Below, in pieces: positions 1 to 64,000 of a DNA stretch of 64,000 nucleotides. Origin of the DNA: Whitmania pigra. Its lineage: Eukaryota; Annelida; Clitellata; Hirudinida; Haemopidae. Numbering within the stretch: position 1 is the stretch's first letter; every line of letters starts with the position of its first letter. The notes under the pieces were generated by a model that saw nothing but the letters and a program-made list of their open reading frames with translations, was not told the DNA's origin and ran no database searches. The translations under genes and the position numbers were made by a program. The stretch is taken from the NCBI GenBank assembly GCA_021613335.1, contig JAJTWR010000088.1:84132-148131 (forward strand). The letters run 5' to 3'.

Positions 1-204
1 CACAAATGGAAGGTTGGGAGGTAAAATGTTGAAAAAGGATACTTTAATAAAATACTACAAGTGCAAATTACTTTAGTTAGTGGATTACATTAAAATTGAT
101 TTAAACTTAATTGAAATTTAACTTGTCAATTCAATGAATGAAGTATGTGAATTTGTTGGATTTTTTCCTCAAGGCACTTGCTTAGATATATTGGCCTGAG
201 GGCT

Positions 205-1210
205 TCAAAATGAAAACTCGTCGTTAGTAGCCTCCGATTTCTGTGCCACCTTTTGCCACTTGAGAGTGCTAGACTGCGTCTTAACCATTCTCTTCCATAA
301 TGTTAGAGGACAAGAAAGGCAAGTTCTTTGCCTGGGTAAAGCAATACTGCCAAATCGACACAAATCTTTGTGATATAGGCGACATTTTGTCTTATGCATT
401 TAAATGCATCATCTTGTTTATTATCTAAGAATAATTTTAATGCAATGATTAACTTGAAAATAATTCGAAAGTTTTATTTATTATTTTTCAAACTGAAGAA
501 AAATTATTTCGATTAACAGCTTACTGGCTCCTTTCATCACAATTTTAATGGTATCAGGATGATGGACCACAACGCAAGCTTTCAAAAAGTTTATAGTGGA
601 TATTTCGTTAATAATTCAAAAAAATATAAAAATTTTTCTTCGCCTTGTCCTCCTAACTGCTAACTACATCATTATTATGATTTATTTTTATGTAATGGAA
701 TTAAATGCTGTTTTCTCATTTCCAAATAAAATTAAATATGAACTTATTGACAAGTTTAAATTAACATGGCCAAAGAAATTAAATTTATTTGTTGAATGTA
801 AAATGAATAATAAACACCTTGTACCATTATCATAAACATTTTGAAATTATAGGACATTTTAGATTTTTCCTCATGAGCTTTCTAACCGTATCAATGTGGA
901 CTTTCAACCAATGCTTCTCATCCATTGTACAACATATTGGGAAACAATGACACTAAAAAATGTTAACAGATAAACTTAACGTGAGATTGTTAAAGCAACT
1001 TAATGCTACATCGTTTATAAACAAACTTGTAATTGATATAAAGAATTTATTTTTACTGGCGAAATTCAAAGATTTAAAGAATTAATCTTTTTTTTATGCA
1101 TCCAATCATATTGGTAATTGAGTGAAAGTCAAATAAAATGCGATATAATTCATTGGAAATCGATCGAACGCCTGTTCAATAACTTTCAATTTCCATATCA
1201 ATTGGATGAC
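205..1210 (-). pseudogene. CYP4-like cytochrome P450, 5' exons only, decayed (copy A)
   Basis: Three exon-like blocks match the first three exons of the intact P450 at 2915-5797. The exon 3 equivalent (about 205-345) still reads EWLRRSLALSSGKRWHRNRR, the conserved CYP4 C-helix region. The exon 2 equivalent (about 485-655) reads GGQGEEKFLYFFELLTKYP and then hits a stop after a deletion. The exon 1 equivalent is split in two: QLIWKLKVIEQAFDRFPM at about 1150-1210 and [14 protein letters not shown] at about 865-925, separated by about 220 bases of unrelated sequence without splice sites, so probably an insertion. Later exons would lie left of the window. The frame breaks make it a pseudogene; the intact exon 3 suggests the decay is recent. 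Confidence 0.75.
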
Positions 1211-2223
1211 GCGATAAAAATAATATGTGAAAAAAAAAACAAATCGAAATTATTAACAAAAATTGAGTTAATGATGTCATATTTTTGACTATAAATTAAA
1301 TGTTAATCATTTTAATCTTTTTTGAAGTCTTAGTTTTAAATGACAACAACAATTTGAGCTCATTCCCTACCAGCTTATTTGAAAAGGATTTGAGATCTTT
1401 TTTAACTAGATTTGAGTTGCATTTTGATCGAACTCCATCAATTTGGATAAATGCATGAAAACTCATTCAGCAAAAAGTGCTAATGAAATGAAATTATTAC
1501 CTTGTTTAATTGGTCGTTAGTTTATAGAAAAAACTTTTGAAATATTGATTTAGATAATTTTGTTAATTCAGTAAAACGCATGGTATTTCTCCAATAAAAT
1601 ATTTGCATTATGGAATCATATATGATTATTTAAAATATGTATGGTACCATATCTGATAATTTGCACAGTTTTAACATGACTGAAGGAAACAACAATCGGT
1701 GATAATCTACTAGCTAAAGTTATAATGATCTCATTGTGCATTGTTTAAAATTCTTTCACATCAGGTAAACACAAAGACAGTAACAAATTACTATAGAGTT
1801 AATCGTTATTATTTTTGTATTTTTCTTTTAATCTATTCTGTGCAACAATTTTTAATGTTATACTATATTATTTAGCATCACTAGCGTAGGTCACCCGGTC
1901 CTCACACCCCGCACCTCCACCATCGCCACCACTGCTATAACACATCATGTGATGGTCAAATCTCAAATCATCTGTAAAATGATTCAAATCTCAACAACCA
2001 AATCTCAAATCGAATCTCAAAATTCCAAATCAAATCCCAAATGTCCAAATCCCAAATCGAATCAAATCTTCAAAAATTTACTGCTGCCGTAGCTTCGCAA
2101 ATTTTTTCGAGCAAAACACAATGAAATTAACAGCCAACATTCATTTATGACATTTTTACAGTTTTATTACCGTTTAAAAAAATCATTAAACCCAGTTTGA
2201 GTCAGTTCTATGTTCCCTCAAGC
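1211..2223. other. Intergenic, low-complexity caaatctcaaatc stretch
   Basis: No coding signal seen. Bases about 1945-2065 are an imperfect array built on caaatctcaaatc/caaatcccaaat. The rest is unremarkable AT-rich DNA. Confidence 0.5.
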
Positions 2224-2770
2224 TCAACAGTGACTCCACAGTCGACGCTGACAATCGATTTCTGACTTTATTGAATCCATCATGTGAAGAAGAAGAGATC
2301 TTGCCTCATTGGCTGATGGGATTATTAATGTAGGACTTTTCTGTGAGCCACTGTCAGTAAAATGCGAATCAAGCAGCGGGGTGGTACCAAAAGGAACTAG
2401 TTTGAAACGACTATCCAACAAAGTTGAGACCACTTACTCTGATCTTCTCATAGATTTCTGGAATCTGTTATGAAGAGCTGAACGAAGGTTTTTTTTTCAG
2501 AGCAATTAACTGAGTTTTACAATTTTCAATTGCTTCATCAATCCCAATTAATGCAGGTATCACTTGAGAAATTGTGACACCATCACCTTGCAGCACCTGT
2601 GTTGCTTCTTCAAATGGCTCAAGTAAAGAAACAAGCTCAAGCAGCAAAGAACGTGAAACTGTGATTCGAGGGACACGTGCACCTGAGCTGCGTTTGACGA
2701 CCTTGGCTTTAACTAGAGTTTCATTAACCGCCTTCCATACTGCAGCTTGAGATAATCTTCTTAGCATTAT
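2224..2770 (-). mobile_element. hAT transposase fragment
   Basis: Two minus-strand open segments resemble the middle part of hAT (ZBED-type) transposases: LEPFEEATQVLQGDGVTISQ with VIPALIGIDEAIENCKTQL (about 2468-2767) and then TLLDSRFKLVPFG (about 2400-2430), the usual 'TLLDPRFK' motif. The two parts are in different frames and no termini were found, so this is an inactive relic just downstream of the intact P450. Confidence 0.7.
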
Positions 2771-2914
2771 ATTTCCTGCTATCTAACTCAGACATATTTA
2801 AAAGGCGGTGAAGCTACAAGTAGTAAATAAAATAAATGGATTTCATTACATTTATTGAAAATTAAGCAAAGGTTAATGATAAACGCTCTATTAAAACAAG
2901 TTTGTTTTTCATCG

Positions 2915-5797
2915 TTATTCTGTTCTTTCAGAAACTTTTAAATGTATTCCATTGGATGAATTTAGTGTAACAGCCATTATTCTCTGAGGCTTAAAATTTT
3001 CTTTCACAGTAAAATTGAATCTTTAAAGTAAATTTGATTAATTAATTTGTAAGTTTAGATGTGCAAAATAAAGTTAATGCAAATGCCAAAAGTAATTTAG
3101 AAATTATTTAATCACCTCTTCAAACTTCTAGCTAATACAACCTTTATTTCATTCATTGCAAAAGCTTGTCCAATACAATTTCTGAGTTAAAAACAAAATT
3201 GACGTTCATTTACTTCATATTAAATATATAAGTAGATGAATTAATACGTAATTAATGGAGATTATAAAGCACCAGCTATGAATTCAATTACGTTTAATAA
3301 ATTCAAATTAATTATCATAAATAATTACCTCAATCCAGCAGAAAAAGGAATATATGCAAATGAATCCATATCAAGAAGTTTTTCATGTGAAAATCTTTCT
3401 GGATCAAACTTCTGCAAACATGTATTAAGTTCAAGATGATTTTAATGCTCAAAATTGTTCTATTTATTTTGTTTAAACAATAACAATTAAAATATAATAT
3501 ACGAAATTGTACAAATTTTAGGAGCAACAAGAAATTTTGTTAACCAAAGGATTGTTCCAAATTTGAGGATGTGTGTGAAGGTTCTTAAGAACAATGATGA
3601 CCACTGATCCAGCTGGAACAAACTTTCCATCTACGAATACGTCTTCTTCCAATTCCCTTTCAACGTATGGAACTCCACACAAACGCATCGATTCCTGTAT
3701 GCATTTGGTGAGATAAGGTAATTCTTGTAAGTCATTCCTTAAAAAAAAGATTTTTACTGATGATTACTGATTATCCTTTTGCATTTACGTTGATAGTATT
3801 TTGATTAGCCTAATCACTGATGTCTTCAAAATTGTTAAGTACAAACCAGCACATGTAATCGTCTGTGCTAGTTTTCGTTAAGGTGTCAATTTCTTTCTGG
3901 CACATCTTTTGATGATCTGGATGTAATGCCAGATTATACAAAGCCCAAGATATGGCAGATGAAGTAGTTTCGTAACCTGCATTGATTAACATCAGAACAA
4001 ATAATTATTAAATTGAAATATGGATAGATTTACGACATACAATGTCAGTTTAATAAGCTAAGGAAGTATTAGCAAACTGATTTTAGTTTGTTTAGAAATG
4101 AAATAAATCAGTTCATTAAACCTGCAGCTGTAAAGGTGTTTACTTCGTCTTTTATTTCATCATCAGATAGTCCGACACCATCAGCATCTTTGGATCTCAG
4201 CAGTGTGTCCAAAAAGTCGTGATATTTGTCTGCTTCATCGGGAGCGTTCTACGAGAGTAGAAAGAAGGTGAACTTAAATTTTCTCAAAAAACATTTTCAC
4301 TTACAAGATTTCAAACAGTCATTTTTTTTTTAAATTTTTAGTTTACCAAATTAACAGAATATGTAATTAATTATTAATTTGTATTAATAAAAATTACGTA
4401 CTGTCATCAAATGTCTTCTTTCCATAATCATGTTGACAGCAAAGTCATTTATTAAATCACAATTTTTCGAAAATGCTTTGCCATCCTTTGTACTCCAATA
4501 AATAATATCTAAATGTTTCCAGGGCTCACTTAACAAACAATAGCTTCTACTGAGTAATATTTCTATTTAGTTAAAAATTTAAATTTCAAATTTGTACAAA
4601 ATATAAATGAAGCTTATAACTAGACTCACAATTGGCGTTTTATCCATAATCGTGCCAGTTCAGTTATCGCTTTTGTATAAAAATGATTTTCTCTAGATAG
4701 TTAGAAATATTGATTACTTTATTTAAAAATTATTTAGCATGTAAATTTGTTGTACCCTTTGATTTGTAAATCGCTTTCGTACGAAAATATGCATCGCAGT
4801 ATGATATCAAGAGACAAATTTGAGGCAAATGAGATTATTTCGAATGAGTCTCTGGTCTTTGCAAATGTTGTAAGTTTGTCCTGACAGTTAATTATAATAG
4901 TTTATACAAACATCAGAGAATCAATTGATATAATATATAGTTTATACCAAAAAAATATCTGTTGCTTTGTTGTTATATTTGATGTAATGTTTCAGAGATT
5001 CAAAATTAAAGGTTGGTGTCAACAATTTTCGATTTCTGTGCCATTTTTTGCCATTGGAACAAAGCAGACCATCTCCCAACCAATTTATCGTATAACTATA
5101 CACTTTTGGTTTTCTGCCTATGATATTTTTTCTAAATTAAGAATTTTTTTAGTAAATTTATACGTTTAAATAAAACTTTTTATCCATATATGAAAAGAAA
5201 AAACTTTATTTATGTCATTCATGTGCAAATCTACATGAATCAGTAAATCATACCTGCTGCCTTCAGCACAACTTTGACAGTTTCAGGATGATGAACCACA
5301 ACGTAAGGATTCAAAAAGTTGATGAGATAGAGTCCGCATGCTTTTGGATATTTTTGCGCTAATTCATACAAATATGACAATCCTTCTTCGCCTTGTCCTG
5401 ATAACTGATAATGTTTCTTGTTTTAGGAGTCGCAAAATAATTACTAAATTATTAACGTAGACGTAAGACGTCATTAACCAATTTAATAAAATCAATTATT
5501 TGAGACAAAAAATTAACTTATTTGAACGCAAACATTAATACAATAATCATAATTTAATACTTATTATTAACATTCGATGTCATCACTTTAAATGATTCCA
5601 ATATTACAAAAAATGTGTTCTTGCTGTGGTACCTTATGAAGGTGACCTTTCAGCCAATGCTTTTCATCCATTGGAAATTGGTCAACTGCTTGTCCAATAA
5701 TTCTCAATCTCCATATCCAGCGGGCAAAATGGAGGACATAATATAGCGTAAAAGCTACTAAAATTAGTATAAGATTTTGAACCAGCTGTACAGTCAT
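2915..5797 (-). CDS. CYP4-like cytochrome P450 (intact, 12 exons)
   Basis: Haem-thiolate monooxygenase, probably ER-anchored. Exons (minus strand): 5633-5797, 5254-5404, 4948-5117, 4756-4880, 4630-4692, 4402-4528, 4122-4248, 3847-3976, 3545-3737, 3329-3411, 3116-3181, 2915-3020. All junctions are GT-AG and the frame closes at 501 aa, a normal P450 length. An N-terminal hydrophobic anchor starts at [16 protein letters not shown]; an upstream in-frame Met would add 19 non-hydrophobic residues, so this start is preferred. Family marks: C-helix region [20 protein letters not shown]-helix GYETT (about 310-314), ExxR as ESMR (368-371), FDPERF, and haem loop [13 protein letters not shown] with Cys about 447. 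Substrates of CYP4-clan enzymes include fatty acids and xenobiotics; which applies here is unknown. It is flanked by two decayed paralogues. Confidence 0.93.
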
Positions 5798-6149
5798 CTT
5801 GAAAATCTTGAGCAACTTGATGATGGTTCTGCAATTGTGTATTTGTTGAGCCAAAGAAAATTAATAGTTATGCAGATTCTTTCAAATTGAATTCGAAATA
5901 GAAACCCGGTCTATCGAAGCGTTCGAAAATATGTTTAATTCAAACAAGACTTTTATTTGTAAGATATTTTGAACTTTGTCTTTGAGGACAAAGGATAAAC
6001 GAATCCGATTTTGAAACTTGAACATGTGAATCTGTTTAACAAATGCATAGTTTTTTTTTTGTCTAAAGTAATTTTTTAAAGCATCAATTCGGAAAAAAAG
6101 CTTTCTCCTTCGCTATAAGCGATGAGCATATTTGTTGTTGCTATGAACT

Positions 6150-6228
6150 TGTCCTTGGCTATTTTAACGGGGTTATTTTGTGTTGCTGTTTTGAAGGGGC
6201 TATTTTGTCGACGGGCTATTATGACGGG
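6150..6228. repeat. Solo end of the GTCAAAATAGCCC-repeat element
   Basis: Degenerate units of the form ggctattttgNcgggg run up to ctattatgacggg. They match the right end of the composite hAT-type elements at 9957-10160, 10867-11893 and 47887-48711. No left end is visible, so this is a truncated copy. Confidence 0.6.
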
Positions 6229-6394
6229 ATGCATTTCCATTGATCACTATTATTACAATTTCTTCTTTTGACTGATTTTGATAATAAACATTCAAAATTG
6301 AATAAATATGCAAACTGATATCTTTAAATTTACTTGTTAAATATTGGATGATTATTAATAGTAAAAAAAAACAAGTACAAAAACTCATTGTGAC

Positions 6395-8700
6395 CTTCAA
6401 TTCTTGCACAGCAAAAGCTTGAAAAATTCAATTTTTGAAAGCAGTTAAAGGCTATTAATTAAGATTAAGTAAATTAATAAATCTCTCTAAAAAAGTAAGT
6501 AAATGAAATAAACACAAAATAATATTAATGCATTGACTAAAACAAATTTATTTGAGTAAAATTAAACGATAACCTCAAATCCGCAGAAAAAGGAGTATAA
6601 GAAAATGGGTCCATTTGATCCGAACGTTTCCATTGAAAATCTCTCGGCATCAAATCTCTTCAAATGAAAAGTGTATTTATCATTAAAAGTTTCTATAACA
6701 TCTTTTTTAAACCTTTTAATTAGAAAAAAAGGAAATTCTGATCATAGAATTTTGTTTATTGAATAACACTAATAATTGAAGTCTGCTGGCAGACGCAGAA
6801 ACATGTGAAAAACATGAAGGCCCGAGCTTTGGATATTGGCCAGTTTTTTAGAACTTCTAACGAGCTCTCAATTCAAGAAAAGTAAATCAAACTGAGTCAG
6901 TGGTGACGGCTTTTATGGCCGAACACAGTACACGTTTTTGCAAAACAATTTTTTCGCGTGTGAAGTTGGTCAAAACTGGCTAACAAACTCTTGTTTAGGA
7001 CGGTGAGCTGTCGCTTGTTATCCGAACAAGCAATTGCCAGGGTTGGATGTTGTTCCAAGTTTATTTCTAGCAAGAGCGTAGTTGATAATGCGATGGACGG
7101 ACGTTGTTGGCAGAGATATGACAACAAACATAACACCCAAGACTCAAATTAAATTTTGCTAATTATGAGGATATAGATTCAAATACTGACCATGTAGAAT
7201 ATTTAAAATAAAATTATGTTTGACTTATTTTATTATTGATCTAATCTTTATTTAATTTTGATGATTTATGGTGATGCAATATCTGACCTTTCATAAAATC
7301 AATTGCTTAATCTTTCTAATTAATTTAATCATGCAGAATTACAATTGATGAAATGCAAGCAAGATCAATTAAACTGTTGATCTGTTAAACTTTTGAATTA
7401 AAATAACATTGTGTTTGATTTGTTTCATTAACAATCTGATCTTTACGTAGTAGAACCTGTAAGTAGGAACCTGTGGCTATGTGTAATAACATAAATAGTA
7501 ATTAAAAAAACGATTAAAATTGACAGTAAAAGCTGGTTTAATATGATCTAGGCTGTTCTTAGTTTATTTGGTCGGGCGACCTGGGCTTTTTTCAAAAAAT
7601 TCACTGGCTCTGGTTACGACAGTGGCATCGCCGACAAGAATATGAAGTTGAATTAAATTAAGATAAACAAATATAAATTTAATAAGACTGAGCTCTAAAT
7701 TACATAAGCTTGTTAAGCATGTTAATGCAGAAAAGTTTTTTAAAAAATGTTAAAAATCAAATACATGTGAAAACTAAAATAACGAAAGCAATTAAGAATG
7801 AAGTCATCATGTTACTTGTTAAGTAATGTCAAGTTAATCGTATAAATGCTTACCAGAAAAACATCTGCAGCTTTATTAGCAGGTTTTATGTAGAATTTGA
7901 GTGCTTCGTATTGAAAAGTAGGTGTCAGCAATTTTCTGCTCCTTTTCCATTTCTTGCAAGTTGATAATACTAGACCGTCTCCTAACCATTTCTTTCCTTA
8001 GTGATGAACGCCAAAGAAGACAGGTTTTTTGCCCTAATTTTTAATTGCTGAATATTAATAAGTTGTTGGAACGGCTTGTTTAATGTGTTTATCAAATTTT
8101 AGCAATCAAGTTAATAAAATGAAGCGTAGGTATAATATTACAGTGGTTTGGAATTGAATAACATAAAATTATTATATTAATAATAATTGATAGTGTAACG
8201 GCAGCTTTCAGAACAACTTTGACGGTGTCGGGTTGATGAACCACAACATAAGGTTTCAAAAAATTAATAAAATAAAGACTTCATGCTAAGGATATTTTTT
8301 AACTAATTCCCAAAAATATGATAACCCTTCCTCGCCTTACCCTGATAACTGTTAGTTATGTTTTATTTTGCTTTCGTTTTAAAATCAAGTTGTAGTTTAG
8401 TAATTGAATGTAATGAATCTGGTTAAATCTGAAATTAATAGCGTTATCATCGATTGAAAAATAATGTTTAACTACACAGCATCGACATGTGAGTTAAAAC
8501 TATAATTTAATAGACTGACTTCTAAACTTTTTAAGTTGACCTTTCAGCCAATGCTTATCGTCCACAGGAAAATGATTGATTGGCTTTTCCAATAACTTGA
8601 TGCACTTCCACAATATTCGGATAAAAATATAAATGTATTAAACAAGAGCACAAAATGATCAAACTATTTGGAAGGAATGTAATCATGATGGTTGCGATAA
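6395..8700 (-). pseudogene. CYP4-like cytochrome P450, decayed (copy C)
   Basis: Scattered P450 exons in the order of the intact neighbour. The haem exon (about 6395-6430) reads FQAFAVQELKVTM, with the cysteine codon and CIG lost. The PERF exon (about 6580-6660) gives RFDAERFSMETF, then shifts frame into PFSYTPFSADLR. The C-helix exon (about 7900-8010) is still open with WLGDGLVLSTCKKWKRSRK. Exon 2 (about 8190-8345) contains stops inside a GEEGLSYFWELVKKYP-like stretch. Exon 1 (about 8540-8690) needs a frameshift to reach FPVDDKHWLKGQLKK. Sequence upstream (about 8870-8940) resembles that upstream of the intact copy (about 5970-6040), so the duplication included 5' flank. Bases 6780-7140 inside it are unrelated, probably inserted, and not recognised. 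Confidence 0.8.
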
Positions 8701-9402
8701 ATCTATTTACTTTGTTCTAATTAAATTTACTAAAATCTTACAAGTGACGTTTTCAAACTATTTAATGCACATTTATCGAGAAACTCTTACATTAGTTGTA
8801 TTTAAAAATATAAAAACAATCCGATGAAGAAACTTATTAGGCACCGTGTTTTTGTCTCTGCTAAGTTGTAAATTTGTTAAACGAACTTTAAACGTTGTCC
8901 TTCAATTTTTAAACATGTGAATTCTGTTGCTTCAGATGTTTTAAACATCTTTCTTAACTTGTTTGTTTTTAACTTAAGTAACAAAGGAATATAATTGAAG
9001 GCAATTTTGATTATGAATATATAAACTCGATCTGAGTAATTTAGAATAACATTGAATAATAAAAAAACATTTTGTCTCGCCCTAAAAGGGTTTTGCATAT
9101 ATGCTTAACTTTTTTTTGTATGTTTTTCGATTTTCAACGACATGACGATTTCTTATATACCCGTGTAAATCATCGTCGGAAATTATTATTATATTATTGT
9201 TAGTAAATCATAATGTTAATCATATGATCATAACATCAAAGTTTTTATTCATTGTTGCAAGTGATTCATTTTATTTTCAAAATAAGGAAACAAATTTAAA
9301 TTGCACAACATTAATTAATTTGGTTAAATTGAACAAGATACTTTCCTTCAAAAACAAATAATAGATTTACAAAATATCAATGTTTGGATATGAGCCAATA
9401 TT

Positions 9403-9732
9403 TTAGAGATCAAGATAATTTGCAGCGATCAGCAAATCCAATGCATCCTCAAGTTCTGGTTCATAGGCTGGCGGTTCTTCACAGTTCTTATACTTTTCCC
9501 TGTATTCCAAAAATCCGCAGATCTTTTCAAGTATAGTTCCTGGAATAGCTTCTAATATGACCTCGTTCAGATCGTCTCCATCATCCGGATCACATTCCAA
9601 TGCCGCCCTGATAAAACTTGAAGTACATGCATGTTCTCTCAGAGCATAAAAAACTTGTTCATCCGAAGACACCAATTTGACATACAGTGAATCTGGTCCT
9701 TTGCAGTCATCATCTCTAGGAGCAAATGCCAT
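9403..9732 (-). CDS. Elongin C-like protein, copy 1 (single exon)
   Basis: 109 aa. Elongin C is the small BTB/POZ-fold adaptor that pairs with elongin B and links BC-box substrate receptors to cullin-RING ubiquitin ligases. The family pattern is visible: DSLYVKLVSSDEQVF, REHACTSSFIRAAL, NEVILEAIPGTILEKICGFL, a Y-rich segment, and the C-terminal LLIAANYLDL that in known members helps bind the BC-box. Length matches the family (about 110 aa). It lacks introns although neighbouring genes are intron-rich, suggesting a retrocopy ancestor. It differs from the copy at 14205-14534 by one residue (Arg6 here, Ser6 there). An intact frame suggests function, but expression is unknown. Confidence 0.9.
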   Translation of the reverse strand: MAFAPRDDDCKGPDSLYVKLVSSDEQVFYALREHACTSSFIRAALECDPDDGDDLNEVILEAIPGTILEKICGFLEYREKYKNCEEPPAYEPELEDALDLLIAANYLDL

Positions 9733-9956
9733 CGTTAAAATTGATCAAAAATTATTACTTACTGGAAGTCGTTGCCGATGAATTTCCTTAGAAATGCTGC
9801 ACAGACTTTAAAAACAAAAGACTATAAATTGATCAATATTGATTTGAAATTTTATTTTTACAAACATTTATTGTTATTATTAGGAGCAGTGTTGTAAAAC
9901 TAGTTAAGATATGGAATTATTTTGGAAATAAAGAAAAGTCCATTTTTTGTGAAAAT

Positions 9957-10160
9957 CGGCACCCCGTCAAAATAGCCCGGCGACAAAATAGCCCCGTCAA
10001 AACAGCACCATCAAAACATAAAACTCATTTCATTTAATCAAATTTTAAATCAGTTATCGGTTAATGTCTTCAACTCATATAAGTATTTTTTTATAAAGTT
10101 ATATTGACGGGGATGTTTTGACGGGGCTATTTTGTCGCTGGGCTATTTTGACGGGTCACC
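9957..10160. mobile_element. Short non-autonomous element made of inverted GTCAAAATAGCCC repeats
   Basis: Left end CGGCACCCCGTCAAAATAGC; the right end is its inverted counterpart (reverse complement GGTGACCCGTCAAAATAGCC). Flanked by the direct repeat gtgaaaat (8 bp; 9 bp if the next C is counted). The matching position beside the second elongin copy (about 14757) is empty (ggaaaaatcattatg), so the insertion postdates that duplication. About 204 bp, no coding capacity. Confidence 0.85.
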
Positions 10161-10230
10161 GTGAAAATCATTATGTTGATCACTAAATAAAGCAAAGTTA
10201 TGAATTCTTTTACACTTGTTTCCATTGCTA

Positions 10231-10858
10231 AGTTTTGTTTTTTGTTCTACAAAACTATTGAGATTGGCTTCTGATCAAATACTTTATTTGACCCTGATGA
10301 TACCGTGCCGATTTGAAACTTTTCTACTTATCTAAAATATTAAAAAAAAATTTAATATTTATTTCTTATTTCTAAAGCATATTTATATTCCTGATTTTTA
10401 GTTATAACTACACATCATAAACATTTTTATTATTCAAGTAAACATACTGAACCAACAAACAGTTGCTTTTTTTTTTACAATTTTTCTAATTACAAATAAA
10501 TAATTAAAACATTGAAACTCAAACAATAACCAATTTTTTCCAATAAAAAACTATTTGAGCCCACATGACTTGATGCTGTTTTGAGTGATTTCAATGTGTG
10601 CATTTGCATCGTTTTTAGTTTGTGACATTCAAATGAGTCAAGTGATAAGTCAAGGCAGTTGACTAAAATGCCGATTCTTGCTTTCTTTAACTTGGTATAC
10701 AAATTTGAATTTGATCTCCAGGTAGTAATCAAGTATTAATAATTTGAAATGAAATTATTTTGAATTATTGGATGTAGTTGAATCGAAAACTACATATATA
10801 TAACATATGAAATAAAATCTTTAATTATTAATGTCTACAATCATCTCAAGTTGAGGAT
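10231..10858. other. Intergenic, nothing recognised
   Basis: AT-rich. An open 80-codon minus-strand frame at 10490-10732 shows no recognisable motif and is not annotated as a gene. Confidence 0.5.
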
Positions 10859-10866
10859 ATGAAGAT

Positions 10867-11893
10867 GGGCACCCCGTCATAACAGCCCAGCGACAGAATA
10901 GCCCCGGCAAAACAGCCCCGTCAAAACAGCCCGGCGTCAAAACAGCCCGGCGTCAAAATAGCTCAAGACAAAACAGCCCCGACAAAACCGCCCCGACAAA
11001 ACAGCCCCGTCGAAACAGCCCGGCGTCAAAATAGCCCAGGACGGGAAAATCCCGTCAAAATGGCCCCGTCAAAATAGCCCCGACAAAATAGCCCCGACAA
11101 AATAGCCCCGACAAAATAGCCCGACGACAAAATAGCCCAGGACAAAACAACCCGGCGACAAAATAGCCCCGTCAAAACAGCCCTGTCACCAGGCTCGGAC
11201 TGGCTTAAAAAACCGGCCCGGGAACTTTTATTTAACTCCTACTTTGATCAACTTAAACATAAGAAACACTAGAGTCTAAAATTTCTATTCACTATTAACT
11301 ATTATAACAGCTTTTTCATCGTTTCACTAGTCGATGCTAAAACATCAATGATTTCATTGTTATTGATTCTTGGAAAAGAGTCTTTCTCACAAGACATCAG
11401 CATGAATGATCGTAGAATTGACTGGTTCAGAAAATTTCTTAATCTGTTCAAAACGTATTTCAATTTTGAAAACGACCCCTCACAAGCAACTTGTGATCAG
11501 GATAATGTCAACACAAATTTGTAAGCCAGATACAAATTTGAATAAGGAAGACTATGCAAATTAAACTTCTGGAGAACAATAATAACAACAAACAATACTC
11601 AAAACGATCAAAGCATTCAAGCCACTAATTTCGAATTAAATTTTGATTCAGTTTCACAACATTTTTAAAAAATACTTTGACATGGAGTTATCATGGGGCT
11701 ATTTTGACGGGGCTATTATGTCGCCGAGCTATTTTGTCGCCGGGTTGTTTTGTCCTGGGCTATGTTGTCGCCGGGCTATTTTGTCGGGGCTATTTTGACG
11801 GGGCCATTTTGACGGGATTTTCCGTCCTGTGCTATTTTGACGGGGCTGTTTTGTCGGGGCTATTCTGTCGCCGGGCTGTTATGACGGGTCACC
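10867..11893. mobile_element. Composite hAT-type element with minisatellite ends
   Basis: Flanked by a perfect 8-bp duplication atgaagat (10859-10866 and 11894-11901). The left 325 bases are about 20 tandem 14-16 bp units (CCCCGTCAAAATAG, CCCGGCGACAAAATAG). The right 200 bases are the same array inverted. The core (about 11200-11680) holds, on the minus strand, a broken end of a hAT transposase: YSNLYLAYKFVLTLS, a stop, SQVACEGSFSKLKYVLN, then ILRSFMLMSCEKD. This is the C-terminal dimerisation region typical of TTF/ZMYM-type hAT proteins. It is an internally deleted, non-autonomous derivative. Confidence 0.85.
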
Positions 11894-11989
11894 ATGAAGA
11901 TGATTTCACTGATTATATTGGTGTCATGCATCTTCAGAGAAGCAAGTCTTACAAGCGGTGATGTTTTCAAATATAATTGATTTTGCCAT

Positions 11990-12115
11990 TCATATATATA
12001 ACAACCTGTCTCCCATCATCGGGTCACAACCTACGCTCGAGCTCTTCAAGTGTCAGTTGAAGACCTACTTCTTCAAGCTATCCCTTCAGGAACTAAGGTG
12101 CCTCTGATGCTACAC
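11990..12115 (+). mobile_element. L2-like LINE 3' tail fragment
   Basis: Reads TLELFKCQLKTYFFKLSLQ, the C-terminal signature of L2-type reverse transcriptases (usually 'LKTHLF'). A related segment lies at about 34590-34660. Very short and inactive. Confidence 0.5.
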
Positions 12116-12404
12116 TTAAGGCAAGTTTTTTTTTCAAACTTTTCAACTTTTCAAGTTTAATATTAAGAAGATATTCTTTAAATATATAAGAAATTCAAAT
12201 TATATTCAAAACAGTACTTGCCAGTCCATACTATTTCATTTCCCCTCTATAGCTGACTGCTAAATAGAATCCTAAACATCTGTTCTGATCGATTATTATC
12301 TACACTTTTGCTCTTGGTGATAACCAGGTTTTACAACTAGTTGCACAAAAGCAGTAACAAATTATTAATCTCAATCTTCTCAAGAATATCACATTTAATG
12401 CAGG

Positions 12405-13815
12405 TCAGATAAATATTTCCACAGTTAAAAAACAAACAGGAGATTGTCAACGCATTAAAAAGAAATAAAGATACATACACCATTGAAATATTCGACTTTG
12501 TTGATCATGCTTCTTACAAAAGGTATGAATTGATGTAGTCATAGTAATTTGCTAAGAATTTGAAATAATATACTTTTTTTTTCTTATTTATCATGAACAT
12601 TTCAAATATGAAAAAAAACAATATTTCAAAATATTACATTTTTTTGTTTTCTGTTTTAATCTTGCTAATATCAATGATATTTAAAATAACTTTTTACTTT
12701 ATTAAAATTAATATATTTTGTAGTTTATTTATGGCAGTTAATATTAATTTAAGTGGACATTTAAGGTGAGAAGAATATACGAACAAATCAATTTGCTAGG
12801 AATTTGGATAACATGTGCTGTGGTCGGATATTACATTGAGGATGTAGGCCATAAATATCTTACTTTATTTGTTTAATTACAAATGCAACATATAAAATAA
12901 AATAATTTGAGGGTTTCAAATAATATTTTGTGTTCTTAAAGAGGCCCGATCCGAACTTTATGTACAAGGCCCAAAAAGGACATGACACAATAAATGGAAC
13001 CTATGCAGCAGATTTATTCAAAAACTAGATTTTAAAAATTCAGCAATCGAATTAGCAAATCGCAACCAAATTTGATGTTACAATTTTTTTCACAGGATAT
13101 ATTTATTATAAAATTAAACTATTGCATTTGTATTTAGCCAGTACACTGAATCCCGAAATTGTGATTAATGAATCTGTTTTGATGCCAATCGCCCGACTAT
13201 TTATAAACCGCTCCTATCCTTGGCCACTTTGCCGATGCAAGTTGGGTTGCCAACACGTCAAATTGCAGTTTCCTTTGCCCCAGAAACAAAAAATCAGAAA
13301 ATACAAATAGCTTTCAGTAGAAAATAACTCAAAACTTAATTATATAAATTAATTTCTTAAGCTTTAACTTTATTAAATTATTAATGTTAAAATATATATA
13401 ATGAAAATAAAATTTATTTGAGCATTTACTTGCAATGACAACCAACGTCATCTTTAGATTTATTTGTATAAATTAGTTTAAATTAGAATTGAAATTAGTG
13501 TAATTGTAAAATATAAATAAAGATAATGACAATTTAAACAAAATATAGGGAATACTTTAATATTTAATTAGATTATTCATTAATTGCAGTTTACTTTTTT
13601 TAAGAGTAAACATTTTTCAATTTCTTGTTGTAATTTCTATTATCTTTTAGTTATTCTCTCCTTTGGTATTGATTCAATAATTTACGTCATAAGGTATAAC
13701 TTCTTGACTGGAAATAGCTGCGGAAATGTTGGTTCAGCATGCACAGCAAAAGGAATTCCGATAGTCAGGAACGGCGATTTCATTTCCACAGCTTAAGTGA
13801 CTGCTCAACAAATAG
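12405..13815 (+). pseudogene. M12B metalloprotease relic (broken paralogue)
   Basis: Exon-like blocks correspond to three exons of the intact gene at 19046-23630. About 12420-12520 reads NALKRNKDTYTIEIFDFVDH. About 12775-12840 reads RIYEQINLLGIWITCAVVGY. About 13700-13810 reads NFLTGNSCGNVGSACTAKGI, then a stop, and then VTAQQIANK where the intact gene has the zinc-binding HELGH. The exon carrying WYKLAGQDRTK and the exons after the zinc site were not found. The lost zinc ligands and the in-frame stop make it non-functional as a protease. A 70-nt block at 13122-13310 is open but unrecognised. Confidence 0.75.
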
Positions 13816-13879
13816 CAAACAAGTAAGATTCAACTTGACAATTAATTACTGGTTATTTATTAAATTAATTGTATTTTAA

Positions 13880-14000
13880 ATAAAAAAAAACCACAACATA
13901 CGGTTTTAAAAAATTAAAAAAATAAAGTCCGCATGCTCCTTAAAAAGGATATTTTTCAACTAATTCCGAAAAATATGATAACCCTTCTTCGCCTTGAGAC
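13880..14000 (-). pseudogene. CYP4-like exon 2 fragment carried with the elongin duplication
   Basis: Matches about 8230-8345 of P450 relic C (ccacaacatacggtttt on one side, tatgataacccttcttcgcc on the other). It sits in the same relative orientation beside elongin copy 2, but much closer, so about 0.9 kb of the source segment is missing here. Confidence 0.75.
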
Positions 14001-14204
14001 GAAAAATCAAGCTGACTTAAATTAATAACATTTAGCCTTTATTAATTTTTGCATATGATAAAGTAATTCATTTTATTTTCAAAATAAGGAAACAAATTTA
14101 AATTGCACAACATTAATTAATTTGGTTAAATTGAACAAGATACTTTCCTTCAAAAACAAATAATAGATTTACAAAATATCAATGTTTGGATATGAGCCAA
14201 TATT

Positions 14205-14534
14205 TTAGAGATCAAGATAATTTGCAGCGATCAGCAAATCCAATGCATCCTCAAGTTCTGGTTCATAGGCTGGCGGTTCTTCACAGTTCTTATACTTTTC
14301 CCTGTATTCCAAAAATCCGCAGATCTTTTCAAGTATAGTTCCTGGAATAGCTTCTAATATGACCTCGTTCAGATCGTCTCCATCATCCGGATCACATTCC
14401 AATGCCGCCCTGATAAAACTTGAAGTACATGCATGTTCTCTCAGAGCATAAAAAACTTGTTCATCCGAAGACACCAATTTGACATACAGTGAATCTGGTC
14501 CTTTGCAGTCATCATCGCTAGGAGCAAATGCCAT
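14205..14534 (-). CDS. Elongin C-like protein, copy 2 (single exon)
   Basis: 109 aa, identical to copy 1 except Ser6 for Arg6 (one base, AGC versus AGA). Matching sequence extends from about 14063 to about 14820 (against 9262-10230, minus the small element in copy 1), covering both flanks. This copy therefore arose by DNA duplication, not by a second retroposition. Which copy is the parent is unclear. The adaptor motifs are intact, including REHACTSSFIRAAL and LLIAANYLDL. A normal, intron-containing elongin C gene may exist elsewhere. Confidence 0.9.
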   Translation of the reverse strand: MAFAPSDDDCKGPDSLYVKLVSSDEQVFYALREHACTSSFIRAALECDPDDGDDLNEVILEAIPGTILEKICGFLEYREKYKNCEEPPAYEPELEDALDLLIAANYLDL

Positions 14535-14831
14535 CGTTAAAATTGATCAAATATTATTATTTACTGGAAGTCGTTGCCGATGAATTTGCTTAGAAATGCT
14601 GCATAGACTTTAAAAACAAAAGACTATAAATTGATCAATATTGATTTGAAATTTTATTTTTAAAAATATTTATTGTTATTATTAGGGCGCAGTGTTGTAA
14701 AAGTAGTTAAGATATGGAATTATTTTGGAAATAAAGAAAAGTCCATTTCTTGGAAAAATCATTATGTTGATCACAAAATAAAGCAAAGTTATGATTTTTT
14801 TAAAACTTTTTTCCATTGCTCTTTACTTCAG

Positions 14832-15310
14832 CCGATTACGAACCATTTACATTCCGCTTCCACGAAAATAAGTTCTATTGTGACGATGAGGTTGGAAACT
14901 GCTTGTACAACAATCTTAACCTTGTCAGAAATTGGGAAGATCTTCAAACTCAATGTGCCAAAAACAATAAAATCTGCTGAACATTTATGACGAAAATTAC
15001 AAGAACGTGGTACAAAAGGCTTTTAAACATTTTTGTCTATTTGGATGGTATGTGATGCTAGAAAAGATCAATGATGAATTTCGTTGGCTAACTGGTAAAT
15101 TCATGTATGCCGGTTGATATTACTTTGCAGTTTCAATAAATATTATTAATATTGCAGGAAAAGAGATGAATCTTAAAATATCTGGGAAGTTCAATGGTTC
15201 ATGCAAAGCGTTTATCGTTTGGAATGGGCATAGTTTAAAGAACGAACCTTGGTGTAGCAAGAAAACACGAAATCATCCATCCGTATGAAAGGTTTGCGAG
15301 TAATTTAAAA
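14832..15310 (+). pseudogene. C-type lectin-like domain gene, frameshifted
   Basis: Two exon-like blocks. The first (14832-15096) follows an AG acceptor and reads FYCDDEVGNCLYNNLNL, then NWEDLQTQCAKNNKIC, then a stop; one frame over it continues IYDENYKNVVQKAFKHFC and INDEFRWLTG to a GT donor. The second (about 15159-15300) reads GKEMNLKISGKFNGSCKAF, then WNGHSLKNEPWCSKK, and ends where a final 'VCE' would be expected, again off frame. The W-E-x-x-x-x-x-C start, the 'FRWLTG' strand and the late cysteines fit the C-type lectin fold. Two breaks suggest decay; a sequencing error in either is possible. Confidence 0.55.
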
Positions 15311-16028
15311 ACTTTTTTTAAACAAAATAACGTTCACAAACTTACAAATTGTACACAAGTCAGACTAGCAGCAGACGTGTTCTAGTATTATCTTGTTTTG
15401 TTTTGATTTTTTGTTATTTGAGCTATTTTGTCTGACCACGGTGGCATGCACTTTCGTTATCCTTCTCTATTGCATTTCTGGAACATTGCCTATTTGTAAA
15501 TAATAGTGAAATAACCCGAGAGGTCCGCAAATTACTAAGTTAACGAAGCAGTTTCGCGATTGCAGCGAAATTCGAACCTCGTTGCGGAAGCACCATCCTA
15601 ATCATCTAGTTATGCAACGGAATTTAATAAAAAAACAAACAAACTAGGAGTGCCTCTCCAAATCACCCTAGTTACGCAACTGATTGATTTTAATCAAATA
15701 AAAAAAGTGCCTTCAAATCCTATTCAGATATATAAGGCACTAAAAAGATGCTAAGGTGAAAAAGTGATGTCGACGTTCTCAAGGGTTTTTATCTCCAGAA
15801 ATTCCTTATCATATTACAATATTTACAATTGATATATTTTTCCAAAATACCTCAAAATTCTGAAACTGTTAACATTTCTAAATACTTTGCTTTTCTGCTA
15901 CATTTTGGGCTTCTGTCTTTACTTAGTTTATTGCCGTAAATAGTTCAATAACTTCGTAAATTTTTTTCTAATTTCTAATTGTTGAATGGCAGGCGACTGA
16001 GAGTGAAACTAGGAAATGGTAAGCGAAA
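15311..16028. other. Intergenic; possible tRNA-derived SINE remnant
   Basis: On the minus strand at about 15530-15625 there is a B-box-like GAGGTTCGAATTTCGC, with a weak A-box-like TAACTAGATGATTAGGATGG about 30 bases upstream. It does not fold into an evident tRNA. Nothing else recognised. Confidence 0.3.
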
Positions 16029-16241
16029 ATGATTGTTATAATTCGCGGCTTCTTATACTTTTCAGCTATTGTTTATCTTAATTGCTTTGGGCCAGATCAA
16101 ATGAACTCAGTATCTACCAAAGTATCTCAAAACAAAAGAATTTTTGTGACTTCAAATAACTCTTCAAATTCAAACAATCTGTCTTTTTATATTTTAGATG
16201 ATGTATTCGATCCACTGAAGCTTCCAAATCCTGCGAGGTAG
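16029..16241 (+). other. Possible orphan signal-peptide exon
   Basis: Opens with MIVIIRGFLYFSAIVYLNCF, a plausible signal peptide, and runs 70 codons to a potential donor (GCGAG|GTAGCA). A decayed copy of its first half lies at about 19450-19560, inside intron 2 of the metalloprotease gene (shared gatcaaatgaactca and ctaccaaagtat). The hAT element at 16367 sits immediately downstream, so it may be the 5' exon of a gene cut off by that insertion. Product unknown. Confidence 0.35.
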
Positions 16242-16366
16242 CAATGGTGATTTGAAATATCTTTTTGATTAAATATTTATTACACGTTGAGCTCATAAAA
16301 TACATTATGGTTACATCAAACAATTTCCATATTATTTGCATATTTAACCAGTCTTTTGCATGCGAT

Positions 16367-18632
16367 CAGTGACGCCGAGAGGGGGGCAGGTGGGGTCACT
16401 GCCAGGGGGCCCGCATCTGTAAGGGGGCCCGGCCGGTCCGATCATGTCAATTTTTGCACGTCTCTTCGTTTACCGTAGGCGACAGAACATAATGTCATAA
16501 TAGCCCCATAGTTTTACATACTGTAAAATACTTTTATATACTGCCGAACGAACAGTCCATTTCACGTAGGGTGTATAAACTCTGTATTCTGATGTGAGAC
16601 GCTAGGGTAAGGGGTGTAGGACGCCCACACCATTTTAGGCAAAACGGGCCATTACAGATTTGATTTGTGTTGTTCCCTAGCAGGAAAGGTTTGATTTACC
16701 ATCACTTCTATTTCTGTGGAGTTATACACACTAGATTACTGCTAAAATTGATTTTTGGTCTAAAGGATGTAAAAATCTTACATATTTAATTTGTCAAACT
16801 ATCACGATATTGAAAGAGCAAATCCATTGCTATAATAAATAACAACAGCTATGTTATTGTGTCATTTAATAATGGCGTCGTAACTAGGAAAAACGCCCAC
16901 TTCGAGTCAACCATTTTATAACGCCTTCTTGCAATTTATATAATGGCATTGGACGTCTTTTCTGTACCACATGTTAGGTTACAAACCTAACCGTTCATGA
17001 AATTTTCTCATATAACTGATGCAGTCGAAAAGTCGGCGCGTGTTGAGCGAAGCGTTTATTGTTGTTGCTGTAGACGACAGGGCTGTGCTTGAAGTTGATG
17101 CATCACTTACTCTAGAAGGGAAATTGGTGGGAATTCCATGGATACAGTCGGCCTCTTAGAAATTCAGTCGATATGCTGTTGAATAAGTCTGTCGCCATGC
17201 TGAACCGTCTACACGCTTTGAAAATCGATACACTGTTTCCAAACGTTGTCATTGTGATACGCATCTTCCGCACGCTTCCGGTTACCGTTGCTCAAGCAGA
17301 ACGATCTTTCATCACATTGGCCCAAGTTAAAAATGTTCTGAGATCGACAATGTGTCAAGAACGCCTGACCAGCCTTGGAATGCCGGCAGTGGAAGGTCGC
17401 CTTGCAAGAACGATTGATTACAACAGTATAATTGAACTGTCTGCACGCAGAAAAGCCCGCAAAGTTTTGTTGTAGCCATCTCTCTTGCATGTCGTAAAAG
17501 TCGGTTCCACATAATTACATCGTTTTTAAGAACTTGTGTAGCTTAATCTCCATCGAAACACCAGTTTGCTTAGTGCACACAAATCTGTACACGTAGCATG
17601 TGGCTGGTTATCTTTGAGTAAGGCTGTATGGTGTAACGGTCGTTGCAGGTAAGGACACAATTATGATGAAATGAAAAACTCACAAAAAATAGGATCACCG
17701 ATGATTAGAGTTGGCTAATTTAAAGCGCCTCGCTGCGTGTTTGACCACCAAAAATTACTACTTTCATTTTGATTAACTGTAAAACAAACAAATTCAAATT
17801 AGATGACGAACAGCGTTTACCTTTGCAAAAGTCATTTCTATATTTTAATATACCATGTATGCACGAATGTTGAACCTTGATAGTCACATTTACCTCGATT
17901 TACAGGTTTTATTAAAGCGACAAAATTTCTAAATACGGTCAATTCCGGATATAGTCACGTCCAAAACTGTAGGCTGTTGACTTGACTATAACTGAATATT
18001 TACTATAATCGAAAATAGTAAGCTACGTATGGTTTACACGAAGAGATCAGCTTGACTGTTTCCGAATCTTGACTGTAACCCAGAAGCCTAGCATGGGTAT
18101 TTTGCGCCCGGGGGCAAACTATAGAATTGGCGCCCTTTTCCATGTCTATATATTTAATCTTACTGTATTACACTAAATTTGAAATTGAAATAAAAATCAA
18201 ATTTTAATGGCACAAGGCATCCATTTAAAAGTGAAAAAACGTACTACAAATAGTAGCGCATGCTTCACCCTTCAGTCACAGTCTAAGATGATTTACATGC
18301 ATAGTAGTCTAATACTGTCTAAAATAGATTTATTTTTCTTGATTTAACAGTTGCAAGCTGATCAATAACGTCATCAAAGTCTGTTTTCTCAAGCGTTTCT
18401 CTGTCTATACTAAGAAGAGCAAGATCACTGAGACGATCCTGTCCCATTGATGCATTAAGCCTCATTTTGGCGCCTCTGTATCTTGGCGCCCGGGGACATA
18501 TGTATCCCTCGCCCCCCCTTAGCTATGCCTCTGCTGTAACCTACTCGACTATACCCGGAATTGACTGTATTTTGACAAGGGGCCCGCAATGATGTCCTGC
18601 CCTGGGGCCCTTGTTGGCTCTCGGCGCCCCTG
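16367..18632 (+). mobile_element. hAT element with transposase remnant
   Basis: Ends CAGTGACGCCGAGAG and, inverted, CAGGGGCGCCGAGAG, flanked by a perfect 8-bp duplication catgcgat (16359-16366 and 18633-18640). Plus-strand coding remnant at 17173-17475 reads FPNVVIVIRIFRTLPVTVAQ, AERSFITLAQVKNVLRSTM and CQERLTSLGM, the C-terminal dimerisation region of ZMYM/hAT transposases, ending RRKARKVLL. The DDE catalytic part was not found, so it is probably non-autonomous. A smaller element is nested at 18081-18533. Confidence 0.88.
18081..18533. mobile_element. Nested hAT-type MITE
   Basis: 453 bp inside the larger hAT. Termini CAGAAGCCTAGCATGG and, inverted, CAGAGGCATAGCTAAGG; perfect 8-bp duplication ctgtaacc at 18073-18080 and 18534-18541. 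GC-rich subterminal motifs (tggcgcc, gcgcccgggg) occur at both ends. No transposase. Confidence 0.88.
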
Positions 18633-19045
18633 CATGCGATCAATCATTTAAGGGGTTGGATAATATTTGTTTGTTTATCATTTTGTGGGTTTGGTTAGGA
18701 GCAACGTTTAAACTTAATGATAATTAATTATGAATTAAATACGTAATAAATACCTAAATATACGTTTTAAATATGAAAAAATATGATTTAGATCTGTACA
18801 AAAAACTTACAGTTATAGTCTATGTAAATCTGAAACGATTATCCAGATAGCAATAGCTACAATATCAAGTAAAAAATAGAAATTTTTAAATTATTATGTA
18901 AACATTGAAATTGAACAACAAACGAAGCGTGGATTTCTAATTAATTCGTAAGGAATCAATCGATAACCACGCAAAGAGAATTAATTTAAATAATCAGCTT
19001 TCATTCGATACCGAGATTTTATTTTAATTGATGAGTGATTTAAGC

Positions 19046-20689
19046 ATGAATTCAAGCTTATTGTTAATTTTTGCGTTGTTATCATTATCGAGAAATTTCA
19101 TTGATGGTGATGTTTTGTAAATTGTTAAAAGTTTATCATTTTTTATTTTATTAATTACTTAATTATTTTTATTGATTATTAAAAATTATAACGACTATAT
19201 AAGGTTTATATTCTTGCAGGAAAAGTTACTTCAAATGATCAAATTCAAGTTTCAGAAAGTGAGCAAAATAAAATCAATGCTTTAAAACGTGGCAAAGAAA
19301 CATACACCATTGAAATATTCGTCTTCGTTGACCATGCTTCTTATGAAAAGTAAGAATTGTTTTTTTTATCAATACCTCGTGAGGCAACATAACTAACAAT
19401 TATTATATGTTACTTATTATTTAATAACATTAAGGAAGCTATTTTTAATTGCTGTAGTTCAGTTTTTACTTCGATGTTGCATCTTTAATAGGGTCGGATC
19501 AAATGAACTCAATCAATTTCAAAAAAAAATCCTACCAAAGTATTTTAAACAATTAGTGGGTTACATAATAGAGAAATACAAAATTGTATTTTTAAAATAT
19601 TGGTCAGATACGACCAATACTTTAAATATTTTAAAAGATATTGTCATTTTTACATGGTCATCCTACTTTTCAAATTTTGATTTTTTCGAAAATTGGCCAC
19701 ACACAATAATGTGTCATAACTAATGTTGCAAATGAGATAGAGCAGTAACATTTAAGAAATGTTTTGCCTAAATTTAACTTAATAAATAATAAAACAATTA
19801 ATAATTTGCGATTCATGGTTTTATGAGGAATGTAGCTCAGAAAATGAAGGAGTTTCTTAAAAATTCCACATTTGAAATTAAATATTTAAAAAAACTAAAC
19901 ATTCGAATACTGGTTTGGTAATTTTTATATTATAAGATTTTAAATTCAGCAAAAATGTAAAATAAAGGGTGGTCAATTTTATCTGTTTTTTTCATAGATC
20001 TAAGATTGTAGTATATCTCAATATACATATCAAAATAAAAAAAATAAGTACTTTTTTTTTATATAAAATAAACTGACTTAGAATAACGTTAATATTTCGA
20101 AAATCAGAAATACGTAATGTATAATAACCATTGATGTGCTTCTCCCCACCCCTGTCAATTTATCCATAAATATTCTTCTAAATTTGTATAATTCGTTAAC
20201 AATAATAATAATAATTCAAAATTAATTTAAACGTCATTAAATATCACAAATTTTTAAATTTACGCATTCTGCTGTAGATAATTTTGACCATGTAATCATA
20301 CACTCACCCCTTAACTCGCCCTTCTGGATATGCCATCGACAAATGGAAATATATAATTTCTTAAATTGTTTTGTAAATTGAACAATTATTATAGATTTTA
20401 GTAGTGTTAGTGATGATGATTATTGCTTTAGTATTATTATTATTGAGTCATGATTATTTAAATATTCTGAAAAATAGTAATCAGATTATTACACTCATTG
20501 AACTAATTGAGTGAGAAATGCGATGAGAAATAAGTTGTTGTTGTGATCATCATCATCATCATCATCGTCATCGTCGTCATGGTCCAATCATGAATGAATG
20601 TCTAACTGATCCTTTGTTGATAATTAAAGGAGATGACGACGAACCCGATGATGATGATGATGATGATTTTGATGATGATGATGATGATG

Positions 20690-20771
<82 letters not shown>

Positions 20772-20772
20772 C

Positions 20773-20815
<43 letters not shown>

Positions 20816-23630
20816 TGATGATGATGATGATGATGATGATTGATGATGATGATGATGATGATGGATGATGATGATGATGATGACGATGATGAGGATGATG
20901 ATGATGAGGATGATGAGGATGATGACGATGATGAGGATGATGATGATGAGGATAATGAATTATGTTAGTGATGATTCTTAAAATGATTTTAGATGGTACA
21001 AACTAGCTGGACAAGATAGAACAAAAGCTTTGAGTTACATCAAGTTGTATTTTGCCCACGTCATTGATGAGGTAACTCTGCTGTTTTTAATCGATTACGA
21101 TGTTATCTTTTACTGATATTAAATATATTGCATTTTTTACACAATAAATTCACATTAAATAAATTATTGCAAAGGCAAGGAAAGTTTACGAAACAGTTGA
21201 CTTACCAGGAATTTGGATAACATGTGATTTGATCGGATATTACATTGCAGAAGTTGGTTAAGTTCAACATTTTAACTAAATCTATTTTCAAACATTTGAT
21301 TCGGTCCTAAAAGACTTTGATTAATAAAATTCATCGCAAGATAAAAACACACTAAGGTTTCCAGTGACTCAGACATCAAGAACCAAAAGACTAATATTAA
21401 TAATTATTGTTATCCTGATCATTTCAAATTTTGAAGTGGATTTAACACAATACTGTTGAAATACTGAGGTCTTTTCAGACTAATAATGTAATTATTTACC
21501 TTTGCTTTTTCTGTACGGATCGGATTGTTTTAATTCATCCATTTGTGAAATTTGATTCTACCTTTATTTTGTGTAACCAGACTAGTCTTGCCATCACAGC
21601 CTCGCAAACGATGTCTTTTGCTCTGAACCATATTGATCTGAAAATCTTGTTTCAACCTCAGTTGGAATTTGGAAATATGATTTCCAAATTTGTTTCCTTT
21701 ACTAATACAATGGAGTTACGCTTTGTATGATGAGACCATCAATTTTGTGACAATTGTGACTTTGCGCATGGACTCCGTTTTTCTGCAGCGCAAATCCAGC
21801 TGGTTTGGAATTCAGTCAGCACCATCCTTAAAATTATAGCGTTGGAACCATAGCATGCACAAATGGCTTTAAGTAAAATCTAGATTAATCACTGGATATT
21901 ATTTAATGAATTACTAGTAATTTATTTAATATTTGTTCAAATTTATTTTTTTATTATCAAATTCATTGTTTAGGATTCAACTGCTCTTGGTGACTACAGT
22001 AAAGCTGTGACAAATTACGGTAAAATAAACTCCGAATACGCCTTGAGCCTGCTGCAACAATGGATTGTGAATGATTGGGCTTCTGAAAAACCCATCACAC
22101 CGAAATTTGATCTCGGCGTTATTTTTACGGGGTAATGCTTGTTTTCTTCAATTAAAATAGATTTAATTTATTGTCGCTATATACCATTTAAAATATTAAC
22201 ATCAAAACTTTCCAGGGATAAGATGGTCAGCGGTGCCGGCTACGGATATTTGAGTTCAGCGTGCACTGATACGGGAATGAACATAGTTGAAGACAGCAAT
22301 TATTTTTTCACTCTGCACACTACTGTTCACGAACTTGGTCACAAGTACTTTTTGAAAATTACTTATTTGTTTATTTGTACTTCATAAAAGCAATTTATTA
22401 ACTAACGTACATTTGACAATTAATATTTTTAAGCCTTGGGCTTAATCACGACGGAAAGGCCGGTTGCAACGATGACGATTCTTACATCATGTCGGCAACA
22501 AAACTTGGATTAAACACAAATAACTTATTTAAGTTCTCACGCTGTTCGATAACAGAATTGAAAAAGTTTTTCAACAAATTAAAAAGGTAGGCGATTAATT
22601 TAAAATTACAATATTTATTTGCTTTTATCCAGGGCGTTGACAACCAATAATAAACACCAAAATATCCGGATAGTAATTAAATATGAAGCGAATGATAATA
22701 TTTATTATTTTTTTTATTTTAGTGAAAACAACAATTGTTTACTCAACAAACCTTCGACAACACATCTCAAAAACCTCAAAATGCTCCCTGGTTTGCAATA
22801 TAGTTACGATGAACAATGCAAGATTTATTACGGAGAATCATCGTCCTTGTGTCGAGATTATTTCAAGGTACATTTTAAACACTTGTATAAATTCATTTTA
22901 AATTTGTATACTTCTTCTATGATAAGATTGCAAAATGATTTAAAGTAATTAAAATAGGGGCTATTATTAGAATAAAAATTATAGTCTAAATCACTACGTT
23001 TTATTTATCATCTTTTCATATGCGAATATTTGTTATGATCACCAGAATGAACAGGATTATAGCAAAATGTGTCAAAGTATCTATTGCTGGAATCCTGAAC
23101 AAAATGGTTGTTGGAGTTTAACGCCAGCAGATGGAAGTTCTTGTGGTGACAACAAGTGGTGCATGAGAAAGAATTGTGTTTATGACAGTCGAGCACCCAT
23201 TCTTAATAGTAACTTTTGTTTTCCATTTCGTGTAAAAATATGATGATAAATTTATTATCTAAAAAAATGATAATTACTTGAGCTATTCAATTAAAATAAA
23301 TCAAGGTTATTGTTATAAATACTTCTTTTTATTGATAATTTCATAAGCATTCCATTCCGTTTAGCATATTTTCATCAGTCAAACACCATCAACAAATCTA
23401 CAATTTTACGATTTTAACATAATCGTTTAGAGTTACGATATAAAATATTAATGTTTGTAAATTCAGAGAAATGTCCATTTGGAGATTATGGCGGGAAGAT
23501 CAATACCAACGACAGAGGTTTACTTACATGTTCTGAAATAGCAACGTACACTGGTGAATATTGCGAGGTGGAATTTTATAAATCCGAATATTGTTGCGAG
23601 TCATGCAATAAGTCTGCTGTCAGGGGTTAG
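19046..23630 (+). CDS. Secreted M12B (reprolysin-like) zinc metalloprotease
   Basis: Exons 19046-19106, 19220-19349, 20993-21071, 21175-21252, 21974-22131, 22216-22344, 22434-22586, 22723-22867, 23046-23208, 23467-23630; the frame closes at 419 aa. Signal peptide MNSSLLLIFALLSLS. Only about 35 residues separate it from the catalytic start (YTIEIFVFVDHASYEK), far shorter than an ADAM prodomain, and no cysteine switch is seen. Zinc site HELGHNLGLNHD (about 207-218) plus Met-turn YIMSA. Then an ADAMTS-like cysteine-rich part (PADGSSCGDNKWC) and a C-terminal cysteine module ending YCCESC. No thrombospondin repeat or membrane anchor. Likely a secreted endopeptidase acting on matrix or host proteins; the target is unknown. 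Intron 2 holds a long GAT repeat. Confidence 0.9.
20640..20960. repeat. (GAT)n microsatellite
   Basis: About 320 bases of GATGAT with scattered GAGGAT and GACGAT variants, in intron 2 of the metalloprotease gene. A shorter ATC run lies at about 20548-20575. The Met/Asp-only open frame across it is not a gene. Confidence 0.95.
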
Positions 23631-24500
23631 TGACAACCAGGACATTAGAACGAAATGTTGCCAATCCTGCAAATAAACAGAGAACAAAATATTTTTTGGA
23701 ATACAAATGGAACTTATAAATTTTTAAATAATAAAAGCAATCAATTTGTATTTAATGTTGTCTCATGAAACAAAATGAAAATTTTCTTCAGAAGTGGGCA
23801 AGAAATTACTTCTTTGAAGAGCTAAAAATATTACAATACAAAATAGTTATTTTGAAATATTTTTATTAAAAATACAAAATACCAGTTAACACTCAAAAAA
23901 TGTAACACCGCGCCATGCCATGCTATGGAATGTAAAGCTTTGCCTCAGTGTAAGTTCATCGTCCTCCTTTAAAGTAGCTTTTGTTGAAAATTATAATGAA
24001 AATTATCAGTCATTCAAAAATTTAGAATTTATAAATTTTCGCTTTAAAATTTTTAAATTTTGAACCATTTAGCATTTCTAAGTCATTATCTACAGACAAG
24101 CGATGAGTATTAAAGCCATGAGTCAACATCTCATAGCTTGAACTCTATGTGTAACTAACCAATTTTAAAACAAAAAAAAACATATAATTAATAATGGAAC
24201 AATCAGTAATATTTTCATCGCTTTAGAATTTCTAAATTGAAGGCGTGTCTTTCGCTTGACATCCATATGGAGGCTGCCTTGGTCTCCAAGCTCCATATTA
24301 GAACGTTCATTCAAAGTTTTATTCTAATTTACTTTAATGTTATCTCCAAATCAAACATTTAAACAAATATTATTATTAATATATATAGCCACACAAAACT
24401 TTATTATGACAAACCTTTCCCCAAACACAAATCCAATTTGCGTAAGATTTTTAATTGGATGTAAATCTATTGTCAAAAATAATTAATTTTTTAATGTCAA
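23631..24500. other. Intergenic, nothing recognised
   Basis: 3' flank of the metalloprotease, then AT-rich DNA without coding or structural signal that I could identify. Confidence 0.5.
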
Positions 24501-24509
24501 AAATAAATT

Positions 24510-24915
24510 AGTTAGTCCAGCAGATATTGCCAATCATTTTAATCATCTCTTTTCCCATACTGGAAAAAATATAGCTAGTAGTATTTCTGGAACCAACGAT
24601 GACATCTCTACATCACTCACAAATGTTTCTCAATTGCAATCTATGAGCCTCTTCCCAACCAGTCTTTAGGGCTCCATTCTGGGTCTTCTTTTATTTCTAA
24701 TTTATATTAATGATTTTAAATGTTCTTCAAGTTTAATTAAACTGTTACTATATGCAGATGGTGTAGTGGTTTATTCATCTGGGAATAATGTAAATAATCG
24801 TATTGCTTTGCTTAATAATGAATTGAATTTTTTTAATATTTGTTTTAATAAAAACTGTCTAGCTCTTAATATCAAAAAATCTAAGTTAATTATTTTTCGT
24901 TCTTCTTGAAGAGTA
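24510..24915 (+). mobile_element. Non-LTR retrotransposon fragment (reverse transcriptase)
   Basis: Decayed RT core: LGLHSGSSFISNLYINDF (the usual 'G.I.GPLLF..YINDF'), then LIKLLLYADGVVVYSS (catalytic YADD changed to YADG), then FNKNCLALNIKKSKLIIF. Several in-frame stops. Clade uncertain. Confidence 0.75.
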
Positions 24916-24919
24916 ATGG

Positions 24920-26393
24920 ATTATAGCTTTTCTCTTTCTATAAATGACAACATTTGGCTTTCTAGGTCGCTGATCCCCGGATTACTTCAATCTAATAAAA
25001 AAATTAGTATAAGTGCAATGCTTCAATGCTTAGAATTAACATTTTCACTACATTATAATGTATGTATTTATTAAGTGCTACAATAACAAGGACAACTAAC
25101 ACAAATTAGGGTTTAACGAAAACAGTAAGAAAATGATGTGATGCTGAGAGCGATAATCTCTTATGTAAATGTAAATGTTTAGAATAAAACAAAATAATAA
25201 CTTAGATAAAAACTATTTTGAAATTGCTCCACTTTTTCATAAAAAAATATTTGGTGATAAATATTATAATTAATAGTTTTGAAATGTGGATAAAATATTA
25301 CTTCATCACTTTTTAATTAATGATTTAAAATGAATGAAAATGTCACTATATATATAAATATATATATGTATATTATTTGACATATTTAATTTTTGTAATT
25401 GCATCAATTGACTTTATTACTCCTTTTCCATACTAAACAATTCTATAAAATAGATGGCATCGTAAATAAAGGTCTAAGTATTTTTAATAAAAAACAAATA
25501 TCATATATTTTAGCAAACATTCGCAGAACAAATAACATGTAAACTTTCAAATACATGCAGTTTTTAAAATTTCATTAAGAAGATCATAATATTCATCATG
25601 ATATGGCCTAAAATGATTTTCTTTCGTGCCTCTTCCATTGTAGGTGAGTTGCCTCTGTTATCCAACGCTGTTAAATAATGCAAAATGAATACATTTAATT
25701 CACCAAATATTTTTATATAGAGGCAGATTTTTCATCGTATGGCTTCACTAAGTAGTTCGGAACAATTAGCAATACAGACTTTGAAAAACAAAGAGAAGCA
25801 ATAAAGTTAACAATTTTCATTAATTTGCATTAATATGCTTTCACGCCTTACATTGGTTATGGCTTAACTCATATATTCCGAGCGAATGATTGCATTTTCT
25901 TGCTGTTTTACTACTGAGCTAATTATAACATTTGCCTAGTTTAGTCTTTTAGAGCTAATTGCATCAACTATTGTCAATAACTAATGTCGTACTTTCCGTT
26001 CTTATTCCGACATAATTCGGAATATATTAATATATATTAATAATATATTGCAATGGTGAAAAACCTTAAGTTGCTATGTCAAAAATTATACAAAGCTTTT
26101 TTAATGTAATAGTTGTAAACTTTAGAAACGTCTTCTTACAGGAGTTAGAATTATTAGAAGCATGAATTAACCATATTAACTTTAAGCACTCATTTTTTTT
26201 ATATAATAACAAAAGAGTATTTCGACATGCAAGTTGACTCAGAGGGTAGCGTTCCTGAGAACGACGGTAAGAGACATAGTCGATAAGTGTCGTGTTCGCA
26301 ACCCAGCTTGCACCGCCAATGGGATGCGGCTCTGTACAAATACTTGAGCGCCACAGACACATAAACCTACTATTGTTATTATTATTACTATTA
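24920..26393. other. 3' flank of the protease cluster; AT-rich, one SINE-like copy
   Basis: About 25570-25690 resembles about 35170-35290, at the same place downstream of the next paralogue, so the tandem duplication carried 3' flank. It includes a cgctgttaaata motif. Mostly AT-rich, with a TATA repeat near 25345-25375. Confidence 0.45.
26225..26345 (+). repeat. tRNA-derived SINE-like copy (divergent)
   Basis: A-box-like tgactcagagggtagcg and, about 60 bases on, B-box-like gtgttcgcaaccc, followed by cttgcaccgccaatgggat and a short ATT-rich tail. It resembles the SINE at 39770-39962 mainly in the promoter part. Confidence 0.5.
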
Positions 26394-29300
26394 TTATTTT
26401 ATTATTCTTATTACATTAAAAGATGATATACCCTGGTAAATGATGTCAGCATAATGGTCGACTCTAACAAAAAGGTTGTTTGAACAAATCAAGTTGTTGT
26501 CAAATTTCATGAAAGATATGGCAATTCCAACTTGTGTCCATATTCCGTTTTCATCTTTGCACACTAAAGGACCTCCACTGTCTTCCTGCATGTGGGAACA
26601 TTTAAACAAATTGCTTTAATTAAAACTCATGTCTTAAAATCAAGCATATTTATTAGTGAAATTATTATGATACCATGCAATTATTTATTTCAGTTGACGA
26701 AGGCACTGAACCGGCACATATTACATGATATTGATTTAATGAGGCTTCAAAATGAGGAATCTCAGAGCCCACTTGGCTGGACAGCTCGTTTTTGCATTCC
26801 TGAGTTGTCATCAGGTTCATTCTACCTTGCTGTAAGTGCTCTGTCGGAGAATTTTCTGAAATAATTTAAACGTTGCAATTTGATTTGATGAACTGCCTGA
26901 TATCACAAAAAGGGATGCTAAAACATTTCACAAACGTCGGTCAATATGCCCAAAACCAGTCATAATGCAATGCTGAAAAGACATCAACTCTGTATCCTCC
27001 AATATTCCGCTAGGCAAGCAAATTGGCCTGATAAATTGTGTAAAGACAATTGGCGACTTCAGTTTGATTAAGGCTACGTCATTTTCTTGATAGAAGGTTT
27101 TTGATCCATATTCAGGATGCTTAATAATGAAGGAAGCATACAATTTTTGTTGGTATGGATCGTTAAGCGTGACTGAACCAACTTTTACGTATACAAAATA
27201 TTTTACTGCATCCCTGCACAAAATAATGTAATAAGAACGTGTAAAGTCTGGACAATATCGCATCTTAATTAATGTTACTGACTGAAGGCAGTGAGCAGCT
27301 GTGAGAATCCAACTATCACTAATGATACTTCCTCCACAAATGTGTTGTCCTAAATGAAATATCTGAACATGCCATGGCCAAGCTCCTGGTTTTGCGTTTT
27401 TTCCGTTGATTATATATCTTCCGTAGTTTTCATATGTAGACTCGCTTGCACGTGTTCCGCAAAGACTTGACGAATTGACTTCTGCTTAATAAATGGTCAT
27501 TAAAAAAAATACTTTAGTTACACATTATATGAGAAGAAATTTGGAACAATATGTTTTAATTGCATAACATGGAATATTAAAAGATTATTATTAAAAAACA
27601 ATAAATTGTTAAAATATTTTAAATCGTGAGCCGTGTAGTTCAGTAGCTTTAAATGAAGAAAAAACATATTCTTACATTTCATTATAATATTTATTTTTAT
27701 TGAACATCAAACTGAAGGGCCCTTTAGACCACTAATACAAATCTGTACAATTTACACGCAAAAAGAACAACACAAGCTCCTAATGGCAAGGATAATCAGG
27801 TATATTTTAGGAAACTATTAAAGTCAAAGTCGCGTATTAGCACATTAAAACGAGAAATTGTATTTGAGTGTAAGACTATTATTATCTTTGCGTTAATATG
27901 ATAATGATAGTAATCGTAATGATAATTTTATCATTAAGGGAGCCATAAATAATGCATGGACCTTTTAAGGAGACTGATATTGAAATTAAATCAAGTTTAA
28001 AAATAAAGCAATTAATATTAAACTAGTTTAAATTTACCTTGTTTTTCGCACTGAATTTTTACGTATGTTTTGGAAATACAGCTAAATCTGCAAACAATAA
28101 ACTTTTATAATATAATTACATATAATATTGAAGCGATAAATATTAAAAATTGAACATTAAGTTAAATAATATAAAGAAATGAGAATCAATTCAGTTAACT
28201 GCAATAATATTATTGATATTTTACGAGACCAAAGAATTACAACTCTTTGCTAAAAGACTGCATGCTTGGTAAGTGATCCGCTGGATGCATGATTGTCAGG
28301 ACTTTATCTGGTGCTTCATCTAAGTGAGCATATTCTGTCGTCAAGTAAAGGCTGTTTGTCGATAAAAGAAGGTGTAGTTGAATTGCTGATGTTAATATTA
28401 TGGCTTAAGTCGAAATGCATGACTGAATTCTTAGATTTTTTATTTAATTTGTAATAATCAGTGTAAGTGTACTTTTTTATGATAATACCAAAAACACTGT
28501 CATAATTTGTATACCTTCTGTGTTGTCTACAAACACCATAACTGTAATCTAATTTCCAATTCTTTGAGCATACATAATATGAATTTCCTTCGTAAGTAGC
28601 CTTCAAGAATACACTACCCATATCCAAATTCACAGAAACTGCATAACAATGGTAAATAATTTGTTTAAATTATATTATGTAAAGTAAGGTTTCTCACAGC
28701 ATCCATGTTCATCAGATAAGTCAGGACAGTCGTATTGCCCGTCACAGCGCTCAGTTTTGGGGATGCAGTAATTTCTCTTAGCACATTTAAACATATTTCC
28801 TGGGCAAATTCCTTATTTAAAAGAAAATCTTTAAACGTCAGGGTTATTATGAAAAAGATTAATAATTAAATCGCCAAATAATTTACTGCAAGTAGGAGCT
28901 TCGTCTTCTGCATTCGGACAGTCGTCGGTACCGTCACATATCCAGTCTTGATGTATACAATCTCCTCCTCTACACTTATATTCGTCTGACAGACAGTCTG
29001 TATGATTTTTTTGTGTTTCAGTTGTTTCTGAAAAAATGTGTTGAGACTTTGTAAGGTTTGCTCAGGAGTTAAATTTCTTTAGAAATATTTAAATCTTAAA
29101 AATTGGTGGCCATGAGAAATATTCGGTGTTATTATATTCGGTATATTAGCATACTATCATAAAATGCCTTGTGGGCGTGTAATTTGTTCCTCGCAAATAT
29201 TAAATCGTCGCTGAATCAATTACAAACTATTGCTTCAACACTTTTGCAACCGTTCTCCGATGAGAAGCCAAAATATTTCAGTGAATTTATCGAGAGTTGC

Positions 29301-32300
29301 ACATTGAAGAAATAGTGATGGCATAACTAAACAATGGATCTTCATGAAATATGCATAAGTGACCGATGTCAAAAATACATTAAGTTAGACGACATAAATT
29401 AACATCATGTTATAAGGACATAAAAAAAGTCAGCCTTCAAGAATCGGAAACAGAATCAGGGAGAGCCCGAGAAAAAAAAAACCGATTCCTCAGCGGGTCC
29501 GTTAAAAACCGCGAAAAATTCAAGAATTAATTGAAGCCGAGAAAAATTGGTGTAGATTTCTAGACCTAAACTTAAATATAATGTAAGATAAATCTCGTAC
29601 TTTTCGCTTTTGCAAGACGAATTATAAAAATTTTGGCAATGACCAATTAACGATTTCGCTGCCAAATAATATTATTTTCTAATACAATTAATTTCTTCTA
29701 AGAAATTCAGTTGTATTTAACCTGTTGGATCTTCCTTGGAAAAAATCTCCACCTCGCATAGTATCAGCCATTTCTTTTTTTTTAAGCCGTGTTTCTTAAT
29801 CGTTACGTAAAGACCAAATAAGGGCTTCTTGCATGTTATCAGGGCAAAATTTTCTGAAATGCATCAAAGTAAGAATATTATCAACTGCGTTCATCTACAA
29901 AGTTCTATAAAAATAACTCAAAGTTTAACTTGATTGATGAAGCGATACATCGCACAATTTAAATGTTTAACTGGTTATCTCAGCGTACTCTTGCTTAATT
30001 TGGAAATAACATCTTATTTGGTTAAGTATAAAAATATAAAGAATATCACAGTGCTTTGGTAAATAAATTTTTAAAATTAAAAAAGTACAAATTGTTGAAA
30101 TATATTAAGTCGTACTTTGTAATTCAGTAGTTATATATGAAGCTAAACCACATTCGTACATCTCCTCATAACGGTAACCTTTGGAGATATATACGGCTAT
30201 TTGGCGATAGTCACTTTGCCCTGCAAATTTACGTTAGAAATTAAAAGTTATGCTGTACTGACAAAGAAGCATGAATTAACTTTGTAATTATTTAGCATAA
30301 CCTGGGATCCGGGAACTAGTAAGTTTTAGAGTAAGTTTATTAAGCAAGTATTCAGTTAACGGAACTGAATAATTGAAGGTAAGAGTTTAAGGAATTGAGG
30401 TACTTAGAAGATGCCAATGGATATTTGGGCTTCTAAGTTGTTTGGATTCTCGCTGAGTGTATGGTGAATATCGAGAAACTTTTCTGTAGAAATATTAGAT
30501 ACCACGTGCCAGACAAAGATACCAAATATAATGAATTATAAATTTAATTATTTTAGCAATATAAACTTAATTAATTTCTAAGTTTACAACAATATTTTGG
30601 GGCTCCGAAGATGGAGGATAGTTCAAATTATAGTTTTGTAAATACCTCACAATGAATCTTATATTGCATTCATTATCCCATGGTATCCAATATTCTAACA
30701 TTCCTATTTTCATAACTAATCATGCAAGCGATTATTACGCAATAGTTGTCACTAGAGTTATTACCAATATTACCAATAGGAATCGACCGGGGAGATAAGT
30801 TATTTTATTAACTTGGGATTGGTTTAGGTCTAGTGTCTACTTTTCTAATTAAATATTAATTAATTAATTGCACATTGCAAAGACAAAAATTATTATTTTT
30901 TAAACAAAAATATATCCAAAACAATTGCTGCGGTGACCTATTTCAGATCTCGACCAACTAGAATGAGCGCTTATGAGTTTATTAAAATAATATTTTAACC
31001 ATTATCATCGTATGCAAAACTTGACCAATTGAAATAATTCAATCTAGCCTGAGATGTTTGGTGTAAAATATACATTAACGTCGGTAATGTAGTAACTTCT
31101 ATCCAGAATTATAACCAGCCATGCAACTTCTTGGTTGTATACTGTTATTAAAGCACAAGATGTCAGGTTATTGTCGACTACCAATGCTGAACGTCTGTCG
31201 GACAACAAGCCGCTATGAAAAGTCGGCCTCTTAAAAGCCAGGTTTACTAAAATGTAATATTTTTGAATAAATTTTATTTAATCACTAATTTAACAGCCAT
31301 TTATTTTATATTGAATTAATTTTTTATATTACAAAATATAAACCGGTTTTCTTATCAGCATTTATAAAGATTTCACAAAGAACTAGCAAGTTCTTCCTTA
31401 TTCCTCCAATTCTTTTTATAGTAACAAACTGGCCGACTTTAGGTTCAACACAATTTAAATGAATATGGCCCGCTAAATGTTAAAATAAGATAATCATTTT
31501 AGGTTACAGAATATGCAAATTAGTAATTATTATGATTTATTTGTGACACGTGAATTTCTTTTAGGTGTAGGTTAACTTCTGAGAAGATGCATCATATTGT
31601 TAAAATAGCAGCATTATCAGTTTCGTAAAATATACTTCTTGCAATATTTAACATTAATTATCATTAAATCATAATGATTCTCAATTGTTTATTCTAATAT
31701 TATTTTAACCCACAAACTAACTTTTAATCTTAACAACCTAACTTTTAATCTTAACAACCTAACTGAATCTACAAAATGTATTTAAAGTGTTTTGAAGTAA
31801 AATTATTAAAGAATTAACACAAGGCAAATTGAAAAAAATAAACAAAGATTAAATTTCATCATAAGCATTCAGCTTTTTTTACAATGAAATTTAAGTATAT
31901 CAATGTTAACAAACCACGGACATCATCACATTTCCTAAAGCATTTATTTGAGCTCTCTGTTACATTAAAATATTCTAAATTCCATATTGGGCAAAAAATG
32001 AGCAGACCGTAAATGAACTCACTAGAATGTGGATGAAAGCGACGTTTAATAGAGTTGCACAACTGTTCTTCAAAATTATGAGAATCCTTTGAAATGTAGA
32101 CGTTCAAATTGTTCATGAAAACTATGAGAAAAATGAAAATTATGAGAATCCTTTGTAGACGTTCAAATAGTTTATCTTTATCATATAACAATTTTTTATT
32201 GCATTTGCATAAACTGATCAAAATTATATTAATACAATTGTATTCCTGAAAGGACGCATAGCATACCTGATTCGACTTAATGACTGTTATAATTATTTAC

Positions 32301-33705
32301 TAACTCTCTATTTATTCAGTTATACTTTACTCAATAGTACATTTATGCATCAATTTACTCTATCATGCATGGATACAATGCAGTTTACAAACATGTAAAT
32401 GGAAATATTAACAAACCTGAGAAATTAATGGCAAAGTTGATGCTCAGGTCAGTAATGTTGTAAAGTCTGTCGAGTTTTACGCGCCACCATGGATGTTCTG
32501 TCGATGATTCTCCTTCTGCAACAGAACATGTTTTCGTGTTGCCATCGATTGCAAGCCTTGACGTGGCATTTACAGCAGTTTTACTCTGATATGTCCTAGA
32601 ATTAACTAGGTTTACTGAAAATTAAAAAGGTCAATCGTATAGTTCTCCGTAGTCCAACGTCATTAAATTTATTTTATATCTAGTTAAACTAAGAAATATA
32701 TGTTTAGAAATTTGTCATGCTTTAATAAAAAGTTTAAAATGGTAATCATAAAACTATTTTTAATAATTTTATTAATTTTAAAAATGGGTAAACATAAATT
32801 AACATTTAGTATTGATAATAAGTAGTGATTTGGATGGCATATTAACCCATATATGTCTGGCTTCAGTTTAACCTATATCCTGTTGGCGTCAGTTTAAACT
32901 GACGTTGGTAAAACATTGGATTTCTGGACAATGATTAACTCAATCCATTTTGTTAAATTTTAAGTTTATTCGGTAGATACCAATGATGTCTTAAATCACA
33001 TTTTCGTGAAGTTTAAATTGAAGGCCGCATTGGACCATCCAGAGCACTCAGCAATGCTGTGCTGCACCTGGATTGCAAGGGTCCTTGCATGCCAGAAATG
33101 AAATGTTGGGTTGCATCCAGGTTGTTCCAAAGCATACCGTTATAATTACGTTGAACTGAATTTAGGTGACGACATTTGGTGATTTTCTAAACATTTTATA
33201 ATGTACTAATATATATACTATATATATATATATATTATATATATTATTAATAAAATATTAATTAAAAAAACATTACATTTAAACAATAAACATCAAATTT
33301 ACTTGTTTGTTCGTTAAATTAAGTTTTGTAATTGTCAAATCATAAATAACTGCCGTAGAATTTTTTTAGAAATTTTTTGTATTGTAGAATGATTTATACC
33401 GTAAAAGAAAAACACCCTATCCTTCGCGGTTGGCGTCAGTTTAAACTGCTGGTCACATTTCTGAACACACTGGGCAGAGTTTGGCAATTAAATGTTTTAA
33501 AATATTTATTACATTGTTTTCATGTCTAGAGCGATGCAATTAATTACATAAAATTATAAAGTTTCGTTTTCTTTTGCTTAATTAATTTTGAATGTTAAGT
33601 TTTTAATGTTTCCTGAAAAAAAAACCAACAACATAGTTCAGACTTACCGCTCACAAATGATGCTTGCCCAACTGCTAATAAAATAACGCATAGCGCGCCC
33701 AACAT
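26394..33705 (-). CDS. FTP-FTP-LDLa-LDLa-SRCR-trypsin mosaic protease, gene 1 (Gly193Glu)
   Basis: Sixteen exons: 33648-33705, 32417-32614, 32023-32121, 31344-31472, 31049-31246, 30116-30220, 29722-29853, 28887-29027, 28698-28811, 28515-28638, 28244-28351, 28038-28087, 27283-27481, 26936-27213, 26674-26855, 26394-26585; 768 aa, frame closed. Signal peptide MLGALCVILLAVGQA; fucolectin-type (FTP) domains about 20-161 and 162-306, each with a WW or WL strand and an L(V/I)LCEV end; LDLa at about 310-352 and 355-390; SRCR-like 391-485; S1 domain 486-768. His549 (LTAAHC), Asp in NDVALIKL and Ser708 are present, but the active-site loop reads CMEDSGGP: Glu replaces the oxyanion-hole Gly193. Secreted; probably weakly active or inactive. 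Exon 5 ends in a GC donor. Confidence 0.92.
27690..27865 (-). mobile_element. LINE 3' end
   Basis: Minus strand reads TISRFNVLIRDFDFNSFLKY then stop, followed by a 3' UTR with ggcccttcagtttgatg. Same family as 39255-41030 and 62600-62885. It lies in intron 12 of the protease gene. Confidence 0.7.
29030..29720. other. Long intron, nothing recognised
   Basis: Intron between FTP2 and the first LDLa of gene 1. A 69-codon open minus-strand frame at 29456-29665 has no recognisable domain. Confidence 0.4.
32887..32904. repeat. 18-bp perfect palindrome, repeated once
   Basis: cgtcagtttaaactgacg, inside intron 1 of gene 1. The 20-mer gttggcgtcagtttaaactg occurs here (32882-32901) and again at 33429-33448. 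It could mark ends of a small transposon, but no target duplication was found. Confidence 0.5.
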
Positions 33706-33770
33706 TTTTATTTACTAAACTTCATTAACTAAAGCATTAGCAGCAATAACAGACATGATATAATCGATGT

Positions 33771-33791
33771 GTTTTTATCATTGACAAATTA
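33771..33791 (-). promoter_or_regulatory. Shared upstream block, gene 1
   Basis: gtttttatcattgacaaatta (minus strand ...TTTGTCAATGATAAAAAC), 66 bases before the ATG. The identical 21-mer lies 42 bases before the ATG of gene 2. The ATGATAAAAAC core could act as a TATA-like or GATA site; this is inference from conservation in otherwise diverged flanks. Confidence 0.45.
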
Positions 33792-34229
33792 GGGTTATTA
33801 AGGTCTCTTTTCTGCCAATAAAAGTTGTTTGAAGATAAGGCTAAAAAATCTAAAAGTTCATTTATTATAAACCTATCAATATTTAATCGGCACACATTAG
33901 TTCAGCAATTATTGAAACTTTGTTAATGATAACATTTTAATTGACAATAAGTCAAACATCAAAAACACAATATCTCATTCAAAATTTAATTAATTTATTA
34001 TCTAAAATTCCAAAGGCAGAGGATGAAAGTTGCTAAAAATTATTACCAGGATTGATCTTAATTTATCAGAGAGATTTCGAGATACCAGAGATAAATAAGA
34101 TAATTAATTATATAAATAAATTTAAGATATAAACCTCATTTTGAGTGACACGATTGACACAGCTGAGCAAATGAACATTGTTTTAAAAATACTCAAGCGA
34201 ATTGTAAAACCTAAATTAATTGAATACTA

Positions 34230-34654
34230 AAATACTCATTGTCCTTCCTCGTCGGAATAAACTGCAACTCACTTCTACAAGGCACTTCCGCCTTCCTTAT
34301 CCTTTCCCTTCAGCGCAACCAAAACATTCTAGCAAAATTGGTCCTTCTTGATCATAGCTCCGAGTCCCTGATGCAACTGCACTGGTTGGCTTTACCCGCC
34401 GCAACATTTATCAAATATCTTTCATCACGTATCACACTTTAACCAATTCCAATCCATTCTATCTCAACCATCTCATTCACCGCCACCAAATCTCTAATTA
34501 ACTTGGTTCATCATCTGCTATTCATCTTTACCAACTAGTCCAAATATCATCTATTGTCAACCGAAACTTTTCTCTTGACTTTCCCTCCGGACCAGTCTGA
34601 CTCATATTTCGGTTGCCACACTCGAGTTCTCCAAGCATCAGCTAAAGACCCATC

Positions 34655-34660
<6 letters not shown>
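34230..34660 (+). mobile_element. L2-like LINE fragment
   Basis: Decayed RT C-terminal part: NILAKLVLLDHSSESLMQLH then WLALPAATFIKYLSSRITL (compare the usual 'LHWLPV..RI.YK'), NPFYLNHLI and a final HQLKTHPN. It abuts the microsatellite at 34655. Confidence 0.7.
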
Positions 34661-35066
<406 letters not shown>

Positions 35067-35776
35067 TCTATAAGACTTCAAGACAAAACGAACAACGAAC
35101 ATCATATATTCGAGCACCAAGATCCAAACGACAAATAACAAGCTTTCAAAAATAACTAGTTATCTTAAAGATCACAGTATGCATCATGAAAATTAATGTG
35201 CCTGTGATGACTTTCTTTTGCTTTCCTTCCACTGCAGTGGAACTGCTTCCTTTTTCCATCGCTGTTAAATATTTAATTATTAAAATGAAGACGTTTAACT
35301 GCTTGTCTAATTTCCTATGTATTACTTTTGTATTAGAGTTTGAACAACTAAAGTAATTTTGATTCGTCTAACCACAGAAAAGTCTTAAAGGTTGATGATT
35401 GCTATTATTTTAATAATAATGACAACTGACTCGTTCTAAACGCATTGTTCATATGTTACTATCACGTTACAAGCCAATGATCACAGTTTCTAAATAAATA
35501 AATACTATGTAAAATAATAGCAAGATAATGATATTTTTTGTACAGTTTGTACAACCATGAAAAAATTCTATTGTCAACCACATACCTGTCTCAAACATAT
35601 TCTTGTATATTACAAATAACTCCATAAGTGGTTCATAATGGTCTTACAATATACATATTTATATCCCGAAAAGCGCAAAAAGCTAAGAGTTTATTTTATT
35701 AGCTGCAAATCTTAGTAAATTACGTCTGCTTTGTGAATTTAAAATGAAATGATGCATTAATAGTAATAATAAAGGT

Positions 35777-38700
35777 CTATATGGGTTGTATCTGATTTGA
35801 TCCTAACGACAAATAATGCCACTCAATACCTCTGTAAATCTCGTCTAAATAATGGTCGACTCTAAGAAAGAGGTTGTTTGAGCAAATCACGTTGGTGTCA
35901 AACTTTAAAAAAGATTTAGCAATTCCAACTTGTGTCCATATTCCGTTTTCATTTTTGCACACTAAAGCACTGCCACTATCTCCCTGCATTAAAACTCATG
36001 TTTTGTAATTATTTACAAGTTACTACATTATAAATGTCATTAATTAATTAAAATTAAAATTATCATGATACCCGACAATTATTTATTCCATTTGTTGAAG
36101 GAACTGAACCGGCACATATCATTTTGTATTGATTTAGTGAGCCTGTATATAAATTACTGCTTTTAAAGCCCGCTTGTCTGGAAAGCTCTTTGCCGCAATC
36201 GAGATTTGTCATCAGGTTCATTCTACCTTGCTGTAAGTGATCCGGTCGAGAATTTTCTAAAATATTTTAAATTTTGCAATTTGATTTAGAACTGCTTGAT
36301 ATTACAGTATCAACATCATCTAATACGTTTCACAAACTTCGGTCAATGTGGCCAAAACCAGTCATCACGCAATGACGAAAAGACATCAACTTTGTATCAT
36401 CCAAGATTCCTTGAGGCAAGCAAATTGGCCTAATAAATTGTGAATAGATAATTGGCGACTCCAGCTTGATTAAGGCTACATCGTTTTCTTGAAAGAAAGA
36501 TTTTGGTGCATATTCAGGATGGTTAATAATGAAAGAGGCATAAATCTTTTTCTCGTGAGGATCATTAAGTACAACAGAACCAACTTTTACGAATAAGTAT
36601 GATATTGCTATATTCCTGCTTAAATTAATGTAAGAATATGTAAAATCTGAGCTTTTTTTAAATTTAATTGTTGTGGCGGACTAACTGAAGACAATGCGCT
36701 GCTGTGAGAATCCACTGTTCACTAATAATACTTCCTCCACAGATGTGTTCTCCGTAGTGGAATATCTGAACATGCCATGGCCAAGCTCCTGGTCTTGCGT
36801 TTTCTCCACTTATTATATATTTTCCGTAATTGTCAGATGGAAACTCGTTTCCACGTGTACCGCAAATACTTGATGTTTCTGTGCAATCAATTGTAACATT
36901 TGTGAAAAATAATGAGTATGATTTATCAAGTAATAAAGCAAAAATCACTTTAATTAGACATTTCGGCACGACATATTTTTAATTGCATAACACAGAAATT
37001 GACTTTTAATATGATGACATTCCCTAAACGTGGTATCACATATGATGCTAAGGTTATTTCATTAACCTTTTAAAGTTTATTGATATTGATTTTGAACGCA
37101 TTTCCTTGTAATTGTAATATGTTTAAAAATGTAAGCACATAAAACGTAACTAAACGGTGACAAAGTACTGGCGATTGAAGGAACAGGCAGAACAACATTA
37201 TGGTAATGATATTGAATTAAACTAAGTCAGCGGTTCTCAACCTTTCTGACGCCGCGACCCCCCAGGCAGCACTGCAACCAACAACAAAATTGATTGGACT
37301 AATTCACTCAATAAAATTCATTGTCGCTATTATGCCTTTCACGTTTAAATAATAGAAAATTTTGTTTAAATAAAACCCGAGACATATTGTAATGTTTCTA
37401 ATTTATTTTATAATATTATTTATGTTTTTAAACATTGGAACATTTTCAGAGAGGTGGTTGTGCTTGCTAAATTCAATATGGCAACAACCATCAAACGAGA
37501 GATCATCTACTCAGAGATGAACACAACCTTATCATATACATTTCATTTCCACAATGTACAATATCAAATCGTCTTGCTCAAAAATGACCTGGGTAAAGGT
37601 TATGTGAAAAATGTCTTTTACAAATATTTTTTTAAATATATCTTAAATTCTCAGCGACGTAGGGCGAACTCCGGCAAATCGTTAGGCGATTCCCAAGGGG
37701 GTCACAACCCACAGGTTGAGTACAGCTGGTCTAAGAGAAGCAAACAAAAATTATGCAGAAATCTCATGGCCTCTGCTACTATTGATACAAACATAAATAA
37801 ATTCAAGTCATAAAATGAAATAATTAATAATCATCTAATTTAAATTTACTTTGTTTTTCACATTGAATTTTAACGTATGATTTGGATTGACAGCTAAATC
37901 TGCATAAATCATTATTTAAGCAATAAGGATCAACAGACTAAGATAGACACAAACAATATTAAGTTAAATAATAATAATTAATGGAATTTAATTCAGGTTA
38001 ACATCAGTTACATTACAAAATATTATTCATAGTTTATAATGCAAAAAAAATACAACCCTGGACTGAAAGAATGCATGCCGGGCAATTGATCCACCCTATG
38101 TATAATATTCAAAGCTTTGTCTGATGTCAAATTAAGTTCGTGGTATTCTGTCGCCAAATGAAATCTGTCAACAAAAATCATGTAATTATAATTTAATAAG
38201 CAATAATAATAATCAACTATAAGATGAAATGTTTGATTTTTATGCTGCAACAACTAATTTGTAGGGTAGGACAATTATGAATTCTTCTGGGTTTTTTCAA
38301 AAGATTATTATAAGTACTTTTTTTAATAAATTATTTTGTCACTTATACTTGTTCAAAAATAGTATCAACGCACTGCCAAATTCATAATTATGTACCTTCT
38401 ATGTTGACTACAAACATCATAACTGTATTCTATTTTCCAATTCTGTGAACATACATGATATAAATCTCCTTTGTATGTTGCTTTCAGGAATTCACTTTCC
38501 AAACCCAAGTTCACAAAAACTGTATGAAAATGCTACATAATTTATTTAAAATAAGTTACGAAAAGTTTTTTTTTTCTCACAACATCCTTGCTCGTCAGAA
38601 AAGTCGGGACAATCGCTATGTCCATCACATCGCAGAGCATTGGCGATGCAAACATCTCTCCTTGCACATTTAAAATCAATCGCTTCGCATCGTCCTTATT

Positions 38701-41700
38701 TAAATGAGCAACTTTGTTAGTAGGAGTTGTTATGGTAAATGTTATTAATATTTAAATGGTTATTAATAACAAATTCTTGCGAGCATCTATACCTCGAACT
38801 TCTAATTGAAAGCATAAGCACTCGGTGCCCATATAAATGTAAATTGGCAAAGTTTCAGAACTGAACATCTAAACTATCGATAAATCACATATTTCTCATA
38901 AAACTAAATTTTTTAAATGTTAATTATCACGGTAAAGTTCGTTAATATTTTAATAGATATACAAATTACTGCATGAAGGGGCTTCGTCGTCTCCGCTTGG
39001 GCAATCAGTGGTGCCATCGCACAACCACTCTTTATGTATGCACTGTCCTTCATGACACTTGTATTCATGAGCAAGACATTCTTTAGGAACTTCAGGGCTT
39101 GTCACTTTTAAAAATGTTTTTCAAAATTACAAGGCATTGGTTTGCTCAGGATGTAAATTTACATCGCATTTTTTTCTGATGGCGCACTTAAAAATAGCCT
39201 CAGAATTTTTTGCAGAAAAAGATTTCAGTGTTTTTATTGAGATATTTTATCTTATTTATAATTTTTTTATTTATTAGACACAATTGAAGGATCCAGTTGG
39301 ACCACTAACACAATTGCAAAAACAAAAGCATCGACCGACGTGTACACAAAGGCAGCATATAAATTAAATGTAATTTAAGTAATGACTAAAGTCGAGGTCA
39401 CGTATCATTGCGTTTAAACGGGAGACCTTGGTTGAATCAATGACATCACCAATTCAATGCATTCCATGGCTTTGCAATTCTATTGCAAAAAGCGAATTTA
39501 ACACAGTTTGTGAAATAATTATTTTGCTTAAGTTTAAGACAGTGTCCTTTTGTATGGTTTTGAGCAAAAAGGGAGTGTATTAAGAATGAGTTAATAAAGC
39601 CATGTATTATTTAAAACAAAGTGTGAAATCAGCCAGCAATTGGAAGTTTGAGCAACCTTAGTTTCTTTGTATATGGATACGATTCCAGGAATAGAATTGA
39701 CTTAATGTATTGCCTTTGAACACTTTCTATTGTATCGATTAAATATTTGTGATGAGGATTCCAGACCGGGGCATGGAGGTTAGCAAAATGGGTTACATGC
39801 CTGAATACGGCGGTAATGGCAACAGTCGTAAAGTCGTGTTCGAAACCCAGCCTGCACTGCTGCCAGCGCTCTTGGGAAGGATCGCTATACAAATGGTTAC
39901 AGGAAGCGCCTCTGACGCTATGCATATGGAACCATATAAATAAAATTACAATTACCATTACAATTACTGTTGAGCCATACTCAAGTATTGGCCTAACATA
40001 GGTACAGAAGGCCAGCTTTAGAATATCCTTATCTTTGGAAGCAAAGGACGATCAGATCATCCAGAAGATTGTAGCAGCTCTTTTAGTGATGGCTTCAATG
40101 TGTAAGTCAAATTTCAGCTATGGGTCCATTATAAACCCTAGATCTCTGATCTTATCGACACGCTGTAGGACATGCCTGTCAATGAAATATTCATGGGAAC
40201 CTCCTGTCTTTGCCTCCTGTTACAGAGAAAACATGACATTTGTCAGGCGCAGGTTGTAGGTGCCATATGTCACTCCACTGGGCCACTGTGTCAAGAGCAA
40301 ATTGTAGCTGGGTTTGACAGAATCCGTTCCTACTATAAAGTTTGCGTCATCAGCGAAAAGCTTGCAAACAACATTTGAAGTCCTGAGCAGGCCAGCCAGA
40401 CCATTTGTGTAGAGCAAGAACAGAGTTGGCCCAAACACTACCCTGGGTAACACCACCGGAGCAGTTCTAGTTCAAAAGCTGCATAGTGTTTCTTAATGGC
40501 TTTGCTACATGCTTTAGCAATGTTGTTGTTTTGTCCTCGCCATTGTTACTTCGTTTCCAAATTCTCCAAAGCCTCGATTTTGTTTGCAAAAGCTGGTTGG
40601 TTTGCGGGGGGGGGGGGGGTATATTTTCCGCCCATATTTGAATACTGTTGCTGAAAATTTTGGGACAAATCGTTCAAAAGCCACTCCCACCTGATATTTG
40701 AACTCCTGTCTACATTTATCCACTATGGGACAAAACTGAAAAAGAAAAATTCCAGTTTATCCCCTGTAAATATTTATTGAGCATCAGATAATCAGCTTTC
40801 CTGAAGTTGTGTGATGTGGATGGACCGCCTGATTAGACCAGTCCGATGGAGCATTTGGTCTGAAGCCGATGACGTTGTGATCACTATTTGAAATTGGGCA
40901 TAACGTTTCTATTCTGGTGATAAACTGAGAGTCATTTGAATCAAGCATATTTTCATGTCTTGTTGGAGTTGTAACAAATTTTTGAAATCCGAAGTCATTA
41001 AAAAAATTTCAGAAACATATTGTATATTCTAATATTCGGAGCAGTGTTTTGAGACCAGGTCTTAGATGGTAAACTAAAGTCCCTAAACTAAACTAAAGGA
41101 TACAAACTGTATGTTTAACAGAGCAGAGGTGATGTAAACAATCAATACTTAACATAACATAACATAACATAACAATTATTTATAGTGGTTAAGAAGACCT
41201 GGATCTGTGTAATAACCACTCTTTTTAGTCCTAATATCCGAATTTACTTAAATAAATTTTGAATTTATCTATTGTGTCAGCATGGATGGTTTCCTTATCT
41301 AGTTTATTCCATAAGGAAACCACCCTTGAACTGAAATAATTGTTTTTCAAGTTTCCGAAGCTTCCTGTATAATTTACAATCGTGCCCTCTAGTAGAAAAC
41401 TTTTTGTGGCTTCGAAAAACTGTTCAGGCAAAAGGCCTTCCCTTCCCGATAAAATTTTGAATGCCTCGATGAGGTCCCCTCTATTTCTTCTCTTTTCCAG
41501 AGTCGTTAATTTACATCTATTTAATCTTTCCTCGTAACTAAGCTTTCAAAACCATCTATCATCCTGGTTGCCCTTCTTTGTACTCTTTCCAACATCTCTA
41601 CATCCTTCCTCAAATGAGGGTTCCATACTTGCACACAGTACTCAAGGTGTGGCCTTACTAATGCCTTATACAATCTCAGTATTACATCCTTGTTCCTGCT

Positions 41701-44700
41701 TACTTTCAACTGCATAATTCTCAGCGCTAAAGTCAAAACCTCCGCTGTGGCCTTCTGGTGTTCATTCAATTTCTTGAGGGAATACTTTGACAAACCATCT
41801 GTTTTTGTTTTTAGCACAATAGTAGCCTGATGGTGTTCATCCCATTTTTTCTTGGAGTCTTTTGTCACATCATCAATCTTGGACTTTGACCCATTAATCT
41901 CCTCCTTCTTGTTCCTACAAAGACGCCATAATGTACTCGTTCCTCTTCAGAATGGTCTTCAATACCAGAATTTCCTTGTTAATTTCAGTCAACTCTTGCT
42001 TGTCTATCACACCCAACGCCTTCAAACTTTTTTTCATTTTCCTTAAAATAACATTCACACCACCGCCATCCGAAAATTTCTGAGGCCGGAATAAATTATC
42101 TTAAAGTACTGACGTGATTTATCGTTTGCGCAATAGATGTTCTCGGTGATTTAAGTGCTTACGATTACAAGGAGAGAGCTTTCACAAATATATTAAGATT
42201 TCCGAGGAAAGGAGAATGCTGGAGAGTAGTAGAGTCATAAAAATTCAGAATTATTCAATATAATACTAATGTAAAGTGCAATATAAATATATAATTTAAT
42301 GTAATTGTAATGCATTTACAAACAACAAAATATAATCAATATAATTATTTTATTTTCTGAATTCTAATTAACCTATTGGGTCATCCTTTGAAAAGATCTC
42401 CAGTTCACATAGTATTAGCCATTTCTTTCTTATCCCGTGTTTCTTAACGGTTACATAAAGACCAAATGTAGGCTTCTCGCACGTTACGACGACAAAATTT
42501 TCTGATTGATTTGATTAATGTTATCATCAATGTAAGAATATTATCATGCTTTCACATCCTCAAAAACCGCTTCGAAATTAATTCTTATGTAAACTTAATT
42601 TTTTTAACTTAAGAGCAATAATTTTAATTTCATTATTTTTAAAACTTTGTAATTTAATTCATTCTCTCACAATGTTCTTGCTTAATTCACATATCACATC
42701 ATTTGTGGAAAACCATAAAAATATCAGAGCTACAAGAAAATTGAAGTATTAGTTTAAAGAAACGGCAAGAAATGTTACCATCATATTTTTCGTTGTTTTT
42801 AAATAAAGAATAGCCACACTTGTGCTCTTCGTAATATTGGTAATCATTGGAAATATAAACGACGATATGGCGGTAGTCACCATGCCCTGCACAACGGCAA
42901 TATTTAAAAACAATAATTCAATAATCATTATAAATAAAGTTTTTTAAATGTCTACAAAAGTATTATTTTATTAAATGTCTAAAAAAGTATTATTTCAACC
43001 AATATCATCGAACGATTGACCAATTGCAAAAAAATGAAATAATTCAGTCTTGCCTGATACGTTTGGCATAAAGTATGCATTAACATCGGTAATGTAGTAA
43101 CTTCTCGCCAGCATTACAAGCAGCCATGCCACATCTTCTTTATAAGCTGCTATCACAGCACACGTTGTGACGTTGTTATCCACTGCATACGCTGATCTGG
43201 TCTCGAACAACAGACCGCTAGGTATAGTTGGCCTTTCAAAAGCCAGATTAACTAAAATGAATTAATTTTAAAAATGTATTTTCTGTATGTTCTGTATTTG
43301 TGTTTAAAGAATTTAATTTAATTTACTAATTTTTAATTTCTTTTTATTGTAAAATATAAACCGGTTTTCTTGTCAGCGCTCAAAAGGACTTCACAAAGAA
43401 CTAGCAAGTTCTTTCTCATTCCTCCAATTCTTTTTATAGTAACAAATTGACCACTTTTGGGTTCAACACATTTCAATTGGATTAGGCCAGCTAAAAAAAT
43501 TAAGTTATTCATTTTCAAATAATTATTAACTAATTATTATTTTTATAAATATTCATAAAGGTAGTAAAAACAATTAATGTTACACAAGTCACCGAGAGGA
43601 CCATCAACAGAAATGTGTAATCTCTGTGTTATGTCACTTTGCTAATGAAAAATAACATTGTACAATTGTAGTACAATTTTAATAGTGTAAAACAAGGGCG
43701 TGCCCCTAAAAAAAATATAGGCTCCTTGATGTGTAATATTAATTTACTCGTTCTATGATTTATGCAGTATTTGATTCTAATATTAAAGAGTATAATATAA
43801 ATTTTGAAAATGTTATAAGTTTAAAAGAAATAAATCAGTTTTACTTAATACAAGTTACACTTTAGACAATTTATAGGCATTTTAGATTAGGAGAGTGCAA
43901 AAAAGTCATTGTTTATAATGGCCACGGCAATTGCAATAATTAGTTATTAATTATTATTTTTGTGTCTGAATTTCGTTAATAATAATAATAATAATAATCT
44001 TTTACGAAAAAAACGATCAATAAATGATCTCACAAGAAAGTGATTGGTCGGGACCTTGAAAAGAAATGCAAAGCTGCTCTTCAAAATTCTCAGAATCCTT
44101 TGAAATGTAGACGTTCAAATTGTTCATGAAATCTTTATCTAAAAACAAAAATATTAAATAAAATAACAATTATAGAAATATATTTGAATTCCTGTTAGGT
44201 TTTGTATCTCGTTTGAGACGTTTTATTTTTATAAGATAAACATAATTAAAAAATTATTTTAAATATTGATTTACACTTGATCCACTTGTTCACCCATTCA
44301 GCCATTATTCAATCGCTCATCCATTCTTTAACTCATCCAGATTTTCATTTAGCCATTCATCTTTTAACACAGAAATGTAAACAAACAAGATGAATCAAAG
44401 TTAATGCTCAAGTCAGTAATGTTGTAAAGTCTGTCGAGTTTTATGCGCCACCAAGGATTTTCTGTCGATTCTTGTCCTATAACAGAACATGTTTCCGTCT
44501 TGCCATCGATTGCCATCCTGGAAGTGTCATTTGTGGAAGTTTGACTTTGATAAGTCGTAGAATTAATGAGGTTTACTGAAAGTTAAAGAGAAATCATACA
44601 GTTCAAAATAAAACATCTCTGATCTGTCGCGATCGTTGTTGAATAATATTTCCATATACATATTGTTAATTATAAAATTACGCTTATTAATAGACTAAAT

Positions 44701-44831
44701 CAGCATTTCAAATTGATCCAAAATCGATGAATTAAAAAAAGATCATTAGGTATTTAAAAAGTTTTAAACTTACTTTCTAAAAAAGATGCTTGTCGAACTG
44801 CTAATATAACAACACACACTACACCCAACAT
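35777..44831 (-). CDS. FTP-FTP-LDLa-LDLa-SRCR-trypsin mosaic protease, gene 2 (full triad)
   Basis: Sixteen exons: 44774-44831, 44387-44575, 44034-44138, 43362-43490, 43054-43251, 42779-42886, 42373-42501, 38970-39104, 38581-38694, 38396-38519, 38057-38164, 37850-37899, 36686-36878, 36338-36615, 36072-36256, 35777-35983; 769 aa, frame closed. Signal peptide [18 protein letters not shown]1 to about 160, FTP2 161-305, LDLa 306-350 and 351-388 (CDGxxDCPxxDDE type, calcium-binding acidic residues kept), SRCR-like 389-482, S1 483-769. Triad His544 (LTAAHC), Asp592 (NDVALIKL), Ser704 (CRGDSGSAL), so predicted active. Residue 189 is Asn, not the Asp of trypsin, so specificity is uncertain. The expected cleavage precedes IISGENA and follows GKY. 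Secreted. The large 39.1-42.4 kb intron is filled with LINEs. Closest relative is gene 1. Confidence 0.93.
37228..37728. mobile_element. SPIN/Charlie-like hAT MITE
   Basis: Left end CAGCGGTTCTCAACCTTTCT followed by gacgccgcgaccccc; right end inverted CAGCTGTACTCAACCTGTGG followed by gttgtgaccccc. From memory, this terminus pattern is that of the SPIN/hAT-Charlie group. The flanking 8-mers aactaagt and gtctaaga share ctaag, an eroded target duplication. No transposase. In an intron of gene 2. Confidence 0.75.
39255..41030 (-). mobile_element. LINE (endonuclease plus reverse transcriptase), decayed
   Basis: Minus-strand endonuclease part at about 40750-41000 reads [16 protein letters not shown] and [15 protein letters not shown] part: [16 protein letters not shown] and [10 protein letters not shown], with the catalytic FADD at about 40346-40357; then [12 protein letters not shown] (about 39975) and [20 protein letters not shown] (about 39665-39770), split by a SINE at 39770-39962. 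The C-terminus [18 protein letters not shown] ends at about 39370, followed by a 3' UTR. CR1/Jockey-like; frame breaks throughout. Confidence 0.8.
39770..39962 (+). repeat. tRNA-derived SINE
   Basis: A-box-like gttagcaaaatgggttac and B-box gtgttcgaaaccc, then a body gcgctcttgggaaggatcgc ... gcctctgacgctatgcatatgg and a ttacaattaccattacaatt tail. Another copy is at 53985-54172 (minus). It interrupts the LINE reverse transcriptase, so it is younger than that LINE. Confidence 0.8.
41150..41900 (-). mobile_element. CR1-like LINE 3' part
   Basis: Minus strand: [20 protein letters not shown], then [19 protein letters not shown], then [40 protein letters not shown] and [10 protein letters not shown], the standard C-terminus of CR1-type RT. 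It ends in an (AACAT)n tail at 41151-41175. One or two frame changes. Confidence 0.85.
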
Positions 44832-44872
44832 ATTTATGTACTGTGTCGTTTGCGACAATTATAGATACGTTG

Positions 44873-44893
44873 TTTTTATCATTGACAAATTAT
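44873..44893 (-). promoter_or_regulatory. Shared upstream block, gene 2
   Basis: Identical 21-mer to 33771-33791 (gtttttatcattgacaaatta), 42 bases before the gene 2 ATG; a candidate core promoter retained after the tandem duplication. Not found upstream of gene 3. Confidence 0.45.
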
Positions 44894-45522
44894 TGAAGTC
44901 ACTTTTCAACCGGGATAAATTGTTTTAAAGATAAAGTTTCCAGGTCGATTAAAAATCTTAACGATTAAATAAAGTTCATATATTATACAATCAACAATGA
45001 TTAACTTACACATTAATCAGTAAAACTTTATTAGCAACATTTTTGCTTGGAATACGTAAATTTTATTTAAACTATCGTTTTAAATTTTCAATTTTTTAAT
45101 TTATTATTTATCCTTTGAGATTTTATCTTGAGATAGTTGATGAATAGTTTTTAGAAATTATTCCAAATTCAATTCCATTTTATCAATTGACAATTATAGC
45201 AAATTTAATGAACTTTATTTCAAGAACATTCTAGCTAATAATGAAATACAAACTATAGGATATTAAAATACTCAGTTCAAGAAATTTAAAAACTAACTTA
45301 ATTTTTAGACCTTTTAATGCGAAGTATGAATTTAATAATTTTGAGAATCAGACTAATAAAACATTTGCAAAAATAGTGCAGTACTACTCAAAGTCATAAG
45401 AGATGTCAAGGTTTCCGCAATCGAGAAGGTTCGAGAAGCTGTGCCATGAGAAGGGGTATCGCTGCTCGATTGAGGATTGATTACTATTGAAGCAATAAGA
45501 AGTGATATTTTCACCGATTAAT

Positions 45523-48500
45523 TTAGTTAAAAATATAAAACTTAAAGTAAAAATTGTCACCTGAATCAATTAATTGTAGATCATCATCAATTCTAGTAAA
45601 GAAATTGTTTGCGCAATTTATTCCAGTAAGATCGATACCAGCAGCAACGCCAACCTGGATCCATGCTCCATCACCGCCTTTGCATACAAGTGGACTTCCA
45701 CTATCGCCCTGTAAAATAAACAGGAATTTATTTCATATTACATTCCAATTGCAAGACAACTGACAACACATAAATTAATTCCAGATTCAGAAAACACAGC
45801 TCCACCACAGAGAAATTCGTTGGTTTTCAATAATTTAGAAGCGGAATGATAATTTCTATCTTCCAACATTTGAGAGCAATGGTTAGTCGATATGAGATTC
45901 ATACGTCCTTGCATCAAAAACATGGATTCTGTTCGTTCTTGAAAAAATATTGAAAACACTTACATGGAACAAAATATGGATTTAAACTAAAAAAAATCGG
46001 TATACCTCTGTCAATGTTTCCAAAACCACTCGCAACGCAATGGCGATAAGACCTCAATGTTTTGTAATCCAGTTTTTCATTCGGTAGACAGATTGGTCGG
46101 ACCAAATTTGTAAATTTTATCGGTGGCTCAATTTTAATTAAAGCCATGTTTTTTACAAAATTTGTAGCTTCGTATTTTGGATGCATAATAATTTGGGACA
46201 CTGGAAGAAGGTCAACCCTTGGATCATTCTTGTAATTTGTTCCAACTTTAATAAATATTTCCGAGACACGTGATACGTCGCTAAAAAGTTCAGCAACTTT
46301 GATCATTATTATAGCATAACGTCAAATGTGTTTACAGTGGTTAAAAAAATAACGTCTGTCTACTAAAACCATTTCTTTGAGGATTAAGCAGCAGTACAAC
46401 ACTGGTTTGGGATAAAATGTAAATAATACATCAGAAAGTTACTTAAAATGAGGAAATACTTTGATTGTATTTTTATTAGTTATTCAATATTTTAATATTG
46501 AAAAAAAAAACTTGTGGAACATACTCTAAACATGCAGCCGAGGTGAGTACCCATTCTTTATCTAAAATACTTCCTCCACATTTGTACAATTTGTTAACAA
46601 TTAGCTGGACATGCCAAGGCCAAGCACCTTCTAATGCGACATTTCCGTTGATGATGTAAGGTCCAACTTCGTTGTAAGGAAGTCCTCTTGTTCCACAAAA
46701 TCCTGTGTACTCTGTACATCATGATAAGCCATACATTTATTTTTAGTTGTAGTGTTGAGTTATGGTTGTGAAGGACATTGTTTTTATTAATATTATCAAT
46801 CTAAGAAGTACATTTTTATTTACAACTATTAATAAATTTATTAACAAATTTTTAATTAACCAGTCGAGTTTTGATCCGAGCATTCAATTTTTACATATTC
46901 TTCCGGAACACAAAAAGAAGTGGGACTGTTTTAAGACATAGTTTATCATTAACGCTTAAACACATTTTTTAAAGCTGATTTAAATTTGTAACAGCTATTC
47001 AATCAAATTAAGACCTATGCGTAAAAGATTTGATTCCCGGTATCTCGTTCTTATCATTTTTGTCAGTTAGCAACATCAATATTCTTGATGGACTTGACGA
47101 GATCTTCCCAGAGTACGATTTTTCAAAAAAGCTGTGAATAAATTATTTATTCAAATTAATATTTAGCTATTAATAACTTGATAATAGAAATTAACCTCTG
47201 GAAGTGTTGTTTGCAGACAAGAGCACTGAATTCCGGCAGCCAATTCCTCGAACACATGTACAAGAACATGTCGCCTCTGAACTTTGACATAAGAAAGTTA
47301 TCTTTCAAAGTGACTGAAATTAAAGTTCTTCCAAACGCTTAAGCATTCCAATAATAACCAAAAGCATTTCTGATTTTAAAAACCCTGAAAAAGTGATCAT
47401 ACAGCATCCGTCCTCGTCGCTAAAATCTGGACACTCTACGTCACCGTCACAACGATCAGCGTTGTCGATGCACATTTTAAATCTCCTACATTTGAAATTT
47501 CCCTCTTCGCAGCCTGTTTAATATGCACACAATGTGTTAATGAACTTTAATTTTAATGAATTGAGAACATTGCATTAATATTGCAATTGAGAACATTGAA
47601 TTGAACCAATTTAATTAATATTGAATAAGTCATTATTCACCACATTCTTCGTCTTCGTCATCTCCCAATGTACAGTCTTTTGTACCATCGCACAACCAAT
47701 CTTTCGATATGCAATGCCCTTCTTTGCACTTGTATTCGTCTGGTAGACATGCTTCAACGCGATAATAAATATTCTCATGATTTTATTTGAAGAATTTATT
47801 AAGTGAGAGTTTTTGTTGACTCTATGGTTGTTGCAAGTATTCAATTATTTTAACAGGTTTTTTTTAAACAACAGACCCTCTTGTACGACACCCCGTCATA
47901 ACAACCCGGCGACAAAATAGCCCCGACAAAATAGCCCCGTCAAATCAGCCCTGTCACCAGGGTCGGACTGGCTTAAAAAACCGGCCCGGGAAATTTTATT
48001 TAACTCCTAGTTTGATCAACTTAAACACTAGAGTCTAAAATTTCTATTCACTATTAACTATTATAACAGCTTTTTCATCGTTTCACTAGTCGATGCTAAA
48101 ACATCAATGATTTCATTGTTATTGATTCTTGGAAAAGAGTCTTTCTCACAAGACATCAGCATGAATGATCGTAGAATTGACAGGTTCAGAAAATTTCTTT
48201 TCAAAATAAGTTCAAAACGTATTTCAATTTTGAAAACGACCTCTCACAAGCAACTTGTGATGAGGATAATGTCAACACAAATTTGTAAGCCAGATACAAA
48301 TTTGAATAAGCAAGACTATGCAAATTAAATTTCTCGAGAACAATAATAACAACAAACAATACATATTTTGCAAAATTTGCATTTATTTCTGTGGTTGTTG
48401 CTGTTTTCAACTGTTGGAATAGTAAATATATTTTCAAGTAATTCTACTGATTCAGATTGTTGAAATTAATTTTATCAAATGTCAACGGAAAAGTAGTTAA

Positions 48501-51500
48501 AAATAGTTACTAACTACTTTTTTTATAAAAGCATAAAAGTATAAAACTATTTGCACTAATTTCGAATTAAATTTTGATTCAGTGTCACAACATTTAAAAA
48601 AAATACTTTGACATGGGGCTATTTTGTCGGGGCTATTTTGACGCCGGGCTATTTTGACGGGGCTGTTTTGTCAAGGCTATTCTGTCGCCGGGTTGTTATG
48701 ACGGGTCACCCCTCGTGTACATATTCTCAACTTTGATATTTAAACATGTTTTATAAAATTTTAACTTTAACTATTTTACTTGTATTTTTCCAACAATAAA
48801 GCAAATGCTGCAAACGTTTAAAAGCTTCAAAAAAGATCAGGCAAATAAAACTAACAACAATTTAATTCATCACTGCCATCAGGACACTGCTTTATTCTGT
48901 CGCATGTTTGATTTGAAGGCAAACAACTTGACAGGATTTCGCATTTATGCTCTGTAGCTTCACAATCTTAATAAAAAATATCGAATTCATTTTTGAACAC
49001 ATCTAGGAAGCTTTCATTATACTTTCAAACACACGTAAATTCAGTGTTGTGCAGTATCGAATTACATGTAATTCGTTACTGTAATTAATTACATTTTTTG
49101 GTAATTTTTACTAGTAACAGTTAAAAAAAATTTTTTTTACTTTTACTTGTAACAAATTACTATTTTCGGTCATACTTTTAATTCGTTACCTTTTTGGCGC
49201 AAGACGTTACAAAGTAACATAAATAAAATTTTAAATTAGTTTATTTTATTTTAAAACTTTACTAAAATTCTAGATTGTTATTCTTTGGTTCGATCGAAAA
49301 CCTTCTTTCCGATCATCGCTCATTTGTTATTGTGGTTATCGCCGGTCGTTTTTGTTAAATCGGAAATTGTTGATTAATCATACCAAAGCTTTTTAATATA
49401 TAATATTGTATGTATATAATAATATAAGATTTAATATATCGTAGTATGGATTCATTTGAAGCCAGTTTGAGTGTCGTTAGCGAAGATAAGAAGAACAAGC
49501 GTGAAGATAGTCCGTGGCCGTATTTAAACAAAATGTTCAGATTTCAATCAAAGGAAAATCATATAAGTATGCATGCCTACTCAGCCAACAGAAAAAAAAC
49601 TATGTTCAGCATATGAAGGTTCTTCATCTAACTTGAAGAAGCACGTGGAACGCATGCACCCAACAGAAGTTAAGGAATATGGGATATCTGTTGCCAACGG
49701 TTGTCAAGCTTCATGAGAAACTGGTAGCCAAAATAGCATCTTCTAATGCAGCAATGGAGGACGAGCTGAAAGCATCTCATTCATCTGATGCTGACAGTGT
49801 TGAAGATAGTTTCTTCAATTGCACAAGGTCAACTGATATTCTGATGCAGTATCTTCAAGACCGATCAGATGACATGAACATTATTTATCCAGTTGAACGC
49901 TCCTCTGCCAGCTAGTGCAGCTGTTGAACGTTTATTCAGCTATGCTGGTATGAACAGCCGAAGGACCACAATGAGTGATAAACTATTCGAGGACTTAGTT
50001 ATGTTAAAAATTAACAAATGTTTGTGATTGTAATAAATAATAAAAACACCAAAAGAATGCATTAATTCAAATGTTATTACTTAATGACTGTTAATACTAG
50101 CAGTTAATACCAATAATTGTTTTAACGTTAATAGAAACAATTCCTTTTAAATAATACGGAATGATGTATGGTCACAATAATGGCGGCATCAAAGTTACTT
50201 GTAATTTTTACTTAAAAGTAACTTTTGGATGCGGTAACTTTTTACTTTTAATTGAGTAACTTTTTAAGACAATACTCTTACTTATACTTAAGTAGCTTTT
50301 TGAGCTATTACTTTTACTTGTAACTAGTTATCGAAATGAGGTAACTTTTACAACACTGCGTAAATTCGCATGAATAATTAAATAATTCGCTCAAATGATA
50401 GAATACTACCTGATGGCCAAGATGCGATGAAAACCTGGACCTCACAAAGTGTCAACCATTGCTGTCTTCTCCCCCCAAATTTCTTAATAGTTACATACTT
50501 ACCTTGCATGGCTTTGTTATGCTTTACTACTACGCCTGGTGAATCTTGTTTGCATAGTATATCTACTGAGCCGCCTAGATGTTATTAAATATACTTATGA
50601 TTTACGATCGTTATGATTCACGATCGTTATGATTCAAAGAAAACAAACTGAGCGGAACCTAATGATATTTAATAGCCTGAGGTAGCACAAACAAACTTTG
50701 AAAATGAAAAACAAAATGCAGCAAAATTAATGGAATTATCGAGCTTTGTGGATGCAAATATTAAAAGTAAACAAACTTTTAATGTCTTCATTGGTCGGCA
50801 TTGTAAATGATGCACATAAGTGTTGTTCGAAGTTTGTATTGTCGTTGGACACAAACACATTAAAGTAGCCAAATGTTAAACCATCTATGAATAATATATT
50901 TATTTCTAATGATATTTCAAATTACTTTAATTCAAATCATGAATTAATTTGTTAAAATCAAGATTTGTATTTAAAACAACAGTAAATTTCAAAATAAAAC
51001 TTTTGCAATATTTATTCTAACCTAACATGGTTTTACAGCTCATAATTGAAATTAGTAACATACCTGGTGTATTTGGTTTAAATATTATGTTTACTCCTGA
51101 GATGTAAAAAGTGCGCTCAAGTGCCACACGCCACCACCCAAAATTATCACCGTCAGCTTTGACTTTGCCACATGTGTCTTTGTATCCATCAACTGCTAGG
51201 TTTGACATTTCATTGAATAGCGTACCACTTTGAAATGTTGGTCTGTTATATGCCAGGCTAACTAAAATTATCTTCAAATTTATTTTTAATAATAGAAAGT
51301 CTGTTTATCAATTCAAATTTATGATGTCATAAATTATTATGTTTAAATATATTGATGAGTAATTCATATCGACTGATGCCATGATAAATTAATGACTGCT
51401 ATTATAATAACTTAATAATGTCCATACCAGTATCAATATCGGAGTAAACTTTAACTTCACAAAGCATTAGTATTCTGGTCGATCTCCCACTCTTTTTTAT

Positions 51501-52788
51501 TGTGACATAATTTCCAATAAGAGGTTGCACACATTTTGCCGTTACATAAAGTTCTAAATAACAATCAATTTATTATAAATATATTTAAATTATTAGAACT
51601 ACATTCAGTTAAAACGGTGTGATAGTTATTAGTGGGCAGTCCCTTGTTCCATAGTCATTCAAAATACTCTTTTAATTCCTGTAACAACTAAAATATCTGA
51701 CATCTCTGGATTCAAGCACATTTAATTTGTTGTGCTATACTTATTCATTTAAACATTTTATTATTCAGCAATTTGTCATATCTACAGATTGATTTTTGAA
51801 AAAAATTACTGTTTTAAATTCTATTTAATGAAACGGACTTCAGTAATGACATTTCTTTCACCGCTTATTCAATTACAGCAAATTTCATTGAGGATCCAAT
51901 AAATTGCTAAACAGAAATTTTATGGTAACATAAACATCTGTAATTCTCTAATTATCTTTAATGCATTCTCATCGGTTACAAGGGCCGGTTTAGACTGCGT
52001 ATTCTAAATATTTACCAACATCTATATCACAATATTCTCTAACAACATGACAAAAAAGTCATTTACCTGAACTAATATTCCGATATTCAGGAACATGATT
52101 GCAAAATGTTTGCAGTGATATCTGACCATTTCGCGAAATGTAAACATCTATTTGATTCAGATAATCAGCAGCATCTGTGCACAACAATTATTCTAATAGC
52201 AAGCTTTCATGGCATTTTTTTTTTAAATTTAAGTTATTTATTTAGAAATTATCATTTAAAGGGTCGTACATGAATTATTGGCACCGAAAGCGACATTGAC
52301 GTGGATCACCTCGTATACTCCGTCGAGTTCGCCTTTCCACCAGGGGTCTTCAATTGAGTTCATTCCACTGGCAGAAATTGAACAAGTTTCGACATTGTCG
52401 TCTATTGCTAAACTTGAGTCGGCACTCAAAATGGTTTTACTTTGTGATGTCGCATTTTTATGCACATAATTAACTAAAAGTATTACGTTTAATGTCAAAA
52501 AATTGAAAACTTATGATAATTCTGCATTTGATAAATGTTTTACTGTAATAATGATAATGATAACAATAACAATAATAATAGTAATGATGATAATAATAAT
52601 AATAATATTTTGCAAATGATAATATTTTATTGTAATTACACAAACACAAAAATAATTTATATTTAAATCATGGAATTATAATTCTTTTGAAAATACTAAT
52701 TTAAAGATAACTCACCTTTCAATAAGGACGCTGTTTCGGTGATAATAATAATGATAATAATGATACAATGTGATATATATACATTCAT
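45523..52788 (-). CDS. FTP-FTP-LDLa(3)-SRCR-S1 protease homologue, gene 3 (catalytically dead)
   Basis: Seventeen exons: 52716-52788, 52270-52473, 52067-52174, 51428-51553, 51064-51261, 50777-50884, 50410-50574, 48856-48966, 47641-47751, 47403-47513, 47196-47313, 47015-47131, 46861-46925, 46525-46711, 46006-46280, 45765-45937, 45523-45708; 811 aa, frame closed. Signal peptide [19 protein letters not shown]1 25-170, FTP2 171-327, LDLa 328-364, 365-401 and 402-438, SRCR-like 439-538, S1 539-811. Active-site changes: LTSAAC in place of LTAAHC (Ala598 for His57) and KNMALIKI in place of NDVALIKI (Met646 for Asp102), while GDSG (Ser753) remains. Predicted non-catalytic cofactor or decoy, as known for other serine protease homologues. 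Two hAT elements sit in its introns. Confidence 0.92.
47887..48711. mobile_element. Composite hAT-type element, third copy
   Basis: Ends gacaccccgtcataac and ttatgacgggtcaccc; flanking ctcttgtac and ctcgtgtac match at 8 of 9 positions. The core holds, on the minus strand (48201-48437), NLYLAYKFVLTLSSSQVACE then RSFSKLKYVLNLF, the hAT dimerisation end, open in this copy. Core sequence is closely similar to 11200-11680. In an intron of gene 3. Confidence 0.82.
49042..50358 (+). mobile_element. hAT element (BED/Tol2-like) with transposase remnants
   Basis: Terminal CAGTGTTGT at both ends (inverted), perfect 8-bp duplication cgtaaatt (49034-49041 and 50359-50366), and subterminal repeats of taacttttac type. 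The plus strand keeps a BED-finger end (SSNLKKHVERMHPTEV, about 49620-49670) and the C-terminal PLPASAAVERLFSYAGM then SRRTTMSDKLFEDLVMLKIN (about 49900-50025). The catalytic middle is deleted. In the intron between FTP2 and LDLa of gene 3. Confidence 0.9.
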
Positions 52789-52789
52789 G

Positions 52790-53208
52790 TTTAATAATTT
52801 CTCTAGAACTTTAAGAAGATGTACATCGTTGCCTATACTTCGATTCGATAAATTCCTCATCTGTCACAGTCAACTCATAGTTATTATCCAATACAGGTTA
52901 TAGTGATATACCATTTAAAGCTTTAGAATAATTGATGACTACGTGATACAAAGTTAGATAGCACCCAGTGTACTTGTGTAGAAAACAATATTTGATGAAT
53001 TGCACATAAAATTTAGCATTACATTATTACGATGATAGCAAAGAAAAACTACCAAATTATGACTTCATCGCCTTATTTACAAGGCTGAAAGTGATAATTG
53101 ATATTTGCGCTTGCTAACATTTTCTATGAGTTGATGAGATACATCCTTATGACATTAATGCCACTCGATGAATTTTGTCTATCAACATTTGACTCATTTT
53201 TTTTTATA
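52790..53208. other. 5' flank of gene 3, nothing recognised
   Basis: AT-rich. The 21-mer promoter block of genes 1 and 2 is absent. Confidence 0.4.
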
Positions 53209-53274
53209 CTGGGTGGTTAGAAAGTAATTACAATTTTTAAATTTGGTGTTTTAACACCACCATCATCATCGATG

Positions 53275-53935
53275 ATTGTATAGCGTAAAGAGTCTTTATA
53301 TTCAGAATCTATTTTTAGCTCTCAATATGGATATTGCTGGGCTATGGAAAAGGACCGCTCATTATAATATTAATATTACACTAGCCTCATTATCTGTATG
53401 GCTTAAAGAGTCTTGATATTCAGAATCTATTTTTAGCTCTCAATATGGATATTGGTGGGCTACAGGAAAGAGGCACTCATTATAATATTAGTTCAACGCT
53501 TGACAAGCTAGCCTCATTATCTATATGGCTTAAAGAGTCTTGATATTCAGAATCTATTTTTAGCTCTCAATATGGATATTGGTTGGCTATGGAAAAGGAG
53601 CGCTCATTATAATATTAATATTACACTAGCCTCATTATCTGTATGGCTTAAAGAGTCTTGATATTCAGAATCTATTTATAGCTCTCAATATGGATATTGG
53701 TGAGCTTTTTAGCTCTCAATATGGATATTGGTGGGCTTTAGGAAAGAGGCACTCATTATAATATTGGTTCAACGCTTGACAAGCTAGCCTCATTATCTGT
53801 ATGGCTTAAAGAGTCTTGATATTCAGAATCTATTTTTAGCTCTCAATATGGATATTGGTGGGCTATAGGAAAGAGGCACTCATTATAATATTAGTTCAAC
53901 GCTTGACAAGCTAGCCTCATTATAACAATTTTCAA
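53275..53935. repeat. 118/127-bp tandem repeat, five units
   Basis: Units start with aaagagtctt(g/t)atattcag at 53287, 53405, 53532, 53650 and 53808. Two variants differ in their last third (aggagcgctcattataatat versus gaggcactcattataatatt plus caacgcttgacaag). They run A-B-A-B-B, and the fourth unit has an internal 31-bp duplication. Confidence 0.9.
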
Positions 53936-53984
53936 CAATCTAAGAAAACGCGAACACAGATTTAATTGCCATACATCATTGTAT

Positions 53985-54172
53985 ATATATAGCGCCATAT
54001 GCATAGCGTCAGAGGCACTTCTTGTAACAATTTATATAGCGCTCCTTCCCAAGGGCGCTGGTGGCAGACTGGGATTCGACCTCGACACATTACGACTGTT
54101 GGTATCACCGACATATGCACGCACGTAACCCATTCGGCCAATCTGCCCGTTATGGAATGCAATGGGCTAAAT
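53985..54172 (-). repeat. tRNA-derived SINE
   Basis: Minus strand: TGGCCGAATGGGTTACG (A box), GAGGTCGAATCCCAG (B box), body GCGCCCTTGGGAAGGAGCGC ... GCCTCTGACGCTATGCATAT. Same family as 39770-39962. Confidence 0.8.
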
Positions 54173-54459
54173 TTTAAAATAAATTACAATATATTAAACA
54201 AGTTATAAGCGTTAAAAAATAGGGAGTTACTTTCCAATCACCCAGTACATTGTACTCTTACTGTGCTTTTTTATGTTTGATCTCGTCAAATGAGCCATTG
54301 CGAATTTAAACTGAAAGATAAAATTCTAGACACGATATTGAACTTTTCAGAACTTTTTAGTTTTCAGAAAACATTCGAATTTGTATGGTTAAGTCAAACT
54401 ATTTGGTTTAATTTATTTATGACCAGTAAACAAATATTTAAGCCAATTCAATTTAATGT

Positions 54460-55050
54460 GTTTTTTTTTTCAGATACAGTATCATTCTAGATGGAGAAGC
54501 AGTAGCTGGCGTCCAACTAAATCTGCACCCCGTCAAGTTCTGTCATAGTTCAGTATGCGCATATTTACACTACAAGTACCACATCTCGTGAATTGGGTCA
54601 CTCACAAGTATGGAAATCTGTCCTTAGAAAATATTATGATTACATGAAATAAACGTTCTAGCGATGTTTTCATGTTGCAGGGAAAGATGTGCATCCAACA
54701 TAACAGCTCCAAAAGCTCCAAGTAAATTTAAGGATTGAATTAAATCCGATAGATGTTTGTCACTAGTAATTTTTAAAAATTAAATAGTTGCCAAGATAAA
54801 GTAATTAAATGGTTTTGTGGTGGAAATATTATATTTGTAAGAGTCAACGTGATCTTAATTCTGATTCGACCGCCACAGAAACATGTGTCAGTGGCGACTC
54901 TAAACTTCCACTCATCCATAACTCTGAAAAGGTTATGTGTGAAGATTTAATCGATTAAAACCCAAGCATGTGCAATGACAAAGAAGTAAAAAATATCTGC
55001 TGTGCATCATGCGATGGCAACCGGACCAAGAATGGAGGTATGGGATTGGT
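54460..55050 (+). pseudogene. M12B metalloprotease relic (3' part)
   Basis: About 54570-54605 reads TSTTSRELGHSQ, the zinc site with the first His changed to Arg. About 54860-55035 reads KVMCEDLID, a stop, then NPSMCNDKEVKNICCASCDG, matching the C-terminal cysteine module of the intact gene (GEYCEVEFYKSEYCCESCNK). Intervening exons are missing. Confidence 0.65.
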
Positions 55051-55059
55051 ATGAGAAAC

Positions 55060-56615
55060 ATAAGCCGATTAAAGCTAACAGTCTTATTAACTAGTAATTA
55101 ATAATTTATTTATTTTGTTGAACCTTAATGTTGACATGACACTGTGAATGATGTGAATGCATCACCAAATAAAAGCTTTTTAACTTTATAAAATAGAAAT
55201 TTGGTTAAAGTGACCATTGCTTTGACCTACTTTCGAAAAAACAACGGTCCAATTATAGCGCGTAAAATAGCTAATACATGAATATTAATCTGCTCGGTGT
55301 AGTTTTAGTTTGTAAATGTGCTGCACGGTCCATGATTAAAATCCATGTTGTTCTCTGCGCCACCTATTGCAATTTTTTTAAGTATCTCTTTAATTTTATT
55401 AAAAGTAGGAGAAAGTTCATAAACTTCATTTATTAAGTTATTATGGGGCGCATATTGAACGCATTATGAAAATATTCGAAAAATAATTAACTTCAAAAGG
55501 TTTTCTTTTCTTCTTTTTTTTTTGCATGACCACAAGTAGAAATGGTGCTTTAACATTCTCCTAGAAGGTAACTGACGTAATTTTTATGATAAGGTATTTA
55601 GAAACTGTCAGACATGCAGCAAATTTAGTTTTTAGTCGATGGGAATAAATTGTGAGTTGTTAACAAATTGTGTTACATTTGTATACTGATATAAAGTTTT
55701 GCGGAAGACAAAAACAAGTTGTTTTTTTAATCTCAAGTTTTATTATCAAATTGAACAAAAGAAAAACAAACACAAAATAAATCTCAAAGTATAGCTCGAA
55801 GCTCGAAATAAATAATAAATGTTTGAAAATGAATTAGAAATGTGTATTGAATATGAATTTGCCAGCAAACAACTTAGTAATACATGCATTTTTTTATATA
55901 GATTTTTAAGTCACACTTATAATTTTTTGAATTTTGGAACTCCTTGTTTCTAGAAAACCAGGACTGAAAAATAAATGTGCTTATATAAAGATAGAGTAAA
56001 GCGAAGAATTTTTTAAACTGGCGAAGTCCACGTCGTGGAGGTTTGATGAACCTGATGCGGCGATTTTGTCGCCTGACTGGCACCACGCAATTCAATGATT
56101 GGATGCGCAGTAAGACCTTTTGCATGTCTTTGCTGGACGTGTCCATGAGCTATGTACGAAATTAAATAAAGTAATTTAGTTATCTAATTTCACAAGCCAA
56201 TTTCTCCTGGCAATGTAGTCGATGGCAACAAAGTTCATTGCGTTAGCTGCAGTAAACAATTTGCTTTCTGGGGTTCAAATATGTCGTTAACGTTATTACC
56301 TTCAACACATCCTCTCAAACACTAAGACGATGCCGACAGTGACAGAGTTCTGAAGTATTGAATTTCTTGTCGTCAGGCAGACAAGCCATTAAGCGACAAA
56401 GTTTTCATACTTCAATGTCGTTTTAGTTCACTGTATTACTAGTTCAGGACTTCCGACTTTAATCGTGAAAAATATGGATTACGAACCGCTCTTCGAACAC
56501 AGGCCTACAACTTGCCAAGTCGACGCACAATAGACACTATGATTACTAAACATGGTACTTCGACGTTCGGTTATATTCGAGTACGTACTTAATCGGAAAT
56601 AACTTTCTTCCGAAC
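55060..56615. other. Intergenic; unrecognised minus-strand frame
   Basis: Bases 55800-55880 match the 3' UTR of the RRM gene (57645-57715). A 90-codon minus-strand frame (55874-56146) has a basic part (RRQNRRIRFIKPPRRG) but no domain I can name. Confidence 0.4.
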
Positions 56616-56985
56616 GTTGGGTTTTAATCGTGTTCGGTAAAAATTTCGTTCCCAACATTCGGAAAGCGAACCCGAAAGACCGGTGATATTCGGACATTTT
56701 TCCGAAATAGCCCTACAAAACAATGCATCTTCTCCAGGCTTACGTGTTAAAAATAATAGAAAACATGTTTAATACAAATATTTAAAAAGAAACTATTATA
56801 ATTCAATAAATTTGTAGCGTAAGTGTTAAAACAAGTAAACACTAAGATCGACAAAAATCAATTAATCGCGATGTAATATTCAGAATCTTTTGTCTATTCC
56901 TCGACAGAAGTTCGTTTCGGTCAAAACAACCGTGTGCTCTCGATACGTCTTAAATACCTGTTCATCACTTACAACTATTTTCAAG

Positions 56986-57543
56986 ATGACATCTACCAAT
57001 AGCAGCAGATTGAATTTCAAAATGAATAGAAATAGAGACATGAACAAATCTGCGTCCCAATTGAATTGGGAGAGACGGATGGAAGATACCACGGCATACA
57101 ATAACAACAAGTGCAGGATTATCGTCGACAACCTGCCTGGCGGTATTTCTAGTAAAGACTTGGAATCACTTTTCAGAGAAGCTGGATCCATTAGGAATGC
57201 CACCGTCTTTCGCAGGCGCAATGGTACCAGCTCTGGAGAGATTGTCTTCGTCAGGTATATCGATGCTTCCTTGGCTATCATGAAGTTCAACAATAAGAAA
57301 CTTCAAGGTAGTCCGGTGAAAGTTAGTTACGCCATGGACAGAAAAAAAAGCAGCAATTCAGAAATCAAAGACCTGCGCAACATATTGAATGAGAAGCGTT
57401 CAAGGCCATTGAAAAGACGTTTTGAAGAAGATGAAGAAGAAAAAGAAGCTCCGAAGAAGATGAGACTCGAAAAGAGAAGGTTTGAGATCAATGGCAGACA
57501 TTTTCGACAGTCTTTCAACGCCAGATACTCAAGAATCTTCTAA
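56986..57543 (+). CDS. Intronless RRM protein, ALYREF-like, copy 1
   Basis: 185 aa from ATG at 56986; the 32 in-frame codons upstream lack an ATG. One RNA-recognition motif at about 40-120: CRIIVDNLPGGISSKDLESL (RNP2), then NGTSSGEIVFVRYIDASLAI (RNP1) and KLQGSPVKVSYAM. Basic/acidic low-complexity tail (RRFEEDEEEKEAPKKMRLEK), possibly with nuclear signals. The RRM with Asn-rich and Arg-rich flanks is closest in style to the ALYREF/THOC4 mRNA-export adaptors, but that assignment is tentative. Single exon in an intron-rich region suggests a retrogene. Confidence 0.8.
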   Translation: MTSTNSSRLNFKMNRNRDMNKSASQLNWERRMEDTTAYNNNKCRIIVDNLPGGISSKDLESLFREAGSIRNATVFRRRNGTSSGEIVFVRYIDASLAIMKFNNKKLQGSPVKVSYAMDRKKSSNSEIKDLRNILNEKRSRPLKRRFEEDEEEKEAPKKMRLEKRRFEINGRHFRQSFNARYSRIF

Positions 57544-58019
57544 AAGCAGCAAGATGTGGAGATTTAATGTCTCATTGCATTAACGAAAGTGCTTGTATTA
57601 GTGCTGTCGCTTATTTTGCTTACATAAATTTGAATATTTTAAATAAAGAATAAATGTTTGAAAATGAATTTGAAATGTGTATTGAATATGAATTTGCCAG
57701 CAAACAACTTATCTACATATGTACCTATAGGCAATATTTAATGTATTTCTAATTATTTTCATAAATTACTCTCAATAACATGATTAATATGAAGCTTCTA
57801 CTATAAAGTTATCCTATAAAAAGGTTTAAACAAATGATAACATTGTGAAACTTAAAGGCATGACTCATTAGGTTGAAAGTCAAAGAATGAATGGTGATTT
57901 AAGTTGAGGACACTTTGGAAAGAAAACATGCAGCATTCATTGGATGCAGAATTTGATTAGCAAAATCTATTAAATATTTTAGCATATAAGACAACATACT
58001 CAAAAAGTACTGATTAGTT

Positions 58020-58500
58020 ACAATGGCGCTTCATCATCTCCTTGCTCACAAACCTCTGTGCCGTCACATCACCAGTCTTGAAGTATACAAAGACTTTCAT
58101 AACACTTGTATTCATGAGCGAGACATTTTTTAGAAACTTGACTTGTGTTCATCTCTGTTCAGTTTTTTCATTCCATTATATATTTAACTGTCTCATAAGT
58201 TATGCGATTATTATAATAATTATAATCATTACTACTTTCTTTCTACTAGAAATAGTATGCGTTTTATAACCGGTATTTTAATTTCTAAATTTTTATTAAT
58301 AACTTTATCAACCTCTAGGTCCATCTTATGAAAAAACCTCCACTTCTCAGAATATTAACCATCTTATTCCCGAATGCAAGAGATTAGCAACAGAAAAGGA
58401 ACTAAACAACTGAGGTAAAAAAATGTCTTTATTTATGAAGTTCAAATTATGACGAAAAACGTTTGTTTGAATCGTATTTTCCGTCGTTTTTGAACAAGTT
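58020..58500 (-). pseudogene. Relic of a fourth FTP-LDLa protease gene
   Basis: Minus strand at 58020-58140 reads [18 protein letters not shown], a stop, then CDGTEVCEQGDDEAP, a broken LDLa matching exon 8 of gene 2. At 58305-58390 GIRWLIF, a stop, then EVEVFS matches the end of FTP2 ([11 protein letters not shown]). A trace of the preceding exon is at about 58470-58500. No trypsin part was found. Confidence 0.7.
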
Positions 58501-58858
58501 TTATTTCTTAATAATTAATTTATCTATAATTAGTATATATCATAAACTGCAAAGATGAGTTTAAACGTTTCACTTGCTTCTAGAATTTTAAATATTTCTT
58601 TACCTTTCATTTTGCTAAAATATTTATTCCTTTTGACAAACTACGGTCTTTTGAAACATGTAAAGCGCCATATTTGCGAAACAATGGTCGAATGCGCTCA
58701 TTAGGACTAGAATCAATAAAGGGAAAATAAATTCACAAGCTCTTAGTAATTTTAATGGGTATCGATGTAGTTACCAAGGTGTTTATTTACCATAATTAGT
58801 GCTAGCCTAAATACGTTATAAAAGAGACCTAACCGATTTAAGGACCAACAAACAAGAA

Positions 58859-59891
58859 ATGGGTGTGGCTCAAACAGTAATTTTATTTTTAATAATTTAT
58901 CTATTTAACTGGGCAAATTTTCGAGAATTCCAAAGGTTCAAACGAAACCAAGACTATACTGGGCAACCTGGATGTGCGTTTGACACTCCCTCCGAAATTA
59001 TCGCAGAATTTCAAAACAAACTGCAGTGCGCAATCAAATGTTTATCAAATTGGTCATGTGTCAATTTCAATTATTGGAAAAGCGAATCTTTGTGCCAACT
59101 TTTCTACAACTTTCCGTACAGGCTGTTGGCTACATACTCCTGCTCCAGCTACGACGTAATGAATTTTAATTTCATATATTTAGTTTATATTATATAGAAA
59201 GGTTTATGATTTATATACTTTTCTTTCTAGATGATACCAAGAATTTCGAAAACCAACCAAGGTAAAAATGAAAAGTTTAAATAGCTTTCCGTATAGCTGC
59301 AGATAATCACATAGTACTTTCCGCAGCGGGTAAGAATCTTGCCTTAAACCAAAGAACCAGACAAAGTACGACCTATAAGGATAAATATTCTTGGTTTGCG
59401 GTAGATGGCAATGTTTCTATGCCTAATTTATCGTGTGCACACACCGATGAAGGCGATTCTGGAAACAATTGGTTCATGTTGGATTTGTTCGAGTGGTTTG
59501 TTATAAGCTATGTTCGAATCCTAGCGAGAGAAGGAAATAGTTTTATAAGTAAGTTGCTATGTTTTTTGTTTTAATTTATTTTGTCACAAAGAGAAGAATA
59601 AACTAACTTATTTAATATTATTTTATATTCAATTTATCGACTCATTACAAAGTAATCAGGTACACAAACCTCACTATTGGAGTGACAAACAGTTCTTGGA
59701 TGGAAAATACTCCAATGTGGAAATCATACCCTTTGTGCGGAGTTTATCTTGGACCTCCTGTGACTGCAGAATGGATTCAAGTTAACTGCACTTCAACTAT
59801 TCCAGCTGCCAGATTCGTCATTGTGCACCAGGGGCAAGTGTATTCACCTTACGGGGGTTACTTGTGCATTTGCGAATTACAAGTATTTTGA
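58859..59891 (+). CDS. Secreted PAN plus FTP lectin
   Basis: Exons 58859-59155, 59231-59261, 59297-59548, 59653-59891; 272 aa, frame closed. Signal peptide MGVAQTVILFLIIYLFNWA. A PAN/apple-type cysteine module at about 37-99 (GCAFDTP, QCAIKCLSNWSCVNFNYW, LCQLF). One fucolectin-type domain at about 115-272: NLALNQRTRQSTTY, WFAVDGN, SCAHTD, NNWFMLDL, then C-terminal LCICELQVF. FTP domains in known proteins bind fucose or other glycans. No membrane anchor, so a secreted glycan-binding protein. Divergent transcription relative to the FTP proteases; same lectin domain type, single copy. Confidence 0.85.
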
Positions 59892-60229
59892 GGATTTTGA
59901 GTGACAAGGCCTATTTCAATATAACAAAAAACATATTTGGCCTTCCAGTTTTTAATAATTATTTCTTTTACGCTTGTTTCAAATACATTCTCGGACTTGT
60001 TGATGTTAAATTAGTGAGTGTTCGTGATATAGAAATATTTTTCCATTATTACAACTCCCTATTTCTCCATCAATTTTGAATTTCGTTAACGAAATTTAAT
60101 CCATCAACATATGACTTAAGGCATCTTTGATAGTTCCACTCCGTAAAATGTAAACAGTGTAAACATTATGTAAGCCATGTAAACAATAATTAATACAATA
60201 AAATGATACAAAAATCATAAATCAGTAAT
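59892..60229. other. Intergenic, nothing recognised
   Basis: 3' flank of the PAN-FTP gene; AT-rich. Confidence 0.5.
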
Positions 60230-61700
60230 TAAACGTCTATGTTCGAGTGATTTGAGCTTAGGTCTGGCTGAGTATGTCTGGGGTCTAAGGTTAGGAATTG
60301 GTTTGTGATTCTTCTTTGAACTGACTCGATTACTTTAACAAGATATTTTAGTTAAAGATTACATACTGGGGAACAGTATTCTAATAGAGGTCGAACGTAT
60401 ATAGTAAATGTTTTGGCAAGTAAAGGCAAGATGTAGCTCTTCTAGAGTTTTATTTTTGTATAATAGTTTGAATATAAAACTTATATAGGGATAAATGTGA
60501 GAGTGTTGTCAATAAAAACACCAAAATCTCTTGTAAGGGGGACATGTTTGAGATTACGAAACTAATTGTGACACACGCAACAATTCTCCGAAGCCAACCT
60601 TAACTGTCATGCGTTACTCCATTTTATGAGCTCTATTGCACTCTATGGGTTATGACTGGAGTCAGAGCAGGCATAGACCTTACCATCATCGGCGAACCGC
60701 TTCATCCCGATTACATGATAGATATTGTGTTGATGATGTCAGTGAAGTCGTTAATGAAAATGAGAAAAAATGTTGGTCTGAGGACACTTCTCTGAGGCAC
60801 TCCACTTGTAACATGTTTTGGTCCTGATAAAATTCTGTCTATTTGCACCTGTTAAGTTTTGTTTAATAGAAAACTCGAAAGCCAGTGGAATAAGTCACCA
60901 AAAGATGCCGTAAGACTCTGTAAAAGTCTGAGGTGAGAGTCAAAATCGAAAGCTTTTTGAAAGTCGAAGTAAATAATATCTATGCATTTGCTTTGTTGTA
61001 TGGCAGCAGTCTGGTCACGGACACATTCAAGAAGGTTTATGTTTGTTTATTTTGATCCAAGGAAACCGTGTTGTTGTCTGTATATAAGGTTATTATTTGA
61101 GAAGTAATTTATTGTTCACTATTTTCTCTGTGACTCGACTGGAAGTACAGGTGAGTGAGATGGGACAATAGTTAGTTGGTAAACTAGTTGGCCCTTTCTT
61201 GTGAATCGGGGTAATGACGGCAGTTTTCCATTCATCTGGTAATTTACAACTTTTCATAGACATTTCAAAAATGTGTGTTAATGGGACTGCCAAACTGTAA
61301 GCACATTTTAAAAGTAAATTATTTAGTATGACATCAGGACCAGTAAAAGTTGAGTTATTGAGGTTTGTTAAAGCTTGGGTGACGATTTCCGGGGTGAAAC
61401 CAATTCGATCAAGATGTGTGTTGACTCTCGAACAAAAATAAGGTATGATGCCATCACATGTTGCAAGAACATTTGCAAAGTAATCATTGAAAATATTAGC
61501 AGTTGTTCCTGGATCGGTGGTAAAGGATTTATCGTTGCACTGTATTTCACCAAGTGATGGATAATTGAAATATTTTTAATAATGTATCTGTAAAATCCAT
61601 TTAAGATGGCACTCTTCACCAGACCATGTTCTATCTGTATCTGCCTTTGTTTTATTGCTTGACTAAACTTCTTTGCGAATTGTTTGCATTTGTTCAGATC
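60230..61700 (-). mobile_element. LINE reverse transcriptase, decayed
   Basis: Minus strand in order: MSMKSCKLPDEWKTAVITPI and HKKGPTSLPTNYCPISLTCT (about 61130-61270), IIYFDFQKAFDFDSHLRLLQ (about 60920-60990), SGVPQRSVLRPTFFLIFIND, KRFADDGKV (catalytic FADD) and FTIYVRPLLEYCSPVCN (about 60355-60405). Several frame changes. Jockey/CR1-type. Confidence 0.85.
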
Positions 61701-61739
61701 ATGATGCCATCCTGTTGCCTTTCATTTAAGCTAATACTT

Positions 61740-62599
61740 CAATTTATTTATTTATTTAAGCAAATATTTAAAGTGCCGAAAGCATCCATGACTTAACAAT
61801 TCATTGATTCCTCAATGAATAGAAATATGTGTGAAAAGCATTTCATCTTCTCGTCCACAATATGATCGTTTGAATAAAAAAATAAAATAAAAAAAAGTAA
61901 AAATAAAGATGCCACCATTAAGTATTTTTGTGAGTAGCTTATTGTAGTTACGAAAATGTGAAAGGATGCCTTTTTGACATATCAGACTGTAAAGTAGCTG
62001 GCAATTAATATTTTCGAGGGCGATCTGAATTAAAGGTTAATTTATTAATTTGGTAGGTATTTTCTTGTATGACAATTTTTTATGTTTTGTTTTTCTTCAC
62101 TAAATTTAAATGATTAAGCACCTAAACGATATTTGTATACGTATTAAGGTTTCTAAATGATGTTTACGCGTTTTGATAAATTCAAAATTACAATTAACAT
62201 TTGCCTGTGAAAAATGACTATTCGACATACTTGTATCCAATTAGCTGATTTCAAATAAATAAGTTCAATTAAAAATTTCTTCTTTTTTTATATGTTCGCA
62301 GCGGAAGACACCAATAAGCTTAGAGAGTATAATGGAACAGCTGAGAAAAATTCAAGAAGCCTTGATATATTTTGAACTTAATATGTGAAATAATGGTAAC
62401 TTATTAATGTAAAGTAATTCAAATATTTATAAGCTGTGTGAATAACAATTTTTTAATTGCTGATGTTGAACTGAAGCTTGAAATGAACTTACTTCGTTAA
62501 CTTAAAACTGGCAGGACGAACAAAGTATCTGAAATTGTACGCATTAGTTGAAACTAATCGCAAAATTATTTTATTGAAAAAATAATAGAAACCATGTAA
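61740..62599. other. Intergenic; one short exon-like block
   Basis: At about 62302-62373, after an AG, EDTNKLREYNGTAEKNSRSL runs to a stop. It looks like a terminal exon, but no partner was found. Confidence 0.3.
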
Positions 62600-62885
62600 T
62601 TATTCAACAGACAGTGTTAAATACTCCTTTTGTAATAAAATTGTAAAGCCATGGAACGCATTACCAGGAGATGTCGTTAGATCAACCACGGTCTCCCGTT
62701 TCCACTCAATAATACACGTAATAATGTACGTGACTTAGACTTTAGTCAATATTTAAATTACATTTAATCTATTTGCTGCCCCTGTACAAACCGATCAATG
62801 CCTTCTGTTTTTTGTTGTTTGTTTTCGCGATTGTGTTAGTGGTCCAATTGGGCCCTTAAATTGCATCTTATAAATAAAAAAATAA
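62600..62885 (+). mobile_element. LINE 3' end
   Basis: CNKIVKPWNALPGDVVRSTT then VSRFHSIIHVIMYVT and stop, a 3' UTR, and an ataaaaaaataaaaaaa tail. Same family as 39255-41030 and 27690-27865. Confidence 0.75.
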
Positions 62886-63355
62886 AAAAAACGTTTAATA
62901 GATATATTTAATAAAAAAAATCTAATAATAATAATTCTCAAAAACTAGGTTGTTAATAATAAATAATAATTTTTAAGATAATTACGTTGGGTTTTAATCG
63001 TGTTCGGAAAAAATTTCGTTCCCAATATTCGGAAACCGAACCCGAAAGACAGGTGATATTCGGACATTTGTCCGAAATAGCCCTACAAAACAATGCATCT
63101 TCTCCAGGCTTACGTGTTAAAAATAATAGAAAACATGTTTAATAAAGATATTTAAAAAGAAACTATTATAATCCAATAAATTTGTAGCGTAAGTGTTAAA
63201 ACAAGTAAACACTAAGATCGACAAAAATCAATTAATCGCGATGTAATATTCAGAATCTTTTGTCTATTCCTCGACAGAAGTTCGTTTCGGTCAAAACAAC
63301 CGTGTGCTCTCGATACGTCTTAAATACCTGTTCATCACTTACAACTATTTTCAAG

Positions 63356-63913
63356 ATGACATCTACCAATAGCAGCAGATTGAATTTCAAAATGAATAGA
63401 AATAGAGACATGAACAAATCTGCGTCCCAATTGAATTGGGAGAGACGGATGGAAGATACCACGGCATACAATAACAACAAGTGCAGGATTATCGTCGACA
63501 ACCTGCCTGGCGGTATTTCTAGTAAAGACTTGGAATCACTTTTCAGAGAAGCTGGATCCATTAGGAATGCCACCGTCTTTCGCAGGCGCAATGGTACCAG
63601 CTCTGGAGAGATTGTCTTCGTCAGGTATATCGATGCTTCCTTGGCTATCATGAAGTTCAACAATAAGAAACTTCAAGGTAGTCCGGTGAAAGTTAGTTAC
63701 GCCATGGACAGAAAAAAAAGCAGCAATTCAGAAATCAAAGACCTGCGCAACATATTGAATGAGAAGCGTTCAAGGCCATTGAAAAGACGTTTTGAAGAAG
63801 ATGAAGAAGAAAAAGAAGCTCCGAAGAAGATGAGACTCGAAAAGAGAAGGTTTGAGATCAATGGCAGACATTTTCGACAGTCTTTCAACGCCAGATACTC
63901 AAGAATCTTCTAA
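63356..63913 (+). CDS. Intronless RRM protein, ALYREF-like, copy 2
   Basis: 185 aa, identical to the product of 56986-57543. The duplicated block aligns at a constant offset of 6370 bases, from about 62986 to the end of the window, without indels, so it is a DNA duplication (not independent retroposition) and continues beyond the window. The coding part and proximal 3' UTR show no differences; about eight substitutions lie in the 5' flank. Confidence 0.8.
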   Translation: MTSTNSSRLNFKMNRNRDMNKSASQLNWERRMEDTTAYNNNKCRIIVDNLPGGISSKDLESLFREAGSIRNATVFRRRNGTSSGEIVFVRYIDASLAIMKFNNKKLQGSPVKVSYAMDRKKSSNSEIKDLRNILNEKRSRPLKRRFEEDEEEKEAPKKMRLEKRRFEINGRHFRQSFNARYSRIF

Positions 63914-64000
63914 AAGCAGCAAGATGTGGAGATTTAATGTCTCATTGCATTAACGAAAGTGCTTGTATTAGTGCTGTCGCTTATTTTGCTTACATAAATT

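Follow-up and report, generated by a model that had tools for sequence, protein, structure and literature searches.

The window analysed here, 64,000 nucleotides of Whitmania pigra DNA, raises the question of what is encoded when domains resembling F-type lectins (FTP domains) stand immediately upstream of an LDLa-SRCR-S1 protease, and whether the two parts form one protein at all. When exon chains are assembled from the window sequence, with splice sites picked, as in all gene models below, by generic consensus and homology, three minus-strand genes, g1, g2 and g3, span positions 26394-52788. Their exon borders are AG/GT with compatible phases, the exceptions being two GC donors, and each spliced frame ends in a single stop. 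An earlier note on this DNA had described three such genes with closing frames; they are recovered with the lengths it gave for g2 (769 aa) and g3 (811 aa), while g1 comes to 765 rather than 768 aa. The predicted domain order is in all three signal peptide, FTP, FTP, two or three LDLa, SRCR-like module and S1. When family exon profiles are scanned over the window, they return the exon sets of g1-g3 and three remnants, so that the features are as follows.

26394..33705, minus strand: gene g1, 16 exons, 765 aa; signal peptide, FTP, FTP, LDLa, LDLa, SRCR-like, S1
33648..33705, minus strand: g1 signal-peptide exon
31344..32614, minus strand: g1 first FTP domain, exons 32614-32417, 32121-32023 and 31472-31344
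29722..31246, minus strand: g1 second FTP domain, exons 31246-31049 (the first, followed by a GC donor), 30220-30116 and 29853-29722
28698..29027, minus strand: g1 LDLa exons, two
28038..28638, minus strand: g1 SRCR-like module, three exons, sub-threshold Pfam match
26394..27481, minus strand: g1 S1 domain, four exons, activation site Tyr-Ile-Ile-Asn-Gly
35777..44831, minus strand: gene g2, 16 exons, 769 aa, architecture as g1, catalytic triad intact
42373..44575, minus strand: g2 two FTP domains, six exons, GC donor at the position matching that of g1
37850..39104, minus strand: g2 two LDLa and three SRCR-like exons
35777..36878, minus strand: g2 S1 domain, four exons
45523..52788, minus strand: gene g3, 17 exons, 811 aa; signal peptide, FTP, FTP, three LDLa, SRCR-like module placed by position, S1 homologue lacking H57 and D102
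50410..52473, minus strand: g3 two FTP domains, six exons
46861..48966, minus strand: g3 three LDLa and three SRCR-like exons
45523..46711, minus strand: g3 S1 putative pseudoprotease, four exons
58072..58125, minus strand: LDLa-exon remnant of the family, 18.9 bits
59338..59520, plus strand: FTP first-exon remnant of the family, 38.8 bits
23643..23723, minus strand: possible second-protease-exon remnant, weak, 12.6 bits

The first exon of g3 is a poly-Ile coding stretch, and its assignment is uncertain. In Pfam, each gene has two F5_F8_type_C_2 stretches, LDLa is counted twice in g1, twice in g2 and three times in g3, and Trypsin is matched with E values of 3.3e-45 (g1), 3.7e-44 (g2) and 2.1e-37 (g3). 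The SRCR-like part is weak, with PF15494 at E 0.041 in g1 and 0.0072 in g2, both below the curated cut-off, and with no match listed for g3. Of the domains named in the earlier note, FTP, LDLa and trypsin are thus matched, whereas SRCR is sub-threshold or not listed.

The three genes had been taken for a trio, which proves much too small a number. One protease exon has 57 matches in the genome at 57 bits or more (a cut-off set by us; the next match below has 56.3 bits), and 48 of these lie on two contigs, 36 on C18 and 12 on C74. Within C18:1-200000, the order FTP-LDLa-SRCR-S1 is found in 17 of 19 protease units, where c18_067 has an FTP remnant only, c18_197 is cut by the end of the stretch, and two fragmentary sets at 24-28 kb, which lack the first protease exon, are left out of the 19. 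The same order occurs in all three sampled headed units of C74 and C18:325001-335000. Since the exon order recurs in 17 of the 19 C18 units, the architecture of g1-g3 is more than chance. The number of heads varies: c18_090 has a single FTP head, and in several C18 heads no middle FTP exon could be located. These counts suggest a lineage-specific, tandemly expanded and clustered family with perhaps fifty genes in this genome, the members of which would start with a signal peptide, continue with mostly two or three FTP heads, two or three LDLa and an SRCR-like module, and end in S1.

Consider now the case where a separate FTP gene and a neighbouring LDLa-SRCR-S1 gene have been fused by the gene model. 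Three database relatives, P0125, P0147 and P0150, are LDLa-SRCR-S1 proteins without FTP, so that the tail can stand alone, and the intron between FTP and LDLa in g2 is as long as 3.3 kb. However, 16 of the 17 C18 units have a gap of 92-288 bp at this place, and the borders between FTP and LDLa exons are in compatible phase 1. Candidates for a signal exon precede FTP in 14 of 18 C18 units (in random stretches, 23 of 284), whereas none is found in the FTP-LDLa gap of 17 C18 units or of g1-g3. From this distribution it follows that FTP and S1 belong to one gene, as the earlier note had proposed; that two genes have been joined by mistake is hardly credible.

A large array may also be a decaying one, made up mostly of pseudogenes and without function as a family. 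When the 17 C18 units are assembled, five models fail to read through cleanly: those of c18_028 and c18_122 are interrupted by an additional stop where two exons join, those of c18_000 and c18_090 are out of frame because SRCR exons two and three were not found, and that of c18_188 does not keep its frame at the last exon. The fragmentary sets on C18, the remnants flanking g1-g3 and stop codons inside two of the 57 protease-exon matches point in the same direction. Against this, the remaining 12 of 17 models read through to one terminal stop, and of the 30 domain comparisons that yield a finite dN/dS, 29 lie between 0.14 and 0.46, and hence below 0.5, the outlier being one outer-FTP domain pair at 0.99 with few changes. 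General decay is therefore very improbable, and selection on the family domains is mostly purifying. The dN/dS values give no support for diversifying selection acting on FTP domains as a whole.

Heads and tails do not always share the same history. When c18_054 is placed by its heads it groups with c18_061, and when it is placed by its tail it groups with c18_028 (AU p 3e-33, 0.0025 and 0.0048, in a test done after the identity table, which is without c18_067 and c18_197, had been seen, so that the p-values do not refer to a clade named beforehand). By these groupings, c18_054 is a putative head/tail recombinant.

What, then, could the heads recognise? They match PF22633/PF00754 in Pfam, with an FTP (F5/8 type C-like) profile, and one C18 head matches the fish fucolectin FBP32 (3cqo) with a whole-sequence E of 6.6e-06. 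With their tandem arrangement they resemble F-type lectins such as AAA and FBP32, and 24 of 41 heads have the strict form of the cation motif h2DGx. All this would agree with fucose-binding F-type lectins fused to a protease, a form of the glycan-triggered protease that the earlier note put forward. The fucose motif of F-type lectins is H-X24-R-X-D-X4-(R/K) (PMC5712786). In the alignment of the family heads, however, the complete triad H52/R79/R86 is found in none of 41 FTP domains: H52 is present in 0/41 (24 heads have a gap at this place), R79 in 1/41, and Arg or Lys at R86 in 0/41 (gaps in five). Fucose binding is accordingly improbable. By their fusion to a protease, too, the heads differ from the F-type lectins, and in the main text of the review (PMC5712786) the words 'protease', 'trypsin' and 'LDL' are absent. 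The same review states that F-type lectin domains that depart from the motif may have other specificities or may have lost sugar recognition. By eye, variation along the entropy line of 20 inner heads looks highest in loops near the old fucose site.

The S1 domains divide the family in another way. The triad H57/D102/S195 is intact in 19 of 26 units, including g1 and g2. In g3, Ala and Asn replace H57 and D102, so that g3, counted as a protease in the earlier note, is a predicted pseudoprotease. The triad losses among 22 units need at least four changes on a 25-row tree, and pairs of dead-protease units have dN/dS values of 0.29 (c18_028/067) and 0.23 (c18_028/054). In g1 the triad is kept, but Glu stands in place of the oxyanion-hole residue Gly193, which is kept in g2 and g3; neither this residue nor the g3 replacements had been remarked on before. 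Gly193 is replaced in 5 of 21 readable units (22 aligned), Gly is found in 4/4 further units, and among the triad-intact members of the aligned set it is missing in 5/16. The residue before the activation bond is Tyr in 25 of 26 units and His in one, and residue 189 is Asn in 22/26 and Asp in 0/26. In classical S1 enzymes, residues 214-216 and 226 shape the substrate cleft. Here, residue 226 falls on a gap in 22/22 aligned units and residues 214-216 are not conserved either, and for this reason even members with an intact triad may have weak or unusual activity.

The tail has recognisable relatives. Residues 343-724 of g2, the one gene compared, run from LDLa through the SRCR-like part into S1 and align with TMPRSS2 and enteropeptidase, which are also the best solved-structure matches after LDLa-rich LRP2 entries. 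The top protein match, a Ciona savignyi polyserase, shares LDLa and S1 only. Of four COX1-family matches, the best sits in a bacterial-type coxB-coxA operon, and prokaryote genomes scanned with this COX1 gave Alphaproteobacteria and other bacteria among the 80 best of 593 matches, a result without information on the host. Among five outside relatives that were read by eye, P0150, P0125 (31% identity over 61% of the first query sequence) and P0147 have Tyr-Ile-Ile-Asn-Gly and Asn at the 189 place as in the family, while P0148 and P0149 are without Tyr-Ile at the activation site. No homologue with both FTP and LDLa-SRCR-S1 appeared among the matches listed in three protein searches (the best 120 of 204, 25 and 85), and literature searches found no such family, in line with the earlier note, which knew of none.

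The order LDLa-SRCR-S1 is common to g1-g3 and the type II transmembrane group of enteropeptidase, TMPRSS2-TMPRSS3 and corin, in which Arg or Lys before the activation bond and Asp189 are the rule. Unlike this group, the family has a signal-peptide-like start, FTP heads, Tyr at the activation bond and no Asp189. In front of the stem, g1-g3 show neither a cytoplasmic tail nor a transmembrane anchor; instead, a short hydrophobic first exon lies directly before FTP, as do, judged by hydrophobicity, the candidates in C18. In the lectin-MASP complement pathway, recognition is coupled to a zymogen, with two separate polypeptides and CUB-EGF-CCP modules; its logic is alike, but homology with the family is limited to S1. 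The insect modular serine protease ModSP/HP14, with few genes per species, also has LDLa repeats ahead of a C-terminal S1 domain. The ModSP layout is LDLa-CCP-Wonton-S1 (PMC10036332), and Drosophila ModSP is described as self-activating and chymoelastase-like (PMC10732536). ModSP/HP14 lacks FTP and SRCR, and no CCP (Sushi) match is found in g1-g3 in Pfam at E up to 1. Horseshoe crab factor C has a Phe-Ile activation bond and EGF, CCP, LCCL and C-type lectin modules, and differs from the family by having neither FTP nor LDLa. It is a zymogen that activates itself when triggered by LPS (PMC10179214). On the best reading of these comparisons, the family would work like ModSP or factor C, yet belong to neither.

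The likeliest kind of function is a recognition-triggered protease, and the likeliest setting is defence or self/non-self recognition. The specific proposal, which we hold at slightly less than an even chance, is that this lineage-specific family consists of secreted proteases and pseudoproteases that serve recognition, with heads that bind a surface ligand other than fucose and active members that cleave shared Tyr-Ile bonds. When the FTP heads bind such a ligand, the zymogens would be brought together, and active members, with an S1 pocket that lacks Asp189, would then cut the common Tyr-Ile activation bond of their neighbours. This activation, of self-type or chymotrypsin-type, would start a local proteolytic response, and Drosophila ModSP, self-activating and chymoelastase-like, is a precedent. 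Pseudoproteases such as g3, which retain their heads, could serve as decoys, scaffolds or cofactors. Counting against the proposal are the missing Tyr-Ile in P0148/P0149, the loss of Gly193 among triad-intact members, the unconserved cleft residues, the outer-FTP pair with dN/dS 0.99, the five C18 models that do not read through cleanly and the uncertain first exon of g3.

The same proteins could instead be non-immune secreted proteases, acting in matrix turnover, egg-coat/sperm interaction or feeding and digestion, in which case the FTP heads would tether them to matrix or mucus. Tandem expansion of S1 genes for digestion and reproduction is common in many animals, and the departure of the heads from the fucose motif, with its possible change of specificity or loss of sugar recognition, fits such anchors too. 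However, two or three FTP heads with LDLa and SRCR would be unusual for digestive enzymes, and dead proteases have been kept at the low dN/dS values given above. A non-immune role has, in our judgement, a reasonable chance, clearly below even.

The recognition proposal can be extended to a recombining repertoire of about fifty head/tail genes, where neighbours swap heads and tails, any active member activates any other through the Tyr-Ile bond, and dead members tune the response. This extension we regard as rather unlikely; if true, it would be an innate, protease-coded form of recognition outside complement, coagulation and the insect Toll cascades. For the family itself, the analysis suggests that an LDLa-SRCR-S1 protease line gained F-type-like heads and expanded to perhaps fifty clustered genes, with dead members kept under selection. 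If the heads do sense ligands, this would be a new case of one polypeptide in which recognition is fused with proteolysis.

Each of the window genes g1, g2 and g3 encodes a putative signal peptide, two F-type-lectin-like head domains (FTP) and a tail of two or three LDLa, an SRCR-like module and an S1 domain. The earlier note had described three genes with closing frames, and the exon chains do end with a single stop.

Window 33705-26394, minus strand: g1, 16 exons with compatible phases and one stop, 765 aa.
Window 44831-35777, minus strand: g2, 16 exons with compatible phases and one stop, 769 aa.
Window 52788-45523, minus strand: g3, 17 exons with compatible phases and one stop, 811 aa.

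Splice sites in the family gene models were set by consensus. Behind exon 1 of the second FTP, g1 and g2 share a GC-AG intron at the same place (window 31049 and 43054), where the donor in g3 is GT. Of the domains proposed, Pfam finds F5_F8_type_C_2 twice per gene, LDLa (2, 2 and 3 in g1, g2 and g3) and Trypsin in each, while SRCR_2 stays below threshold in g1 and g2 and is absent from the list for g3. Family exon profiles run over the whole window recover the three sets and, besides them, three small remnants.

In g3 the putative signal peptide (window 52716-52788, minus) has an eight-Ile run from an ATT/ATC-type simple repeat. The long g2 intron carries transposon-like ORFs (window 41231-41946, minus), which by eye we take to be reverse-transcriptase-like; the sole Pfam match, in one ORF, is a sub-threshold DTW. 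On the plus strand of the window are a hAT transposase dimerisation region (PF05699, 17116-17475) and two copies, 6,370 bases apart, of an ORF of 225 aa that encodes an RNA recognition motif (PF00076, 56866-57543 and 63236-63913); the Pfam scan covered the first copy, and identity is 97% over 300 bases that overlap both copies.

The same architecture occurs on C18, another contig of this assembly. Exon profiles were run over C18:1-200000, where 190 kb are readable and 10,000 of 200,000 bases are not, and found 19 units complete for the four protease exons. Of these, 17 have LDLa and the SRCR-like exon in order behind one or more FTP heads; c18_067 has an FTP remnant only and c18_197 is truncated at the stretch end. 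A single terminal stop is reached by 12 of the 17 assembled models. In c18_188 (G000:C18:188492-194422) the frame is lost over the last protease intron, in the codon for residue 193; a pseudogene, an odd splice site or an assembly error may account for this. Three further stretches hold three headed units with the same domain order, in one of which the edge truncates the first head; a fourth unit lies at an edge, so placed that its heads are missing. In 14/18 units (random-stretch control, 23/284) the first FTP exon match is preceded, at 107-248 bp, by a signal-peptide-like exon with a phase-1 end. The FTP-LDLa gap, 92-288 bp in 16/17 units and 1,849 bp in c18_028, holds no such candidate in any of the 17, nor in g1-g3. 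This argues, short of transcripts, that FTP and S1 are parts of the same gene, as the earlier note had them joined.

The word 'trio' does not survive a search of the genome (178 Mb, 381 contigs) with one 57-residue first protease exon. There were 84 matches, with 93/93 candidates scored, and 57 reached at least 57 bits, a cut-off of our choice: 36 on C18, 12 on C74, 3 on C271, 3 on C48 (in the window), 2 on C245 and 1 on C100. Two of the 57 contain a stop codon. Three match pairs have equal score and identity (C18/C271 twice, C18/C74 once) and may each represent a single gene carried by two contigs that overlap or are allelic; we estimate some 50-54 places, where membership beyond the stretches read is by this one exon alone. 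Equal-score pairs among C18, C74, C271 and C245 point to contigs that overlap, or that represent alleles of a single cluster of more than 0.6 Mb. Past 200 kb on C18 an FTP profile gave 10 matches, each with a protease exon 3.4-6.0 kb downstream (10/10, by eye). The assembly also contains bacterial sequence, since a coxB-coxA operon of alphaproteobacterial type lies at L029 (G000:C115).

The S1 domains of 22 units, 3 from the window and 19 from C18, were aligned on a canonical S1 reference, P0026. Ile16 is preceded by Tyr in 21/22 and His in one; at residue 189, 18 units have Asn, 3 have Thr and c18_061 has Ile (by eye), and residue 226 aligns to a gap in all 22. The catalytic triad is kept in 16 and gone in g3, c18_000, c18_028, c18_054, c18_067 and c18_076. 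Four extra units, read by eye, all have Tyr before Ile16 and Asn189, and three keep the triad, which gives, for 26 units, Tyr in 25, Asp189 in none and the triad in 19. On a quick protease tree (25 rows) the triad losses amount to at least 4 changes. In insect work, Phe, Tyr or Leu before the activation bond is described as a site for chymotrypsin-like protease (PMC10036332).

One C18 head has its best solved relative in FBP32, a fucolectin from fish (3cqo; E 6.6e-06 for the whole sequence, single stretches weak). In an alignment of FBP32 with 41 heads of the family, of which six come from the window, the H52 place has His in none (gap in 24), R79 has Arg in one, and R86 has Arg or Lys in none (gap in 5); 24/41 have a strict cation motif. 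The published F-type motif is HX24RXDX4(R/K), and domains off it are described as possibly differing in specificity or having none (PMC5712786).

Per-domain dN/dS, taken over seven close pairs, gave 30 finite values, of which 29 fall within 0.14-0.46; the remaining value, 0.99, has few changes behind it, and 4 cells have no finite value. In c18_104/109, dS is uneven along the gene (outer FTP 0.07, S1 0.98), a pattern expected from gene conversion or exchange. The FTP heads of c18_054 are nearest c18_061 (64 and 70% identity), its S1 is nearest c18_028 (71%; 43% to c18_061), and trees reject both alternative placements; from this follows that c18_054 is, by its sequence, a head/tail recombinant, in this one case.

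F5/8-type C and Trypsin were not found in one protein among the matches listed for g2 (120 of 204), 25 family-profile matches or 85 matches of P0125, a database relative, with candidates restricted by shared words and length. The joined architecture was not found in print in searches of open-licence PubMed Central papers. The relatives P0150, P0125 and P0147 combine LDLa-SRCR-S1 with the same Tyr-Ile-Ile-Asn-Gly start and with Asn at position 189 but have no FTP head (by eye), and therefore the odd protease tail seems to predate the FTP fusion; Tyr-Ile is missing from P0148 and P0149, which are related to P0125 (by eye).

By sequence, the family consists of zymogens of secreted type that join FTP heads to an unusual S1 domain; its genes are many, and some of the enzymes are dead. 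Its nearest working models, with membership in neither claimed, are ModSP, called chymoelastase-like and self-activating with PGRP-SA, GNBP1 and peptidoglycan (PMC10732536), and factor C, whose self-activation is triggered by LPS (PMC10179214). Binding by the heads would concentrate the zymogens, which could then activate one another at Tyr-Ile, and dead members may modulate the response.
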